Shown piece after piece: positions 1 to 62,161 of a stretch of 62,161 nucleotides of DNA. This DNA is from Chitinophagales bacterium (GTDB taxonomy: Bacteria; Bacteroidota; Bacteroidia; Chitinophagales; Chitinophagaceae), in contig JAATGJ010000015.1 of assembly GCA_015654695.1 (NCBI GenBank), forward strand, positions 1 to 62,161. The letters are read 5' to 3'. A program made the position numbers and the translations under genes. How positions within the stretch are numbered: the stretch's first letter is position 1; the number at the start of each line of letters is the position of its first letter. The notes below the pieces were generated by a model. The model saw only the letters and a program-made list of their open reading frames with translations, had not been told where the DNA came from and searched no databases.

Positions 1-939
1 CTGCTACTGTCAGGTATTGTAGTTTTTATAGTTATTGTTTTTTTGCTCTATAGAAATACCCGGCACAGGAAAAAAACGAATGAAACTTTGCGACAGCGAA
101 ATGAAAAAATTGAAAATACCCTACATCAATTAAGATCCAGCCAGGCTCAGCTTATCCAATCCGAAAAAATGGCTTCATTGGGAGAGCTTACCGCCGGCAT
201 AGCCCATGAAATACAAAACCCGTTGAATTTTGTAAATAATTTTAGTGAAGTAAATAGGGAACTTATTGAAGAGCTCAAAAGTGAAAAGTCAAAAGTCAAA
301 AGTGCAAGGGATGAAGAACTTGAAAGTCAATTACTGAATGACATTGAAAAAAATCTTGAAAAGATACTACACCATGGCAAAAGAGCCGATGCGATTGTAA
401 AAGGTATGCTGCAGCATAGCCGTAGTAGCAGCGGTACAAAAGAACCAACCGATATTAATAAACTGGCCGATGAATATTTGAGGTTAGCTTATCATGGCTT
501 AAGAGCAAAAGATAAAACATTCAATGCTACCTTGAAAACTGATTATGATGAAAGCATTGGTAACATCAACATTATTCCGCAGGATACCGGGAGGGTGATC
601 CTTAATTTGATTACTAACGCCTTTTATGCGGTAACAGAGAAGAAAAAACATGCTTTGGCAAACTCAGCAGGTGAGGGCGGCTATGAACCAACAGTCTCAG
701 TAAGTACAAAAAAAGTTAGTGATAAGGTTTTGATTTCTATAAAAGACAATGGCAATGGTATTTCACAGAAAGTATTAGACAAAATATTTCAACCCTTTTT
801 TACCACCAAACCAACAGGGCAGGGAACAGGATTGGGTTTATCCTTAGCGTATGATATTGTAAAAGCACATGGCGGTGAGTTGAAAGTGGAAACAAAAGAA
901 GGAAACGGCAGTACATTTATTATACAGATACCAACATAG
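1..939 (+). CDS. Sensor histidine kinase, 5' end outside the window
   Basis: The frame is open from the first base, so the gene begins upstream and the first visible residues are the end of a membrane helix (about residues 1-16 of the visible part) followed by the YRNTRHRKK basic stop-transfer. Then come a short coiled coil, a HisKA dimerisation domain with the phospho-accepting His at visible residue 69 (AHEIQNPL) and a HATPase_c domain with N-box (NLITNAF), G1 (DNGNG) and G2 (GTGLGL). The layout after the helix matches the TPR kinases just downstream, so a periplasmic TPR sensor is the likely missing part; this is inference. The segment KSEKSKVKSAR in the HisKA hairpin comes from a run of GTCAAAA repeats not found in the paralogs. 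The next kinase starts 2 bp after the stop. Confidence 0.9.
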   Translation: MLLSGIVVFIVIVFLLYRNTRHRKKTNETLRQRNEKIENTLHQLRSSQAQLIQSEKMASLGELTAGIAHEIQNPLNFVNNFSEVNRELIEELKSEKSKVKSARDEELESQLLNDIEKNLEKILHHGKRADAIVKGMLQHSRSSSGTKEPTDINKLADEYLRLAYHGLRAKDKTFNATLKTDYDESIGNINIIPQDTGRVILNLITNAFYAVTEKKKHALANSAGEGGYEPTVSVSTKKVSDKVLISIKDNGNGISQKVLDKIFQPFFTTKPTGQGTGLGLSLAYDIVKAHGGELKVETKEGNGSTFIIQIPT

Positions 940-941
940 TA

Positions 942-2897
942 ATGATAAGTAAATTTATATTCTTTATACTGCTTTTAACCGGATGCTGCAAAGGCTTTTC
1001 GCAAACCAGGCCGGCAATTGACAGTTTATACCGCCAGTTAACTATTGCAAAAGACGATACCAGCCGGATCAATGCAATGATAGGTTTATGCATCCAATAT
1101 CGTTTGGGCAATTCCGACTCTGCTATTTTTTATGGTGAACAGGCTTTTCAATTGTCACAAAAAATTAATTACCCAACCGGTGAAATCCTTGCCCTGTCTT
1201 TTATGGGCCTGACAATAGTGCAATTAGGCGATTTACCAAAGGCACTTGAAATGGGATTCAAAGCATTACAAACGGCCAAATCAAATAACCTGGAAAATAT
1301 TACCTCGCCGACCCTGAATCATCTCGGTGAAGTTTATCTCATACTAAAAGACTATCCCAAAGCTTTATATTATTTTGAAAAGCAAAAGAACCTTTATGAA
1401 ACAATTGAAATAAATGAAGGATTCGGTTATGCCCTGTATGATTTAGGAAATGTGTATGAGGAAATGAATCAGCTCGATTCGGCCCGTCATTATGAACTAC
1501 AGGCTTATGAATTCTTCCGCAAAAGTGATCGTGAAGAACCGCTGGTGTTTAAAACACTGGGTAATATAGAAATGAAATCCGGAAAGCCCGTAAAGGCATT
1601 AAGTTATTACAAACAAAGTCTTCAGATCGCCATTCAAAATAACGAACGAAGGGCTACGTGTTATGCGTATAATAAACTGGCAGAATTTTTTAAAAAAATA
1701 AATCAACCGGATTCGGCTATCTATTATGCCCAAAAAGGACTGGATGAATCAACAGCAATTGCGCAAAAGAAATCATTACAGGAAGCAGCAGCTTTATTGT
1801 CCGGGCTCTATGAACAAAAAGATGCAAAAGAATCATTGCGCTATCTTAAAATAGCAGATGCCTATAAAGACAGCTTGTTTGGTGCAGGCAACCTGCAGGC
1901 CATTCAGGTAATTATCAACCAGCAGGCAGAACATCAAAAAGAAATTGAGGATTCCAGGACAAGGTATCAAAACAATTTAAAATTATATGCCTTGTTTGCC
2001 GGCCTTGGAATACTTCTGCTGGTAGCCGTGATCCTTTACCGGAATAACAGGCAAAAACAAAAAGCAAATAAAATTTTAGAAGCAACTCTTGGTAATTTAA
2101 AATCTGCACAATCCCAGCTCATCCAATCAGAAAAAATGGCTTCGCTCGGCGAACTCACGGCAGGCATTGCACACGAAATTCAAAACCCTTTAAACTTTGT
2201 CAACAACTTTAGTGAAGTAAGCAATGAACTGATTGATGAAATAATGGAAGAAGTGTCGAAAGGAAATTATGAAGAAGTAAAAGCCTTAGCGGGTGATGTA
2301 AAACAAAATTTGGAAAAAATAAATCATCATGGTAAACGTGCTGATGGAATAGTAAAAGGCATGTTGCAGCACAGCCGCAGCAGCAGTGGTCAAAAGGAGC
2401 CAACTAATATAAATGCGTTAGCAGATGAATATTTAAGATTGGCTTATCATGGACTGAGAGCAAAGGACAAATCATTCAATGCAACATTGAAAACAGATTA
2501 TGATGAAAATACAGGAAGCATCAGTATCATTCCGCAGGATATTGGAAGAGTAATACTTAATTTAATAAATAATGCTTTTTATGCAGTAGATGAAAAGAAA
2601 AAACAAATGGGTGATGGTTACAAACCAACAGTTTCAGTAAATACAAAAAAAGTTGGTGATAAACCCGGTAACTATCGGATTTTAATTGCTGTAAAAGACA
2701 ACGGCAACGGCATTCCTCAAAAAGTATTGGACAAAATATTTCAACCCTTCTTTACCACCAAACCAACAGGACAGGGAACAGGATTGGGCTTATCCTTAGC
2801 GTATGATATTGTAAAAGCACATGGCGGTGGGCTGAAAGTGGAAACGAAAGAAGGAGAAGGAAGTGAATTCATTATTCAATTACCCATTAATCCATAG
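942..2897 (+). CDS. TPR-containing sensor histidine kinase
   Basis: A membrane kinase that should autophosphorylate on His411 and pass phosphate to a receiver. It has a signal peptide (about 1-20, ending near FSQT), a periplasmic array of TPR-like helical hairpins (about 25-330; repeats such as ALYYFEKQ, DSARHYELQA, DSAIYYAQKG), one membrane helix (about 348-366), a coiled coil, HisKA with AHEIQNPL and HATPase_c with NLINNAF, DNGNG and GTGLGL. TPR sensors of this layout bind peptides or protein partners in other systems; no ligand can be read here. It starts 2 bp after the preceding kinase and ends 6 bp before the next, so it is probably translated from the same message. Confidence 0.93.
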   Translation: MISKFIFFILLLTGCCKGFSQTRPAIDSLYRQLTIAKDDTSRINAMIGLCIQYRLGNSDSAIFYGEQAFQLSQKINYPTGEILALSFMGLTIVQLGDLPKALEMGFKALQTAKSNNLENITSPTLNHLGEVYLILKDYPKALYYFEKQKNLYETIEINEGFGYALYDLGNVYEEMNQLDSARHYELQAYEFFRKSDREEPLVFKTLGNIEMKSGKPVKALSYYKQSLQIAIQNNERRATCYAYNKLAEFFKKINQPDSAIYYAQKGLDESTAIAQKKSLQEAAALLSGLYEQKDAKESLRYLKIADAYKDSLFGAGNLQAIQVIINQQAEHQKEIEDSRTRYQNNLKLYALFAGLGILLLVAVILYRNNRQKQKANKILEATLGNLKSAQSQLIQSEKMASLGELTAGIAHEIQNPLNFVNNFSEVSNELIDEIMEEVSKGNYEEVKALAGDVKQNLEKINHHGKRADGIVKGMLQHSRSSSGQKEPTNINALADEYLRLAYHGLRAKDKSFNATLKTDYDENTGSISIIPQDIGRVILNLINNAFYAVDEKKKQMGDGYKPTVSVNTKKVGDKPGNYRILIAVKDNGNGIPQKVLDKIFQPFFTTKPTGQGTGLGLSLAYDIVKAHGGGLKVETKEGEGSEFIIQLPINP

Positions 2898-2903
2898 AAA
2901 GTA

Positions 2904-4946
2904 ATGAGATCCTTTTTAAAAATAGTGGTATTGTTGTTATTTCCTGCTTTCGGCTATTCACAATTAAGTAAGATAGATAGTTTAAAAGCTGCTTTTATTA
3001 TTGCACCGGAAGGTCCCTTGCGGTACAAAGCCGCCAGTAATATTTATTTTTACTACCAGGAATTAAACAGGGATTCTGCCTTGTTTTATACAGAGCAGCA
3101 ATTAGTCAATGCGAAAAAGAAGCAAAACAGAATTGCTGAAGGTGTCGCCACTGTTAACAAAAGCTATCAATTGATGGGTTTAGGCAAATATGCGGATGCA
3201 CTTAAATGCTTGCAACAGGCTTTTGTCATTGCAGAAGATAAAAGCGCAGAGAAAGAAGATCAATGGGAGTATTTTCTTACCCCTTACACGGGTAATAACA
3301 GGTTGTTACTGCTTTCCTATACGCACCACATGTATGCACTGCTGATGCTGCAAACCGGAAACCTGGAACAGCAGATTTTGCATTTCAAAATAGCCGGCCA
3401 AATGGGAAAGGAAATAAATTATACACCCCGTATCCAGTTGGCCTACCTGAATCTTGGCCAAAGCTACCTGGAAGCAAATAAACCCGATTCGGCGCTTTAC
3501 TATGAAAAAGAAGCAGAACGAATAGCGCTGCAGGCAAATGACACAACCTTCAGGCTTGCCAAAACTTATCTGGGTGCAATTGAAATCCAACTGGGAGATA
3601 TTTATAAAGCACTGAATAACCAGGCGCTGTCATTGGCCTACTATTATAAAAGCCTGCAAACAACAACTGAGAATAATAACCGTATCAGTTTATGCAGGGT
3701 TTGCTTACGGCTTAGCAGGTACCATCTTGGTAAGGGTAATAAAGACTCTTCGCTCTATTATTCACTATGGAACCTGGCCATTTTACAAACACTGGGAATG
3801 GTTACAGGACCGGAAACAAATCTTGGTACCGGCTATGAAAATGTTTATCTCAGCTATAAACTCAATGATCAATTTGACAGTGCATTCAAATACCAGGGAC
3901 TTGCGTTACTCACTAAAGACAGCCTGGCTAAAGTCAGGATAAAGAACCTGGTAGAATTTCAAAAACTTACTTACGCTGAACAGCTTCGTTTACAAAACCT
4001 GGAAAAGGAAAAAGTAGTGTACCAGAACAAGGTCAGGACTTATTTTTTATTAGCGGGAATTGGTGTTTTGTTATTGCTGGCCATTATTTTTTACAGAAAT
4101 AACAGGCAGAAACATAAAGCCAAAATTAAAATTGAACAGGCTTATGATAATCTGAAAGCAACACAGCTACAGCTTATCCAGTCCGAAAAAATGGCTTCGC
4201 TGGGAGAACTGACTGCAGGCATAGCACATGAAATTCAAAACCCGTTGAACTTTGTCAATAATTTCAGTGAAGTAAGTAATGAACTCATAGATGAAATGAA
4301 GCATGAATTATCAAAAGCCAATTACGCAGACGCCAATGCAATTGCAGATGATGTAAAACAAAATTTAGAAAAAATAAATCATCACGGCAAACGTGCCGAT
4401 GCAATTGTAAAAGGAATGTTGCAGCACAGCCAAAGCAGCGGTGGTGTAAAAGAACCAACAGATATTAATAAACTGGCGGATGAATATTTACGATTAGCCT
4501 ACCATGGTTTAAGAGCAAAAGATAAATCATTCAACGCTGCATTAAAAACAGATTATGACGAAACAATTGGCGACATCAATATTATTCCGCAGGACATTGG
4601 GAAGGTGATCCTGAATTTAATTACGAATGCATTTTATGCAGCAGATGAAAAAAAGAAGTCAGGAATTGAAGGATACGAGCCAACAGTTTCAGTAAGCACA
4701 AAAAAAAGGAATGAAAAATCCGATAGCTGCCGGATTGAAATAAGTGTAAAAGATAATGGCAACGGTATGCCCCAAAAAGTGCTGGATAAAATATTTCAAC
4801 CCTTCTTTACCACCAAACCAACGGGGCAGGGAACGGGTTTGGGTTTATCGTTAAGTTATGATATTGTAAAAGCACATGGTGGCGGGATAAAAGTGGAGAG
4901 TAAAGAAGGAGAAGGGTCGGAGTTTATTGTCAGGATACCGGCTTAA
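2904..4946 (+). CDS. TPR-containing sensor histidine kinase
   Basis: Second complete TPR kinase of the array. Signal peptide about 1-19, TPR-like periplasmic region about 25-370, membrane helix about 379-397 followed by YRNNRQKHK, then HisKA with phospho-acceptor His442 and HATPase_c with NLITNAF, DNGNG and GTGLGL. The kinase half is nearly the same as in its neighbours while the TPR half is clearly diverged, which points to shared output and different inputs. A 119-bp gap follows, with a promoter-like box before the next gene, so a first transcription unit may end here. Confidence 0.93.
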   Translation: MRSFLKIVVLLLFPAFGYSQLSKIDSLKAAFIIAPEGPLRYKAASNIYFYYQELNRDSALFYTEQQLVNAKKKQNRIAEGVATVNKSYQLMGLGKYADALKCLQQAFVIAEDKSAEKEDQWEYFLTPYTGNNRLLLLSYTHHMYALLMLQTGNLEQQILHFKIAGQMGKEINYTPRIQLAYLNLGQSYLEANKPDSALYYEKEAERIALQANDTTFRLAKTYLGAIEIQLGDIYKALNNQALSLAYYYKSLQTTTENNNRISLCRVCLRLSRYHLGKGNKDSSLYYSLWNLAILQTLGMVTGPETNLGTGYENVYLSYKLNDQFDSAFKYQGLALLTKDSLAKVRIKNLVEFQKLTYAEQLRLQNLEKEKVVYQNKVRTYFLLAGIGVLLLLAIIFYRNNRQKHKAKIKIEQAYDNLKATQLQLIQSEKMASLGELTAGIAHEIQNPLNFVNNFSEVSNELIDEMKHELSKANYADANAIADDVKQNLEKINHHGKRADAIVKGMLQHSQSSGGVKEPTDINKLADEYLRLAYHGLRAKDKSFNAALKTDYDETIGDINIIPQDIGKVILNLITNAFYAADEKKKSGIEGYEPTVSVSTKKRNEKSDSCRIEISVKDNGNGMPQKVLDKIFQPFFTTKPTGQGTGLGLSLSYDIVKAHGGGIKVESKEGEGSEFIVRIPA

Positions 4947-5028
4947 TGATATGCTTGTATTCATGACTTTATGGGAAAGATGCCTTTCACAACCGGCTTT
5001 CCAGGAAGTAGTAATATTTTTTTCTTTG

Positions 5029-5061
5029 TTTGAACTATCGTTTTGTGCATATATAATTTTC
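5029..5061 (+). promoter_or_regulatory. Candidate Bacteroidota-type promoter
   Basis: TTTG at 5029-5032, then 21 bp, then TAATTTTC at 5054-5061, a 7 of 8 match to the TAnnTTTG box. It lies in the 119-bp gap between two kinases. The downstream ATG at 5066 would be only a few bases from the expected transcription start, so either the message is nearly leaderless or translation begins at the in-frame TTG at 5111. Confidence 0.4.
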
Positions 5062-5065
5062 TTTC

Positions 5066-8000
5066 ATGCTATACATTTTTATCAAAAACACAAACTGGCA
5101 GGGAAATAAGTTGTTTCTTCTCTTTTTATTGACTATACAGGTAATGCTTGTCCGGGCACAGTTAGCGCCCAACAACTTTTATTTAAATAACGAAATAAGG
5201 TTTGAGCGGTTAGCTATCGAAAACGGGCTTTCCAATAATATAACTTTTGGGATGATGCAGGATAAAAAAGGCTTCATGTGGTTTGCCACTTTTGATGCCT
5301 TAATTAAATATGACGGCTATACATTAACCCGGTATCAGAACAATCCACAAGACACCAATAGCCTGGGTGATAATATTGTTATGGCGGTATTTGAAGATCA
5401 TACCGGGCTAATATGGGTCGGTACTGCCGGTGGTGGAGGTATTAATTCATTTGATCCGCAGACTGCGCAATGGAAGCGATATCCGCACGATCCAAAAAAT
5501 GCCAATAGCATGGGTAAGGGGTCCATAGAAGGAATTGCGGAAGATCGTAGCGGCATGCTTTGGTTTGGAAGTACAGATGGTCTTACCCGTTATAATCCAA
5601 AAACAAATTTGTTTACTGTGTTTGTAAACAATCCAAAGGACAAATTTAGTTTAAGTAATAACCGGGTTTATTCAATAGTGGAAGATAAAGCAGGGATGCT
5701 TTGGGTTGGAACAGATGGTGGTGTAAATCTTTTTGATCCCAAAAAAGAACATTTCTACATGGTTGGAGGAGATTTCAATGATTCTTTAGAGCTTAAAAAA
5801 AGTATTATTCATCATATCTATAAAGACAAACAGGGTCTGTTGTGGTTAAGCTCGTTTGACCATGGGGTGTTTGTGATAGATCCGGAATCCAAAAAATGTA
5901 TTGCGTATTATCATCACGATCCCAAAAATCCTAATAGTATCGGGAGGGATGTTGTGTTTGCTATCACAGAGGACCTGGCAGGCAGCTATTGGATGTCCAC
6001 AGAAGGAGGCTTATACCATTTTAATCCGCAAACCAAAGTGTTTACCCTTTACGAGAATAAAAGTTATCTGCCAAAAACAGAAACAAAAGGTCATATTATT
6101 AAGACAGATCATGCTGGCTTGATTTGGATTGGTACCATGGGAAGAGGAATTATATATTTTTCACCACAGCAAAGAAAATTCCGCCGCTATCTTAATGATG
6201 AAGCAAGCCTGGAATTTGGATTAGGCACCAATAGAGTAAAATCAATTTTTAACTCATCAGATAACCAGCTATATGTGGCCACCAGCCAGAATCTTTTAAG
6301 GTTTAACCATGGTAAAGATAAATTTGAAGAAGTGTGGCAATTAAAAACAATAAAAAGAAATAATGAGAAGTTTATTTTAACAGCAGCCTGCGAAGAAAAA
6401 CAAGGTATCTTCTGGTTAGGCACCGACCAGGCTGGAATTATCAGGTATAATAGTCACACACGCAAAGTAAACTTTCTGCAAAAGAATTCATTGGATACAG
6501 CAAGCCTTTTTGATAATGGGGTTGATGTTCTTTACAGGGATCGGAGCGGCAGGTTGTGGGTAGGTACAGAGGGAGGTAATCTGCAGTGGTATGATTCCGT
6601 TACAAAAAAATTTGTTCGCTACCGGTATCTTTCAGCCAATGAAGAAGCGCCGCCGAACGCAGGTATCAGGTTCATTTATGAAGACAGCAAAGGTGATCTA
6701 TGGGTAGGCATCAAAGCCTTTCACCTGGATTTTGGTGGAGATGGTTTATATCATATTAACCTGAAAACGGGAGACATTAAGCATTACAAACACCAACCCG
6801 GTGTACCGGGCAGCCTGAGCAATAATAGTGTTACCTGTTTCTATGAGGACAGGAAAGGCATTTTCTGGATAGGCACGTATGGTGGCGGCCTGAACAGCCT
6901 CGATCCTATATCCGGAAAAATTACAGTCTATACCAAAGAAAACGGTTTATTATCGAATACAGTCGGGGGTGTAGCAAGCGATGGAGCGGGCAATCTTTGG
7001 GTAAATACAGACGAGGGAATTACCCGTTTCAACAGCACTACATTGAACACTAAACAGTTTGGCCTGGCAGATGGATTAGCCACCTCTCCCTTAGGTGTTG
7101 AGTCAGAAGATTACAATTCATATTTAAGCATAGAAAGCAAAGAAGGTTCTATTTTCTTTGGCAGCAACAATGGCTACAATGGATTAATCGCATTTGATCC
7201 GCGATTGATCCGGGAAAACAACTTTCAACCCACTGTAGCCATTACTCAATTTAAAGTCTTTGATAGAAGTTACCCGGTTGCCGGTAAAGAAATTTCACTC
7301 TCGTACAACCAGAATTTCTTTGACTTTGAGTTTGCCGCGTTGAGCTATCTCTCTTCCGGGAAAAACCAGTACGCCTATAAACTGGAAGGGATGGACAATG
7401 ATTGGGTAAACAACGGCACCCGGCGGACGGCCCATTATACAAACGTGCCACCCGGCAAACATGTTTTTCGGGTTAAGGGCTCTAACAACGATGGCGTATG
7501 GAATGAGCAAGGCACGGAATTAACCATTATCATACATCCGCCCTGGTGGCGAACCTGGTGGGCCTATACACTCTACGGACTGGTGATTATTGGCAGTATA
7601 TGGGCCTTTATCTATTACCGGTCCAGGAATCTGGTCCGGCAAAAACGATTGCTGGAAAAACAGGTAGTTGAACGTACAGGAGAAGTAGTGCATCAGAAAG
7701 AAGCATTGCAAACCTCCTTAGAAAATTTAAAAGCTACCCAGGCCCAGCTCATCCAGTCAGAAAAAATGGCTTCGCTTGGCGCACTTACCGCCGGCATCGC
7801 ACATGAAATACAAAACCCTTTAAACTTCGTGAATAATTTCTCTGATGTAAATACAGAATTGATTGATGAGGCGCGGGTAGAAATTGAAAAAGGCAATACT
7901 GAAGATGTGAAAGCCATATTGACTGATATAAAAGACAATGAACAAAAAATCAACCATCACGGCAAACGTGCTGATGCCATTGTAAAAGGTATGCTTCAAC

Positions 8001-8515
8001 ATAGCCGTACAAATACTGGCCATAAAGAATCAACAGATATTAATAAACTGGCGGATGAATACCTCCGCCTCTCCTACCAGGGCCTTCGTGCAAAAGACAA
8101 AAATTTTAATGCGATAATGAAAACGGACTTAGATAATGGCATTGGTAAAATAAATATCATTCCGCAGGATATCGGAAGGGTATTATTGAATTTATACAAC
8201 AATGCGTTTTATGCGGTGAACGAAAAAAAGAAATCATCGCCTGGCAACTATGAACCAACCGTTTCAGTAAGCACAAAAAAAATAAATGGTATCGCCGAGA
8301 TAAGAGTTGCTGATAATGGCAACGGGATTCCTCAAAAAGTACTGGATAAAATATTTCAGCCCTTTTTTACCACCAAACCAACAGGGCAGGGAACAGGATT
8401 GGGTTTATCGTTAGCTTATGATATTGTAAAAGCCCATGGTGGAGTGTTAAAAGTGGAAACAAATGAGGGAGAAGGTTCAGTGTTTACTATTATATTAAAT
8501 GAACCCGCTAAATAA
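5066..8515 (+). CDS. Two-component propeller (Reg_prop/Y_Y_Y) sensor histidine kinase
   Basis: A large periplasmic-sensor kinase. After a signal peptide (hydrophobic FLLFLLTIQVML, cleavage after VRAQ) come about 14 propeller repeats of the GxxWxGT type (for example GLIWVGT, GMLWVGT, GIFWIGT), enough for two seven-bladed beta-propellers (about 40-720). A Y_Y_Y domain follows (about 765-825, LPPG-like turn VPPGKHVF), then PPWWRTWWAY and a membrane helix (about 830-850), a coiled coil, HisKA with His913 and HATPase_c. Most relatives with this sensor in Bacteroidota are hybrid regulators with a receiver and AraC domain that sense glycan fragments; this one ends after the kinase, so it must use a separate receiver. 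The start is the first ATG; a TTG at 5111 would give a more typical signal peptide length. Confidence 0.93.
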   Translation: MLYIFIKNTNWQGNKLFLLFLLTIQVMLVRAQLAPNNFYLNNEIRFERLAIENGLSNNITFGMMQDKKGFMWFATFDALIKYDGYTLTRYQNNPQDTNSLGDNIVMAVFEDHTGLIWVGTAGGGGINSFDPQTAQWKRYPHDPKNANSMGKGSIEGIAEDRSGMLWFGSTDGLTRYNPKTNLFTVFVNNPKDKFSLSNNRVYSIVEDKAGMLWVGTDGGVNLFDPKKEHFYMVGGDFNDSLELKKSIIHHIYKDKQGLLWLSSFDHGVFVIDPESKKCIAYYHHDPKNPNSIGRDVVFAITEDLAGSYWMSTEGGLYHFNPQTKVFTLYENKSYLPKTETKGHIIKTDHAGLIWIGTMGRGIIYFSPQQRKFRRYLNDEASLEFGLGTNRVKSIFNSSDNQLYVATSQNLLRFNHGKDKFEEVWQLKTIKRNNEKFILTAACEEKQGIFWLGTDQAGIIRYNSHTRKVNFLQKNSLDTASLFDNGVDVLYRDRSGRLWVGTEGGNLQWYDSVTKKFVRYRYLSANEEAPPNAGIRFIYEDSKGDLWVGIKAFHLDFGGDGLYHINLKTGDIKHYKHQPGVPGSLSNNSVTCFYEDRKGIFWIGTYGGGLNSLDPISGKITVYTKENGLLSNTVGGVASDGAGNLWVNTDEGITRFNSTTLNTKQFGLADGLATSPLGVESEDYNSYLSIESKEGSIFFGSNNGYNGLIAFDPRLIRENNFQPTVAITQFKVFDRSYPVAGKEISLSYNQNFFDFEFAALSYLSSGKNQYAYKLEGMDNDWVNNGTRRTAHYTNVPPGKHVFRVKGSNNDGVWNEQGTELTIIIHPPWWRTWWAYTLYGLVIIGSIWAFIYYRSRNLVRQKRLLEKQVVERTGEVVHQKEALQTSLENLKATQAQLIQSEKMASLGALTAGIAHEIQNPLNFVNNFSDVNTELIDEARVEIEKGNTEDVKAILTDIKDNEQKINHHGKRADAIVKGMLQHSRTNTGHKESTDINKLADEYLRLSYQGLRAKDKNFNAIMKTDLDNGIGKINIIPQDIGRVLLNLYNNAFYAVNEKKKSSPGNYEPTVSVSTKKINGIAEIRVADNGNGIPQKVLDKIFQPFFTTKPTGQGTGLGLSLAYDIVKAHGGVLKVETNEGEGSVFTIILNEPAK

Positions 8516-8524
8516 TACAGTACG

Positions 8525-10498
8525 ATGAAAAAAATTAACCCGTTTTATTATTTTATTCTTCTGAGTTTACTGCCGGTCAGCAACAGGCTTTTTGCCCAGC
8601 CCATGCAGTATGACGCAAAATTTGTTGATAGCATTACTATTCGGTTACCGGCAAGCCCCGATGATACTTCAAAAGTAAACAACCTGGTAAAGCTGGCGGG
8701 CATGCATTTATTCATCAACCCTGCACTAACTATCAAATACGCCAAAGAGGGGGCTGCCATCGCCGAAAAGATACATTACCCGACCGGGAAGATAAGTTGC
8801 CTGGGACAATCCGCATTTAGTTTTGCTATAAGCGGAGAATGGGCAAAAGCAACCATTGATATTAACGAAGCTATTCCATTGTGTGAAAAATACAGCCCCG
8901 CCAGTATGATCTATATGTGCAATATCATGGTTATAATTTTAACGACCAAAGGCGATAATGAGCAGGCATTGCAATGGGCGCAAAAAGCATCCCAGATACC
9001 GGCATTTTCTACAGGTGAGGATGTTCATAAATGGCCTACCTATATGCAACTGGGAATGATAAATCAAACATTGAACCGGCTGGATTCCGCCCAATATTAT
9101 GCGGATATCGTTTTAGGATACATAAAAAAGTACGCCATGGTACAACCAGAATTAACCAGGGATTCCTATATGCTGTTAGGAAATATAACTTTCAAACGAA
9201 AGGAATACCAGCAAGCGATACAATATTTTCGCCTGGCTTCTGATAATGTCGGCCTGGCAAATGTGTATCATACCATACAGCAGCCGGATTCCGCCATTTA
9301 CTACGCACTGATCGGTTTGCACAAGGGACAGGTACAAAACATACCGGCCAGCATACTGGCGGCCTCAAAAATATTAGCGGCCGAGTACAGAAAATCAAAT
9401 CCGGAAGAAGCCAATAAATACCTGAATATATATGTTGATTCCAAAGATTCCCTGTACAATGCGGATAAACTGAAACAACTGGAGGAAATTAAACTGAACG
9501 GGCAAAGAAATGAATACGAACTTAAGATAAAGGAAACGGCTAACCGGAACAGTTTTATGCTTTATTCTTTGTTTATTATACTGGCCTCGTTGGCTGTCCT
9601 TATTGTATTAATCTGGCGTAACAACCGGTTCAAACAAAAAGCCAATCAAAAACTTGAAGCTTCTTTTAATAACCTGAAGTCAACCCAGTCTCAACTCATC
9701 CAATCAGAAAAAATGGCTTCTTTGGGCGAACTCACCGCCGGCATAGCCCATGAAATTCAAAACCCGCTGAACTTCATCAATAATTTTTCGGAAGTGAATA
9801 CTGAATTGATTGATGAATTGGAACAGGAAATTGATAACGGGAATTTGGCTGATGTAAAAGCCATTGCCAAAGACATTAAAGAGAATGAACAAAAAATAAA
9901 CCATCACGGCAAAAGGGCCGATGCCATTGTGAAAGGAATGTTGCAGCACAGCCGCAGCAGCAGCGGAATAAAGGAACCAACGGATATTAATAAGCTTGCT
10001 GATGAATATTTGCGATTAGCTTACCACGGGTTGAGAGCAAAAGACAAATCGTTCAATGCAACAATGAAAACTGGTTATGATGAAAGTATCGGCAATATCA
10101 ATATTATTCCCCAGGATATCGGGAGGGTTATCCTCAATTTAATAACGAATGCATTCTACGCGGTAAAAGAAAAGAATACTTCGGCAAGCTCCCCGAAAGC
10201 CGCAGAACAGCCTTATGAACCAACTGTTTCAGTAAGTACAAAAAAGATTGACGATAAACCCGGTAGCTACCGGGTAGAAGTAAGTGTAAAAGACAATGGT
10301 AATGGCATCCCGAAAAAAATATTGGATAAGATCTTTCAACCTTTTTTTACCACCAAACCTGCCGGGCAGGGAACAGGATTGGGTTTATCGTTGGCTTATG
10401 ATATTATAAAAGCACATGGCGGAGAATTGAAAGTGGAAACAAAAGAAGGAGAAGGAAGTGAGTTTATAATTCAGTTGTCTTTAAAAGAGAATCATTAA
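8525..10498 (+). CDS. TPR-containing sensor histidine kinase
   Basis: Signal peptide about 1-25 (SNRLFAQP), periplasmic TPR-like region about 30-330, membrane helix about 344-366, coiled coil, HisKA with His409 and HATPase_c with NLITNAF, DNGNG and GTGLGL. The variable loop between the N-box and the next strand is longer than in most paralogs (NTSASSPKAAEQP). G2 region reads TTKPAGQGTGLGL, with Ala where the others have Thr. It sits 9 bp after a propeller kinase and 8 bp before the next one, alternating TPR and propeller sensors. Confidence 0.93.
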   Translation: MKKINPFYYFILLSLLPVSNRLFAQPMQYDAKFVDSITIRLPASPDDTSKVNNLVKLAGMHLFINPALTIKYAKEGAAIAEKIHYPTGKISCLGQSAFSFAISGEWAKATIDINEAIPLCEKYSPASMIYMCNIMVIILTTKGDNEQALQWAQKASQIPAFSTGEDVHKWPTYMQLGMINQTLNRLDSAQYYADIVLGYIKKYAMVQPELTRDSYMLLGNITFKRKEYQQAIQYFRLASDNVGLANVYHTIQQPDSAIYYALIGLHKGQVQNIPASILAASKILAAEYRKSNPEEANKYLNIYVDSKDSLYNADKLKQLEEIKLNGQRNEYELKIKETANRNSFMLYSLFIILASLAVLIVLIWRNNRFKQKANQKLEASFNNLKSTQSQLIQSEKMASLGELTAGIAHEIQNPLNFINNFSEVNTELIDELEQEIDNGNLADVKAIAKDIKENEQKINHHGKRADAIVKGMLQHSRSSSGIKEPTDINKLADEYLRLAYHGLRAKDKSFNATMKTGYDESIGNINIIPQDIGRVILNLITNAFYAVKEKNTSASSPKAAEQPYEPTVSVSTKKIDDKPGSYRVEVSVKDNGNGIPKKILDKIFQPFFTTKPAGQGTGLGLSLAYDIIKAHGGELKVETKEGEGSEFIIQLSLKENH

Positions 10499-10506
10499 AT
10501 TTATTC

Positions 10507-13500
10507 ATGAAGAACATAACTGCCATTTGCTGCCATTTCATTTGGGCTGTCTTACCGCTCCTTTTCATTAGCGCCTGTAATACAAAAAAAAATATCCCTT
10601 TTCCCGGAGATGGATCCGGCTCCGTACAACCAGTCACCAGGCCATTTACATACAGTGAATCACAACCCTTAAAATGGAAAGATATCAACCCTGACAGCAT
10701 AAAGCCACCCACATCTATCCCTATAGATCTTGACAAGCTTCCTTCGAAACCCTTTACCGTTAATGATTTTAAGCCACTGAAAAATCCCATCCGGCAAATA
10801 AAATTAGACTGGGACAATATCCCGGACAGCGCCATTAACCTGGATACTATTACTGAAAGACCATTCAGGCTGAAGAAGTCACTACTGCCCAAACCTGTAA
10901 TAATAAAAGCAGGCATGCCTAAATTAATCCCTAATACCACCTCGGGTATTCTTCAGTTTGCAGAAGAGGAAGGCCTGCCCGGCCTGGAAGTTTCCGCTTC
11001 GCTGGTAGATAAAAACGGTATGATTTGGCTGGCTACCAATAATGGTCTCTGCAGGTACACCGGGGATTATATTTATTCCTACCACTTTTTAAATAAAACA
11101 CCAATCGGATCTGACTATGCTATTACCCGAATGACAGCAGACAAGACGGGAAGAATATGGTTAGCTACCGCAGGAGATGGCGTATATGTGCTGGATATTG
11201 ATAACGGGTTGGTATTACACGACCGGTCAAAGCTCTTCGGAGCAGCTATTATTTGCGACCACGCAGGCAATATATGGTTAGCCTGTTTTAATGATGCCCT
11301 CTATGTTATTAACCCCGGAAAGGGAACGATAAAAAACACCGCCCCGGGCACGGAAAGAAAACAGGAAAATTTAGTGTACAGTGTTATAGAAGACCGGTAC
11401 CATAATATCTGGACCGGTAATCCAGACCGCATTGGCATTATTGACAGCAGCAGGAAAAAAATGAAAAGGCTGACTAAAAACGAAGGCCTCAACATTTCGT
11501 TTGCTGTTGAATTTTTTGAAGATAGCCGGGGCGATATGTGGATAGGCAATTTGACAAGAGGATTAAATTTTATTTCATTGAAAAATAAAACACTCAGCAA
11601 AATTGATACTTATAATGGGTTTAAGGGCGGGGCTGTAAAATATACGGAAGACCGCGAGGGGCAGATATGGATCGCCAGGAGAGATACTTTTTATATTCTT
11701 AATAAACAAAGGACCGCTATCAAAAATATAGTTACAAATGTCAGAATGATCGATCAATTTTATATAGGAACCTCATTAACCGATCAGCAAGGCAATATCT
11801 GGGTAGGTTCTGTGGACAAAGGTATGATCATCATAGATCCGCAAGGCCCGCTACCGGAACACCTGGATACTAAAAATGGATTAATTGATAATAATGTGTG
11901 GGGTATCCTGGAAGATAAAGACAAAAAAATCTGGATAGGAACCTATAATGGCATTAATATATACGACCCGCAAAAAGACCAGCTCCGGGTACTGGGAACG
12001 GACCAGGGACTCGGCAACAACAGGATTAGAAGGATAATGGAATTTGACGGGAATGAAATACTCGCCACTACACAAACAGGTTTCTCCATTATCAACCGTG
12101 ACAAAAAAAGTTTAACCAATTATGGCAGAGAACAGGGCTTAGCAGGTTATTATCTGACGAAAGCGTTAAAGGATGACTCAAACCGGGTATGGCTGAATGG
12201 ATTCCAGGGAATACTGATTTATGATATGGCTAAAAACACGCAACAGTTGCTGGACAGATCCACCGGCCTGTTATCAAACCTGGTCTGGGATATGGTAGCA
12301 GACCGGCATGGCAATATCTGGGCCGGTTCAGATAGCGGCATCTGCGTCATCAACCCGGTTACTAATACTATCAAATACCTGCGGGAAAGCGAAGGTCTTT
12401 GTAATAATATAGTGCAAAAAATGGTAGTGCGTGACAACGGTGAAATATGGATAGCTACGCAAAAAGGTATTTCAGTGGTAAACGCTGATAAAAACACTAT
12501 TACAAACCTTACCGTCAGCGAAGGGTTGGTGCCGGAAATAATTTTCGATCTGCTGGAACAAAATAATAAAATGTATGCCGGGTCCGTTGATGGACTCATT
12601 GTTATAACACAACCCGACACCTCCGGTAATACTGGAAAGAAAAATACTAAATGGAGTTTCATCAATTATGGTAAAAGACAGGGATTCCCTTTCAACGATT
12701 ATAATCAGAACACCGGAACAGCCACTACAAACGGGCAGACCTGGTGGGGAGTAACCCCGGTTCTTACCGTTGTGACACAACCGGTAGCAACGGATTCTAT
12801 TGCACCCCGGGTATATATCACCGGTATCAATATCATGGATGAGTCCCCCCTCTTTTCATCACGATCAGCATTAAGCGAACAATTAAATACAGGCGATACC
12901 TTATGGTATGAGGCCGGAAAGAAGTATTATTTGAAAAATACTTTACCCAAAGACTCTGGCTATCTCAGCAATAAAAAAATCAGGTGGGACAGCCTTACCT
13001 TTCCTTTTCAAATACCTGCCGGGTTAGTAATGCCTTATGATCAGAATTCCCTTCACTTTTCTTTTACCAATAATGACATTAAAGGAAGGGATAAAATTGT
13101 TTACCGCTATATACTGCAGGGCGCCGATAAAAAATGGAGTGATGCCTCAGACAAAACAACCACTAAAAATTATTACAACCTGTCTCCTGGTAAATACATC
13201 TTCAAAGTATCCGCAAGGGGTTTTAACGGGTTATGGAGCAATCCCGGGGAATTAAGTTTTACCATTACTCCACCCTGGTGGAAAACATGGTGGGCCTATC
13301 TTTTATATATAGCTGTTTTTAGCGGGCTGGTCTGGCTTATTGTACAATACCGCTCCCGCTGGTTACAAAAAGAAAACCGTGTGCTGGAGGAAAAAGTCGT
13401 CCACCGTACAGCGCAGTTGCACAAATCTATAGAAGAACTTAAAGCGGCCCAGTCACAACTTATCCAATCAGAGAAAATGGCATCACTGGGAGAGCTTACC

Positions 13501-14232
13501 GCCGGCATCGCCCATGAGATTCAAAACCCTTTAAATTTCGTCAATAATTTTTCAGAGGTAAACAAAGAATTGCTGGTGGAAATGAAAGATGAAATGGATA
13601 AAGGAAATTCAGATGACGCAAAAGCTATTGCCAATGATGTAATAGATAATGAAGAAAAAATAAACCATCACGGCAGAAGAGCCGATGCCATTGTAAAAGG
13701 CATGTTGCAGCACAGCCGAAACAGTAGTGGCGTAAAAGAACCCACCAATATAAATGCTTTGGCGGATGAATATTTGCGGCTCGCTTATCACGGTTTAAGG
13801 GCGAAAGACAAATCGTTCAATGCCACTATGAAAACGGATTTTGATGAAAGCATTGGAAACATCAATATCATTCCGCAGGATATTGGGCGGGTGATCCTGA
13901 ATTTAATCAACAATGGGTTTTATGCGGCCTCCCAGCCCTCTAAGGGAGGGTTCTCAGACTCTGATAAAAATAATAACCCTGCTATTTGGGTAACCACAAA
14001 AAAAATGGAGGATAAAGTTTTAATTTCTGTTCGGGATAATGGACCCGGAATACCACAAAAAGTATTGGATAAAGTTTTCCAGCCATTCTTCACCACTAAA
14101 CCAACGGGACAGGGAACGGGGCTGGGTTTATCATTAAGCTATGATATTATAAAAGCGCATGGTGGTGAAATAAACGTGGAGACAAAAGAAGGAGAAGGCA
14201 CCCTGTTTATTATCAAACTTCCCATACCATAA
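10507..14232 (+). CDS. Propeller/Y_Y_Y sensor histidine kinase with lipoprotein signal
   Basis: The N-terminus ends in FISAC at about residue 23, a lipobox, so the mature protein may be both lipid-anchored and membrane-spanning. Residues about 35-145 contain a three-fold repeat (RPFTYSESQPLKW, KPFTVNDFKPLKN, RPFRLKKSLLPKP) with D-S-I/A spacers that I do not recognise; a related region occurs in the propeller kinase at 17797. About 14 propeller repeats follow (about 155-790), then Y_Y_Y (about 850-915), PPWWKTWWAY, membrane helix about 925-945, HisKA with His1003 and HATPase_c. The N-box reads NLINNGF rather than NAF. The loop after it (SQPSKGGFSDSDK, from about residue 1142) is encoded by a small palindromic insertion at 13936-13950. 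It is 5 bp from the next gene. Confidence 0.92.
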   Translation: MKNITAICCHFIWAVLPLLFISACNTKKNIPFPGDGSGSVQPVTRPFTYSESQPLKWKDINPDSIKPPTSIPIDLDKLPSKPFTVNDFKPLKNPIRQIKLDWDNIPDSAINLDTITERPFRLKKSLLPKPVIIKAGMPKLIPNTTSGILQFAEEEGLPGLEVSASLVDKNGMIWLATNNGLCRYTGDYIYSYHFLNKTPIGSDYAITRMTADKTGRIWLATAGDGVYVLDIDNGLVLHDRSKLFGAAIICDHAGNIWLACFNDALYVINPGKGTIKNTAPGTERKQENLVYSVIEDRYHNIWTGNPDRIGIIDSSRKKMKRLTKNEGLNISFAVEFFEDSRGDMWIGNLTRGLNFISLKNKTLSKIDTYNGFKGGAVKYTEDREGQIWIARRDTFYILNKQRTAIKNIVTNVRMIDQFYIGTSLTDQQGNIWVGSVDKGMIIIDPQGPLPEHLDTKNGLIDNNVWGILEDKDKKIWIGTYNGINIYDPQKDQLRVLGTDQGLGNNRIRRIMEFDGNEILATTQTGFSIINRDKKSLTNYGREQGLAGYYLTKALKDDSNRVWLNGFQGILIYDMAKNTQQLLDRSTGLLSNLVWDMVADRHGNIWAGSDSGICVINPVTNTIKYLRESEGLCNNIVQKMVVRDNGEIWIATQKGISVVNADKNTITNLTVSEGLVPEIIFDLLEQNNKMYAGSVDGLIVITQPDTSGNTGKKNTKWSFINYGKRQGFPFNDYNQNTGTATTNGQTWWGVTPVLTVVTQPVATDSIAPRVYITGINIMDESPLFSSRSALSEQLNTGDTLWYEAGKKYYLKNTLPKDSGYLSNKKIRWDSLTFPFQIPAGLVMPYDQNSLHFSFTNNDIKGRDKIVYRYILQGADKKWSDASDKTTTKNYYNLSPGKYIFKVSARGFNGLWSNPGELSFTITPPWWKTWWAYLLYIAVFSGLVWLIVQYRSRWLQKENRVLEEKVVHRTAQLHKSIEELKAAQSQLIQSEKMASLGELTAGIAHEIQNPLNFVNNFSEVNKELLVEMKDEMDKGNSDDAKAIANDVIDNEEKINHHGRRADAIVKGMLQHSRNSSGVKEPTNINALADEYLRLAYHGLRAKDKSFNATMKTDFDESIGNINIIPQDIGRVILNLINNGFYAASQPSKGGFSDSDKNNNPAIWVTTKKMEDKVLISVRDNGPGIPQKVLDKVFQPFFTTKPTGQGTGLGLSLSYDIIKAHGGEINVETKEGEGTLFIIKLPIP

Positions 14233-14237
14233 CCGGC

Positions 14238-16220
14238 ATGATTAAAACATTCATATTCATTATTTTCTTTCTGGGGTGCTGTATCACATGCCCCGGGCAA
14301 GCAGACAGCGCAACACCTCCTGAGATTATTATCCTGAAGCAACAGTTATCCAATGCTGTCAATGATACCAGCCGCATACTGATCATGGCCGATCTGGGTT
14401 ATGTGTACGCATATTTAAACTCCGATTCTTCTTTTTTATATGGCCAGCAGGCTTTAAAAAAATCTGATGAGATCAACTTTCAGAGGGGCCGTGCCAATGC
14501 ATTAGCAGGTTTGGGAAATATGTATTTAAGAGTGGATGATTACGCGAAGGGATTGGAATACCAGTTAAAAGCAATGCAGGTATCGGAGCAATATGGCTTT
14601 GAAAGAGAGAAAGCGATATCCTATATAGAATTGGCTTACACTTATGATGCTTTATCAGATACTTCCAAAGCCCTTGCTTATTATAAACGATCCCGGGATA
14701 TTTATAATAAAATACCATTCGATGTATTTAAAAAAGTAGAAAGCGGAATGGGCCTGGCCCAATTATATATGAAAATCGGCCGCAATGATTCGGCGTTAGC
14801 TATTCTTCAAAACTTATATAATGATCCGGGTAATCCTGCAATGCGACAGGCGATCCTCCAGATTATGGGTGATCTCTATACCAAACTGCAGGATTACCCC
14901 ACCGCATTAAAATGCTTATATGATGCTATCTCACTTGATTTGAAAGGGAATGATTTGTTTTCCCTGGCATGGGCCTTCAACAGTGCAGCTACGCTTTATA
15001 AAAACATTCACCAGGCAGATTCCTGTATTTTTTATGCAAAAAAAAGTCTTTCTATCGCAGAGAAGCTGAATTTAAAAGCACTCCTGGCATCCAACAGCCT
15101 GATGCTGTCCGAGCAATATGAAACGATCAATTCAACTGATGCACTTTACTACCGCAAAATGTATGATGATGCAATTGAAAAAATTTATGGCGCGGATAAA
15201 GTGCTGGCGCTGCAAAAAACACTGGCAGAAGAACAGGAAAGACAGCGACAACTTGAAGCAGGCCGTGTAGCTAGTGAAAATAAACGCAGGCAATATCTTT
15301 TTTGGAGCAGCCTGGGCATTCTCGGATTGATTGCCCTGTTACTTTACCGGAATAATCTGCAGCAAAGAAAGGCAAAGAAAATAGTAGAAGAAAAAAACAA
15401 AGTAATAGAAAAAGCTCTTTCTGATCTGAAATCAACCCAATCCCAGCTTATACAATCAGAAAAAATGGCAAGCCTTGGAGAACTTACGGCAGGCATAGCC
15501 CATGAAATTCAAAACCCGTTGAACTTCGTCAATAATTTTTCAGAAGTAAATAAGGAATTATTGGTGGAAATGAATGGTGAAATTGTAAAAGGGAATTACG
15601 ATGAAGTAAAAGCGATTGCTAAAGATGTTATTGACAATGAAGAAAAAATAAATCATCACGGCAAAAGAGCCGATGCCATTGTAAAAGGCATGTTGCAGCA
15701 CAGCCGCAGCAGCAGTGGGCAAAAAGAATCCACCCATATCAATGCGTTAGCTGATGAATATTTGCGGTTGGCTTATCACGGACTTCGGGCAAAGGATAAA
15801 TCATTTAACGCGACAATGAAAACTGATTTTGATGAAAGTATTGGAAACACCAATATCATTCCGCAGGATATTGGCAGGGCCTTTCTTAATTTAATAACGA
15901 ATGCATTTTATGCGGTAACGGAAAAGAAAAAACAGGCAGGTGATGGATACGAACCAACCATTTCAATGAGTACAAAAATAATAAATGATAAACCCGATGG
16001 CCCCCGGATAGAAGTGCGGGTTGGAGACAATGGAAACGGCATTCCACAAAAAGTATTGGATAAAATTTTTCAACCTTTCTTTACCACCAAACCCACCGGG
16101 CAGGGAACGGGTTTGGGTTTGTCATTAAGTTATGATATTGTAAAAGCGCATGGTGGAGAGTTGAAAGTAGAAACAAAAGAGGGGGAAGGAGCGGAGTTTA
16201 TTATTACTTTGCCTGCCTGA
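14238..16220 (+). CDS. TPR-containing sensor histidine kinase
   Basis: Signal peptide about 1-20 (CCITCPGQA; a lipobox is possible but not clear), TPR-like region about 25-340 with recognisable hairpins (DYAKGLEYQLKAMQ, DSCIFYAKKSL), a basic and acidic helix before the membrane segment (about 352-372), long coiled coil, HisKA with His422 and HATPase_c. The kinase half closely follows the preceding propeller kinase (NKELLVEM, DVIDNEEKINHHG), suggesting the two share a recent common origin or have exchanged sequence. It closes the tight block that started at 5066. Confidence 0.93.
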   Translation: MIKTFIFIIFFLGCCITCPGQADSATPPEIIILKQQLSNAVNDTSRILIMADLGYVYAYLNSDSSFLYGQQALKKSDEINFQRGRANALAGLGNMYLRVDDYAKGLEYQLKAMQVSEQYGFEREKAISYIELAYTYDALSDTSKALAYYKRSRDIYNKIPFDVFKKVESGMGLAQLYMKIGRNDSALAILQNLYNDPGNPAMRQAILQIMGDLYTKLQDYPTALKCLYDAISLDLKGNDLFSLAWAFNSAATLYKNIHQADSCIFYAKKSLSIAEKLNLKALLASNSLMLSEQYETINSTDALYYRKMYDDAIEKIYGADKVLALQKTLAEEQERQRQLEAGRVASENKRRQYLFWSSLGILGLIALLLYRNNLQQRKAKKIVEEKNKVIEKALSDLKSTQSQLIQSEKMASLGELTAGIAHEIQNPLNFVNNFSEVNKELLVEMNGEIVKGNYDEVKAIAKDVIDNEEKINHHGKRADAIVKGMLQHSRSSSGQKESTHINALADEYLRLAYHGLRAKDKSFNATMKTDFDESIGNTNIIPQDIGRAFLNLITNAFYAVTEKKKQAGDGYEPTISMSTKIINDKPDGPRIEVRVGDNGNGIPQKVLDKIFQPFFTTKPTGQGTGLGLSLSYDIVKAHGGELKVETKEGEGAEFIITLPA

Positions 16221-16312
16221 TGAAATAGTATGTGGAAAATAAATTAAGGTCGTAAAGATTGCCATATATTGTTTCCATCAGTTATTGTATCACCTGGTTA
16301 GAACAGCGTATT

Positions 16313-17695
16313 ATGTTCCTGGAGTTTATATTACTTATTATTCTTTTTCGCTTCCTCAGAAAAAACCTGCAGGCAACAGGCCTGGCGCCTCAATGGGACA
16401 GGTTTCTTTTTGGTGGTATGCTTGTGTCCATCGCTTTTTTAGTGATGGATACAACTGTGCATGCCAGCAGGCCGGTGTTATTCTGGGTGGCGCAGGCGAT
16501 GTTTTTTACACTTATTTATTTAGCCTATTATAAAAAGGAATTTCTTCCGGCCAGGCCGGTTATTTACGCGGTTTTACCACTTATAGCCGTTTCTTTTATC
16601 AGCAGGCTGGTGCGGATAATTGATAGTACGTTTCATGAAAAATGGGACAACGTTTTTGATACAGCCATTTTTTTTGCCATAATATGGATGGTGGCCATGC
16701 TTATTATGAATACCAGGCAACGAAAGGCGCTGGAAAAAGAACGGCTAAAGACACTCGAAAAGGAAAAGGAAATCAAAGTGACCGAGACATTAAAAGCCGC
16801 CCTGGAAGTACAGGTTACAGAACGCACAGCCGCGCTCACCCTGCAGAAGGAAGAACTGCAACGGACATTGGATGAACTAAAATCCACCCAAACCCAGCTC
16901 ATACACTCTGAAAAAATGGCTTCACTCGGTGAACTCACCGCAGGTATTGCCCATGAAATACAAAACCCGTTAAACTTCGTCAATAATTTTTCGGAAGTAA
17001 ATAAAGAATTGCTGGTAGAAATGAAAGAGGAGATGGACAAAGGAAATCTTGAAGATGCAAAAGCCCTGGCAAATGATATAATAGATAATGAGGAAAAAAT
17101 AAATCACCATGGCAAAAGGGCCGATGCTATTGTAAAAGGGATGCTGCAGCATAGCCGGAGCAGCAGTGGTGTAAAAGAACCAACGGATATCAATGCATTA
17201 GCTGATGAATATCTGAGATTAGCTTATCATGGTTTGCGGGCAAAAGACAAATCATTCAATGCAACCATGAAAACAGATTTTGATGAAACGATTGGTAACA
17301 TCAATATCATTCCGCAGGATATGGGAAGGGTGATTCTCAATTTAATAACTAATGCGTTTTATGCAGTCTCTATGCCCTCTCCCGAAAAGATCGGGACAGG
17401 CGCCGAAGCGGGATTCCGGGACCCTGACTATAAACACAGTCCTACTATTTGGGTGAGCACAAAAAAGACAGGCAACAAAATTTTTATTACTGTAAAAGAT
17501 AATGGCCCGGGAATACCAAAAAAAATACTGGACAAAATATTTCAACCCTTCTTTACTACCAAACCCACCGGGCAGGGAACGGGTTTGGGTTTATCGCTGA
17601 GTTATGATATTGTAAAAGCACATGGCGGTGAGTTGAAAGTAAATACCAAAGAAGGAGAAGGAAGTGAATTTATTATTTTATTACCTGTTGTCTGA
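16313..17695 (+). CDS. Membrane sensor histidine kinase with short multi-pass sensor
   Basis: Unlike its neighbours it has no periplasmic domain: about four hydrophobic segments (about 1-140; FILLIILFRF, LVSIAFLVM, AMFFTLIYLAYY, AIFFAIIWMVAML) lead into a long coiled coil, HisKA with His214 and HATPase_c with NLITNAF, DNGPG and GTGLGL. A membrane or lipid-borne signal, or a partner protein, is therefore likely; this is inference. I take the ATG at 16313 as start; an in-frame TTG at 16259 directly after a stop would add 18 residues. The loop from about residue 353 (SMPSPEKIGTGAEAG) is encoded by a palindrome TCCCGA/TCGGGA at 17380-17396. 92 bp separate it from the previous stop. Confidence 0.9.
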   Translation: MFLEFILLIILFRFLRKNLQATGLAPQWDRFLFGGMLVSIAFLVMDTTVHASRPVLFWVAQAMFFTLIYLAYYKKEFLPARPVIYAVLPLIAVSFISRLVRIIDSTFHEKWDNVFDTAIFFAIIWMVAMLIMNTRQRKALEKERLKTLEKEKEIKVTETLKAALEVQVTERTAALTLQKEELQRTLDELKSTQTQLIHSEKMASLGELTAGIAHEIQNPLNFVNNFSEVNKELLVEMKEEMDKGNLEDAKALANDIIDNEEKINHHGKRADAIVKGMLQHSRSSSGVKEPTDINALADEYLRLAYHGLRAKDKSFNATMKTDFDETIGNINIIPQDMGRVILNLITNAFYAVSMPSPEKIGTGAEAGFRDPDYKHSPTIWVSTKKTGNKIFITVKDNGPGIPKKILDKIFQPFFTTKPTGQGTGLGLSLSYDIVKAHGGELKVNTKEGEGSEFIILLPVV

Positions 17696-17796
17696 ATCAC
17701 GCAGGAACGGCATTTACTATTGAATTACCTAAAAATAATTAATCGGATTTCGTTTTTTAATAAATCAATCCTGAAATAGAATCAGTATTTTTAGCC

Positions 17797-20700
17797 ATGC
17801 CAACCACGACCGTTCACCATCGTAACATATCTGTGTTTTTGGGGGTTATGCTATTGTGTTTTATTGGTTGCAAAAACTCCCATGATACTGTTCCTTTTCC
17901 TGCAGCAGAAAGTGAAATTGACCAACCGTTGACCAAACCATTTAGATTCAGCGAAGCGCAAACTATAGAATGGGTTGTCACCGATACCGACAGTATAAAG
18001 AGTTTACCTGAAAGGAGATTTGATTTTAATAAGCTTCCCTCAAAACCATTTGATATCGGGGAACCGCAGCCGCTGTTTAAACCGGTTGATCAGCAAAAAT
18101 TCGACTGGAACAGTTTATCAGACACAGTATTTAACCCGGATAAATTCCCCACGCAAAAACTAAAATTCAAAACCACCCTGCTCGGTGCTCCTAAAATCAC
18201 CAAAGCCGGTTTACCTGCTTTAAAAGCAGGCACTGCCCGCGGTATCATGGAAGCAGGCAATGGCCTGGGCCTGCCCGGCAACGGAAGATGTTTTTTACAG
18301 GATAAATACGGAATGTTCTGGATAGGAACAGACAAAGGACTTTGCCGCTATGATGGAGAAAATATGGAAGTGTATTCCACCGCACAAGGTTTAACAGATG
18401 CTAATATTTATGCGATAACAGAAGATAAGAAAGAACAGATTTGGATTGGCACGGGTAACGGCGAGATCTACACCCTCAACAGGAAGGCAGGTTTATTGAA
18501 ACAGGTAATAGATACTTTCAGGCACGGAACGATCGCAACGATGATAACTGATAAAAAAGGCCAAATATGGTTGGCGCGGATCGGTTCGGCCGTATATACC
18601 ATCAATGAGGAAAAAGAAACGATTAAACAGTTTGGCCCCGCTGAAGGGCTTTCTCATCTTTTTGTAGTGGAAATGATGCAGGACAAACAAGGTCTTATAT
18701 GGATCGGCTCAAGCAACGGTATCAATGTGATCGATCCGGAAGCCGGTATCAATAAAAGAATAAAAAAAAGCGATGGGTTAAGCACCAGTACGAATGTTGG
18801 CCTATTACAGGATAAGCTTGGCAGAATATGGGTCGGCGGCGACAGCGGTGTAAACATTATTAATACCACAGAAAAAACAATAAGAAAAATAGGAAGAGAG
18901 CAGGGATTGGGAGTTCCTGCTATAGCAGCTTTGGCACAGGATAAAGAAGGAAAAATATGGATGAGCACCCAGACAGGGCTTGTTTATTTTTTTGATGAAG
19001 AAAACAGCCTGCTTGAAAAAATGAATGTCGCTCCCGGTTTGAATAACATCATTTATAGCCTTTTTGTAAATAATGAAGGGCAAATATGGATGGGTACCAC
19101 AGTAGGAGGATGTTACTTTATTGATCCACGTCATGGCAGGCCCGGAAACTTCACTAAAGCCGACGGACTTGGCGACAACAATGTTTGGGCTTTGCTGGAA
19201 GATACAAAGGGGTTGGTCTGGATGGGAACATATAACGGAATAGACGTTTATAACCCGGCTAAAAAAACTATTAAACATATCGGCAAAGAACAGGGCTTAT
19301 ATGAAAGAAACTCTCACTTATTACAGGACAGCAAAGGACAAATCTGGTCTTGTGGAAGCGCATTTGGCATAAGTATTATTGATATAGAAAAAGGAACCAT
19401 CAAATATTTGAGCAAAGCCCAGGGCTTGGGAAATAATAACTGCGCTTGCCTGCTGGAAGATAATAAAGGGCAAATATGGGTAAGCAGCGGTGACGGTGAA
19501 GTGCGGGTAATTTCCCTGGAAAATAAAATGATAAAGAAATTTAAAGATTTGCCTGGTGCGAAAGGTGACAACCCGATTTTTTCATTGAGGAAAGACAGTA
19601 AAGGGCGGGTATGGGTAGGCAGTTTGGGAGACGGTGCTTATTTAATAGATGCTGATGGAAAAACAATAAAACGCCTGGATGCTGCACAGGGTTTAATAGG
19701 CAATGAAATTACCACTTTTACGGATGGGAAAGATGGTAAAATGTGGATTGGCACAACAAAAGGAATAGAGGTGGCCGATCTTGAGAATAATACGCTTACC
19801 ACTTTCACTACCAATGAAGGACTGGCAGCTCCGGGCGTATGGACACTGAATGAAATAAACGGTAGAATATATGCAGGAACGTCTAACGGGTTAACCATCC
19901 TTACTCCTGCACAAAAAGAAAATGATCAAAAACCAATATGGAACGCTGCTACTTACGGTAAAGCACAGGGGTTAACGCATGTTGACTTTGCTGAAAATAG
20001 TTCAATGGTTTTTAAAAACCAGTTATGGGCAGGTGTAGACAACCAGATACTTAATGTTTTTAATGAGCCTAAGCCAGATACGGTTATTCCATCTCCTTTT
20101 ATTACTGGTATTAATATCCTGGATAAGGTACAGGCTTTTGCTGACAGGCCTTTCATCGAAAATGAAATAAAGAACATTGACACTGTTTGGAAAACCGAAA
20201 AGGATTCTTTCTATTTAAATGAGCAATTACCAAAAGACACCGGCTACCTGCAAAAAAACGAAATTAGCTGGGACAGTACCAGTGGCCCTTACCTGTTGCC
20301 AGTGAACCTTCGTCTGCCCTATCATCAAAATTATCTCAGTTTCACTTTTACAGGGAACCATCTCAGCAATCCTGATAAAGCTCTCTATCGTTATATACTG
20401 GAAGGCATTGATAAAAACTGGAGTCCCGTTTCCGAAAAAAATTTTAGTGAAAATTACCGCGATCTCCCACCGGGTAATTACACATTCAAAGTATCCAGTC
20501 AAGGAATGAATGGTTTGTGGAGTGCGCCTGCAGAATTTAGTTTTACCATTACTCCACCCTGGTGGAAAACATGGTGGGCCTATCTCTTTTATGTCGCTGC
20601 CGTGATAGCCATTATCAGTGTTTACATAAGATACCGTTCGGGAGCCCTGAAAAAACACAACCAGCTGCTGGAAGAAAAAGTAATGAGCCGTACAAATGAA

Positions 20701-21501
20701 CTACGCAAGTCGTTAAATGATTTGAGGGAAACGCAAAATCAATTAGTGCAATCTGAAAAGATGGCAAGCCTTGGTGAACTAACGGCAGGCATTGCTCATG
20801 AAATACAAAACCCGTTAAACTTTATCAATAACTTTTCTGAAGTGAATACAGAACTGATTGCTGAAATGAAAGAAGAAATTGAAAAAGGGAATTTGGAAGA
20901 GGTAAAAAATATTGCCGGTGACATAGCGGCCAATGAAGAAAAAATAAACCATCATGGTAAACGGGCGGATGGTATAGTAAAAGGAATGCTGCAGCACAGC
21001 CGTACCGGCAGCCGGCAAAAAGAACCTGCCAATATCAATACTATTGCTGATGAATATTTACGACTGGCCTATCATGGTTTGAGGGCGAAGGATAAATCAT
21101 TTAATGCAATCATGAAAACTGATTTTGATAAAAGTATTGGAAATATCAATATCATTCCGCAGGACATAGGAAGGGTCGTTCTTAATTTAATCACCAATGC
21201 GTTTTACGCAGTGACAGAAAAAAAGAAACAATCATCAGGGGAGTATGAACCGACAGTTTCAGTGAGTACAAAAAAGATCAATGGCAAAGTAGAGATAATA
21301 GTAAAAGACAACGGTAACGGTATCCCGCAAAAAGTATTGGAAAAGATCTTTCAGCCTTTCTTTACCACCAAACCCACCGGTGAAGGAACAGGATTAGGAT
21401 TATCTTTAAGTTATGATATTATCAAAGCGCATAATGGCGAATTAAAAGTGGAAACAAAGGAAGGAGAAGGAGCAACATTTATTATTATTTTACCGCAATA
21501 A
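17797..21501 (+). CDS. Propeller/Y_Y_Y sensor histidine kinase with lipoprotein signal
   Basis: Lipobox FIGC at about residue 25, then the same kind of N-terminal repeat region seen in the kinase at 10507 (KPFRFSEAQTIEW, KPFDIGEPQPLFK, FPTQKLKFKT; about 40-135). About 14 propeller repeats follow (about 150-780; GQIWIGT-like motifs are very regular), then Y_Y_Y (about 850-915), PPWWKTWWAY, membrane helix about 925-945, HisKA with His1001 and HATPase_c with NLITNAF, DNGNG and GTGLGL (TTKPTGEGTG). It is preceded by 101 bp without a gene and followed after 15 bp by the receiver gene, so it is the kinase most tightly tied to the output proteins. Confidence 0.93.
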   Translation: MPTTTVHHRNISVFLGVMLLCFIGCKNSHDTVPFPAAESEIDQPLTKPFRFSEAQTIEWVVTDTDSIKSLPERRFDFNKLPSKPFDIGEPQPLFKPVDQQKFDWNSLSDTVFNPDKFPTQKLKFKTTLLGAPKITKAGLPALKAGTARGIMEAGNGLGLPGNGRCFLQDKYGMFWIGTDKGLCRYDGENMEVYSTAQGLTDANIYAITEDKKEQIWIGTGNGEIYTLNRKAGLLKQVIDTFRHGTIATMITDKKGQIWLARIGSAVYTINEEKETIKQFGPAEGLSHLFVVEMMQDKQGLIWIGSSNGINVIDPEAGINKRIKKSDGLSTSTNVGLLQDKLGRIWVGGDSGVNIINTTEKTIRKIGREQGLGVPAIAALAQDKEGKIWMSTQTGLVYFFDEENSLLEKMNVAPGLNNIIYSLFVNNEGQIWMGTTVGGCYFIDPRHGRPGNFTKADGLGDNNVWALLEDTKGLVWMGTYNGIDVYNPAKKTIKHIGKEQGLYERNSHLLQDSKGQIWSCGSAFGISIIDIEKGTIKYLSKAQGLGNNNCACLLEDNKGQIWVSSGDGEVRVISLENKMIKKFKDLPGAKGDNPIFSLRKDSKGRVWVGSLGDGAYLIDADGKTIKRLDAAQGLIGNEITTFTDGKDGKMWIGTTKGIEVADLENNTLTTFTTNEGLAAPGVWTLNEINGRIYAGTSNGLTILTPAQKENDQKPIWNAATYGKAQGLTHVDFAENSSMVFKNQLWAGVDNQILNVFNEPKPDTVIPSPFITGINILDKVQAFADRPFIENEIKNIDTVWKTEKDSFYLNEQLPKDTGYLQKNEISWDSTSGPYLLPVNLRLPYHQNYLSFTFTGNHLSNPDKALYRYILEGIDKNWSPVSEKNFSENYRDLPPGNYTFKVSSQGMNGLWSAPAEFSFTITPPWWKTWWAYLFYVAAVIAIISVYIRYRSGALKKHNQLLEEKVMSRTNELRKSLNDLRETQNQLVQSEKMASLGELTAGIAHEIQNPLNFINNFSEVNTELIAEMKEEIEKGNLEEVKNIAGDIAANEEKINHHGKRADGIVKGMLQHSRTGSRQKEPANINTIADEYLRLAYHGLRAKDKSFNAIMKTDFDKSIGNINIIPQDIGRVVLNLITNAFYAVTEKKKQSSGEYEPTVSVSTKKINGKVEIIVKDNGNGIPQKVLEKIFQPFFTTKPTGEGTGLGLSLSYDIIKAHNGELKVETKEGEGATFIIILPQ

Positions 21502-21516
21502 ACAATAAATCAGGTT

Positions 21517-21891
21517 ATGAAAATTTTAGTAGTAGATGATGAAAAAGATGTCCAGGTCCTTTTTGAGCAACGGTTCAGAAAAGAAATAAAAAATAATGAA
21601 ATGCAATTTATTTTCGCCTTCTCAGGTGAAGACGCCCTCACCTATCTTAACGGACATGAACATGAAGCGGTATTAATATTATCTGATATTAATATGCCGG
21701 GTATGAGTGGCCTTGAACTGCTGGGGCATATAAAACAAAAATACCATAAACCACCTCCCATGGTAATGATGATAACGGCATACGGTGATGCTGAAAACTT
21801 CAATACCGCCAAAGAGCTGGGTGCTGATGATTTTTTAACCAAGCCGGTTGACTTTACTGCGTTAAAGGAAAAGCTTAAAATGATAAACTGA
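21517..21891 (+). CDS. Stand-alone response regulator receiver protein
   Basis: A CheY-like single receiver domain of 124 residues with nothing after it. The acidic pair is at Asp7-Asp8, the phospho-acceptor at Asp57 ([11 protein letters not shown]), the switch Thr in MITAYGD and the conserved Lys in LTKPVDF. Such proteins act by protein contact or as phosphate shuttles or sinks. It follows the nine kinases and its stop codon overlaps the start of the receiver-cyclase gene by one base (TGATG), so the two products are probably made together. No DNA-binding domain is present. Confidence 0.93.
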
Positions 21892-22931
21892 TGGCAAAAA
21901 TTTTAGTGGCGGATGATGAGACAGACCTGGAAATGCTGATCAAACAAAAATTCCGTCAGAAGATACGGGAGCAGCAATACGAATTCATTTTCGCTGTCAA
22001 TGGTAATGATGCGCTGGATAAAATTGTGCAGCATCCTGACATAGATATTGTGCTGAGCGATATCAATATGCCTGAAATGGATGGGCTGACCCTGCTTAGC
22101 CGCCTCAGCGAATCAAGCCCCCTGATCAAATCAGTGATCGTTTCCGCGTATGGCGATATGGAAAATATCCGGACCGCCATGAACCGGGGCGCTTTCGATT
22201 TTATTACCAAGCCTATCAATTTTGAAGACCTGTCACTAACGATGGAAAAAACCATCCGGCATGTTGTTCATATCCGGGAAACGCTGAAAGCCATCAAAGA
22301 AAATAATATCCTGAAGATGTACGTGGACGAAACAGTATTGAACTTTATGGGCAGCCGTGAGTTTGAAACATCATTGATGCTGAATGAAACCGTAGAAGCT
22401 ACAGTTGTTTTTATTGATATTTGCAGCTTTACTTCCATCAGCGAAAACGAATCACCGGATACCGTAGTGAAGTTGCTGAATAAGTATTTTGATGTGATGG
22501 TAAAGGAGATCATTGCGCAGGGAGGTTATATTGATAAATTTATCGGTGATGCCATCATGGCCGTTTTCCGTGGCAATTATCACCTGGACAGGGCCATTGA
22601 TGCCAGCCTCGCTGTACGAACACAAATAGACAGGTTGCCGGCCAGTTCAGAAAATGTTTCCTTTACCCCCAAAGTATCCATAGGTATCAACTCTGGCGAA
22701 ATGATCTCTGGCAATATCGGTTCAGCCAACCTGCGCCGGTTAGATTATACAGTAATTGGTGATGCCGTAAACATAGCACAGCGGCTGCAATCTGCTGCTA
22801 AAGAAGGCCAGATCATTATTAATGAAGGCACTTACGAAAAAGTAAAGGAATCATTCAATTGCCGCAAAGTAGGTGAAGTAAACCTGAAAAATAAATCCAA
22901 CCCGATGATCATATATGAAGTGATGGATTGA
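21891..22931 (+). CDS. Response regulator with class III adenylate cyclase domain
   Basis: Residues 1-120 form a receiver (acidic Asp8-Asp9, phospho-acceptor Asp57, switch Ser86, Lys in ITKPINF); about 120-165 are a helical linker; 166-346 are a class III nucleotide cyclase. Metal-binding Asp176 (FIDICSF) and Asp220 (IGDAIMAVF) are present, as are the adenine-selecting pair Lys216 (YIDKFIGD) and Asp285 (RLDYTVIGD) and the transition-state Asn294 and Arg298 (NIAQRL). All catalytic residues are therefore present and ATP is the expected substrate, giving cAMP on phosphorylation. It is the last gene of the kinase array and the only enzymatic output visible there. Confidence 0.93.
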
Positions 22932-22952
22932 ATAAAATCAATCACCTGTTTT

Positions 22953-22983
22953 TTTGCATGGGTGGCTTTCATAAATACTTTCA
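22953..22983 (+). promoter_or_regulatory. Candidate Bacteroidota-type promoter
   Basis: TTTG at 22953-22956, 19 bp spacer, then TACTTTCA at 22976-22983, a partial match (6 of 8) to TAnnTTTG. It lies 13 bp before the ATG of the acylase gene and would separate this gene from the kinase array. Confidence 0.35.
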
Positions 22984-22996
22984 ATTTTTTTGATCC

Positions 22997-25180
22997 ATGA
23001 AGAAACTTCTGTTTACTTTTTTATTCCCGCTCCAACTGGTTGCACAACCATTCTCCCGGACAGAAATAATACGATGGGAAAAACAAGCTGCACAAGTTAC
23101 CATCATCCGTGATACATGGGGCATACCGCATATCTATGGAAAGACAGATGCGGATGCGGTGTTTGGTTTGCTGTATGCCCAGTGCGAAGATGATTTTAAA
23201 CGGGTAGAGATGAACTATATTGAAAAGCTGGGAAGAATGGCGGAAATAAAGGGTGAAAATTTTTTACAGGATGATTTGTATATCCGTCTTATCATTGATT
23301 CAGCAGAAGCGGTAAATGATTATAAAAAAAGCCCCCTGTGGCTGCAAAAACTATTGAATGCCCATGCCGATGGTATTAATTATTACCTCTATAAACACCC
23401 GGAAGTACAACCGGTTTTGTTAACCCGTTTCAAACCCTGGTACCAATTATTATGGACGGATGGCAGCATTGGCGCCATCAGCACCGGCGATATAACAGAA
23501 GATGATGTAAAAAATTTCTACCTCGGCAGTAGTACGCCTGTTGTTGCCAGGAAAGATCTCTTTGAAGAACAGATTACCGGTTCCAACGGCTTTGCCATCG
23601 CCCCTTCCAAAACTGAATCAGGTAATGCTATTTTATATATCAACCCGCATGTTACTTTTTATTTCCGTCCCGAAGTACAGGTGGTGAGTGAAGAAGGGCT
23701 AAATGTATATGGCGCTGTTACCTGGGGCCAGTTTTTTGTTTACCAGGGCTTTAATGAGCACTGCGGCTGGATGCACACTTCCAGTAATGTGGATGTGGCC
23801 GATCTGTACAAAGAAAAAATTGTCAGAAAAAATAACCAGCTTTTTTATGAATACAATAAAGCGCTGAAGCGGGTTACACAAACAACAATAACACTTCACT
23901 ATAAGAAAGATAATGTTATACAGGCAAAAACTATTACGGCTTATTACACCCATCATGGCCCCATCATGGCTAACCGCAACGGGCAATGGATAAGTGTAAG
24001 AGGGTATAACCGTTCGCTAAAGAGTTTAATACAAAGTTACCTGCGCACTAAAACAAAGGGATTGGAAGATTATAAAAAGAACATGTCGCTCTATGCTAAT
24101 ACGTCCAACAATACAGTATTCGCGGATGATAAAGGAAATATCGCTTACTGGCATGGTGATTATATTCCGAGAAGAGATAAAAAACTGAACTGGGGCCTTC
24201 CTGTAGATGGCACTATAGCTGCTACCGAATGGAAAGGGTTACATACCCTGGATGAAATATTGCATGTATATAATCCGGCAACCGGCTGGATACAGAATTG
24301 CAACTCCACTCCTTTCACCGTTTCAGGAAGCAGCAGCCCTAAACAAGAAAACTACCCGGCTTATATGGCGCCGGATGGGGAAAATTTCCGTGGTATCAAT
24401 GCAGCAAGGGTATTGAGTACGGAAAATAAATTTACCATTGATAAAACGATTGCCGCGGGTTATGACAGAAAGCTTTCAGCATTTGAAATACTGGTACCTG
24501 CATTGGTCAGTTCATTTGAAAAAAATATTGCGGCAACCGATTCCTTGTATAGTCAATTGACAGAACCTATTCAAACATTAAAAAAATGGGATTACTATTC
24601 ATCTGAAAATTCAGTAGCCACTACCCTTGCGATTGAATGGGCGCAAAAATTAACCACTTCCATACAACGGGTTTATATTGATGAAGGATGGGATGACCAG
24701 GTGACATTGGTGAAAAAATTTGCTGCTACTGCTACAAAAGAAGAATTGTTGCCTCCACTACTGGCTGTTGTAACCGAACTGAAAAATAAATTCGGTCAAT
24801 GGGAAATAGCCTGGGGAGAGATCAACCGCTACCAGCGGATCTCCGGTGATATCGCACAAAAATACCGGGATGATCAACCCAGTTTTCCTGTAGGATTTGC
24901 TTCTGCCTCCTGGGGTATGTTGCCTTCTTACAATAGCCGCTATTATCCCGGCACCAATAAGCGGTATGGTGTAAGCGGCAATAGTTTTATTTGCGCTGTG
25001 GAATTCGGTAAAAAGATAAAAGCGAAATCATTACTGGCGGGTGGGGAAAGCGGCGATCCTTCTTCCAAACATTTTACAGACCAGTTAGAAATGTACACCC
25101 GGGGAAAATTCAAAGAGGTCTTGTTTTATAAAGAAGATGTACTGCATCATGCAGAACGGACGTACCATCCGGGAAAATAA
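22997..25180 (+). CDS. Penicillin acylase family N-terminal nucleophile hydrolase
   Basis: An exported amide hydrolase of the penicillin amidase / acyl-homoserine-lactone acylase superfamily. Signal peptide about 1-17 (LQLVAQ), A-chain-like region with WGIPHIYG near 41-48, then GSNG with the predicted nucleophile Ser196, which becomes the B-chain N-terminus after self-cleavage. Length of 727 is normal for the precursor. The family removes acyl chains from penicillins, N-acyl amino acids or acyl-homoserine lactones; the sequence does not settle which. It is followed by three other exported amide/peptide hydrolases on the same strand. Confidence 0.9.
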   Translation: MKKLLFTFLFPLQLVAQPFSRTEIIRWEKQAAQVTIIRDTWGIPHIYGKTDADAVFGLLYAQCEDDFKRVEMNYIEKLGRMAEIKGENFLQDDLYIRLIIDSAEAVNDYKKSPLWLQKLLNAHADGINYYLYKHPEVQPVLLTRFKPWYQLLWTDGSIGAISTGDITEDDVKNFYLGSSTPVVARKDLFEEQITGSNGFAIAPSKTESGNAILYINPHVTFYFRPEVQVVSEEGLNVYGAVTWGQFFVYQGFNEHCGWMHTSSNVDVADLYKEKIVRKNNQLFYEYNKALKRVTQTTITLHYKKDNVIQAKTITAYYTHHGPIMANRNGQWISVRGYNRSLKSLIQSYLRTKTKGLEDYKKNMSLYANTSNNTVFADDKGNIAYWHGDYIPRRDKKLNWGLPVDGTIAATEWKGLHTLDEILHVYNPATGWIQNCNSTPFTVSGSSSPKQENYPAYMAPDGENFRGINAARVLSTENKFTIDKTIAAGYDRKLSAFEILVPALVSSFEKNIAATDSLYSQLTEPIQTLKKWDYYSSENSVATTLAIEWAQKLTTSIQRVYIDEGWDDQVTLVKKFAATATKEELLPPLLAVVTELKNKFGQWEIAWGEINRYQRISGDIAQKYRDDQPSFPVGFASASWGMLPSYNSRYYPGTNKRYGVSGNSFICAVEFGKKIKAKSLLAGGESGDPSSKHFTDQLEMYTRGKFKEVLFYKEDVLHHAERTYHPGK

Positions 25181-25217
25181 TTCGCCAGGTCAGTTAACAC
25201 TTATTTAAAACAACGCA

Positions 25218-26612
25218 ATGAAAAAAATATTTGCCCTTGCACTATTATTTTTATTAGGCTGTAAGCAGAAAGAATCAGGCAATGCGGTAAGCAAACAATT
25301 AGATGAATTTGTTACCGGCCAGCAACAGCATTTTCGCTTTAATGGAAATGTATTAGTTGCAGAAAATGGTAAAATCGTTTTTCAAAAATCATACGGCTAT
25401 GCCGATTTTGATTCACAATGTATGCTGAACGACTCATCGGTATTTGAGCTCGCATCAGTAAGCAAACAATTCACGGCCACGGGTATTTTAATTTTAAAGG
25501 ATAACGGAAAATTAAAACTTACGGATTCACTGCGTCAATATTTCCCCGAACTCCCTTATTCCAATATCACCCTCTGGCATATGCTTACCCACACATCGGG
25601 CCTGCCGGATTATGAAGAAGCCATGAATGAAAAATGGGATAAAACTAAAATTGCATTCAATAATGATATGATTGCATTCCTGGCAAAAGAAAAGTCACTG
25701 GTATTATTTGCACCCGGCACCCACTGGACATACAGTAATACAGCGTATGCCATACTTGCTTCCATTATAGAAAAAGTTTCAGGGCAAACATTTAAAAACT
25801 TCCTGGCGCAAAATATTTTTCAGCCATTAGGTATGCAACATACCCGTATTTACAATACCCGTCGTTCTCTAAAAGATACGATACCTAATTATGCCTACGG
25901 ATACGGTTACAGTGATTCATTAAAAAAATATATCCTGCCGGACAGTGACCCGGATGCCAGCTTTGTTATTTACCTGGATGGCATACAGGGTGACGGCTGT
26001 GTAAATTCCACAACTGCCGATTTGTTAAAATGGGACCGTGCTGTAAAAAATCACACACTGCTCAGGAATGAAACACAAAAAGAAATGTTGAAAGAGCAAG
26101 CGGTCATTGATACTGTTAAAAAAGCTTATTACGGGTTTGGTGTTTTTATGGAAAAAAATGATTTTGGAAATATCATATCTCATTCAGGTGGCTGGCCGGG
26201 TTACTCTACATTTCTTGCACGCAATGCGGACAAAGACCAGACGTATATTATTCTTTCAAACAATAATTCAAATTCTTCTGCACTCTGTACCACCCTGCAA
26301 AACATACTGGCGGGCAAAGAGGTAGTGATGCCATATAAACACAAGGAAATAGTACTGGATTCAACGGCTTTAGATCAATTTACCGGGACCTATAAAACAA
26401 CTGTTACTATAAAATTGGAAAGAAAGGGAACAAAACTATTCCGGGTTTTACAAAATGGTTCTTCGGTAGAGCTGAAACCAGAAGCCACCAATAAATTTTT
26501 TTATAGCGATGGCAGCGACAGGCAGATAGAGTTTGAAACCGGGGCAGATAAAAAAGTAGTAAAAGCATGGCTGATTGCTTTTGGTATAAAAACAGCACTA
26601 ACGAAACAATAA
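25218..26612 (+). CDS. Class C beta-lactamase-like serine hydrolase, lipoprotein
   Basis: Lipobox LLGC with Cys15 predicts a lipoprotein. The serine beta-lactamase / DD-peptidase fold is shown by the SxxK motif Ser80-Val-Ser-Lys83, the YSN motif at 172-174 and HSGGWPG towards the C-terminus in the KTG position. A small C-terminal domain of about 90 residues (DUF3471-like position) follows. Members act as esterases, D-aminopeptidases or peptidoglycan-trimming enzymes more often than as true lactamases. It lies 37 bp downstream of the acylase gene. Confidence 0.9.
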   Translation: MKKIFALALLFLLGCKQKESGNAVSKQLDEFVTGQQQHFRFNGNVLVAENGKIVFQKSYGYADFDSQCMLNDSSVFELASVSKQFTATGILILKDNGKLKLTDSLRQYFPELPYSNITLWHMLTHTSGLPDYEEAMNEKWDKTKIAFNNDMIAFLAKEKSLVLFAPGTHWTYSNTAYAILASIIEKVSGQTFKNFLAQNIFQPLGMQHTRIYNTRRSLKDTIPNYAYGYGYSDSLKKYILPDSDPDASFVIYLDGIQGDGCVNSTTADLLKWDRAVKNHTLLRNETQKEMLKEQAVIDTVKKAYYGFGVFMEKNDFGNIISHSGGWPGYSTFLARNADKDQTYIILSNNNSNSSALCTTLQNILAGKEVVMPYKHKEIVLDSTALDQFTGTYKTTVTIKLERKGTKLFRVLQNGSSVELKPEATNKFFYSDGSDRQIEFETGADKKVVKAWLIAFGIKTALTKQ

Positions 26613-26745
26613 ACAGGACTATGGAAGTATATTACTGATTGCATACAGCCGGGCAAATAATTCTCTTTAAGTAGTGCATTTTTTGCTATCAATTCATGGT
26701 CTTTCCCGGTAAAAAAACCTGTAACTTCCTTTTATAAAATACACC

Positions 26746-28170
26746 ATGAGAAAATATTTTATTCCCCTGCTTTTTATTGGTTCTCTTGCTAATGCCCAGT
26801 CAGTTTCAAAAAACAAATCAGCTGTTTTGGCCTCTGTTGAAAAACATCAACAGGAGCTGATTAAACTCAGTGACCAGGTATGGGGTTTTGCAGAAACGGC
26901 CATGAGGGAAACTAAGTCCGCAAAAGTATTAGCTGATTATGCAGAAAAACAGGGCTTTAAAGTAACAAGAGGTGTGGCTGAAATCCCAACAGCTTTTATC
27001 GCTGAATTTGGATCGGGCAAACCCATTATCGGTGTATTGGGTGAGTTTGATGCACTGCCCGGTCTTTCGCAAAAAGCACAACCGGTAAAAGAAGCGCTGG
27101 TAAATGATGCGCCGGGACATGGTTGCGGGCACAATATGTTTGGCGCCGGAAGTTTGGGTGCAGCTTTAGCCATAAAAGAATTGATAGCCACTGGTAAACT
27201 GAAAGGCACTATTCGTTTTTATGGTACGCCTGCTGAAGAAGATATAGCCGGCAAAGTATATATGGCAAGAGCCGGTTTATTTAATGACCTGGATGTATGT
27301 TTAGACTGGCACCCTGATTATGAAACCAAAGCCAATATGCAAAGCTCACAGGCTGTAACCGATTACAGCATTTCATTCAAAGGAAAGAGTGCACATGCCG
27401 CCAGCGATCCATGGAATGGCCGCAGCGCATTGGATGCAGCAGAATTATTCACTACCGGAATCAATTTTCTGCGGGAGCATGTAAAGCCCAGTGTGCGGAT
27501 GCATTATGTTTATACCAAAGCCGGCAAAATACCCAATGTAATACCCGATGAAGCCAGTGTATGGCTATGGATACGCGACTCTAAACGAAGCGGTGTGGCG
27601 GAAGTAACTGAACGCATGAATGATATTGCTAAAGGCGCCGCATTAATGGCAGGTGTGCAATATGAAATAAAATTAAACAATGGCTTGTATGAACTACTGA
27701 TAAACGAAACGGGTGCAAAAGCACTGCAAAGCAATATGGAGTTAGTAGGTCCTGTCAGTTATACGACAGAGGAGCTAAGTTTTGCAGATAAGATCATGAA
27801 AGAATATGGGCTGGAAGCAAAAGGTATTAACGGGCAAATTAAACCACTGGAAGTAACCAAAGCAGACCCGGTTGGCGGCTCTACCGATGTAGGCGATGTA
27901 AGTTATATAGTACCTGAGATCACTCTACTGACTACAACGGCGCCTTTTGAAGCGCCCTGGCACTCATGGGTGGTGGTAGCCTGTGGTGGTATGAGTATCG
28001 GGCACAAAGGAATGTTGTTTGCATCCAAAGCGCTGGGCACTACCATGGTTGATCTTTTTGAAAATGAAAAGCTGCGGCAGAATATCAAAGAAGAGTTTTT
28101 AAAAAGAAAAGGGAAAGAAGTGTGGAAAGCAATGTTGCCGGAGGGGCCGCCGCCTGTTCCTAAAGATTAA
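26746..28170 (+). CDS. Exported M20D family amidohydrolase (AbgB-like)
   Basis: A metal-dependent amidohydrolase of peptidase family M20D, closest in motifs to the B subunit of p-aminobenzoyl-glutamate hydrolase. Signal peptide about 1-18 (SLANAQ). Metal-site residues appear in GHGCGHN (His125, Cys127, His129), TPAEED (Glu164, Glu165) and DWHPDY (His189); the dimerisation domain is about 205-330. AbgB-type enzymes are usually cytoplasmic, so the signal peptide is worth noting. Substrates could be N-acyl amino acids or small peptides. The gap of 133 bp before it carries no clear promoter. Confidence 0.88.
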   Translation: MRKYFIPLLFIGSLANAQSVSKNKSAVLASVEKHQQELIKLSDQVWGFAETAMRETKSAKVLADYAEKQGFKVTRGVAEIPTAFIAEFGSGKPIIGVLGEFDALPGLSQKAQPVKEALVNDAPGHGCGHNMFGAGSLGAALAIKELIATGKLKGTIRFYGTPAEEDIAGKVYMARAGLFNDLDVCLDWHPDYETKANMQSSQAVTDYSISFKGKSAHAASDPWNGRSALDAAELFTTGINFLREHVKPSVRMHYVYTKAGKIPNVIPDEASVWLWIRDSKRSGVAEVTERMNDIAKGAALMAGVQYEIKLNNGLYELLINETGAKALQSNMELVGPVSYTTEELSFADKIMKEYGLEAKGINGQIKPLEVTKADPVGGSTDVGDVSYIVPEITLLTTTAPFEAPWHSWVVVACGGMSIGHKGMLFASKALGTTMVDLFENEKLRQNIKEEFLKRKGKEVWKAMLPEGPPPVPKD

Positions 28171-28205
28171 ACATGCAAAAATAGAGGCTGTTTCTTATTG
28201 ATGTT

Positions 28206-28339
28206 TGACAAATTGCACCCTAATTCTAAAAAAGAACATCGCACGGAGATAAAGGAGGTATTAGTTTTAAATGCGAAGCATTTCTCTTTCTCACCTTTAT
28301 CTCTGGGCGAAACACACAATAAAAAAGTGCAATTTGTCA
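28206..28339. repeat. Nested three-tier inverted repeat between two genes
   Basis: Outer arms TGACAAATTGCAC (28206-28218) and its exact reverse complement (28327-28339); middle arms GAGATAAAGG (28246-28255) and CCTTTATCTC (28294-28303); inner hairpin AAATGC-GAA-GCATTT (28269-28283). All three are centred near 28273-28276, so the 134-bp block can fold into one long interrupted stem. It fills most of the 221-bp gap between the M20D and D-aminoacylase genes and resembles a small non-coding mobile element or a repeat family of the genome. A 65-codon ORF across it is not believed. Confidence 0.75.
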
Positions 28340-28391
28340 TACACCCTTGTTATTTCTCAAAATCCTCCTTCGTATTTTGTAACTTGATGCC

Positions 28392-29981
28392 ATGAAATGG
28401 ATATTATTTATTCTGTTGTTTTCCACCAGTTTTTTTTCGCAAAGCCAGGACCCGGTAGCTAATGGGTGTGATATCCTTATTACTAATGGTAAGATCATTG
28501 ATGGCTCAGGTAATAACTGGTATTATAGTAATATAGCTGTTAAGGATGGAAAGATTGTAAAAATAGGCCGTGAAATAAACTTACCTGCAAAGAAAATCAT
28601 TAATGCAAAGGGATTGATAGTAGCCCCGGGTTTTATTGATGTACATACGCACCTGGAAGGCGATGAAACCAAAGACCCCAGCGCGACCAGTTTTATTTTA
28701 GATGGGGTTACCACTTGTGTTACGGGCAACTGTGGTTCTTCCAATGTGGATATTGGCAAATACCTGCATTGGATAGATTCATTAAAACTTTCTATTAATA
28801 TCGCTACGCTTATCGGGCACAATGATGTAAGAAAAACAGTAATGGGAAGAGCTAATCGCGATGCAAGCCCGGAAGAAATGCAGCAAATGGAAAACATCGT
28901 TGATAAAGCTATGAAAGATGGCGCGGTGGGATTGTCAACAGGTCTTATTTATATTCCCGGTACTTATACTAAAACTCCTGAGATCGTAGCCCTCGCAAAA
29001 GAGGCAGCAAAATATAATGGCATCTATGCTTCACACATGAGAGACGAAGGTGATAGCGTGACGTATGCCATCGAAGAAGCATTAACCATTGGCCGTGAAG
29101 CAAAGATCCCGGTAGAGATATCGCACTTCAAATTAAGCGGGCAGCAAAACTGGGGAAGAAGCAAAGAGACCATACCCCTGATTGAAGCCGCAAGAAAAGA
29201 AGGAATTGAAGTAACGATTGATCAGTATCCTTATACAGCCAGTAGTACGTCTATCAGTACATTGATACCGGATGAGATACTGGCAGACGGGCAGGATTCC
29301 ATCAAAGCCAGGTTACAAAGGCCTGTGGTCAGAGATTATGTGATCAGGTCCATGCTGGAACGTTTGAAGAAAAGAAAACTGAAGCATTTCAGCTATGCAG
29401 TCGTAGCCAATCATGCTGCTGACACAACTTACAACGGTAAGAGCATTGAGCAGATTAATGTAATGAAAGGGAGAAAACACAAAGTAAAAGAAGAAGCCCT
29501 GACTATTATTGACATCATGATAAATGGCGGCGCCAGCGCCGTCTTTCATGGTATGAGTGAGGAGGATGTCAAACGTATCATGAAATACCCGTTTAATATG
29601 TTTGCCAGTGATGCCTCTATACGGGTCCTTAACGCAGGTGTTCCGCACCCAAGAGGGTATGGCACCAATGCAAGGGTGCTGGCTAAATATGTAAGAGAAG
29701 AAAAAGTGCTTTCGCTGGAAGAAGCGATCAGGAGAATGACATCACTGCCTGCACAAAAATTTCAACTGAAAGACCGTGGTTTATTGAAAGAAGGCATGGC
29801 GGCTGACATCGTGATCTTTGATGAGAATAAAGTAAAAGACGTTTCTACATTTGAAAAACCACATGCCTATTCCAAAGGTTTTCATTATGTGATGGTAAAT
29901 GGGGTACTGACAGTGGATAATGAAAAGCATACTGGCATAAGAGCAGGTAAAGCATTATATGGGCCGGGTAAAATAAACTAA
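28392..29981 (+). CDS. N-acyl-D-amino-acid deacylase family amidohydrolase, exported
   Basis: Amidohydrolase-superfamily TIM barrel of the D-aminoacylase type. Signal peptide about 1-19 (FFSQSQD). The metal-binding HxH is His85-Thr-His87 (DVHTHLEGDE), Cys114 lies in TGNCGSS, and further metal/active-site elements are ASHMRDEGD and EISHFKLSG. The C-terminal PAQKFQLKDRGLLKEGMAADIVIFD is the usual return to the small beta-sandwich domain; length 529 fits. The family hydrolyses N-acyl-D-amino acids, but also N-acyl-D-glutamate and dihydropyrimidine-like compounds. Confidence 0.88.
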   Translation: MKWILFILLFSTSFFSQSQDPVANGCDILITNGKIIDGSGNNWYYSNIAVKDGKIVKIGREINLPAKKIINAKGLIVAPGFIDVHTHLEGDETKDPSATSFILDGVTTCVTGNCGSSNVDIGKYLHWIDSLKLSINIATLIGHNDVRKTVMGRANRDASPEEMQQMENIVDKAMKDGAVGLSTGLIYIPGTYTKTPEIVALAKEAAKYNGIYASHMRDEGDSVTYAIEEALTIGREAKIPVEISHFKLSGQQNWGRSKETIPLIEAARKEGIEVTIDQYPYTASSTSISTLIPDEILADGQDSIKARLQRPVVRDYVIRSMLERLKKRKLKHFSYAVVANHAADTTYNGKSIEQINVMKGRKHKVKEEALTIIDIMINGGASAVFHGMSEEDVKRIMKYPFNMFASDASIRVLNAGVPHPRGYGTNARVLAKYVREEKVLSLEEAIRRMTSLPAQKFQLKDRGLLKEGMAADIVIFDENKVKDVSTFEKPHAYSKGFHYVMVNGVLTVDNEKHTGIRAGKALYGPGKIN

Positions 29982-30033
29982 TGACATCATCTCCCTGTTG
30001 TTATGCAGTACCGATTGTGCATCCTTAATAGTC

Positions 30034-30051
30034 TCCCGATGTCAATCGGGA
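30034..30051. repeat. Small palindrome TCCCGAT / ATCGGGA
   Basis: Seven-base arms at 30034-30040 and 30045-30051 with a 4-base loop, in the gap before the ABC transporter gene. The same core (TCCCGA...TCGGGA) appears at 17380-17396 inside a kinase gene, so it is probably one copy of a dispersed palindromic repeat rather than a dedicated operator. There is no T-run after it, so it is not a standard terminator. Confidence 0.55.
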
Positions 30052-30080
30052 ACCTGAACGGCTGCTACATCGGTATTATA

Positions 30081-30115
30081 CCGGAAAAGTCCGGACTAAT
30101 TTATAAATACATTTG
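30081..30115 (+). promoter_or_regulatory. Candidate activator-dependent promoter: palindrome plus TACATTTG
   Basis: A perfect TAnnTTTG box (TACATTTG, 30108-30115) lies 27 bp before the ABC transporter ATG. The upstream TTTG element is missing; in its place is the palindrome CCGGA-aaag-TCCGG at 30081-30094. A regulator bound there could replace the missing element. This is inference from layout only. Confidence 0.35.
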
Positions 30116-30142
30116 GTATAAATTGATAACAACATTCTTTTA

Positions 30143-31918
30143 ATGAAAATTCTCTGGACTTATCTCAAACCCTACCATGGGTGGATCGTGCTGGCCCTTT
30201 TCCTCGCAGGAGTGGGGCAGGTGTTATCATTGTACGATCCCATCATTTTCGGAAAGATCATAGATCAGTATGCACTGAACCCCGGCAATAAAACAGAAAA
30301 TGAACTCGTAAGATCTGTATTATTCTGGCTCAGCATTGCTATTGGTATCGCACTCGCCGCCCGCCTGGCGATGACCTTTAAAGATTATGTGATGCGGATG
30401 GTAGTGCAGAAATTCGGCATGCAGATATTTAATGATGGTCTTCGACAAACACTTCGGTTGCCTTACCAGGAATTTGAAGATACCAGCAGCGGGGAAATAC
30501 TTTCAATTTTACAAAAAGTAAGAAACGATACAGAACGTTTCATGACTTCTTTTATCAATATACTTTTCTCCTCGGTAGTAGGTATTGGTTTTTTGATCTG
30601 GTATGCATTTACCAAACACTGGGCCCTGGTTCCTGTTTTTTTGATCGGTGTGGTGTTACTAGGCGGGTTAACCAGTTTATTGAGCCGTACTATCAAAGTA
30701 TTGCAACGTTCTATTATCCGGCAAAACCGCCAGATGAGCGGCACGATTACTGAATCACTCCGGAATATAGAACTGGTAAAAAGTCTTGGTCTAACCTATC
30801 CTGAGATAAGAAGATTGCGGAAACATACCCAGGAGATATATGACCTGGAAATGGGTAAAGTAAAAAAAGTAAGGACGCTTACCTTTCTACAGGGCACCGT
30901 ATTGACCATGCTCAAACAATCCATCCTCTTTATTTTACTATGGCTGATCTTCCGGAAAGAATTGACGCCCGGTGAACTGATCTCCATGCAATTCATATCT
31001 ACCGCCATTATCGGACCGCTGCAGGATCTTGGCAGTATCATACTTTCTTACCGGGAAACCGAAGCATCATTACAGGTATTCAATGATCTGATGAAAAAGG
31101 AACCGGAGTACCGGCCTGAAGACCCTGTTGATGTGGGTGAGATCGAACATCTTCGTTTCGACAACGTTACATTCCGTCACCGCAATGCACAAACAAATGC
31201 ACTGGAAAATATTTCTTTTGAAGCCCGGCGTGGTGATACGATCGCTTTTGTCGGGCCATCCGGTTCGGGAAAATCTACTTTAGTAAAATTATTGGTGGGC
31301 TTGTATAACCCGGTGAGTGGCGGGATCCATTATGATGGTATCTCGTCTAAAGACATCCGGTATAACAGGATGAGAAGACAACTGGGTTTTGTAACACAGG
31401 ATACGCAATTATACTCCGGTACGATCAGGGAAAATATGCAGTTTGTAAAACCCGATGCATCGGATGAAGAAATATGGGCTGCATTAGAAAAAGCTTCCGC
31501 AGTAAATATTGTCAATAGTTCCGGCAACGGGCTGGATAGTAAATTAGGCGAAGGCGGAAGAAAGATATCCGGCGGAGAAAAACAACGCCTGTCTATTGCA
31601 AGGGCTTTGCTTCGTCAGCCACGCTTATTGATCTTTGATGAAGCGACTTCCGCATTAGACTCATTAACAGAAGAACAAATCACCGAAACGGTAAAAGAAA
31701 TTTCTTCCCAAAAACAACGTATCACTATCCTTATCGCACACCGGCTTTCCACCATCATGCATGCCGATATCATTTATGTATTGGAAAAAGGAAAGATCGT
31801 TGAACAGGGAAGTCATGATGAACTGGTGGACAAAAAAGGTTTGTATTATGCCATGTGGCGGCAACAGATCGGCGAAAGAAAAACAGCTATTACAATAACT
31901 GAAGAGCCCGAAGACTGA
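30143..31918 (+). CDS. ABC transporter, fused permease and ATPase (half-transporter exporter type)
   Basis: A type IV (MsbA/LmrA-like) half transporter that should work as a homodimer in the inner membrane. Six membrane helices span about 10-310; the nucleotide-binding domain follows with Walker A GPSGSGKST at about 371-379, Q-loop VTQDTQ, signature SGGEKQR, Walker B LLIFDEATSALDS and H-loop IAHRLST. Length 591 is typical. The exported molecule cannot be read from sequence; lipids, peptides and drugs are all possible. The gene ends 13 bp from the stop of a convergent serine hydrolase gene. Confidence 0.93.
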   Translation: MKILWTYLKPYHGWIVLALFLAGVGQVLSLYDPIIFGKIIDQYALNPGNKTENELVRSVLFWLSIAIGIALAARLAMTFKDYVMRMVVQKFGMQIFNDGLRQTLRLPYQEFEDTSSGEILSILQKVRNDTERFMTSFINILFSSVVGIGFLIWYAFTKHWALVPVFLIGVVLLGGLTSLLSRTIKVLQRSIIRQNRQMSGTITESLRNIELVKSLGLTYPEIRRLRKHTQEIYDLEMGKVKKVRTLTFLQGTVLTMLKQSILFILLWLIFRKELTPGELISMQFISTAIIGPLQDLGSIILSYRETEASLQVFNDLMKKEPEYRPEDPVDVGEIEHLRFDNVTFRHRNAQTNALENISFEARRGDTIAFVGPSGSGKSTLVKLLVGLYNPVSGGIHYDGISSKDIRYNRMRRQLGFVTQDTQLYSGTIRENMQFVKPDASDEEIWAALEKASAVNIVNSSGNGLDSKLGEGGRKISGGEKQRLSIARALLRQPRLLIFDEATSALDSLTEEQITETVKEISSQKQRITILIAHRLSTIMHADIIYVLEKGKIVEQGSHDELVDKKGLYYAMWRQQIGERKTAITITEEPED

Positions 31919-31931
31919 TCAATAGTAGCTA

Positions 31932-33515
31932 TTATTTATTCTTTGGTATTTCCCTGATAGCATACTCCTGTATCAATGGCGGATTTTCCGGTGATAGTGT
32001 AAAATAAATTTCAATATTGGTTTTCTCTCCTTCGATAATAAATGAACCTCTTAATTGATTTTCCGGTTTCATTTCTTTTACTGAAATGATCTTTCCGGCT
32101 TTGGCATAGTACTCTCTTGCATATTTCTTCAGGGTATCCATAGGATAATCAGGAAAAAAGTTCTCGGCAAAGATGCCGCTGGTTTCAGCATTGTTCCAGT
32201 CAGGTAATAGTTTGACAAGATCATTTTTTCTTTTCTCCAGTATATCCGACGGGGGAAGTTGTCTTGGTTGCAGCCCCGCCATTTTTATCAATGTATCCAG
32301 TACATGCAGGTTGACAAAACCCATGGGCGCATAGGTACGATTGGCAAATGCCACAACACCTATTCCGTAATCAGGGAGAATGCGCCATTGGCTTCCGAAA
32401 CCAGGAAGTCCGCCGCTATGTGCAATATATACCCGGCCTTCGCAATCCCGCATCCAGCCAAGACCATAACAATACGCCCCGGCCACCGGGCAGATCCTTC
32501 CATCAGGGTATTTAAAATTTGTATTCAATGCATTCACACGCCAGGGGTGATGCATTTCTCTTACCGAACTTCTTTTAATGGGGCCATTATCTGCGGCATT
32601 GGATGGAGGCCATGCGGAAAGATGCAAGGCCATATAATTACCAAACTCTTCAATAGAAGAGATCATGCTGCCCATCGCTCCCCACGATCCGTCAGGTGTA
32701 TCATGCAGTAATGTTTCTTCATTCCATTTCTCATTCAGCCAGCGATAACCGTGGGCTAATTTACCAGGGGCTACATTAGCATACTCCCATTCAGAGGTTT
32801 TCATGCCCAGTTGTTGCCAGATATTCTCCCGTATATAATCCTGGTAACGTTTACCCGAAACATTCGTGACTATTTTTCCCAGTAATGCAAAACCAAGATT
32901 GCTGTATTCATAGGCGATGCCCGGCGGATTGGAAAAAGAAATTTGTTTACCGATAAACTCCACCAGGTCTTTATCATTATCAGCAAGCTGACGGTCGCCC
33001 CAGGGATTATCTTCAGGAAAACCCGCGCCATGCGTCAATAAATGGCGAACAGTGATCAGCGGTGCATCAGCAGTTGGATATTTTAAATTCTTCAATTCCG
33101 GAATGTAGAGATAAGCAGGATCGTCTAGGTTCAATTTACCTTCATCACGTAATTTTAAAATGGCCATCGCAGTAAAACTCTTGCTCATAGAAGCAATGCG
33201 GAATAAAGAAGAAGAAGTAACCGGAATTTTCTTTTCAATGTCAGTAAAGCCATAGTTGCCGGTGTACACCAGTTTGCCATCCACTACAATTCCAAATGCA
33301 AGACCAGGGAAATGATTTTCGGCCGCATAGCTTTTATACAAGCTATCAATCACCGGAAACGCAGCTTTAATTTTTTCCAACCGCGATGCATCAGTAAATA
33401 CCGCTGATTTGTAGGAAGAATCATACAAAGCCGGGGCTTCATTACCTGTCGTTTTTTGCTGCTCGCAGGAATACAAACCAACAACAAGACCTATCCCGAT
33501 AATTATTCTCTTCAT
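31932..33515 (-). CDS. Class C beta-lactamase-like serine hydrolase, lipoprotein
   Basis: Lipobox GLYSC with Cys17. Catalytic SxxK is Ser109-Met-Ser-Lys112, YSN is in YEYSNLGF and the third motif is HSGGLPGF. A C-terminal extension of about 110 residues follows the catalytic domain. It is a distant paralog of the enzyme at 25218, which has a shorter N-terminal part. Its gene is 28 bp downstream of the DUF418 gene on the same strand and convergent with the ABC transporter. Confidence 0.9.
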   Translation of the reverse strand: MKRIIIGIGLVVGLYSCEQQKTTGNEAPALYDSSYKSAVFTDASRLEKIKAAFPVIDSLYKSYAAENHFPGLAFGIVVDGKLVYTGNYGFTDIEKKIPVTSSSLFRIASMSKSFTAMAILKLRDEGKLNLDDPAYLYIPELKNLKYPTADAPLITVRHLLTHGAGFPEDNPWGDRQLADNDKDLVEFIGKQISFSNPPGIAYEYSNLGFALLGKIVTNVSGKRYQDYIRENIWQQLGMKTSEWEYANVAPGKLAHGYRWLNEKWNEETLLHDTPDGSWGAMGSMISSIEEFGNYMALHLSAWPPSNAADNGPIKRSSVREMHHPWRVNALNTNFKYPDGRICPVAGAYCYGLGWMRDCEGRVYIAHSGGLPGFGSQWRILPDYGIGVVAFANRTYAPMGFVNLHVLDTLIKMAGLQPRQLPPSDILEKRKNDLVKLLPDWNNAETSGIFAENFFPDYPMDTLKKYAREYYAKAGKIISVKEMKPENQLRGSFIIEGEKTNIEIYFTLSPENPPLIQEYAIREIPKNK

Positions 33516-33543
33516 AGTGCCTGATCTTTTATTCGTTCAAAAT

Positions 33544-34875
33544 TCATGAATTCTTTTCTTTCCGGAAGGGTTGTTTTTTCCAATACGTCAAACTTCTCCA
33601 CGCCCATTCCATCGGGCCGAAGCGAAAATAACTTAGCCAGGTATGACTATAAATAATTTGAATACCCCATACCGCTGCCAGTACATAATATATTTCATGA
33701 CGTTGCAATTTACCATACATACCAAAACCAATACCGTAGAAAAACAAACCACATAGCAATGATTGCACCAGGTAATTAGTAAACGCCATTTGCCCTACAG
33801 GGCGCAGAAGGGCGAATAACCATTTAAACCAACCGGATTTATATAATAACATGATCAGCCCCAATATTCCTATTGACCGGAATGTGCGGGATAGCTCATA
33901 AAATGCAAAAGAAGTTTTTTTTGTGTACTCAAACCAGTTGAATTGGGTATCAACCATTGGCTGCAGCCTGAAATAAGATAAAGTCAACCCCACACCGAGC
34001 CCCACTATACACATACACCAATAAACTTTGAAAGGCGCCTGCCCTGTCAATATCCCCATTTTAAAAAACGCCATACCCAGGAACATGAATAACAATACAT
34101 CCCACAAACCATAAAAAAGATACCTTACTAAATTATCAATATAGATACTCGTTCTGTATTCGTACAAATTTTTATAGCTTCCGGTGGTTTTCTGAATATC
34201 TTTTTCCATTCGCTTTACTTTGCTCTCATGGGTGCTTTTTTCTTTGAACTCCTGCATGGCCCCAAGTTCTTCTTTTTGAATAGCGTTAAGTTTTATTTTA
34301 GTAGTGTCAATAGCCGCAATTACCTCCCCTCTATGAATAATTTCTTTTTCATGGTAAAGATCCCTGTTTTCTCTTGTCATCATAAACAGGAAACAAAACC
34401 CTGCTCCTATCAACAAAGCTTTAGGCGATAATTTGCGAAAGGCAAACATCACCATTCCAAGAACAGCATAATCAAGTAAAATATCTCCGAACCACAACAG
34501 TATAAAAACATCAAACAGTGAAAAGACCATTAACCATAACTGGCGGCGGAAAAAATAATCTGCGGGCATCATCCCTCCCAGTCTTTTTTCTTTACCCCCG
34601 ATAAACAAAAGAATACCGGCGCCAAACAACATAGAGAAGATGGCCCGTTGTGTGCCTTCAGGAAACCACTGTACAAAATTCCATGCTTTAAAATCAATGG
34701 TACCCCATTCATTCAGTAAGGAAGGATCATGCTGAACAGGCATGGGCAGCGCAAAGGCTGGCATATTCATTAATAAAATACCAAGAATAGCAAAACCCCT
34801 GAGGCTGTCAAGAATAATAATTCTTTCCTGCTGGCTTACAGGTGCAGTTAAAACTGTTATTGAATCTTTTGTCAT
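33544..34875 (-). CDS. DUF418 family integral membrane protein
   Basis: YeiB-like membrane protein with the family start ERIIILDSLRGFAILGILLMNMP, about nine to ten membrane helices and the C-terminal DUF418 block (GQMAFTNYL, then GPMEWAWRSLTYWK). A charged stretch of about 70 residues between helices (about 190-250) is longer than in many members. The family is related to acyltransferase-type membrane proteins but has no proven reaction. It is a clear tandem duplicate of the protein encoded 25 bp upstream. Confidence 0.9.
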   Translation of the reverse strand: MTKDSITVLTAPVSQQERIIILDSLRGFAILGILLMNMPAFALPMPVQHDPSLLNEWGTIDFKAWNFVQWFPEGTQRAIFSMLFGAGILLFIGGKEKRLGGMMPADYFFRRQLWLMVFSLFDVFILLWFGDILLDYAVLGMVMFAFRKLSPKALLIGAGFCFLFMMTRENRDLYHEKEIIHRGEVIAAIDTTKIKLNAIQKEELGAMQEFKEKSTHESKVKRMEKDIQKTTGSYKNLYEYRTSIYIDNLVRYLFYGLWDVLLFMFLGMAFFKMGILTGQAPFKVYWCMCIVGLGVGLTLSYFRLQPMVDTQFNWFEYTKKTSFAFYELSRTFRSIGILGLIMLLYKSGWFKWLFALLRPVGQMAFTNYLVQSLLCGLFFYGIGFGMYGKLQRHEIYYVLAAVWGIQIIYSHTWLSYFRFGPMEWAWRSLTYWKKQPFRKEKNS

Positions 34876-34900
34876 TTTATAGATTGCTTACCGGAAAATT

Positions 34901-36241
34901 TTATCCGATTCCCGGAGTATCTCCTGCTGCATTATTTTTTCTAAATGGTTGCATCTTCCAATACGTCAAACTTCTCCACGCCCATTCCAAAGGGCCGAAA
35001 CGGAAATACCTTAACCATATATGGCTCCAGGTAATTTGAAGCAACCATGTTGCTCCTACTACATAATATATTTCATGACGTTGCAGTTTGCCGTACATAC
35101 CCAAACCAATACCATAGAAAAACAAACCTACCAGCAAAGATTGCATCAGGTAATTGGTAAATGCCATCTGGCCAACAGGCCGCATCAATGCGAAAAACCA
35201 TTTAAACCATCCTGATTTATATAGCAGCATGATCAACCCAAAAATACCGATGGCCCTGAAGGTGCGGGATATTTCATAAAACTCGATAGAAGTATTTTTG
35301 GTAATCTCAAACCGGTTGAACTTATAATCAATCAATGGCTGAAGACGGAAGTAAGAAAGAACCAGTCCTAAACCGATTCCGCCAATAAACAAACCCCAGT
35401 AAATTTTGGAAGAAGCCTGTCCTGTTAAAATACCTGATTTAAAAAATGCCATACCGAGAAGCATAAATAATAAAATGTCCCAGATACCAAAGTAGGTATA
35501 ATACAGTTCTCCCTCTAAGCTTCGTTCACTCTGGTATTCATAAAAACCACCATAACTACCCTGCACGTTTTTCAGGTTATTTTTCATTTTTTTTATCTTT
35601 CCTTCGGGGCTTGCCTTTTCTTTAAATTCTGTCATGGCGCCCAGGTCTGCTTTTTGTTCGTCTGTCAGTTTGGTTACAGTCGTATCCATTTTTGCTATCA
35701 TCTCGCCTTTGGATATCATTTTTCTGTCCCGGTACGCATCCACGTTTTCCCTTGCAGTTTGCAACAAAAGACTTAGTACGGCGGCAATGATCAATGCTTT
35801 AGGAGATAAACGGCGAAAAGCAAAAGCCACCATACCAATACAGGCATAATGAAATAAAATATCCCAAAACCATAAAAGAACAAATGCATTAAACAATCCA
35901 AAGACCAATAACCACAACTGCCGGCGAAAAAAGTAATCAGCCGGCCACAGGCCCTCTACTTTCTTTTCTTGTCTTGTTACAAATAAAATAATACCGCCCC
36001 CGAATAACATAGAGAATAAAGCCCGTTGACTACCTTCCATAAACCAATCAATAAAATACCAGGTTTTAAAATTCACGGTACCCCATTCATTAAGTACAGA
36101 AGGATCATGAATAACAGGGTCGGGCAAAGCAAAGCCGGGAATATTCATTAATAATATCCCGAGAATGGCGATGCCACGCAGGGAGTCAAGAATAATAATA
36201 CGTTCGGATTGACTGACAGGCGCAGCCAGGTTCGTTGACAT
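34901..36241 (-). CDS. DUF418 family integral membrane protein (tandem paralog)
   Basis: Same architecture as the downstream neighbour: ERIIILDSLRGIAILGILLMN near the N-terminus, DYFFRRQLWLLVFGLF, a charged loop about 190-250, and GQMAFTNYL and GPLEWAWRSLTYWK at the end. The two proteins align over their full length with only small length differences, so the pair comes from one duplication event. Substrate and role are unknown; a role in envelope modification or transport is the usual guess for the family. Confidence 0.9.
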   Translation of the reverse strand: MSTNLAAPVSQSERIIILDSLRGIAILGILLMNIPGFALPDPVIHDPSVLNEWGTVNFKTWYFIDWFMEGSQRALFSMLFGGGIILFVTRQEKKVEGLWPADYFFRRQLWLLVFGLFNAFVLLWFWDILFHYACIGMVAFAFRRLSPKALIIAAVLSLLLQTARENVDAYRDRKMISKGEMIAKMDTTVTKLTDEQKADLGAMTEFKEKASPEGKIKKMKNNLKNVQGSYGGFYEYQSERSLEGELYYTYFGIWDILLFMLLGMAFFKSGILTGQASSKIYWGLFIGGIGLGLVLSYFRLQPLIDYKFNRFEITKNTSIEFYEISRTFRAIGIFGLIMLLYKSGWFKWFFALMRPVGQMAFTNYLMQSLLVGLFFYGIGLGMYGKLQRHEIYYVVGATWLLQITWSHIWLRYFRFGPLEWAWRSLTYWKMQPFRKNNAAGDTPGIG

Positions 36242-36327
36242 GTTGTGTTGGTTTTGGTGGTAATAAAAGCAGGGTAAGATTGCTTACGCAGGGCAGGAAA
36301 GAAAAACAAGTTACTGTTTTCTGTGAG

Positions 36328-37056
36328 TTATTGCAAAACAGCTTTCATCATCGGGCCAAGACGCTCTGCCCATTTTTTATATTCTTTGCCGGAAGGATGT
36401 AATCCATCATTAGCTAACAGGGAAGCATCATACTTTGCTTCTCTTGTGGAAGGGGTAATATCAAGATAACTACAGAAGTTCTGCAATGTTACTTCTTTAT
36501 TGATAGCATTGAACTGATCAATTTGCTTACGGGTAAAAGCGGTATCAGAAAACATAGCAAACGGCGTAACGCTATAATCAGGGATAGAAAGTACATAGAC
36601 ACGTTCGCGGCGGTTGCCTGCCAGTTGAATGGCCTTATATAACAGGTTAGCAAATCGCTGGCGGTAACCCGTGGTATCATGCCGCTGGTACTGATCATTT
36701 ACACCGATCAGCAAGCTAACCACATCATAAGTGGCTGGCGGGTTTTGCGCCGTGACCGCATCCTGCAGGTTGTTGGTTGTCCAGCCGGTAGTGGCAATGA
36801 TCTGCGGCGCATCCATATTGATTCCCTGGTCTGTCAGCCATTTTCTTGTTTGAACAGGAAAACGGTCTGTCTCAGGAACGCTTTGACCAATAGTATATGA
36901 ATCGCCTAAGGCAAGGTATTTTTTTGCTGTAGTAGTTACAGGAGATGTTGCGGGCGGCGTTACAGGAGGAGAAGCGACAGGCGGCGTATAAGTATCCTTT
37001 TTACGACAGTTAAACAGCACTAAAGACAAACAAATTATGGCCAGCGTTTTTACCAT
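36328..37056 (-). CDS. SGNH/GDSL-type hydrolase, lipoprotein
   Basis: A small exported esterase-type enzyme. Lipobox LFNC with Cys17, then a Pro/Thr-rich linker (about 24-44, PPVASPPVTPPATSPV) and an SGNH hydrolase domain. Block I is GDSYTIGQS with nucleophile Ser53, block III contains GVND (Asn of the oxyanion hole) and block V is NDGLHPSGKEY with the catalytic Asp and His. Substrates of this fold include acetylated sugars, lipids and thioesters. It is followed by the tandem DUF418 genes on the same strand. Confidence 0.9.
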   Translation of the reverse strand: MVKTLAIICLSLVLFNCRKKDTYTPPVASPPVTPPATSPVTTTAKKYLALGDSYTIGQSVPETDRFPVQTRKWLTDQGINMDAPQIIATTGWTTNNLQDAVTAQNPPATYDVVSLLIGVNDQYQRHDTTGYRQRFANLLYKAIQLAGNRRERVYVLSIPDYSVTPFAMFSDTAFTRKQIDQFNAINKEVTLQNFCSYLDITPSTREAKYDASLLANDGLHPSGKEYKKWAERLGPMMKAVLQ

Positions 37057-37091
37057 GCTATAAATACGTTTGAACCAAAGAAATAGTTTTA

Positions 37092-39443
37092 TTAAAAATC
37101 CAGTTGGTAACTGATCACCGGGACAAACCCTGATAGTTTTTTATATATCCATTGGTTGGCAACAGGGTCAAAACGATAACTCAATCCGTCCGTATTTTTT
37201 ATTCCCATGATGTTTTGTATATCCAATGCGATCATCCACGCTGTTTTCTTTCTGTCCTTACGCAAGGACAACCTTGCATCCGCTCTGAAATAGGCAGGCA
37301 CCTTATCAGTGAATGCCCTTGATTCATCGAGCAACGGTTTTCGTGAATTAATGGAAACGCTGGTTAATAAAGGAGTGATAGGTACGCCGCCATTATACAG
37401 TATTTTACCACCGATGACAAAGGTTCGCTCCTTTTTCCATTTCCATTCCCTGCCTGCTGTTAGTGAACCTGCCGTGCGGCTATTGTATTGCGTATTATAT
37501 GTTTTACCATTCAATGGCTGGTAAGTAGAATTGTAAATAGAAAATCCGGTTAGTACAAATAATCCTTTGGAGAAAAATTTCTCCATGCTTATATCAACTC
37601 CTGTATTGCTCCCTTTACCTTTGCTTACCAATGGTTCATTGGCATAGCCATCTATCATATTAAGCAGCCAGAAAGTACGGTTGGCGCTATTGACTACCGG
37701 AATGCGTGTCAGTTTTTGCAAATAACCTTCTATATGAAACCGCCATCCTTTTTTCAGCAATGCATCATACGCCGCAATAAAATGGGCTGAACGCATGATA
37801 TCAAGTTCAAGATTAGGAAATGTATTACCCGGCCCTTTATAAAAATAAGAACCCAGTGGAAGTGTTTTACCATACAATCCTGTTGCAAAACTTACTGTGT
37901 GATTAGTATTGATCCTGTACTGCAAATTAAACCGCGGCTCCACAGAACTTGTTTTATTCAAAGCCAGGTAAAGATAGTGCAGCCCTGCATTAACCGTAAG
38001 TTTAGTCCCGGGCTTCCAGCTTAGTTGCGTATACGGTTGCCATTGCCAGGTATTGCCATCGCCGTCTATTACATTGTTCCGGTAGGTAGCAAGGAGATAA
38101 TCATAGAAACTCTGAGTGAATCCATAACCGATCCGGCTGCCAAATGCCCCGGTCTTCCATGTCAGCTTTGTACCAAACTTAGTAGTATAATGAATGGCAA
38201 ATGACAGGCGGTTGTTCTTATACAATTCATCGTTGACCGTATAAGCAGTCTTGGAACTATTCAATGTATCATCCACAAAACTGATCTGTTGCCCCATCAT
38301 GACAACAGATGTTTTCAATAATCCATTTTTCCCAACCTGTAAACTATGCCCGGCGCCAACGGCACCCATATTAGTTTTAAAATCATAGATCGCATAGTCA
38401 TCATATTCATCCCACTCATTTACATCTTCTATCGCCGAATAATCTTCTTTACTCAAACCACCGATTCCCCATATATTAAAAATGGATTTATTATTCCCGG
38501 ATGGGAAATTAAGGTTGAATGAAAGATCCTGGAAAGTATTATTCTCCCGCTCGCCGGTAAGGTGAAAACCCAGCTTATTTAAAATACCGAGAGTAGAGTA
38601 GCGGAAATTAACGAGATAAGAACTTCTGCCTTTTTCAAAAGGTCCTTCTGCGGAGAAATCAAGCCCGATCAAACTGGCTTTGAATGTATATTGATCTTTG
38701 TCTTTATTTCCTTTTCTAAAACGCATATCGAATACACCGGATAGCGCGTCACCATATTCAGCCGGAAAGCCTCCTGTTGAAAAATCAGAATTATCCAGCA
38801 TACTGCTGCTGAAAACAGTGATACCTCCACCACTTGATCCTTTACGGGCAAAATGATTGGGATTGGGAATATCAATTCCTTCCAAACGCCATAACATAGT
38901 GGCTGCTGAGTTACCTCTTATAATAATATCACTTCTTGCATCCCGCACTGGTTGCACTCCCGGAAAACTCATCGCCATACGGCTTGGATCATTTACACTC
39001 GCTGCATATCGTTGTGTTTCTTCCGGTGTGAATGATCGTGTACTTACGACAGATGATTTGTTGACCGGTTGCTTGGGGTTACGGGCAGCTTTTACCACCA
39101 CTTCCGATTGCTGCTGGTAACGTTGCTCCATTTCAATGACCAGTTCCAGTTCCCTGGCGCTGTTGAGAATGATATTATCGGTAATATAATTTTCGTATCC
39201 GCTATAGGTACATTGAATACGCCGGCGGCCGACAGGTATTTTTGATAAAATGAAACTGCCGGTTTCATTCGTCGTCACGGTTTGCTGCACACTATCTTCT
39301 GCTATTGACACCGTAGCCCCTGCTAATGGACGGCGGCTGTCTTTATCTATTACGGTACCTTTAATGGATTGGGTGATGTCTTGTGCAAAAGAGCAGGCAC
39401 AAATAAAAGCAAGTAGGCCAAACAAGCCAGCTTTTTTTCGCAT
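37092..39443 (-). CDS. TonB-dependent receptor with carboxypeptidase-regulatory N-terminal domain
   Basis: An outer-membrane transporter. Signal peptide about 1-20 (ACSFAQ), a carboxypeptidase regulatory-like beta-sandwich (about 25-110; KGTVIDKDSRRPLAGATVSI), plug domain (about 135-240; IIIRGNSAATMLWRLEGIDIPNP) and a beta-barrel to the C-terminus, which ends in Phe (SYQLDF) as expected for outer-membrane proteins. No SusD-like lipoprotein or specificity gene is adjacent, so this is not a polysaccharide utilisation locus. At 783 residues it is shorter than SusC proteins. The substrate is unknown. Confidence 0.9.
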   Translation of the reverse strand: MRKKAGLFGLLAFICACSFAQDITQSIKGTVIDKDSRRPLAGATVSIAEDSVQQTVTTNETGSFILSKIPVGRRRIQCTYSGYENYITDNIILNSARELELVIEMEQRYQQQSEVVVKAARNPKQPVNKSSVVSTRSFTPEETQRYAASVNDPSRMAMSFPGVQPVRDARSDIIIRGNSAATMLWRLEGIDIPNPNHFARKGSSGGGITVFSSSMLDNSDFSTGGFPAEYGDALSGVFDMRFRKGNKDKDQYTFKASLIGLDFSAEGPFEKGRSSYLVNFRYSTLGILNKLGFHLTGERENNTFQDLSFNLNFPSGNNKSIFNIWGIGGLSKEDYSAIEDVNEWDEYDDYAIYDFKTNMGAVGAGHSLQVGKNGLLKTSVVMMGQQISFVDDTLNSSKTAYTVNDELYKNNRLSFAIHYTTKFGTKLTWKTGAFGSRIGYGFTQSFYDYLLATYRNNVIDGDGNTWQWQPYTQLSWKPGTKLTVNAGLHYLYLALNKTSSVEPRFNLQYRINTNHTVSFATGLYGKTLPLGSYFYKGPGNTFPNLELDIMRSAHFIAAYDALLKKGWRFHIEGYLQKLTRIPVVNSANRTFWLLNMIDGYANEPLVSKGKGSNTGVDISMEKFFSKGLFVLTGFSIYNSTYQPLNGKTYNTQYNSRTAGSLTAGREWKWKKERTFVIGGKILYNGGVPITPLLTSVSINSRKPLLDESRAFTDKVPAYFRADARLSLRKDRKKTAWMIALDIQNIMGIKNTDGLSYRFDPVANQWIYKKLSGFVPVISYQLDF

Positions 39444-39535
39444 AAGCCCGGGGGTTTGACAGTAAATTACAAAATTGATTTCTCTTTGTAACTATGATTT
39501 GGCAAATGGATGGGGCGGGTTCATCATTTGACCGG

Positions 39536-41557
39536 TCAGTAGGACCGCAGCTTCATGACAGATTCATTCAGTCTCCCTTTCGCCATAAAATTATTTTCCA
39601 GGTCTATGGAAAAAGGTATCGGCGTATCCAGTGAAGCACAACGCATAACCGGCGCATCCAATAATACAAAGCAGTTTTCTGCTATCCAGGCAGCGATTTC
39701 CCCGCCAATGCCGCCCGTCAATGTATCTTCATGCAGGATCAGCACTCTTCCTGTTCGTTGCACCGCTTCACGAATGGCTATATAGTCCAGTGGTAATAAT
39801 GTCCTCAGATCAAGTATATCAATAGAAATTTCAGGATGTTCAGCCGCGTAATCTTCTGCCCAATGCACCCCGGCTCCGTAGGTGATGATACTTACTTCAT
39901 CACCTTCTCTTACATGCCTCGCTTTGCCTATTTCAATTTCATAATAATCTTCCGGCACCGCTCCGCTTACGGAACGATATAATGCTTTATGCTCAAAATA
40001 CAGAACCGGGTTAGGATCATTAATAGCCGCTATCAATAACCCTTTTGCATCTATCGGTGTAGAAGGATATACCACTTTCAATCCCGGGGTATGCACAAAC
40101 CATGCTTCATTGCTTTGTGAATGAAAAGGTCCGGCGCCAACACCACCGCCTGTTGGCATTCGTATTACTACATCTCCATTTTGTCCCCAGCGATAATGAA
40201 TCTTCGCCAGGTTATTAATGATCTGGTTAAAGCCCACTGTTACAAAATCAGCGAACTGCATTTCCATCATACACTTATAACCCTCCAGGCTTAATCCTAA
40301 TGCAGCGCCAACAATTGCGCTTTCACACAAGGGAGTATTTCTCACTCTTTCTTTTCCAAATTCATTTACAAATCCTTCAGTGATCTTAAATGCGCCGCCG
40401 TATTCAGCAATATCCTGTCCCATCAATACCAGGTTGGGATGTTGCTGCATAGATTGGTAAAGGCCTTGTTTGATGGCATCAATAAGACGAAGGTCTGATA
40501 CCTGGTGTCCGAAGTCTGAATTAACTGCCGAATTATCAATGACTCTGGCTTCCGGCTTCTGGCTTCCGGCTTCTGATTTCTCTGCGTACACATCATTTAA
40601 TTCAGTCTCTGTATCCACAACGATCGGGCTTGAAGCAAAACCAACCTGCAATTCGCTTTCTATTTTTTCTTTGAATTCGCTTTTTATATTCTCCGTATCA
40701 TTTTCCCGTAATACACCCGAGTATAAAAGATACTGCTCAAAATTTTTAATCGGGTCTTTCATCTCCCATAGTTTGAAAAGTTCCTGCGGTACGTATTTGG
40801 TACCACTTGCTTCTTCATGTCCCCGCATACGGAAGGTGGTACATTCAATAAGATAGGGTGCCTGGTGTTTTATACAATAGTCCCTTACTCCTTTGATAGT
40901 ATCATACACCGTCAATAAATTATTACCGTCTATCTGCGTTCCTTCCATACCATAACCTTTCGCTTTATCTACCAGGCTGATACACCGGTATTGCTCTTCG
41001 GTTGGCGTACTTAATCCATAACCGTTATTCTCTATTATAAAAATTACAGGAAGGTTCCATACAGCGGCTACATTCAATGCTTCATGAAAATCACCTTCGC
41101 TGGTGCCACCATCCCCTGTGAAAGCGATGGATGCCTTGCTCTCTTTACGAAGTTTATACGCCAATGCCACACCATCCGCAATAGCCAGTTGCGGACCCAG
41201 GTGGGATATCATGCCACAGATATAGTGTTCCTTATTTCCAAAATGAAAACTTCTTTCCCTTGCTTTGCTGTATCCTTGCTGCGAGCCCTGCCATTGCATG
41301 AATAATTTACTCAATGGCATATTACGGGTAGTGAACACACCAAGATTTCGATGCAGTGGCATGATCCATTCATCTTCCTGCATGGCGAGTGCGGCGCCTA
41401 CTGCAATAGCCTCCTGCCCGATACCGCTAAACCATTTTGATATTTTTCCCTGCCGCAACAGCACCAGCATTTTTTCTTCTATCATGCGGGGCCATAACAG
41501 GCTGCGGTAAAAATGAACGAGTTGTTCATTAGACAAATTTTTACGATCGAATTGCAT
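39536..41557 (-). CDS. Fused alpha/beta E1 component of a 2-oxoacid dehydrogenase complex
   Basis: Thiamine-diphosphate-dependent decarboxylase, probably of the branched-chain 2-oxoacid dehydrogenase complex. The alpha half (about 1-320) has the TPP motif GDGGTSEG at about 148-155 ending with ENN at about 176-178; the beta half (about 365-673) starts with IKQGLYQSMQQHPNLVLMGQD and has GGAFKITEGF and HEDTLTGG. In many species these are two genes; here they are one. The join contains repeat-derived sequence (SEAGSQKPEAR). I use ATG 41557; a GTG at 41572 would add five residues. No E2 or E3 gene is nearby. Confidence 0.92.
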   Translation of the reverse strand: MQFDRKNLSNEQLVHFYRSLLWPRMIEEKMLVLLRQGKISKWFSGIGQEAIAVGAALAMQEDEWIMPLHRNLGVFTTRNMPLSKLFMQWQGSQQGYSKARERSFHFGNKEHYICGMISHLGPQLAIADGVALAYKLRKESKASIAFTGDGGTSEGDFHEALNVAAVWNLPVIFIIENNGYGLSTPTEEQYRCISLVDKAKGYGMEGTQIDGNNLLTVYDTIKGVRDYCIKHQAPYLIECTTFRMRGHEEASGTKYVPQELFKLWEMKDPIKNFEQYLLYSGVLRENDTENIKSEFKEKIESELQVGFASSPIVVDTETELNDVYAEKSEAGSQKPEARVIDNSAVNSDFGHQVSDLRLIDAIKQGLYQSMQQHPNLVLMGQDIAEYGGAFKITEGFVNEFGKERVRNTPLCESAIVGAALGLSLEGYKCMMEMQFADFVTVGFNQIINNLAKIHYRWGQNGDVVIRMPTGGGVGAGPFHSQSNEAWFVHTPGLKVVYPSTPIDAKGLLIAAINDPNPVLYFEHKALYRSVSGAVPEDYYEIEIGKARHVREGDEVSIITYGAGVHWAEDYAAEHPEISIDILDLRTLLPLDYIAIREAVQRTGRVLILHEDTLTGGIGGEIAAWIAENCFVLLDAPVMRCASLDTPIPFSIDLENNFMAKGRLNESVMKLRSY
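40545..40575. repeat. 14-bp tandem repeat inside the E1 fusion linker
   Basis: CTGGCTTCCGGCTT occurs twice back to back (40545-40558, 40559-40572) followed by another CTG. On the coding strand this gives SEAGSQKPEAR. Bacteroidota genomes often carry intergenic repeats built from GAAGC/CCGGA units; here one sits in frame at the alpha/beta junction. Confidence 0.7.
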
Positions 41558-41610
41558 GGGTGCAATTTCCACTATTCAAATGGAATTAACAAAGAGGTTT
41601 GATGAAGTAA

Positions 41611-41961
41611 TTAAGATGACTGCTGCCTGTCTTCTTCCCTGAACAATAAATAAGTGATGACAGTGAGTAATAAACTAAATAAAAGCCCCCATCCAAAACT
41701 GTCTATCTGGAAACCGTTTACCCAGTCACTGGCTAATAATACGGTGATGGTATTAACAATAAATAAAAAAAGTCCGAAAGTGAGCAATGTAAGCGGTAAG
41801 GTCAGAATGATCAGCAGCGGTCTGAGGAATACATTGAGCAGGCCAAGTACAATAGCAAACCAGATGGCTGTGCCATAACTATCTACATGTACACCCGGAA
41901 GTACTTGTGCCAGTATAAAGGTGATGGCTGCGGAAACCAGTAAGCGGATGATCAATTTCAT
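41611..41961 (-). CDS. Phage holin family (superfamily IV, YvlD-like) membrane protein
   Basis: A 116-residue protein with four hydrophobic segments (about 5-23, 30-55, 56-80, 88-108) and the motif GLLNVFLRPLLIILTLPLTLLTFGLFLF typical of the family called phage holin IV. Despite the name, chromosomal members are not known to be lytic; they are thought to be envelope-stress or membrane proteins. There are no phage genes nearby. The last residues EEDRQQSS are a short cytoplasmic tail. Confidence 0.88.
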   Translation of the reverse strand: MKLIIRLLVSAAITFILAQVLPGVHVDSYGTAIWFAIVLGLLNVFLRPLLIILTLPLTLLTFGLFLFIVNTITVLLASDWVNGFQIDSFGWGLLFSLLLTVITYLLFREEDRQQSS

Positions 41962-42094
41962 TATTGTAATTACAGGTAACCGGCGGGTTTGTTGCAGTAA
42001 ACAGTAGCCGGGGACTGTTAATTCAAAGATAAAATAAATGCCTGTCCGGGTGTGTAAATGATAAACTTTCGCATCTTACACCAAACTTGTGTGT

Positions 42095-43261
42095 ATGAAA
42101 ATACTGTCTGCTTCTGCCGTAGTGTTTATTTTCAGTATCACGGCTTTTAATCCCTCCGCATTACCGGAAAACCGGAATAAATTTAGTACTACCCATACTA
42201 TTACAGGCAAAGAGCCCAAAATACAGGTAGCCATTTTGCTGGATGTTAGTGGCAGTATGAGCGGGCTGATAGAGCAGGCTAAGGCGCAACTATGGAATAT
42301 GGTGAGTGTAATGGGCAGGGCCAAATGTGAGAATGGTAATCCTAAGATAGAAATTGCACTGTATATATACGGGCAAAGTGAAAAAGGTGTAAATAATGAT
42401 TTTATAAAACAGGTTACGCCTTTTAGTTCTGATCTTGACCAGCTTTCACAGGAATTGTTCAGGCTTACCACTACGGGCAGCGATGAATATTGTGGTAAGG
42501 TGATATATACCTCTCTTAATGAACTTGGCTGGGATACCAACTCCTCCAATTATAAAGTGATCTTTATTGCAGGCAACGAGAGTTTCTTACAGGGTGATAT
42601 CGTTTATACAAAAGCCTGTGACGAAGCAAACAAAAAAGGAGTGATCGTCAATACTATTTTCTGTGGCGACAGGCTGGAAGGAATAAAAGAACACTGGAAC
42701 CTGAACGGAGAATGTGGTAATGGTAGCTATACAAACATCAACCAGGATGCAAAGCTGGAAGATATTGTGACACCGTATGACAGTACTTTGTTTGCGCTTA
42801 ATAATAAATTGAATGGAACCTATATATTCTATGGAAATAAAGGCGAAGCAAAATTAAAGGCACAAACCCGTGTGGACGAACTGAATTATGGTTTTAATAC
42901 TTCTGTAGCGGCTAAAAGAGTTGTTGCCAAAAGCAAATCAAATGTTTATAGAAACGGAGGCTGGGATTTTGGAGATGCCTATGCCAGCGATAGCACTTTT
43001 ATTGAAAAAGTAGATATTAAGACACTGCCAGATAGTTTAAAAAACAAAAGCCGTACGGAATTAAAACAAATTGTAGTTGCCAAAAATTATGAACGCGGTC
43101 TTATTCAAAAAGAAATTGCAACGACCAATACTCAACGTGAAGTCTATATAGCTGCTGAAAGAGCAAAAGCCGCTACCAGCAATCATGCCGCCACACTCGA
43201 AACAGAAGTAGAGAAAATAATCAAGGATCAGGTAAAACGATTTAATATGATCATTGAGTAA
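42095..43261 (+). CDS. Secreted von Willebrand factor A domain protein
   Basis: Signal peptide about 1-20, then a VWA domain from about 45 with a complete MIDAS start DVSGSMSG and the later T and D positions (TTTGSDEYCG, IAGNES) that bind a metal ion and a protein ligand. Six Cys in the domain region may form disulfides in the periplasm. The C-terminal part (about 260-388) is rich in charged helices. The first start (GTG 42089) is less likely than the ATG at 42095. It is divergent from the holin-like gene and convergent with the M16 pair. Confidence 0.85.
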   Translation: MKILSASAVVFIFSITAFNPSALPENRNKFSTTHTITGKEPKIQVAILLDVSGSMSGLIEQAKAQLWNMVSVMGRAKCENGNPKIEIALYIYGQSEKGVNNDFIKQVTPFSSDLDQLSQELFRLTTTGSDEYCGKVIYTSLNELGWDTNSSNYKVIFIAGNESFLQGDIVYTKACDEANKKGVIVNTIFCGDRLEGIKEHWNLNGECGNGSYTNINQDAKLEDIVTPYDSTLFALNNKLNGTYIFYGNKGEAKLKAQTRVDELNYGFNTSVAAKRVVAKSKSNVYRNGGWDFGDAYASDSTFIEKVDIKTLPDSLKNKSRTELKQIVVAKNYERGLIQKEIATTNTQREVYIAAERAKAATSNHAATLETEVEKIIKDQVKRFNMIIE

Positions 43262-43275
43262 CGATGACCGCTAAC

Positions 43276-44568
43276 TCAAACAACCACTAATTCATAAAAA
43301 TCTTCCGGGTTAAAATATTTCTGCGCAAGACCCTGTATCTCTTCCGCTGAAATAGATTTGATCGTACTAATTGAGTTGTAGAAATAATTTTCATCCAGCC
43401 CGTTCAATATAATGTTCTTCCAGCGGGCAATGATCTGGAAAGGTCCATCAAGGTCGCCGAGGATACTTCCCATCATATAATTGCGTACGAGTAAAAGTTC
43501 TTCTTCATCCACCAGTTCCTCCCGCAGGTCTTTCATTTCTTTATAGATTTCGGTAATGGCAGCTTCGCAAACATCTTTGCCCGCTTCCGTACTGACCATC
43601 CACGCCGATTCATGAATATGGTTCTGAATGAAACTATGGATGCCATACGTGTACCCTTTGTCCTCCCGGATATTCGTCATCAGCCTTGACCCGAAGAAAC
43701 CGCCAAACAAACTGTTCAGTACCTGCACTTTTAAGAAATCCGGGTGATGACGATTGGGAAAAGGCCTTGCAATACGGATAGAGCCCTGCACACCATCTTT
43801 ATCATTAGTAACGCGAAACTTCTTTTCCGCGGATGGTTGCGCAACAATTGCTTTTGACGCCACCGCATTGTTGCCGAGGTCGCCAAAGTTTTCATTCAGC
43901 AATGGCTCCAGGTTGCCAGGCAATTTTCCCGCAACGAACATTACGAATTTTCCCCGCCGGTAATACTGATCATAAAAATTAATAAGCTGCTGTCTATCCA
44001 GTTTGTCAAAATCTTCTTCTTTACTGTACTTCCCATAGGGATGCTCTTCACCGTACAAATAAACATCTATCAAACGTCCTGCGATAAAATCACTTTTCTT
44101 CAGGCTTACCTTCAGCCGTTGCTTCATGTTTTGTTTATAGACTGCCAGTTCTTCTTCGGGCATCGTAGAATCCGTCAGCAATTCCTTTACCGCCGGTAAC
44201 AGTTCACCAACATGTTTCGTAAGGCAATGAAGAGATACCGTAGCCGTTTCATTATGGCAGGCCCTGTTCAGGTACGAACCATAGTATTCGAAATGCTCAT
44301 TGACCTGGAAAGCTGATTGGGTACTTGTGCCATTCTTCAGCATGAAGTTGGCAGTAGCGGCCACCAGGTTTTGATCTTCATACCAGTTACCGGCAGAAAA
44401 TACCCACTCTATCGCCATTACATCTTCAGCACCTGCATCAATCGTATATACATCCACTCCATTCTTTAGTGTAAGTTTTTTATACGGCTTTAGCTGTAGT
44501 TTTAAATTGACCGCATCTACTATTTTCGGCGCGATTTTCCTGTCCGGCGTTTTTATCGTTTCTATCAT
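43276..44568 (-). CDS. M16 family peptidase-like protein lacking the zinc motif
   Basis: Has the M16 fold (two repeated alpha/beta domains; MAIEWVFSAGNWYED at the position of the first helix) but no HxxEH motif, so it is probably the non-catalytic partner of the active protein encoded 2 bp upstream. The C-terminal domain keeps the substrate-binding R/Y region (DKGYTYGIHSF), as in bacterial M16B heterodimers. No signal peptide is seen, which suggests cytoplasmic peptide degradation or processing. Confidence 0.88.
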   Translation of the reverse strand: MIETIKTPDRKIAPKIVDAVNLKLQLKPYKKLTLKNGVDVYTIDAGAEDVMAIEWVFSAGNWYEDQNLVAATANFMLKNGTSTQSAFQVNEHFEYYGSYLNRACHNETATVSLHCLTKHVGELLPAVKELLTDSTMPEEELAVYKQNMKQRLKVSLKKSDFIAGRLIDVYLYGEEHPYGKYSKEEDFDKLDRQQLINFYDQYYRRGKFVMFVAGKLPGNLEPLLNENFGDLGNNAVASKAIVAQPSAEKKFRVTNDKDGVQGSIRIARPFPNRHHPDFLKVQVLNSLFGGFFGSRLMTNIREDKGYTYGIHSFIQNHIHESAWMVSTEAGKDVCEAAITEIYKEMKDLREELVDEEELLLVRNYMMGSILGDLDGPFQIIARWKNIILNGLDENYFYNSISTIKSISAEEIQGLAQKYFNPEDFYELVVV

Positions 44569-44570
44569 AA

Positions 44571-45809
44571 TTAACTCCCTGAATAATAATATAGCGTGTT
44601 GCTGTTTTCCTTTCTGAAAATATTCCTGCTCTCCTGTAAAATATCTTCTGTTGTGACAGAAGCATATTTTTCCAGCTCAAAGTTCATCCATGATGCATCA
44701 CCCAGGATTTCATAATAGGCAAGGCTGTTGGCCCTGCTCATGACGCTCATGTCCTCAAAAGCCATCATACTTTCTGTTTTATTTTTTACTTTCTGCAGTT
44801 CCGTCTCCGCTACCAGTATATTTTTCATTTTATCAAGTTCTGTCTCTACTGCCGCTTCAGCGTCTTCCATTTTTATTCCTTTCACCAGTTTGCCTTCTAT
44901 ACAAAGTAATCCAGCATCCGCTGTTCCAAAATGATAACATTCAATATTGCTGAACAGTTGTTTCTCCTTTACCAGCGACTGGTATAATCTTGATGACCCT
45001 CCGCCACTGAGAATATCACCCAGCAGGTCCGTGATGTAATACCGCCTGTCCAGTCTTGGATAAATATGCCAGCATTTGTACAATGCATCCAATGGCACAT
45101 TGGCTTTTACTTCTAACTTACGTCCTTCTTTTTGCTCCGGCTCCAGTGGTACATTTCGTTTATATTTTTCACCGGAAGGAATATCGCCAAACCATTTTTC
45201 TGCCAGGGCCTTTACTTTTTCTGTGGTCACATTGCCGGCTACTACCATCACGGCATTAACAGGGCGGTAAAATTTAAAGAAGAATTCTTTTACTTCTGCC
45301 AGCTTCACATTTTCAATGTGCGATAGTTCTTTGCCGATCGTCATCCAGCGGTAAGGATGCCTTGTATAAGACAGGTCCCTCATCTTATGCCATACATCAC
45401 CATAGGGCTTGGCGATATAATGTTCCTTGAACTCCTCTACGACTACTTTGCGCTGCACATCTAAACTTTTTTCACTGAACGCCAATGAAAGCATCCGGTC
45501 ACTTTCCAGCCAGAATGCTGTTTCCAGGTTCTCGGCAGGCAATTGAATATAGTAATTAGTAAGATCATCGGTGGTATAGGCGTTGTTTTCGCCGCCTGCC
45601 ATTTGCAATGGTTCATCATAATTAGGAATATTGATTGAGCCGCCAAACATCAGGTGTTCAAACAAATGGGCAAATCCTGTTTTTTCGGGATTCTCATCCC
45701 GGGCGCCTACATCATACATAATATTCATCACAGCCATCGGCGTGGATGTATCCTGGTGAACGATCACCCTTAAACCGTTGGCCAGGGTGAATTTTTCGAA
45801 TTGTATCAT
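44571..45809 (-). CDS. M16 family zinc metallopeptidase, active subunit
   Basis: Carries the inverted zinc motif HLFEH in FAHLFEHLMFGG (about residues 47-58) and the downstream Glu in the E-rich helix (VVVEEFKEH), with the M16 C-terminal domain (SGGGSSRLYQSLV). I place the start at ATG 45809 (MIQFEKFTLANGL), where family homology begins; the frame stays open to 45947 but the extra 46 residues look unlike protein. The downstream inactive paralog starts 2 bp after the stop, so the pair should form a heterodimer. Confidence 0.9.
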   Translation of the reverse strand: MIQFEKFTLANGLRVIVHQDTSTPMAVMNIMYDVGARDENPEKTGFAHLFEHLMFGGSINIPNYDEPLQMAGGENNAYTTDDLTNYYIQLPAENLETAFWLESDRMLSLAFSEKSLDVQRKVVVEEFKEHYIAKPYGDVWHKMRDLSYTRHPYRWMTIGKELSHIENVKLAEVKEFFFKFYRPVNAVMVVAGNVTTEKVKALAEKWFGDIPSGEKYKRNVPLEPEQKEGRKLEVKANVPLDALYKCWHIYPRLDRRYYITDLLGDILSGGGSSRLYQSLVKEKQLFSNIECYHFGTADAGLLCIEGKLVKGIKMEDAEAAVETELDKMKNILVAETELQKVKNKTESMMAFEDMSVMSRANSLAYYEILGDASWMNFELEKYASVTTEDILQESRNIFRKENSNTLYYYSGS

Positions 45810-45965
45810 ATTGCTAATAACAGTGGCTAAAAGATAAAGGTTGTATTCCTTCTTTAAAAAAAACCTGCGTCGTAACCGGGGTTCAGCGCAGCTATTCGAA
45901 ATAATCTGCAAAAGTATTGAAAAATAGTACTCCGCTGACAGGAGCAAAGATTGTATTATTACAGA

Positions 45966-47159
45966 TCAAAGAATATTCTTTACTTTAAAATTAAACTCTA
46001 CCAGCTCTCCGCTGCGCCTTATTATAAATTTTAGTTTTTCATTGGCGGCCTGCAGCGTTGTCTTATACTGATTGAGATTTTGTGAAAAATTATTATTGAT
46101 GGCTACTACTACATCGCCTTCTCTCAGCCCGGCCAGTTCCGCCGGAGATTTGATAGCTACGTCGCCTATTACTACCTGGCCGTCTATAAAATATAATTCA
46201 ATACCGGAGTAAGAATAATCAAACGGGTCGCGGAAATGTGTATTCGGAATAAGGTAAATTTCTTTTTTTTCATAATTAAGGATAGCATTAAAACGGCGCA
46301 AAATATCATTACCTATCAATCCGCCGAGATACGGATACGAGGTTACGTTGTATACATCATCAAAAATATAAGTAGGAATATTCCGGAAACGGTATGGTCC
46401 AAGCTTGAGTTCTTTGACTACCGTCAGGTGCATATCAATCTTACCGCCCACTCCTTCGCCTTCTTTGGCCCATAATTTTCTCTTTTTATAAAGCACCGCG
46501 CTGTCTTCTGTAAAATCTTTTGAAAGCATCAGGCATACGCCTGCACCTATATCATGAAGAAACTTTGCCACATGTGTAGTGCCGTCTTTTATCCTTGCAG
46601 ACTGAACCGGCAATGTGCTCATCACGGGTTTGAAAAGATAGCCGCCTCTCGGATAACGAATACTGCCCCTGCTCCAAAAATCAAGTTTCAGGCTGTCGTA
46701 ATCTATCTTAACGATATAGCGGCTCAATACCGAATATCCAATAATACCATCTATACGTTCCCCATATACCGTGGTAAGAATAGAATAATCATTAACATGG
46801 AAGTCGAGGCTGTCAATAAGAAGCCGGGGAAACCGGAGTTTTCTTTTATATAAAAACCCCACCTTCCTGATACCAGCTATTCCCCGGATGGTTCTCTCAG
46901 AAGGTTCCGGGCGCAATTTCAATTCGGCTACAGTAGTAGAGTCCAGGGAAATACCACTGCTCCCGCTGTCAAGGATAAAATTAAGCGTATCGGAAAAATC
47001 ATCTAACAGGGCATGCAATATCACTACTCCGCCGGTAAGCTGGGTAAAGGGGATGCGGGTCAATAACCTGGAGGGAGGTTCAATAAATTCTTCCTGTGCC
47101 TTAATAACCGGGGTTAGAAGGAACAAGGCTAACGCCGTTCCGAAGATCTTTTTCTTCAT
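45966..47159 (-). CDS. Retropepsin-like aspartic protease with C-terminal PDZ domain
   Basis: Signal peptide about 1-21 (PVIKAQEE). Two retropepsin-like halves: FILDSGSSGISL (catalytic Asp in DSG, near residue 65) and HDIGAGVCLML (DIGA near 215). The last 80 residues form a PDZ domain (PAELAGLREGDVVVAIN). Proteins of this layout are common in Bacteroidota and are annotated as aspartyl protease family; a periplasmic processing role is inferred. The ATG at 47159 (MKKKIFG) is preferred to one three codons upstream. Confidence 0.86.
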   Translation of the reverse strand: MKKKIFGTALALFLLTPVIKAQEEFIEPPSRLLTRIPFTQLTGGVVILHALLDDFSDTLNFILDSGSSGISLDSTTVAELKLRPEPSERTIRGIAGIRKVGFLYKRKLRFPRLLIDSLDFHVNDYSILTTVYGERIDGIIGYSVLSRYIVKIDYDSLKLDFWSRGSIRYPRGGYLFKPVMSTLPVQSARIKDGTTHVAKFLHDIGAGVCLMLSKDFTEDSAVLYKKRKLWAKEGEGVGGKIDMHLTVVKELKLGPYRFRNIPTYIFDDVYNVTSYPYLGGLIGNDILRRFNAILNYEKKEIYLIPNTHFRDPFDYSYSGIELYFIDGQVVIGDVAIKSPAELAGLREGDVVVAINNNFSQNLNQYKTTLQAANEKLKFIIRRSGELVEFNFKVKNIL

Positions 47160-47400
47160 GCAGTTCATTTAGTAAGCAATGGTTAGAAATAATAAGACAA
47201 GTCATACCATTAAAATGATGCAACGCCGGTTATTATAAATAAATGTACTGCATTGGCGGGCTTATTCAAAACCGTTTAACCTATTTCTTGTTATATAAGC
47301 CTGTAAACACTGTTTAAAGTTGGTCAAAGGTATGCTATACCTGCCCGGCATTTACCCGGTTAATCTTACAGGTTTTAAAGCTGTTTCAATGATTACCCTT

Positions 47401-47408
47401 TAATTTTG
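47401..47408 (+). promoter_or_regulatory. Candidate -7 box for mqnC
   Basis: TAATTTTG is a perfect TAnnTTTG match ten bases before the chosen mqnC ATG (47418). No TTTG was found at the usual distance upstream, so the promoter may be weak or need an activator. The message would have a leader of only a few bases. The rest of the 258-bp divergent gap (47160-47417) shows nothing else I can name. Confidence 0.35.
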
Positions 47409-47417
47409 ATCCCTGGA

Positions 47418-48548
47418 ATGAGTATGCAATTAAAAGAACTGTACGATAAAGCTTCAGCATTTGGCTTTCTTACTGTAGAAGAAGGGGTGTTTCTTTACCA
47501 TCATGCGCCATTAACAGACCTGATGTTCATAGCTGATGAACTAAGGAAAAAGCAGGTACCACATGGAAAAGTGACCTGGCAGATAGACCGGAATGTAAAC
47601 ACCACCAATGTGTGTATCGCCAATTGCAAGTTTTGCAATTTCTACCGCATACCCGGACATCCCGAAGCCTATATCACGGATATGCCGGTTTACCGGAAAA
47701 AGATAGAAGAGACATTCAAATATGGTGGCGACCAGTTGTTATTGCAGGGTGGTCATCATCCTGACCTGGGCCTTGATTTTTATGTCAATACATTCCGGCA
47801 GATAAAACAAGAATATCCAACCATAAAGCTGCATACATTAGGTCCGCCCGAAGTAGCGCATATCACCAAGCTGGAGAAAAGTACACACCGTGAAGTATTG
47901 ATGGCATTAAAAGAAGCAGGGATGGATTCTTTACCCGGCGCTGGTGCAGAGATTCTGATTGACCGTGTACGACGATTGATCAGCAAAGGTAAATGCGGCG
48001 CACAGGAATGGCTGGATGTAATGCATGAAGCGCATAAATTGAACATTACTACGTCAGCCACTATGATGTTTGGTCATGTAGAAACTATTGAAGAACGTTT
48101 TGAGCATTTAATACGATTAAGAGAAGTACAAAGCCGTAAGCCTGAACAGGCAAAAGGATTTTTAGCATTCATCCCATGGACCTTCCAGGATGTGGACACT
48201 TTGCTGGCGAGAATACGCGGTGTACATAATCTTACTACACCGGAAGAATATATCCGCATGATCGCATTAAGCCGTATCATGTTGCCGAATGTAAAGAACA
48301 TACAGGCTTCGTGGTTAACAGTCGGCAAACAAACAGCGCAGCTTTGCTTAAATGCCGGCGCCAATGATTTTGGTTCTATTATGATAGAAGAAAACGTGGT
48401 CAGTGCCGCCGGTGCGCCACACAGGTTTACTTATAAGACCATACAGGATGCTATTAAAGAAGCGGGCTTTGAACCACAACTACGCAATCAGCAATATGAG
48501 TGGAGAGATATACCTGAGATGATAGAAGAACAGGTGATTAATTATTAA
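47418..48548 (+). CDS. mqnC: Cyclic dehypoxanthinyl futalosine synthase (radical SAM)
   Basis: MqnC of the futalosine route to menaquinone: it cyclises dehypoxanthinyl futalosine by radical chemistry. The [4Fe-4S] cluster motif CIANCKFC (CxxxCxxC) is near residue 68, preceded by GKVTWQIDRNVNTTNVC and followed by GHPEAYITD, all strongly typical of MqnC; SAM-binding GGD/GGHHP follows. Length of 377 fits. No other mqn gene is in the window. I use the ATG at 47418; an ATG two codons later is possible. The cofactor is the sole respiratory quinone of most Bacteroidota. Confidence 0.95.
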   Translation: MSMQLKELYDKASAFGFLTVEEGVFLYHHAPLTDLMFIADELRKKQVPHGKVTWQIDRNVNTTNVCIANCKFCNFYRIPGHPEAYITDMPVYRKKIEETFKYGGDQLLLQGGHHPDLGLDFYVNTFRQIKQEYPTIKLHTLGPPEVAHITKLEKSTHREVLMALKEAGMDSLPGAGAEILIDRVRRLISKGKCGAQEWLDVMHEAHKLNITTSATMMFGHVETIEERFEHLIRLREVQSRKPEQAKGFLAFIPWTFQDVDTLLARIRGVHNLTTPEEYIRMIALSRIMLPNVKNIQASWLTVGKQTAQLCLNAGANDFGSIMIEENVVSAAGAPHRFTYKTIQDAIKEAGFEPQLRNQQYEWRDIPEMIEEQVINY

Positions 48549-48549
48549 T

Positions 48550-48570
48550 CCCCTTCTGCGAAGGGGCTTT
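48550..48570 (+). terminator. Hairpin after mqnC
   Basis: CCCCTTC-tgc-GAAGGGG (48550-48566) starts one base after the mqnC stop and is followed by CTTTATAAATTTT. The stem is strong, the T-tract interrupted, so termination is likely but may be partial. Confidence 0.6.
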
Positions 48571-48613
48571 ATAAATTTTCTAAAAGAAAACTGATAACAG
48601 TTAAAAAGCTTCA

Positions 48614-48925
48614 ATGAAAAATACATTTACATGGTTCAAAAAAATTGGCATAGCAGAAGGTATTTCCTTCCTGGTCTTATTACTGATAGCCATGCCATTG
48701 AAATATTTTGCAGGCTTTCCTTTAGCAGTTACTATAGCCGGTTCTTTACATGGGATCTTATTCATTGCCTTTTTAATACTGGCATGGGAAATAAAAAATG
48801 AACCGGTAGTACTTAAATGGAAAAAGAATTTTGCCTGGCTGGCTATCTGTTTCCTGGCTTCTATTCTTCCACTCGGAACCCTGGTATTGGACAGCCGTTT
48901 AAAAAAAGAACAGCAACGACAATAA
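48614..48925 (+). CDS. DUF3817 family membrane protein
   Basis: A 103-residue protein with three membrane helices (about 15-35, 37-60, 70-92) and the family pattern GIAEGISFLVLLLIAMPLKY near the N-terminus, followed by GSLHGILF. The family (YdzA-like) is widespread and has no known function. It lies 65 bp after mqnC beyond a hairpin, and is followed by the RNA candidate at 48957-49104. Confidence 0.88.
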   Translation: MKNTFTWFKKIGIAEGISFLVLLLIAMPLKYFAGFPLAVTIAGSLHGILFIAFLILAWEIKNEPVVLKWKKNFAWLAICFLASILPLGTLVLDSRLKKEQQRQ

Positions 48926-48980
48926 TTTTTTTACCGGATTTCAGTAACTTTAGTATTCACCAAAGAAAAAGGAGGTATTC

Positions 48981-49028
48981 ATGCAATCTGCAGATCATTC
49001 ATGGAAACCTTCGGTCGGTATCGCCTGA
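48981..49028 (+). CDS. Possible 15-residue leader peptide ORF with strong Shine-Dalgarno
   Basis: ATG at 48981, TGA at 49026-49028, product MQSADHSWKPSVGIA. AAAGGAGGT at 48968-48976 is an exact complement of the 16S rRNA 3' tail and sits five bases from the ATG. Such sites are rare in Bacteroidota, where the anti-Shine-Dalgarno is normally masked by ribosomal proteins bS21, bS18 and bS6. The stop codon lies in the 3' arm of hairpin 1, so translation would open that hairpin. Confidence 0.4.
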   Translation: MQSADHSWKPSVGIA

Positions 49029-49073
49029 CCGGGTTACTCCATTCAAATATCTGTTGGCACCAGAAGTGCCAGG

Positions 49074-49104
49074 GCCATTCCGGTAAACCGGGGTGGCTTT
49101 TTTT
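49074..49104 (+). terminator. Intrinsic terminator of the small RNA
   Basis: GCCATTCCGG-taaa-CCGGGGTGGC (49074-49097), a ten-pair stem with two G-U pairs, followed directly by seven T. It is the best-formed terminator in this part of the window. Confidence 0.8.
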
Positions 49105-49196
49105 GCTTCGTCCCACTTCGAACATTTCTTACTAAAATTGGATGGTATTCCGGATGGTCCTCGCAATGACGTTACTCCCTGATGAGATAAAAGTTT

Positions 49197-51590
49197 CTAT
49201 TCCATAATCTGTTCTATGTGCGCCAGCCTTCCGTCTCTTGTCATGCCTTCAATGATCACACGAAAAGCTTTACTTACATCATTATTGTAAAAAGTAAGAA
49301 CTACCTGTCTCTTTTGCGGCGATGCAATAACAGCCGGGTTCCAGTATAATGTAGTGCGGAGATCCGGCTGATCATTACCGGGTTTAAAAGACGCATGATT
49401 GGGCGAATAAAATTCTTTAATCTGTGTGTAGCCAAATATCTTATTGTTGGATAACCCTTTGCCGGGTTCCGACTTTACATCATTACCACGCCGGGTATAG
49501 ATAGCGATTGCTCCGTTTGCTCCGTTGAACCCACCCATAAACGGCGGGCGAAAGACTTTTATGTAAGCAACATCGTTCACACTTAATGAAGATATAAAGC
49601 TGATATCAGCCGCTACTTCATCAAGGTATAATTGAGGGGCGCCACCGCGCCATTGCAGTGAAGGTGTTGCGCCTCCTGTATTTATCTGCAACCCCGCTAC
49701 TTTTCCCTGTAAATAATTAAATATATTACCGGCGCTTGTCGAAAAAGGATCATTCAGCAGATCAAACTGGTAACCATCGCCGCCACTGAAGAGGCCTGAA
49801 GCATACTTTTCATCCATTAACTGCACCGGGCTTTTTCCCCTGCTTCTGACTGTTACATTTTCCAGCGTTTTTATCTTCATTCTTTCCGCTAACTGGTTAG
49901 CTTCATCCGCCAGCTTCCACTGCCGGTAAAAACCTGTTGTATCAGGCCATGTGTTATCCGCACCGGCAACAGGCGCAGTTATGGAAGGAGCCGGCAACCT
50001 ATCAGTCATGAATTGTACGGAAGCATCATTCAATCCCTTTGCCTTCTGAAACTGGTAATGAACATGGGCTGTATCAAAGAGAATGGTAGAAGGGTCCCTG
50101 AATGTGCCGTCAGACTTTAATGGCACTACTATAAAATTTCCCTCTCCATCCTTTTGTTTTACGATCAAAATGATCTCTGTACCCGGTAATATCTGCCCGG
50201 GCATTACGCCATATACTTTACCGGATAAAGAAATGTAGGCCGTATCCCTTTCAAATCTCAGTTTTGGGTTTTTTCCGGCAATCACTTCCTGCCATTTATA
50301 ACGCCGCCATCCGTGTGTCAGCATAACCAGGTCAAGTCGCTGGCTTACCGAATCCGTATTGCCTGAAAAATAATAAGCCGGGTTATATATATCCCCTTTC
50401 AACTCGCTGCTGAGAAAAAGATGCGAAACGATAGTATTACTGCTGTCAGTTCCGATAGCGGCATCAGTGACGGATACAGATAAATTTGCGATCAAACTAT
50501 CCGGTACCGTTATTTTTATTTCATTCCTTGCTCGTTTATTCATTCCCCAGTGTTGCACTTCCATTTCGGGATAAAAAAGATAATCTTCATTATTTATATA
50601 GGTAATCCGTTCCGCCAACGCATTCCATTGTTTATCAAAAACAGTGATCGTCAGTATTCCGGTTGGGAGCTCCTTTACAGGAATAGTTGCTTTTATAAAA
50701 GGGGTATTGGTCGCTTTTGCTAATTTAAAAGCCAGGTGCTGGTGCATCATGCCTACTATATGAACAGTATCGGATGCTGCAGCCGCATCCGGTGTATAGC
50801 GAACATTGAAATAGCGGTTACTTCCCGCTACTGTTACCTGTAATGAAACACCACCCTGTTTTATAGAAGGTAATGCTGCAGTACGCTCCACATTTTTTTC
50901 ATCTTTCCATTTAGCCGTATAACTAAGACCCGGCTCCGGCAGGAGAAGGAAATAACCCATGCCATCATGCATCGTTTTAAGACTATCCGTTATTTTCCCT
51001 CTGCTGTCAAGAATAACACCTTTTATTTTCACGGGCCGGCCCCACTGATCATTCGCTTTAAAGGCGACTTTATTGCTGATCCCTGCTATGGCATCTCCGC
51101 CTTCCGGGAAAAAACTGACGGAAGGAATGATCGCATTCTGTTTTACAGGCTGGCTGGCATTTTTAGAAATTACCGGGATAGTTTTATCGTATAAAAAAGC
51201 AGAGTCAAAATTCAGCATCCATTTAGTATAAGCCCTTACATGTATATACCTCCCTTTGAAATCTGCAGGTATATCAAACTGCCCGTTGGTGGCGGCCTCT
51301 ATTACCGGGCTGACGGAATGCTGCAACAGGCTGCCCTTATCATCTATCCAGTCAACATATACTGTTTTACTTTGATCGGCGGGAAAAATTTCATTCATCA
51401 GGTAGGCTTTGAACCAGATCGTCTCCCCGGCTGAATAAGCTGATTTGTCATAATGCAAATACATTCTTTCGGGGCTGTATTTTTCTGCATAATTGACGAT
51501 GGCCTCATCAATATTTTGCGCTTTTACTGTAAAGCAGGCTAAAAGAATAACACTGGTAATAATTATGGCTGATCGGAGGGTAAATGACAT
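49197..51590 (-). CDS. Exported MG2-like / TonB plug-domain protein
   Basis: Large envelope protein of a family frequent in Bacteroidota. Signal peptide about 1-25 (LACFTVKAQN), then an alpha-2-macroglobulin MG2-like beta-sandwich (about 30-130; ERMYLHYDKSAYSAGETIWFKAYL), several more beta domains, and near the C-terminus a TonB-receptor plug-like domain (about 610-715; LQGKVAGLQINTGGATPSLQWRGGAPQLYLDEV) without any barrel. It therefore resembles a receptor plug on a cell-surface scaffold; function is unknown. The ATG at 51590 gives a typical signal peptide; one at 51611 adds seven residues. Confidence 0.82.
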   Translation of the reverse strand: MSFTLRSAIIITSVILLACFTVKAQNIDEAIVNYAEKYSPERMYLHYDKSAYSAGETIWFKAYLMNEIFPADQSKTVYVDWIDDKGSLLQHSVSPVIEAATNGQFDIPADFKGRYIHVRAYTKWMLNFDSAFLYDKTIPVISKNASQPVKQNAIIPSVSFFPEGGDAIAGISNKVAFKANDQWGRPVKIKGVILDSRGKITDSLKTMHDGMGYFLLLPEPGLSYTAKWKDEKNVERTAALPSIKQGGVSLQVTVAGSNRYFNVRYTPDAAAASDTVHIVGMMHQHLAFKLAKATNTPFIKATIPVKELPTGILTITVFDKQWNALAERITYINNEDYLFYPEMEVQHWGMNKRARNEIKITVPDSLIANLSVSVTDAAIGTDSSNTIVSHLFLSSELKGDIYNPAYYFSGNTDSVSQRLDLVMLTHGWRRYKWQEVIAGKNPKLRFERDTAYISLSGKVYGVMPGQILPGTEIILIVKQKDGEGNFIVVPLKSDGTFRDPSTILFDTAHVHYQFQKAKGLNDASVQFMTDRLPAPSITAPVAGADNTWPDTTGFYRQWKLADEANQLAERMKIKTLENVTVRSRGKSPVQLMDEKYASGLFSGGDGYQFDLLNDPFSTSAGNIFNYLQGKVAGLQINTGGATPSLQWRGGAPQLYLDEVAADISFISSLSVNDVAYIKVFRPPFMGGFNGANGAIAIYTRRGNDVKSEPGKGLSNNKIFGYTQIKEFYSPNHASFKPGNDQPDLRTTLYWNPAVIASPQKRQVVLTFYNNDVSKAFRVIIEGMTRDGRLAHIEQIME

Positions 51591-51714
51591 TTTTTTTCTA
51601 TAAGAATTCATGACTGAAATTACAGTAGTATCTGAAATGAATAAAGGGGTTAACAGTTTTACAACAAAATAGTTTCCCCGGGTGAAATGTACACCGAAAA
51701 TTACACTTGTATAT

Positions 51715-52407
51715 TCAGCTTTTTATGGTAAACCGGTAACCCACCTTATGGATCGTTTCAATTGTGACAGCCGGTTCTGCTGCCAGCAATTTCCGTAATC
51801 GTGCCAAAAAAACATCCATACTTCTCCCCAGGAAAAAATCATTCTTTCCCCAGACATGTAACAGGATGTCTTCCCTTCTTAATACTTTGTCGGGGTGTTC
51901 ACAAAGAAACGTAAGCAGTTCAGCTTCTCTTTGTGTCAGTGTTATTGTTTCTTCTCCTCCTGCCAATTTTAATTCCTGTGGCGTAAACGTAAAACGTCCA
52001 ATAGAAAAAGATGCCGGGGATGGGCTGATCAGCAGTTTATTTCTCCGGAGAAATACATTGATCCTTGACAATAATTCTTTCATGCTAAAAGGTTTGACAA
52101 CATAATCATCAGCCCCCGCGGCGAAACCCTTTAGTTTATCTTCTTCCAGTGACTTGGCTGTTAGAAAAAGAATAGGAATTATATCGCTTTTTTGCCTGAT
52201 CTTTTTGGCCAGGCTGAATCCATCGCGGTACGGCATGTTCACATCAAGGATACAGAGATCGGGATCCATTTTTTGATAATACTCCCAGGCTGTTTCTCCA
52301 TCCGGGCAATTAATAACCTGGAAGCCGGCTTCTTCCAGGTTATCCTTAATGATAAACCCAAGTTGAAGATCATCTTCGGCTACCAGTATTTTTATTTTTT
52401 GTTGCAT
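51715..52407 (-). CDS. OmpR/PhoB family response regulator
   Basis: Receiver domain (about 1-120) with acidic Glu11-Asp12-Asp13, phospho-acceptor Asp55 (CILDVNMPYRDG), Thr in LFLTAKS and Lys in VKPFSM; then a winged-helix DNA-binding domain (about 130-230; LTQREAELLTFLCEHPDKVLRREDIL and SMDVFLARLRKLL). A promoter-binding regulator phosphorylated by the kinase encoded 6 bp upstream. It differs from the array at the window start because it has a DNA-binding output. Confidence 0.94.
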   Translation of the reverse strand: MQQKIKILVAEDDLQLGFIIKDNLEEAGFQVINCPDGETAWEYYQKMDPDLCILDVNMPYRDGFSLAKKIRQKSDIIPILFLTAKSLEEDKLKGFAAGADDYVVKPFSMKELLSRINVFLRRNKLLISPSPASFSIGRFTFTPQELKLAGGEETITLTQREAELLTFLCEHPDKVLRREDILLHVWGKNDFFLGRSMDVFLARLRKLLAAEPAVTIETIHKVGYRFTIKS

Positions 52408-52413
52408 AAAACA

Positions 52414-53688
52414 TTATTGAAGCGGCAATTCAATGGTGAAAATGCTCCCTTTACCCGGCTCACTTTCTACTTTTATTTTACCCCCGTGGGCTACGACTAT
52501 TTTTTTAACAAAGGAAAGACCCAGTCCAAATCCTTTGGCAGTGTAAGTATCCTCCTTCCTGATCCTGAAAAATTTTTTAAAAAGATTTTTTATCTGGTCT
52601 TTCTCTATCCCTATCCCGTTATCCTTCACAGAAAGGATCATCAGGCTGCCTGTATTTTTTGTGGCAATGGTGATCACTGGTTTTTTTGAATACTTAACAG
52701 CGTTGTCCACCAGGTTTACGATCACAATTATAAGATAATCCCTGTTGGCAACCAGGAAAGGGCTGGCTGCATTAAGCTCCAGCGTAAGCAGCACCTTTTT
52801 TTCGCTGATCAGCGGGGCGAGATTATTAACAGCCTCCTGTATCAGTTCATGTATGTTCACCTTTTCTTTTGAAAAATGAAGTTGATCCGATTCAGTATAA
52901 GCAAAATTTAAAAGTTTCTCCGTCTGGCTTTGCAGGTACGCGGCCTGGTATCCTACAATACCTGCGTAGATAGCCAGCTTATCAGGTTTTTGGGCAATAG
53001 AAGGATTTTTTAAAACATCTGCCGCCAGGCTGATGACGGATACAGGTGTTTTAAATTCATGTGTGAAATTGTGAATGAAATCTTTTTGCGTTTCATTTAA
53101 AAATTTTTGACGGTAGAAATAATAAAGACTGGCGCCAAAAAGAATAAGCACCACCAATAAGACCACGCTGCTGATGATCCATAAATTCATTTGCGCCAGG
53201 ATATACTGCCTCCGGTTGGGAAAATAAAGGGTAAGATGATCATAAGGACGCAAAAGAAGCGGTATAACGGATATCTTTTTCCCGTTTGTTACTGCAGATT
53301 TCAATAACCCTGTATAAATATATTTTTGAGAGCCGGCGCTATAGATACCGGTATAACAGTCTGTAAAAATTCCGAAATCCTCCAGCTCATAATGCAGGTA
53401 ACTGGTAAGAGAATCACTGTTCAGCGGCAAACTAATACGGGCAAGATACAGGTTGGGTTGAGGGTTTTCAACCAGTTCATTCAGATGCGCATAATTATAA
53501 TTGCTGACATTCATATCCTCATACAGTCCGCGGATGGCTTTGATTACACTATGGTCGAATTCCTTTTGCTCAAAGTTGTAAATTTTTCTTAACCACAGCA
53601 ACTGAAAGACAAGGATCGTGGCAATTACCAATGTGCTGATAAATATTCCCAGCCGGATAGTTGATGAACTGATAGAAAAAGAAGCCAT
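52414..53688 (-). CDS. Sensor histidine kinase partner of the OmpR-type regulator
   Basis: Classic two-helix kinase: membrane helices about 13-32 and 169-191, a periplasmic sensor of about 135 residues between them, HisKA with His210 (FTHEFKTPVSV) and HATPase_c with N-box NLVDNAVKYS, G1 DNGIG and G2 GFGLGLSFV. The DHp sequence HEFKTP differs from the HEIQNP type of the array at 1-21501, so cross-talk between the two systems is unlikely. The kinase gene precedes its regulator by 6 bp on the minus strand. Confidence 0.94.
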   Translation of the reverse strand: MASFSISSSTIRLGIFISTLVIATILVFQLLWLRKIYNFEQKEFDHSVIKAIRGLYEDMNVSNYNYAHLNELVENPQPNLYLARISLPLNSDSLTSYLHYELEDFGIFTDCYTGIYSAGSQKYIYTGLLKSAVTNGKKISVIPLLLRPYDHLTLYFPNRRQYILAQMNLWIISSVVLLVVLILFGASLYYFYRQKFLNETQKDFIHNFTHEFKTPVSVISLAADVLKNPSIAQKPDKLAIYAGIVGYQAAYLQSQTEKLLNFAYTESDQLHFSKEKVNIHELIQEAVNNLAPLISEKKVLLTLELNAASPFLVANRDYLIIVIVNLVDNAVKYSKKPVITIATKNTGSLMILSVKDNGIGIEKDQIKNLFKKFFRIRKEDTYTAKGFGLGLSFVKKIVVAHGGKIKVESEPGKGSIFTIELPLQ

Positions 53689-53759
53689 AGCCTGTTGTTA
53701 CAGCAAAGGTCAGATAAGTAATGCGTTGCCAGGTAAATTAATTGATTTTTATTACTCAT

Positions 53760-53789
53760 AAAAAAGACGATCCCTGAAAAGAGACCGTC
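53760..53789 (-). terminator. Intrinsic terminator downstream of the 86-residue secreted protein gene
   Basis: Read on the minus strand, GACGGTC (53789-53783) pairs with GATCGTC (53772-53766, one G-U pair) across a ten-base loop and is followed by six T (53765-53760). It lies 32 bp after the stop of the gene at 53821. Confidence 0.7.
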
Positions 53790-53820
53790 CTTAGCCGAAA
53801 CCACTAACCATAGAGAACGA

Positions 53821-54081
53821 TTATTTACTGCCTTCTGGCTTTACGGATTTACTTTTTTTATGATAATGTTTTCTTTTGATAGCCGCATCTGTGCTGTTCT
53901 TTTTTACCGGTGTTGATGCTGAAGGACTGGTGGAAGCCGCGGTGGTGGAAACATTTTTAACTGCAGGCTTACTCGTTTTAGCAACCTGGTTGCTTGCTGT
54001 TGTTTTTTTCGGAGTTGACTGTGCATTTGCCATACCGGCAACCATAACTAATGCTGCTAAAGGGATCAGGTACTTTTTCAT
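53821..54081 (-). CDS. Small basic secreted protein, unknown function
   Basis: Signal peptide about 1-21 (MVAGMANAQ) followed by 65 residues of low complexity rich in Lys, Thr, Ser, Ala and Pro, ending in a very basic stretch (KRKHYHKKSKSVK). No domain is recognisable. It looks like a natively unfolded periplasmic or surface peptide that could bind nucleic acid, LPS or an acidic polymer; that is a guess. A clear signal peptide and a dedicated terminator support it as a real gene. Confidence 0.75.
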   Translation of the reverse strand: MKKYLIPLAALVMVAGMANAQSTPKKTTASNQVAKTSKPAVKNVSTTAASTSPSASTPVKKNSTDAAIKRKHYHKKSKSVKPEGSK

Positions 54082-54482
54082 AACTATTTTTTTATGTTGA
54101 AAAATTTATACTGCTAATTTGAGCCATTCATTTTTTATAATCTAAAAAACGAACCTGCTTAACCATGGATTAACAAGCATTAACAAAAGGATGATGGTGA
54201 TACTTAAAAAATACAGGCTATTGCGTTTGCCCGTGCATTATTTCTATCATTCTGTTCTCTTAGTCACATTGAAAACGATCTGTATTTTGCGAAGTGCTTA
54301 AAAATACACAAGAACGGCTCATTGCAAAATTGATCCTTGTCAATAAAAAAACATACTATTTAGTAACTGGCTGGATGATAAGCTATTCGGTTTCCTCTAT
54401 TTAATAATGCACTGTTAAAGCTTTGTGATCATATCAACTGAAACAGTTTACCGGCGTTATCAAGTATGAAATCTTTTTACCT
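54082..54482. other. 401-bp divergent intergenic region
   Basis: AT-rich gap between the small secreted protein gene (minus) and the subtilase gene (plus). It should hold both promoters. I found only partial matches to the TAnnTTTG box (TATTTTG near 54281, TACTATTTAG near 54353) without a well-placed TTTG, and no stable hairpin or credible small ORF. Confidence 0.5.
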
Positions 54483-55664
54483 ATGTGCAACTTAAAAAAA
54501 ACCTTCCTTATTGCCGTGACGGGCCTGCTTTTGTTTAGCTCCTGTAAAAAACAGGATATTGAACCGGGCAATTTACAGCAACCCGCGGATGATTGTGTTA
54601 ATGGCAGGTCTGCCAATGATGGCGCTATTGTAGAGGGAAAATATATCATAAGCTATAATTCTTCGGTTGTTAATGCAAGAACTATGTCCCCGCAACGCAT
54701 AGCAGAACTGGGTACAAGGACATTAGCAAACAATTCCATACAGTCATCTTCATTGGAGTTGTCATTTGGCGGCGAGCCGGGTGGGTTTGTGGCAAAGCTG
54801 ACAAAAGATGAAGCCACAAGATTAAAAACTGATCCGTCAATAAGCATAGTAGAGCCAGACAGGATTGTGGCTTTGGGTACATGTTTTACTGTAGCGGAAC
54901 CAAGGCTGCTCACCTGGGGTGTTAACAGGGTTGGCTATGGCAATGGAATTGGTAAAACAGCATGGATCATTGATTCGGGCATTGACTTTGATCATCCTGA
55001 TCTGACTGTAGATGTTACCAGGAGTAAATCTTTCATAACCGGTAATCTTTCCGCTGATGATGAAAACGGGCATGGCACTCATGTAGCCGGTATTATTGGC
55101 GCAAAAAATAATAGTATTGGAATATTAGGTGTTGCCTCCGGCGCTACTCTTGTTTCATTGAGAGTATTAGGTGCCGATGGTGAAGGATTTTTATCTTACA
55201 TAGTACAGGCGCTGGCCTATGTAAACACCAATGCAAAAGCAGGTGATGTAGTCAATATGAGCCTTGGTGAAGATGTTGCCTCCGCTTCACTGGACCTGCA
55301 GGTACAAAATACAGCGGCAAAAGGAATACTGATCGCTGTAGCAGCCGGGAATGACAGCAAACCAGCCCATGATTTTTCTCCCGGCAGAACCAACGCAGCG
55401 AATATTTTTACGGTTTCGGCTATTGACAGTCTTGATAATTTTGCCTCTTTTTCTAACTATGGCAATGATGTAGTGGATGTGGCGGCGCCCGGTGTCCATA
55501 TCCTGTCCACTTATACAAATGGCCGCTATGCAATAATGAGTGGTACTTCCATGGCAACGCCGCATGTAGCCGGGTTGCTCTTATTAAAAGGAAAAAATAT
55601 CAGTAGTTCCGGCACAGCAAAAAATGATCCCGATGGCACACCGGATCCTATTGCCCACTACTAA
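54483..55664 (+). CDS. S8 family subtilisin-like serine protease, lipoprotein
   Basis: Lipobox LFSSC with Cys21. A propeptide/inhibitor I9-like domain (about 50-125; GKYIISYNSSV to SIVEPDRIV) precedes the catalytic domain. The triad is Asp164 (WIIDSGID), His197 (NGHGTHVAG) and Ser356 (SGTSMATPHVAG), with oxyanion Asn290 (VAAGND). The protein ends shortly after the Ser helix, without a type IX sorting domain. An extracytoplasmic, self-activating protease anchored to a membrane. Its stop overlaps that of the convergent gene by four bases. Confidence 0.93.
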   Translation: MCNLKKTFLIAVTGLLLFSSCKKQDIEPGNLQQPADDCVNGRSANDGAIVEGKYIISYNSSVVNARTMSPQRIAELGTRTLANNSIQSSSLELSFGGEPGGFVAKLTKDEATRLKTDPSISIVEPDRIVALGTCFTVAEPRLLTWGVNRVGYGNGIGKTAWIIDSGIDFDHPDLTVDVTRSKSFITGNLSADDENGHGTHVAGIIGAKNNSIGILGVASGATLVSLRVLGADGEGFLSYIVQALAYVNTNAKAGDVVNMSLGEDVASASLDLQVQNTAAKGILIAVAAGNDSKPAHDFSPGRTNAANIFTVSAIDSLDNFASFSNYGNDVVDVAAPGVHILSTYTNGRYAIMSGTSMATPHVAGLLLLKGKNISSSGTAKNDPDGTPDPIAHY

Positions 55665-57220
55665 TTACTATAATGTCTTTTTTTACTTTGCCTGTACTTA
55701 TCATAAATGATAGTGCTCATAGGCTTTTCGTACACCTTACTTTCCAGCCATGAAATGATATCAAGGTAGGCGAAAGCACGGGTCTCAAAACGATCTTTTT
55801 CCAGGTACTTTACTTTATTGAGCAATTTTTCCAGTTCCGGTTTTATTTTCCTCGCAGATACATCAAATGACTGGCGTAGAAAACGGAGCATTTCTTCTTC
55901 TATTACTGTCAGGTTATCCATTTTGGCCATAAAGCGATAAGCTGATCTCGCCAGTGATTCAATAATATCTGTATTACCAATTTCATAATGAGCCAGCAGG
56001 TGGACCAGCCGGGCATAGCACTGCAGGTCGTCACGCAGATCGGTGCTGTCATTGATGATTTTTTGCAGGTAGTCAATGCAGGTAGCATAATCGCCGCTGC
56101 CAAAATATAAAATTGCCATTTTATAATTCAGTACCAGTATGCGATGATTATCAATAAAGATAGCGTCTTCCTCCAGCTTCTTTTCAATCCCCGGTACCAG
56201 CGGCAATCCTTCTTTAAACGTTCCGGTCATGCAATGGTAGTTGATCTTGGCGCTGGCGATATAGATAAAAGCCTGTACGCGAAAGCTGTCATTTTCTACT
56301 ACCCGGTTAGTTCTGGAAAAAACTTCAAATTCCTTTAGTGTTATCTCAAATTTTTGAAAATTGCGCAGATCAAAATGAGCATTAAGCAGGCTATGCATTC
56401 CTTTTATATAGTGACCGGTTTCTACACGTATCATCAGAGGTTGTTCGTGAAAAAGGTCCACCCACTTTTGTGCATAGCGGTAATAGAGCAGGAAATTCTG
56501 CCGGATAAAAGCAAACCACGTAAAACTCTGGTAGAGGTAGAGTCTTTCATAAAAACCTTTTTGCTGCCATGCATTGGCAGGCAGGTTTTCGTTCATAAAA
56601 CGGATAACCCGGGTTTCATCCTTTTCATTTCTTGCATGCCCGTGTTTTATAAACCAACTGTACAATTGCAAAGCGAGGTTGGAAAGCCGGGCTACTGTAT
56701 CAATATGATTGCTCACCTGGTTGGCCTCCGCGGCAAGCTTTTCGGCCCTGTCCAGCATACTGCGGGTAATATGCAGGGATTCGATCCTTTTTTCTAAGGC
56801 AATTACCAGGGTCATATAATTGAATTTCTGATGCGCCCTGGCTGTTTCTTTTGCTTTGTCCAGTATTTTCAGGCTTTGCATAAACAAACCCTTTTTATAC
56901 AGGATGTGAGCATAATCAAACTGCTCATTTAGCTGAAGATCAATGCTGTCGGCGCTTTTCAGTAACCGGAGACTGGCTAGTATTTGTTTGTATAAATGGG
57001 TCTTTAAATTGTATAGCTGGCGTTTTTCTGTTCCCGGAAGCTTTTTTAGCAGTGGCTTCTCATCATAATCATGCAATTTGTCCAAAGCATCAAAAAGCTG
57101 GATGATTTTCAGGTCTTCCTTGCCCGAACTCCTTTTGATATAGAGCTTAAAATGGCGCTTTTCGGACTTTTCAAGAGATTTTATTAATTGAAATAATATG
57201 TCTGAAGATCGGTTGGACAT
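55661..57220 (-). CDS. Helical-repeat protein, unknown function
   Basis: A 519-residue soluble, almost entirely alpha-helical protein with no signal peptide. The N-terminal part SLEKSEKRHFKLYIKR and QLYNLKTHLYKQILASLRLL recurs in a Bacteroidota-specific family; the middle looks like degenerate TPR hairpins (QSLKILDKAKETARAHQ, DYATCIDYLQKIINDS). No catalytic motif is visible. A scaffold or regulatory role is possible. It is divergent from the RNA candidate at 57346-57519. Confidence 0.8.
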   Translation of the reverse strand: MSNRSSDILFQLIKSLEKSEKRHFKLYIKRSSGKEDLKIIQLFDALDKLHDYDEKPLLKKLPGTEKRQLYNLKTHLYKQILASLRLLKSADSIDLQLNEQFDYAHILYKKGLFMQSLKILDKAKETARAHQKFNYMTLVIALEKRIESLHITRSMLDRAEKLAAEANQVSNHIDTVARLSNLALQLYSWFIKHGHARNEKDETRVIRFMNENLPANAWQQKGFYERLYLYQSFTWFAFIRQNFLLYYRYAQKWVDLFHEQPLMIRVETGHYIKGMHSLLNAHFDLRNFQKFEITLKEFEVFSRTNRVVENDSFRVQAFIYIASAKINYHCMTGTFKEGLPLVPGIEKKLEEDAIFIDNHRILVLNYKMAILYFGSGDYATCIDYLQKIINDSTDLRDDLQCYARLVHLLAHYEIGNTDIIESLARSAYRFMAKMDNLTVIEEEMLRFLRQSFDVSARKIKPELEKLLNKVKYLEKDRFETRAFAYLDIISWLESKVYEKPMSTIIYDKYRQSKKRHYSN

Positions 57221-57307
57221 AGTACAAAAATATCCGGAAACACAATACCAGTACGGTTTTTATAAAAAAATAACCGTTTTGGCATCCCTAAATCATAAAT
57301 AAGTTGG

Positions 57308-57339
57308 TTTGAAAGGCTGTATAAGCTACCTTATTTTTG
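57308..57339 (+). promoter_or_regulatory. Strong Bacteroidota-type promoter
   Basis: TTTG at 57308-57311, a 20-bp spacer and TATTTTTG at 57332-57339: a full match to TTTG-N19..21-TAnnTTTG. It is the best promoter in the window and no ORF starts within 300 bp, which points to an RNA gene. Confidence 0.7.
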
Positions 57340-57345
57340 ATCTAT

Positions 57346-57519
57346 CAAAGTAGCTCATTCACACAGCAGGCAATCGTTAAGAAGGCAAGATTCGTTAGAG
57401 GTCTGAAATCAAAGTGCCAACCTGCAAAAGCGAAATGGTCAGCAAAAAGATTATTCGAAGAATTTCATATGGCAAGCAATCGTTAGAGGTCAGTCCGTTT
57501 CCACGGAAGGGCCTTTTTT
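57346..57519 (+). ncRNA. Candidate structured small RNA with repeated UCGUUA motifs
   Basis: About 174 nt from the expected start of the promoter at 57308-57339 to a terminator. GCAGG (57366-57370) pairs with CCTGC (57421-57425) and encloses a second stem GGCA/TGCC (57384-57387 with 57415-57418) and GATTC/GAAATC; a further hairpin pairs GAAAT with ATTTC (about 57432-57466). TCGTTA occurs three times (about 57374, 57392, 57480) and TCGTTAGAGGTC twice, 88 bp apart, mostly in loops. Not 6S, SRP, tmRNA or RNase P RNA as far as I can tell. Confidence 0.6.
57488..57519 (+). terminator. Intrinsic terminator of the small RNA
   Basis: GGTC-AG-TCCGT-ttcc-ACGGA-AG-GGCC (57488-57513) followed by six T (57514-57519). 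The lower and upper stems are separated by a symmetric AG/AG internal loop. Confidence 0.8.
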
Positions 57520-57682
57520 GTTTTAAAAAGGTTTGCTAAAGTAGGAGATAAAATGGTTTAAACAATAAGTTTCCTTGTTTTTTTTAACTTTTCCCGGTAT
57601 CTGTGCAATATTGCCAGGTATTATTCTGACTTTTCACCCGCCAGTAGCTGATTTATTTATCTTCACGCCTTAACTCTACGTT

Positions 57683-58171
57683 ATGGCCATCCGCATTTTC
57701 ATCACAGGCGGCACGTTTGACAAAGAATATAACGAACTGAACGGGCAGCTTTATTTCAAAGACACACACATGCAGGACCTGCTGGAAATGGGTCGTTGCC
57801 GGCTGGATACAGAAATAAGAACATTAATGATGATTGACAGCCTGGAGATGGCGGATGAGGACCGTGAACTGATCGTGCATCAATGTAATCAGTGCGAAGA
57901 AACACAGATCGTTATTACTCACGGCACGGACACTATGAGTGAAACCGCCAAAGTGCTGGCTGAAAAAGTAAAGAACAAAACAATCGTTCTGTTCGGTGCT
58001 ATGATACCCATCAAGTTTGGTAGTTCTGATGGCCTCTTTAATCTTGGCAGCGCCCTTGCTTTTGCACAAACATTGCCTCCCGGCGTATATGTAGCTATGA
58101 ATGGCCGCTATTTCCACTGGGATAATGTGCGGAAAAATAAACAGACCGGCATCTTTGAAGAAGTGAAATGA
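57683..58171 (+). CDS. Short asparaginase-domain protein
   Basis: At 162 residues it covers only the N-terminal domain of type I/II L-asparaginases (about 330). It keeps the first catalytic Thr motif GGTFDK (near residue 10) and the second HGTDTMSET (near 80), but the C-terminal domain is missing with no sign of a frameshift. Stand-alone proteins of this size are widespread and their activity is unproven. A GTFDKEYNE reading of the TGGTI-like motif is normal for the group. It lies about 160 bp after the RNA candidate. Confidence 0.85.
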   Translation: MAIRIFITGGTFDKEYNELNGQLYFKDTHMQDLLEMGRCRLDTEIRTLMMIDSLEMADEDRELIVHQCNQCEETQIVITHGTDTMSETAKVLAEKVKNKTIVLFGAMIPIKFGSSDGLFNLGSALAFAQTLPPGVYVAMNGRYFHWDNVRKNKQTGIFEEVK

Positions 58172-58283
58172 TAAGCCAGTAAAATATTTTTATCTTTCTC
58201 CTGGTTGTTGCCGCCGGACCACTTCTTTTGACACTTCATAAAACTATTTACTTTCCAACACGCTCCTGGTCTTAATTTGCTGT

Positions 58284-59135
58284 GTGCAGCACATTGAGTT
58301 TTTTCATACCGGTCATTTTGAAAATAATTATCACCGGACAGCTCCGCAGTCCGGGCTTTCCCATTTTATTGACTTCTTCTGGGAAACAAAATTTGATTCG
58401 TTATGGAAAAAATATCCGAAAGGGTTTTCAGATGCGCAGTTCCCGAATATCGGTTATACCTATATCATCAACCTTGGCACTCCCTTCGTGATGCAGGTGG
58501 ATGATAAAAAGTTTACTATGAAAACCGATGGCTTCCTGCCAAGGTATAATGCCATTGAATGTTTTCACAAACCGGGCAACCATCTCTTCGGTATTAAGTT
58601 TCGCATCTCGCCGGTGATCTTTGAAAAGAAGATCAATTTTTCCGAGTACAAAGAATATATATTCCCGCTCAGCTACCTGCTTGATCAATCCATTATTGAT
58701 AAAGTAAAAAAGGCGAAGGGTTTTGAAGAAAGGATCAGCGTCTTATCAAAATACTTTTTACCGGTGCTGGCGAAATATGAAGGCTCCATGCAGCCGGTAA
58801 ATATTGTCAGCAAAATATTAGACCGCTGTTTTCAGCAAAATGATTTTTCAGTCTCTATTGAAAAGGAGGCGGCGAAGAATAACATATCAGAAAGAACATT
58901 ACAACGCTATTTTGAAACCTGCACTGGTATCAGCAGTAAAAAAGCATTACAGGTAATGCGTATCCGAAAAGCAGCGGCACATTTAGCTAACTCACCAAAA
59001 GATTTTAATTCTTCGTTATACGGTTATTATGATCATAGCCATTTTTATAAACATCTCAGGCAATTTTTAGAAAAAAATACACTCAAGAATTTGCAGCCGC
59101 ATTTGAAGTTGCTGGAGGGTTTGCATAAGGAGTGA
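58284..59135 (+). CDS. AraC family transcriptional regulator
   Basis: An N-terminal ligand-type domain (about 1-160; DUF6597-like position) and a C-terminal AraC double helix-turn-helix (about 185-270). The first HTH is FSVSIEKEAAKNNISERTLQRYF, the second ends in YYDHSHFYKHLRQF, the conserved AraC signature. No membrane helices. The start is a GTG at 58284 with no in-frame ATG until about residue 70, so GTG is likely real. It stands alone with unknown target, 112 bp after the asparaginase-like gene. Confidence 0.88.
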   Translation: MQHIEFFHTGHFENNYHRTAPQSGLSHFIDFFWETKFDSLWKKYPKGFSDAQFPNIGYTYIINLGTPFVMQVDDKKFTMKTDGFLPRYNAIECFHKPGNHLFGIKFRISPVIFEKKINFSEYKEYIFPLSYLLDQSIIDKVKKAKGFEERISVLSKYFLPVLAKYEGSMQPVNIVSKILDRCFQQNDFSVSIEKEAAKNNISERTLQRYFETCTGISSKKALQVMRIRKAAAHLANSPKDFNSSLYGYYDHSHFYKHLRQFLEKNTLKNLQPHLKLLEGLHKE

Positions 59136-59273
59136 GGGAATTTTACACATTTATTCATAAGAAGCTTAGTCGAAATATCACTGATAATCAATTGCTTTTT
59201 AAAAGTACGGTAGCCTGATTTAAAAGTTCTTTACCCTACGGAAAACCCTAAAAAATTGTAAATTGCAAGTAAT

Positions 59274-59906
59274 ATGGAAAAACCAGTAATCTATACAGTA
59301 GGACATTCAACACATCAACTTGACTATTTTATAAAGCTTCTTCAAGAGTATTCGGTAAACTGCCTTGTTGACGTTAGAAGTGTGCCAGCAAGTTCCTATA
59401 ATCCTCAATATAATAAAGAACCCCTTTCTAACTTTTTAAAAAAGAATGGAATAACATATCTCCATTTTGCGGAAGAATTCGGAGCAAGATATACAGACCC
59501 CGATTTACTGGATGATGAAGGTAAGGTGGATTTTGAAAAAGTTAGAAAATCCTGGAATTTTAAGAATGGAGTTGAACGTCTTTGGCTGGGTCTTGATAAG
59601 GGATGTATTATTGCCTTAATGTGTTCAGAAAGCGAACCGTTTGACTGCCATAGATTTTCAATGGTTTCAATTGCATTAGAAAAAGATGGGTTTCAGGTAA
59701 TGCACATTCTTAAAGACAAGACGTTAAAAAGTAATGCTGACCTGGAAAAGCAGCTTTTAAAAAAATATGATAAAAAAATTCCCAAACCCGATATTTTTCA
59801 ACCCAATATTTCTCTAGAGGATCAATTAAAGGCTGCGTACAGGTTAAGAAATAAGGAGATTGCTTTTTCTCCATATATGAAAGAAGCCGCAGAAAAGTAT
59901 GATTAA
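59274..59906 (+). CDS. DUF488 domain protein (first of a three-gene module)
   Basis: DUF488 Rossmann-like protein of 210 residues. Family marks: YTVGHSTHQLDYFIKLL at the N-terminus, DVRSVPASSYNPQYNKE, and CSESEPFDCHR, where the two Cys and the His are conserved and may form a metal or catalytic site. The reaction is not known. It overlaps the next DUF488 gene by 8 bp. Base composition looks more AT-rich than the genes to the left, in line with an acquired module. Confidence 0.88.
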   Translation: MEKPVIYTVGHSTHQLDYFIKLLQEYSVNCLVDVRSVPASSYNPQYNKEPLSNFLKKNGITYLHFAEEFGARYTDPDLLDDEGKVDFEKVRKSWNFKNGVERLWLGLDKGCIIALMCSESEPFDCHRFSMVSIALEKDGFQVMHILKDKTLKSNADLEKQLLKKYDKKIPKPDIFQPNISLEDQLKAAYRLRNKEIAFSPYMKEAAEKYD

Positions 59907-60342
59907 ACTTTATACAATTGGTTTTACCGGTAAACCTGCGGAAAAATTTTTCAACCTTCTTAGAAATTCGGATGTTAAGAAAATAGTTGATACAAGAATT
60001 AATAATGTTTCTCAATTGTCTGGTTTCGCAAAAGGTTCTGATTTGAAATTTTTTGCAAAAGAAATTGGAAACATTTCTTATGAACACAATATTGATTTTG
60101 CACCTACAAAAGAACTACTATCCCGGTATAGAGACAAGAGTATAAATTGGCAGGAGTATGAAATGGAGTATCTGAACCTTTTAGATATGAGGAAAATTGC
60201 TCAAAAAATAAACATTGAAAAATTACATAAGAATTGCCTGTTATGTAGTGAACATACTCCTGAAAAATGTCACAGAAGGTTACTTGCTGAATACCTGAAA
60301 CATGTCAAAAATGAAATTGAAATAATACATCTAATCAAGTAG
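59899..60342 (+). CDS. DUF488 domain protein (second copy, divergent)
   Basis: A shorter DUF488 protein (147 residues) with YTIGFTGKPAEKFF, DTRINNVSQLSGF and CSEHTPEKCHRRLL. It is only distantly similar to the upstream copy, so this is not a recent duplication. Two different DUF488 proteins translated from overlapping frames suggest a hetero-oligomer. The start ATG lies in the last codons of the upstream gene. Confidence 0.87.
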   Translation: MIKLYTIGFTGKPAEKFFNLLRNSDVKKIVDTRINNVSQLSGFAKGSDLKFFAKEIGNISYEHNIDFAPTKELLSRYRDKSINWQEYEMEYLNLLDMRKIAQKINIEKLHKNCLLCSEHTPEKCHRRLLAEYLKHVKNEIEIIHLIK

Positions 60343-60346
60343 CATC

Positions 60347-61006
60347 ATGTCTACACGTTTTGTATGTTTAGCAAACTCCTACAAAGAAGGGGGAAGATGT
60401 TTGGCAGGCATCGTATTAGATAACAACAATAATCCAATTATAGAAAATGGCCGGCCAAAATGGATACGGCCAATAAGTAATACTCCTCATGGTGAAATAC
60501 CAAATCATTTAGCAGAGTCTTTTGATATTTCAGACATTATTGAAATTAACATTACAAATAAAAAGCCCGAAGGCTATCAATCAGAAAATGTTTTGTTCAA
60601 TGAAAAATCAATCAGGGTAGTAGGGACATTTGATACAAGTTTATTAAAAGTCCTTTGTGAAACCAATAAATATATTTTTGCTACACGGTACCCTTCGCTG
60701 TCGGAAGAAGTTATAAAGAAACTTATCCATTCATTGATGTTAATTAAGCCCGATGGATTTGAAGTTGTTGAGAAAATTTATGAAGACAGACCCAATAAGC
60801 CGCAGCAAAGATTAGTATTTGCATATAATGGATTTCAATATGACTTCTCAATAACAGACCCTGTGTTTTTAAGAAATTATCAGAAAAATTCTGATTTTTT
60901 AGAAGACATTGATGAGGTATTATTGAGCCTTTCAGTGAGCGTTAAATTTCCTGCAACCGACCGGTATTACAAACTTGTTGCCGGAATTATTCCAGTCAAA
61001 CCATAA
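60347..61006 (+). CDS. Dual-OB-domain (DuOB-type) protein
   Basis: Starts RFVCLANSYKEGGRCLAG and continues KWIRPIS, the pattern of the dual OB-fold domain family. OB folds usually bind nucleic acid or oligonucleotides. The protein (219 residues) has no signal peptide or membrane helix. It follows the second DUF488 gene by 4 bp, completing a compact operon. DUF488 and dual-OB genes are, to my knowledge, often neighbours in accessory regions, but their joint function is not established. Confidence 0.75.
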   Translation: MSTRFVCLANSYKEGGRCLAGIVLDNNNNPIIENGRPKWIRPISNTPHGEIPNHLAESFDISDIIEINITNKKPEGYQSENVLFNEKSIRVVGTFDTSLLKVLCETNKYIFATRYPSLSEEVIKKLIHSLMLIKPDGFEVVEKIYEDRPNKPQQRLVFAYNGFQYDFSITDPVFLRNYQKNSDFLEDIDEVLLSLSVSVKFPATDRYYKLVAGIIPVKP

Positions 61007-61059
61007 ACACTTTCAGCAAAAAATTTGGAATAAGCAGTCGCAGTATTTTTATTATTCAA

Positions 61060-62022
61060 ATGAAAGAAAAATTTTTGAAAATAGTAAAGGAAACTTCGTC
61101 TGATATTTCTGAGGAGGATTTAAAACTACCTGTTCGGGATATTGGCATAGACAGTATAGATTTGGTTGTAATAAGAGTCTCTCTCGAAAAATATTTTGGG
61201 TATGAAATTTCTGATAAAGAATGGCATCAGCTTAACACACTAGATGAAGTATTAGGATATTTCACATCAAAAGGGCTAAAAATAAAAGAACAAGTCATTT
61301 CCTCCAAAATGATTGAAATTGAGAAAAAGATCGAGATTGCGATGCCTCAGCTGGCCAATAACTCTTTATCAGAAAATTGGTTATTAAAAGAATTAGGTGA
61401 TTTACATTGGAAACTTTTAAGCGATGGTATAGAACAAAGATCTGCCAACTTCAAAGATGAAATGGGGAATCGCCTCTATGCCACCTTTACGAGAATCTCA
61501 TACTCCTGCAGTCCTTTGAATTATTTTCAGGAAAACGACAATATTATTTTTAATGGCTTGATTAAAAGGTTTGGAAGTAATACCTATCTGAGTAACATTA
61601 ATGGAAAAAGTCAAAATTCAATTTTAAGTGCGCAGTTAATGACCAGTTTTTCAGTTAGGCTTTCTGATGATAATTCAAAAATTGAGAAAGGCTGCCCTCA
61701 GGAGAAAATAAATCATATTGAAGAGATAAAAACCACACCAGAATTTCTTAATAACTATAGACTGCTTCGAAAAAATTTAATTGACGCATGGCAAGCTTTT
61801 AATTTGAGATTTCCGGTTAACCATGATATTATTTTTGAACATAAATACGATATTAACCCCTATTATGATATAAATGGTGTCGGCTTATTGTACTTTGCAG
61901 CTTATCCGATTATTTCAGATTTCGCTTTAAAAAATTATTTCTTAGAAAAATTTGAAACCTCCGATTGGATTGATGAATATCAAACCATTGGAAGAGACAT
62001 TAATTATTTTGCTAACTGTAAT
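61060..62022 (+). pseudogene. Acyl carrier protein / LnmK-like (Pnap_2097 family) fusion, truncated by an insertion element
   Basis: Residues 1-80 are an acyl carrier protein domain with phosphopantetheine Ser32 in GIDSIDLV. From about 95 the protein matches the double hot-dog family of LnmK and the Pnap_2097 group (LSENWLLKELGDLHW, ISYSCSP, NLRFPVNHDIIFEH, DINGVGLLYFAAYP), where LnmK is an acyltransferase/decarboxylase acting on methylmalonyl groups for a polyketide pathway. After about residue 321 (NYFANC) the frame runs into the repeats of an IS end and stops at 62103 with 25 residues that are not part of the family. The product is therefore probably shortened; the rest of the gene should lie beyond the element. 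Confidence 0.7.
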
Positions 62023-62161
62023 TGTAGATTCCGGACTATGTTGACCCCGTCATTCCGGGGCAAGCAGACCCCTCTATTCCGGATGATGTTGACCCCTCAT
62101 TAAAATAATTTTTAGAACCGAAAGGAGATTTATGAGTGGTGATGGTTATGTCGTTCCGGCA
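62023..62161 (+). mobile_element. Left end of an apparent IS21-type insertion sequence, cut by the window edge
   Basis: Three 21-bp repeats ATTCCGG-N8-GACCCC begin at 62028, 62052 and 62076, an exact 24-bp period. Multiple internal terminal repeats of this kind, with a TG end (TGTAG at 62023), are the mark of IS21-family left ends where the transposase binds. A probable transposase start follows at 62132. The right end, target duplication and istB are outside the window. Confidence 0.65.
62132..62161 (+). CDS. Start of a probable istA-type transposase gene, truncated by the window
   Basis: ATG at 62132 is preceded by AAAGGAG (62121-62127), an unusual Shine-Dalgarno for this genome, and the frame stays open for the ten codons to the window edge (MSGDGYVVPA). 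Identity as transposase rests only on its position after the IS-end repeats. Confidence 0.4.
   Translation, partial: MSGDGYVVPA

Follow-up and report, generated by a model that had tools for sequence, protein, structure and literature searches.

Results

Gene organization of the array

The stretch of DNA analyzed here (referred to as the window; 62,161 nucleotides) starts at the first base of contig C71 in a genome of 5.42 Mb, which is assembled in 187 contigs and is 98.84% complete. Its first ORFs are arranged in a single row on the forward strand, as follows.

K1, 1..939, + strand: histidine kinase, C-terminal half (TM, DHp, ATPase), truncated by the contig end
K2, 942..2897, + strand: histidine kinase with TPR sensor (TPR above the Pfam curated cut-off)
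K3, 2904..4946, + strand: histidine kinase with TPR-like sensor (TPR matches under the Pfam cut-off)
K4, 5066..8515, + strand: histidine kinase with Reg_prop propeller and Y_Y_Y
K5, 8525..10498, + strand: histidine kinase with TPR-like sensor (TPR matches under the Pfam cut-off)
K6, 10507..14232, + strand: histidine kinase with Reg_prop propeller and Y_Y_Y
K7, 14238..16220, + strand: histidine kinase with TPR sensor (TPR above the Pfam curated cut-off)
K8, 16259..17695, + strand: histidine kinase with hydrophobic N-terminus, apparently multi-pass (by eye)
K9, 17797..21501, + strand: histidine kinase with Reg_prop propeller and Y_Y_Y
REC1, 21517..21891, + strand: single-domain receiver with long α1 signature (Pfam, Response_reg alone)
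REC-AC, 21891..22931, + strand: receiver and class III nucleotidyl cyclase with ATP-type residues (Pfam, Response_reg and Guanylate_cyc)

The intergenic spacing in this row is 2 to 38 bases, the exceptions being 119 bases before K4, 101 bases before K9, and the one-base overlap of the REC1 and REC-AC genes; the start of K8 is listed as TTG, with an in-frame ATG further downstream. The ORFs and their Pfam matches bear out the original prediction of nine same-strand kinases followed by a lone receiver and a receiver–cyclase overlapping it by one base. Also as predicted, neither a kinase with its own receiver nor a DNA-binding output is seen, Response_reg and DNA-binding domains being absent from the Pfam matches of all nine kinases. 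The propellers had been described as 14-repeat structures, a figure that was not recovered with a strict motif, which gave 10, 8, and 9 blades in K4, K6, and K9, respectively, as lower bounds. A promoter and terminator scan of positions 4800–23200 found no plus-strand terminator-like site in the intergenic gaps, both counts being within two SD of those in shuffled sequences, and a putative promoter-like site is located at 5030–5057, ahead of K4. Elsewhere in the window, an OmpR-type regulator (assigned by eye; 51715–52407) adjoins a histidine kinase (52414–53688) in the ordinary manner.

Probable extension of the array onto a second contig

A search of the same genome with the K7 transmitter as the query yielded 12 members with at least 75% identity (the query counted), the next full-length match having 33% identity. 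These 12 full transmitters are the nine on C71 and three on another contig, C171; the search revealed no further full-length member of the subfamily in the genome, which contains one REC1 and one REC-AC. Read in reverse, C171 carries a propeller kinase (Ka), a TPR kinase (Kb), a 2130-aa kinase (Kc) composed of SnoaL_3 and nine tandem GAF-like modules in addition to its transmitter, and then an open TPR ORF (1039–2), which runs off the contig end without a transmitter, while C71 opens with a transmitter without a sensor. The ends of C171 and C71 fit as one TPR kinase with an intervening stretch missing, and we infer from these contig ends that the N-terminal half of K1 is probably the open TPR ORF at C171:1039–2. 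The full array would then probably consist of twelve kinases, REC1, and REC-AC on one strand, spanning about 34.6 kb (34,562 bases sequenced). Accordingly, the predicted number of nine kinases holds for the window but is a lower bound for the array, because the window opens within K1, at position 1 of C71, and C171 carries three further kinases. The three sensor types recognized before were also too few, since Kc adds one with SnoaL_3 and GAF-like modules.

Transmitter domains of the kinases

HATPase_c is listed by Pfam for all nine kinases in the window and HisKA (E ≤ 0.001) for eight of them, the exception being K4, whose H-box is nevertheless there. The H, N, G1, F, and G2 boxes characteristic of orthodox HisKA histidine kinases are present in all 12 transmitters of the genome. 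Response_reg is absent from the Pfam matches of the nine window kinases, of Kc (E ≤ 1e-5), Ka, and Kb, and of the open TPR ORF of C171. The hybrid two-component systems (HTCS) of Bacteroidota are defined by a sensor, a kinase, a receiver, and an AraC DNA-binding domain in one protein; the kinases described here, with neither Response_reg nor HTH listed, do not belong to them. For four proteins compared with NCBIfam, none of the best 25 models listed per protein reached its cut-off.

The residues at positions +7, +8, +11, and +12 from the phosphorylatable His, which we take from the two-component literature to be kinase specificity positions, are N, F, N, and F in all 12 transmitters and in 107/107 of those sampled (the 12 counted). 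Counted from the phospho-His, α2 ends after nearly the same number of residues throughout, namely 68 in 11 of the 12 and 72 in K1. Of the eight window kinases for which HisKA is listed, six have a match of 78 to 86 residues, while in K7 and K9 the profile is only partly covered; the kinase at 52414–53688 has a match of 65 residues.

These features bear on the idea that the array is a duplication relic of little function, or that its kinases mainly dephosphorylate REC-AC. A 47-aa transmitter fragment with one stop (72% identity) lies on C171 just upstream of the first kinase, so that kinases may decay here, and a net phosphatase action would be compatible with the sequence. Nevertheless, the boxes tested are kept in all 12 full kinases, the genes are tightly spaced (mostly 2–38 bases, at most 119 within the kinase row), and the output pair is kept across several groups of Bacteroidota, which together make such a role for the array quite improbable.

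Receiver helix α1

The helix α1 of both REC1 and the receiver of REC-AC conforms to D-x-x-x-L-x-x-Q-(R/K)-F-R. In the alignment, the two receivers have four extra residues in α1, which are found in none of 33 other receivers of the genome (own-genome matches at E ≤ 1e-5, the other receiver in the window among them). Measured between the acidic pair and the conserved Gly, the spacing is 29 residues in both proteins and 22–28 in the 33 others (25 in 18 of them). In the AlphaFold model of REC-AC, α1 comprises residues 11–26, and block means for the receiver range from 64 to 91, with most of the cyclase under a pLDDT of 50. Because the docking hairpin shared by the kinases and the receiver helix, that is, both sides of the presumed interface, are long, the pathway could remain separate from the cell's other two-component systems.

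Cyclase domain and candidate effectors

The six ATP-type cyclase residues of REC-AC, Asp176, Lys216, Asp220, Asp285, Asn294, and Arg298, were found at the positions previously assigned to them and are invariant in 33/33. We take them to be the two metal-binding Asp residues, the adenine-type Lys/Asp pair, and the transition-state Asn/Arg pair. The best PDB match of the cyclase domain by sequence is CyaB (3r5g). Because of the invariance of these residues and the match to CyaB, the product of REC-AC is likely to be cAMP.

Regarding the reader of this signal, 11 ORFs of the genome match cNMP-binding domains over the cut-off, one of which has a canonical phosphate-binding cassette, as judged by eye. 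A homologue of this ORF occurs in 10 of the 44 family genomes with REC-AC versus 8 of the 151 others (p = 0.0014). We considered it as a candidate for a dedicated cAMP effector and set it aside, since it is enriched with REC-AC yet not obligatory, and a clear dedicated effector was not found among the 11 ORFs.

Co-occurrence and gene order in the family

The family sample comprises 195 genomes, of which 44 contain REC-AC (E ≤ 1e-40), 46 contain REC1 (E ≤ 1e-30), and 48 contain the transmitter (E ≤ 1e-75); 147 contain none of the three. The sets are nested, the genomes with REC-AC lying within those with REC1, and these within those with the transmitter. The transmitter and REC-AC are jointly present or jointly absent in 191 of the 195 genomes (Fisher p = 1.7e-39, a value that is too small because kinship is ignored). 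At least seven genera (g1, g4, g9, g16, g22, g24, and g35) contain positive genomes together with a genome negative for the parts searched, the contrast in g35 being drawn from the phylum sample described below, in which the search covered REC-AC and the transmitter.

The gene order is strikingly constant at the output end. REC1 directly precedes REC-AC in all of the first 33 neighbourhoods compared, namely those of the genome itself and of 32 relatives, and the two genes overlap by 1, 4, or 8 bases in 32 of these. The order is the same in 10 of the 11 remaining genomes with REC-AC; in the eleventh (G012), REC1 and the start of REC-AC lie on one contig and the remainder of REC-AC on another, owing to a contig break. 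The original prediction had proposed a comparison of gene order in related genomes, and the number of kinases indeed varies with the two output genes fixed: 0 to 10 same-strand kinases stand beside REC1/REC-AC across the 32 relatives, several of these runs being cut by contig ends or by the 35-kb limit. Transmitters were scored up to 12 per genome, and counts of 12 mean at least 12. No same-strand kinase lies upstream of REC-AC in G178 and G007, and most of the family kinases are located away from REC-AC in G194, G045, and G193. Two genomes (G107 and G161) have two REC1 each. The transmitter is found without REC-AC in four genomes (G038, G059, G074, and G190; 290–730 contigs), two of which have REC1: in G074 the gene lies close to the end of a contig, and in G059 the next gene is a kinase.

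This distribution is relevant to a hidden one-to-one pairing, in which each kinase would have its own receiver elsewhere and the row would reflect tandem duplication only. At least 33 other receivers are encoded in the genome, and one-to-one specificity is called the prevalent paradigm in a published account (PMC9765234). However, none of the 33 receivers compared has the long α1, a single set of docking residues is common to the 12 kinases, and the agreement between transmitter and REC-AC extends to nearly the whole family, all of which render this pairing very improbable.

Distribution beyond the family

In a sample of 296 genomes of the phylum, REC-AC was found in 24, all among the 57 genomes with the transmitter (both at E ≤ 1e-60). 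Of the transmitter genomes, 19 of the 20 inside the class have REC-AC, compared with 5 of the 37 outside it. REC-AC proteins of 61–80% identity occur in Chitinophagaceae, Cyclobacteriaceae, Hymenobacter, Spirosoma, Mucilaginibacter, Algoriphagus, Seonamhaeicola, Lutimonas, and Saprospiraceae. The locus comparison covered 38 of 80 loci; ORF calling missed REC-AC in L133, L138, L141, L142, and L145. It included 22 of 23 such REC-AC loci, with a family kinase ORF upstream in 22/22 and REC1 in 20/22; REC1 was uncalled beside REC-AC in Flavihumibacter soli and Hymenobacter edaphi. In Pollutibacter soli (L123), the REC1/REC-AC pair is accompanied by four full-size kinase ORFs and one fragment of a kinase. 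Two loci, L119 and L180, seem to coincide with contigs of G103 and G108, which are counted in the family sample. Six alphaproteobacterial REC-AC loci (37–41% identity) have a related kinase ORF upstream in five cases, with REC1 called in none. Related receivers elsewhere carry SpoIIE, PAS and AAA_35, or kinase and AraC parts. Since 32 of the 37 transmitter genomes outside the class are without REC-AC and the receiver type bears other outputs, the kinase and the cyclase are not tied everywhere; the kinase–receiver pairing is broader than the cyclase output, and the cyclase version looks to be mainly one of Bacteroidota.

The same loci are informative about the possibility that REC1 is the true hub, functioning in the manner of Spo0F or SdrG as a relay or a binding partner, with REC-AC reached via REC1 or being one of two outputs. 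REC1 is conserved about as well as REC-AC and precedes and overlaps it in nearly every genome of the family, three REC1-like genes are interleaved with the kinases ahead of REC-AC in Algoriphagus litoralis, and G059 has REC1 among kinases with the adjacent REC-AC missing. A precedent is provided by Sphingomonas, in which seven Pak kinases are reported to phosphorylate the single-domain SdrG, which acts on PhyR via the phosphotransferase PhyT (PMC5898713). However, a phosphotransferase domain is absent from the Pfam matches of the neighbouring ORFs, and a kinase lies upstream of REC-AC, with REC1 uncalled, in five of the six alphaproteobacterial loci and in Flavihumibacter soli. Direct transfer from kinase to REC-AC is therefore probably possible, and we regard a role of REC1 as the true hub as unlikely, though conceivable.

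Histories of sensors and transmitters

For some of the sensors, clear orthologues exist in other genomes, yet the attached transmitters are not mutual best matches. For example, K3 and G158:4960 share 81% identity in the sensor and 74% in the transmitter, with transmitter ranks of 39 and 12 of 106. In the pair G100:13366/G173:28759, the part up to the H-box has 74% identity at third codon positions of conserved residues and the part beyond it 56% (p = 1.4e-5). The corresponding values in two control pairs from these genomes are 79 and 71% (p = 0.02), and 69 and 65% (p = 0.32); such a break was absent in the other four pairs (p = 0.21 to 0.85). Exact DNA tracts of at least 60 bases are shared by 5 of 238 transmitter pairs within genomes and by 0 of 5433 between genomes. 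Recent local duplication could likewise yield exact tracts between transmitters. In a tree test, keeping two suspected pairs together, as expected under simple descent, was not rejected (AU p = 0.10 and 0.127), the transmitter tree being poorly resolved with unsettled bootstrap values. Simple concerted evolution was rejected as an explanation, because, of 85 transmitters in genomes with at least three, only 26 have their best transmitter match within the same genome. As judged from these sequence comparisons, exchange between sensors and transmitters is likely to have occurred.

Discussion

The results described above are best explained by a dedicated two-component pathway of the many-to-one type, in which interchangeable sensors lead to cAMP, a reading that we consider probable. 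It is suggested that the inputs of many kinases converge on a single cAMP signal, because the number of kinases varies with the outputs fixed, the three parts co-occur, and the docking signature is shared within the array and absent from the 33 other receivers. In the predicted mechanism, twelve kinases with different sensors (TPR, propeller, multi-pass membrane, and cytoplasmic tandem GAF-like) and one kind of transmitter would each autophosphorylate on the conserved His. The phosphoryl group would then be transferred to REC1 and to the receiver of REC-AC, the two having the matching long α1. Phosphorylated REC-AC would produce cAMP as the presumed product, its level representing the pooled activity of the kinases, and REC1 may compete for the same phosphate and thereby tune or buffer the signal.

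Going further, we tentatively speculate that the transmitter serves as a standard plug, through which any recombined sensor would join a private cAMP channel insulated by the longer hairpin and helix. The twelve kinases may also form mixed dimers, since the dimerization domain is also near-identical, and such dimers may give a combinatorial receptor field in place of twelve separate inputs; the kinase with nine GAF-like modules could itself sense the cAMP to whose production it contributes. These extensions are possible but doubtful as yet.

Two-component pathways are usually described as insulated pairs. In the array, duplication has seemingly reversed this usual insulation, in that the sensors diversify with the docking and dimerization surfaces fixed, and one receiver/receiver–cyclase pair serves all. 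The array may thus offer a test bed for the inputs that can be integrated by one receiver, for the role of a lone receiver beside its twin, and for the cAMP-reading effector in these bacteria, and the common transmitter could be a ready socket for building new sensors.

The array is worth comparing with known systems. A kinase row tied to a fixed REC1/REC-AC pair was not found in the open-licence literature, among the matches listed, nor was a report of phosphotransfer or cyclase activity for any of its members. The Spo0F phosphorelay ends in a DNA-binding regulator, and, unlike this system, the array shows no relay protein and has a cyclase as its output. In Bacillus subtilis, several kinases, KinA to KinE, feed the one receiver Spo0F (PMC12471899). 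The general stress response of Sphingomonas melonis, with seven Pak kinases, the receivers SdrG and PhyR, and the phosphotransferase PhyT, is similar in that kinases converge on two similar receivers, one single-domain and one joined to an output (PMC5898713). However, that response involves HWE/HisKA_2 kinases, scattered kinase genes, sigma-factor mimicry, and PhyT, whereas the array has HisKA kinases in one row and a receiver–cyclase; its Pfam assignments, HisKA/HATPase_c in the kinases and Guanylate_cyc in the output, place it outside that system. In cyanobacteria, the kinase AphC has been proposed to phosphorylate and activate the adenylate cyclase CyaC, raising cAMP (PMC4284465); one kinase is named in that report, whereas in the array a single short REC-AC, paired with REC1, would serve twelve kinases. 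Finally, receiver–SpoIIE proteins in Kapaibacterium (L154), KSB1 (L156), and a Bacteroidetes MAG (L164) have receivers that share 47–63% identity with the REC-AC receiver in the aligned part, but their output is a SpoIIE phosphatase, with one adjacent kinase of related transmitter each at L154 and L156 and none called at L164. Altogether, many-to-one signalling and kinase-controlled cyclases are known separately, and the array seems to combine the two.

Repeat modules of kinase Kc

One of the three array kinases on contig C171 of the same genome, which is putatively joined to the window, is built largely of tandem repeats.

C171 (L058) 7438-1046, minus: kinase Kc, 2130 aa, SnoaL_3 followed by nine tandem modules

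The repeat unit is about 187 aa, and a single module was modelled by AlphaFold with a pLDDT of 94. The tandem modules gave no GAF match in Pfam (E<=1e-5); in Foldseek, the modelled unit matched GAF domains with a best E of 5.4e-6 and a TM of about 0.5. In relatives, a motif count restricted to ORFs with at least two copies gave 2 to 12 modules per ORF (n=14 ORFs).

Genes flanking the array and a cNMP-binding protein

C171 (L058) 14562-11950, minus: 870-aa protein, class III cyclase (N-terminal) and FGE-sulfatase domains
C171 11670-11810, minus: transmitter fragment, 47 aa, 72% identity, one TAG
Window 22997-26612, same strand as REC-AC: penicillin-amidase-family gene, then beta-lactamase-family serine hydrolase
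C17 (L218) 8900-10700: 400-aa protein, receiver and cNMP-binding domain

The array's first kinase ORF lies 318 bases downstream of the cyclase/FGE-sulfatase gene and is closely preceded by the transmitter fragment, which may be what is left of a thirteenth kinase. Beyond the receiver-cyclase REC-AC, the penicillin-amidase-family gene follows after 65 bases; it and the serine hydrolase gene were counted outside the kinase/REC1/REC-AC module. The C17 protein is encoded in the same genome; its C-terminal part appears, by eye, to be DNA-binding.

Variation of receivers and output in other loci

Algoriphagus litoralis (L134) 2-11420: three REC1-like genes interleaved with kinases, ahead of REC-AC
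Scytonema (L146 and L147) 4508-12574: 1823-aa kinase, REC1-like gene, 727-aa receiver protein

Because three genes resembling the single-domain receiver REC1 alternate with kinases in Algoriphagus litoralis, the number of REC1 is variable as well. The 1823-aa Scytonema kinase carries a transmitter related to those of the array, and the 727-aa protein (L146 copy) comprises receiver, PAS and AAA_35 domains (Pfam); in Scytonema, the layout is the same, with a different output.
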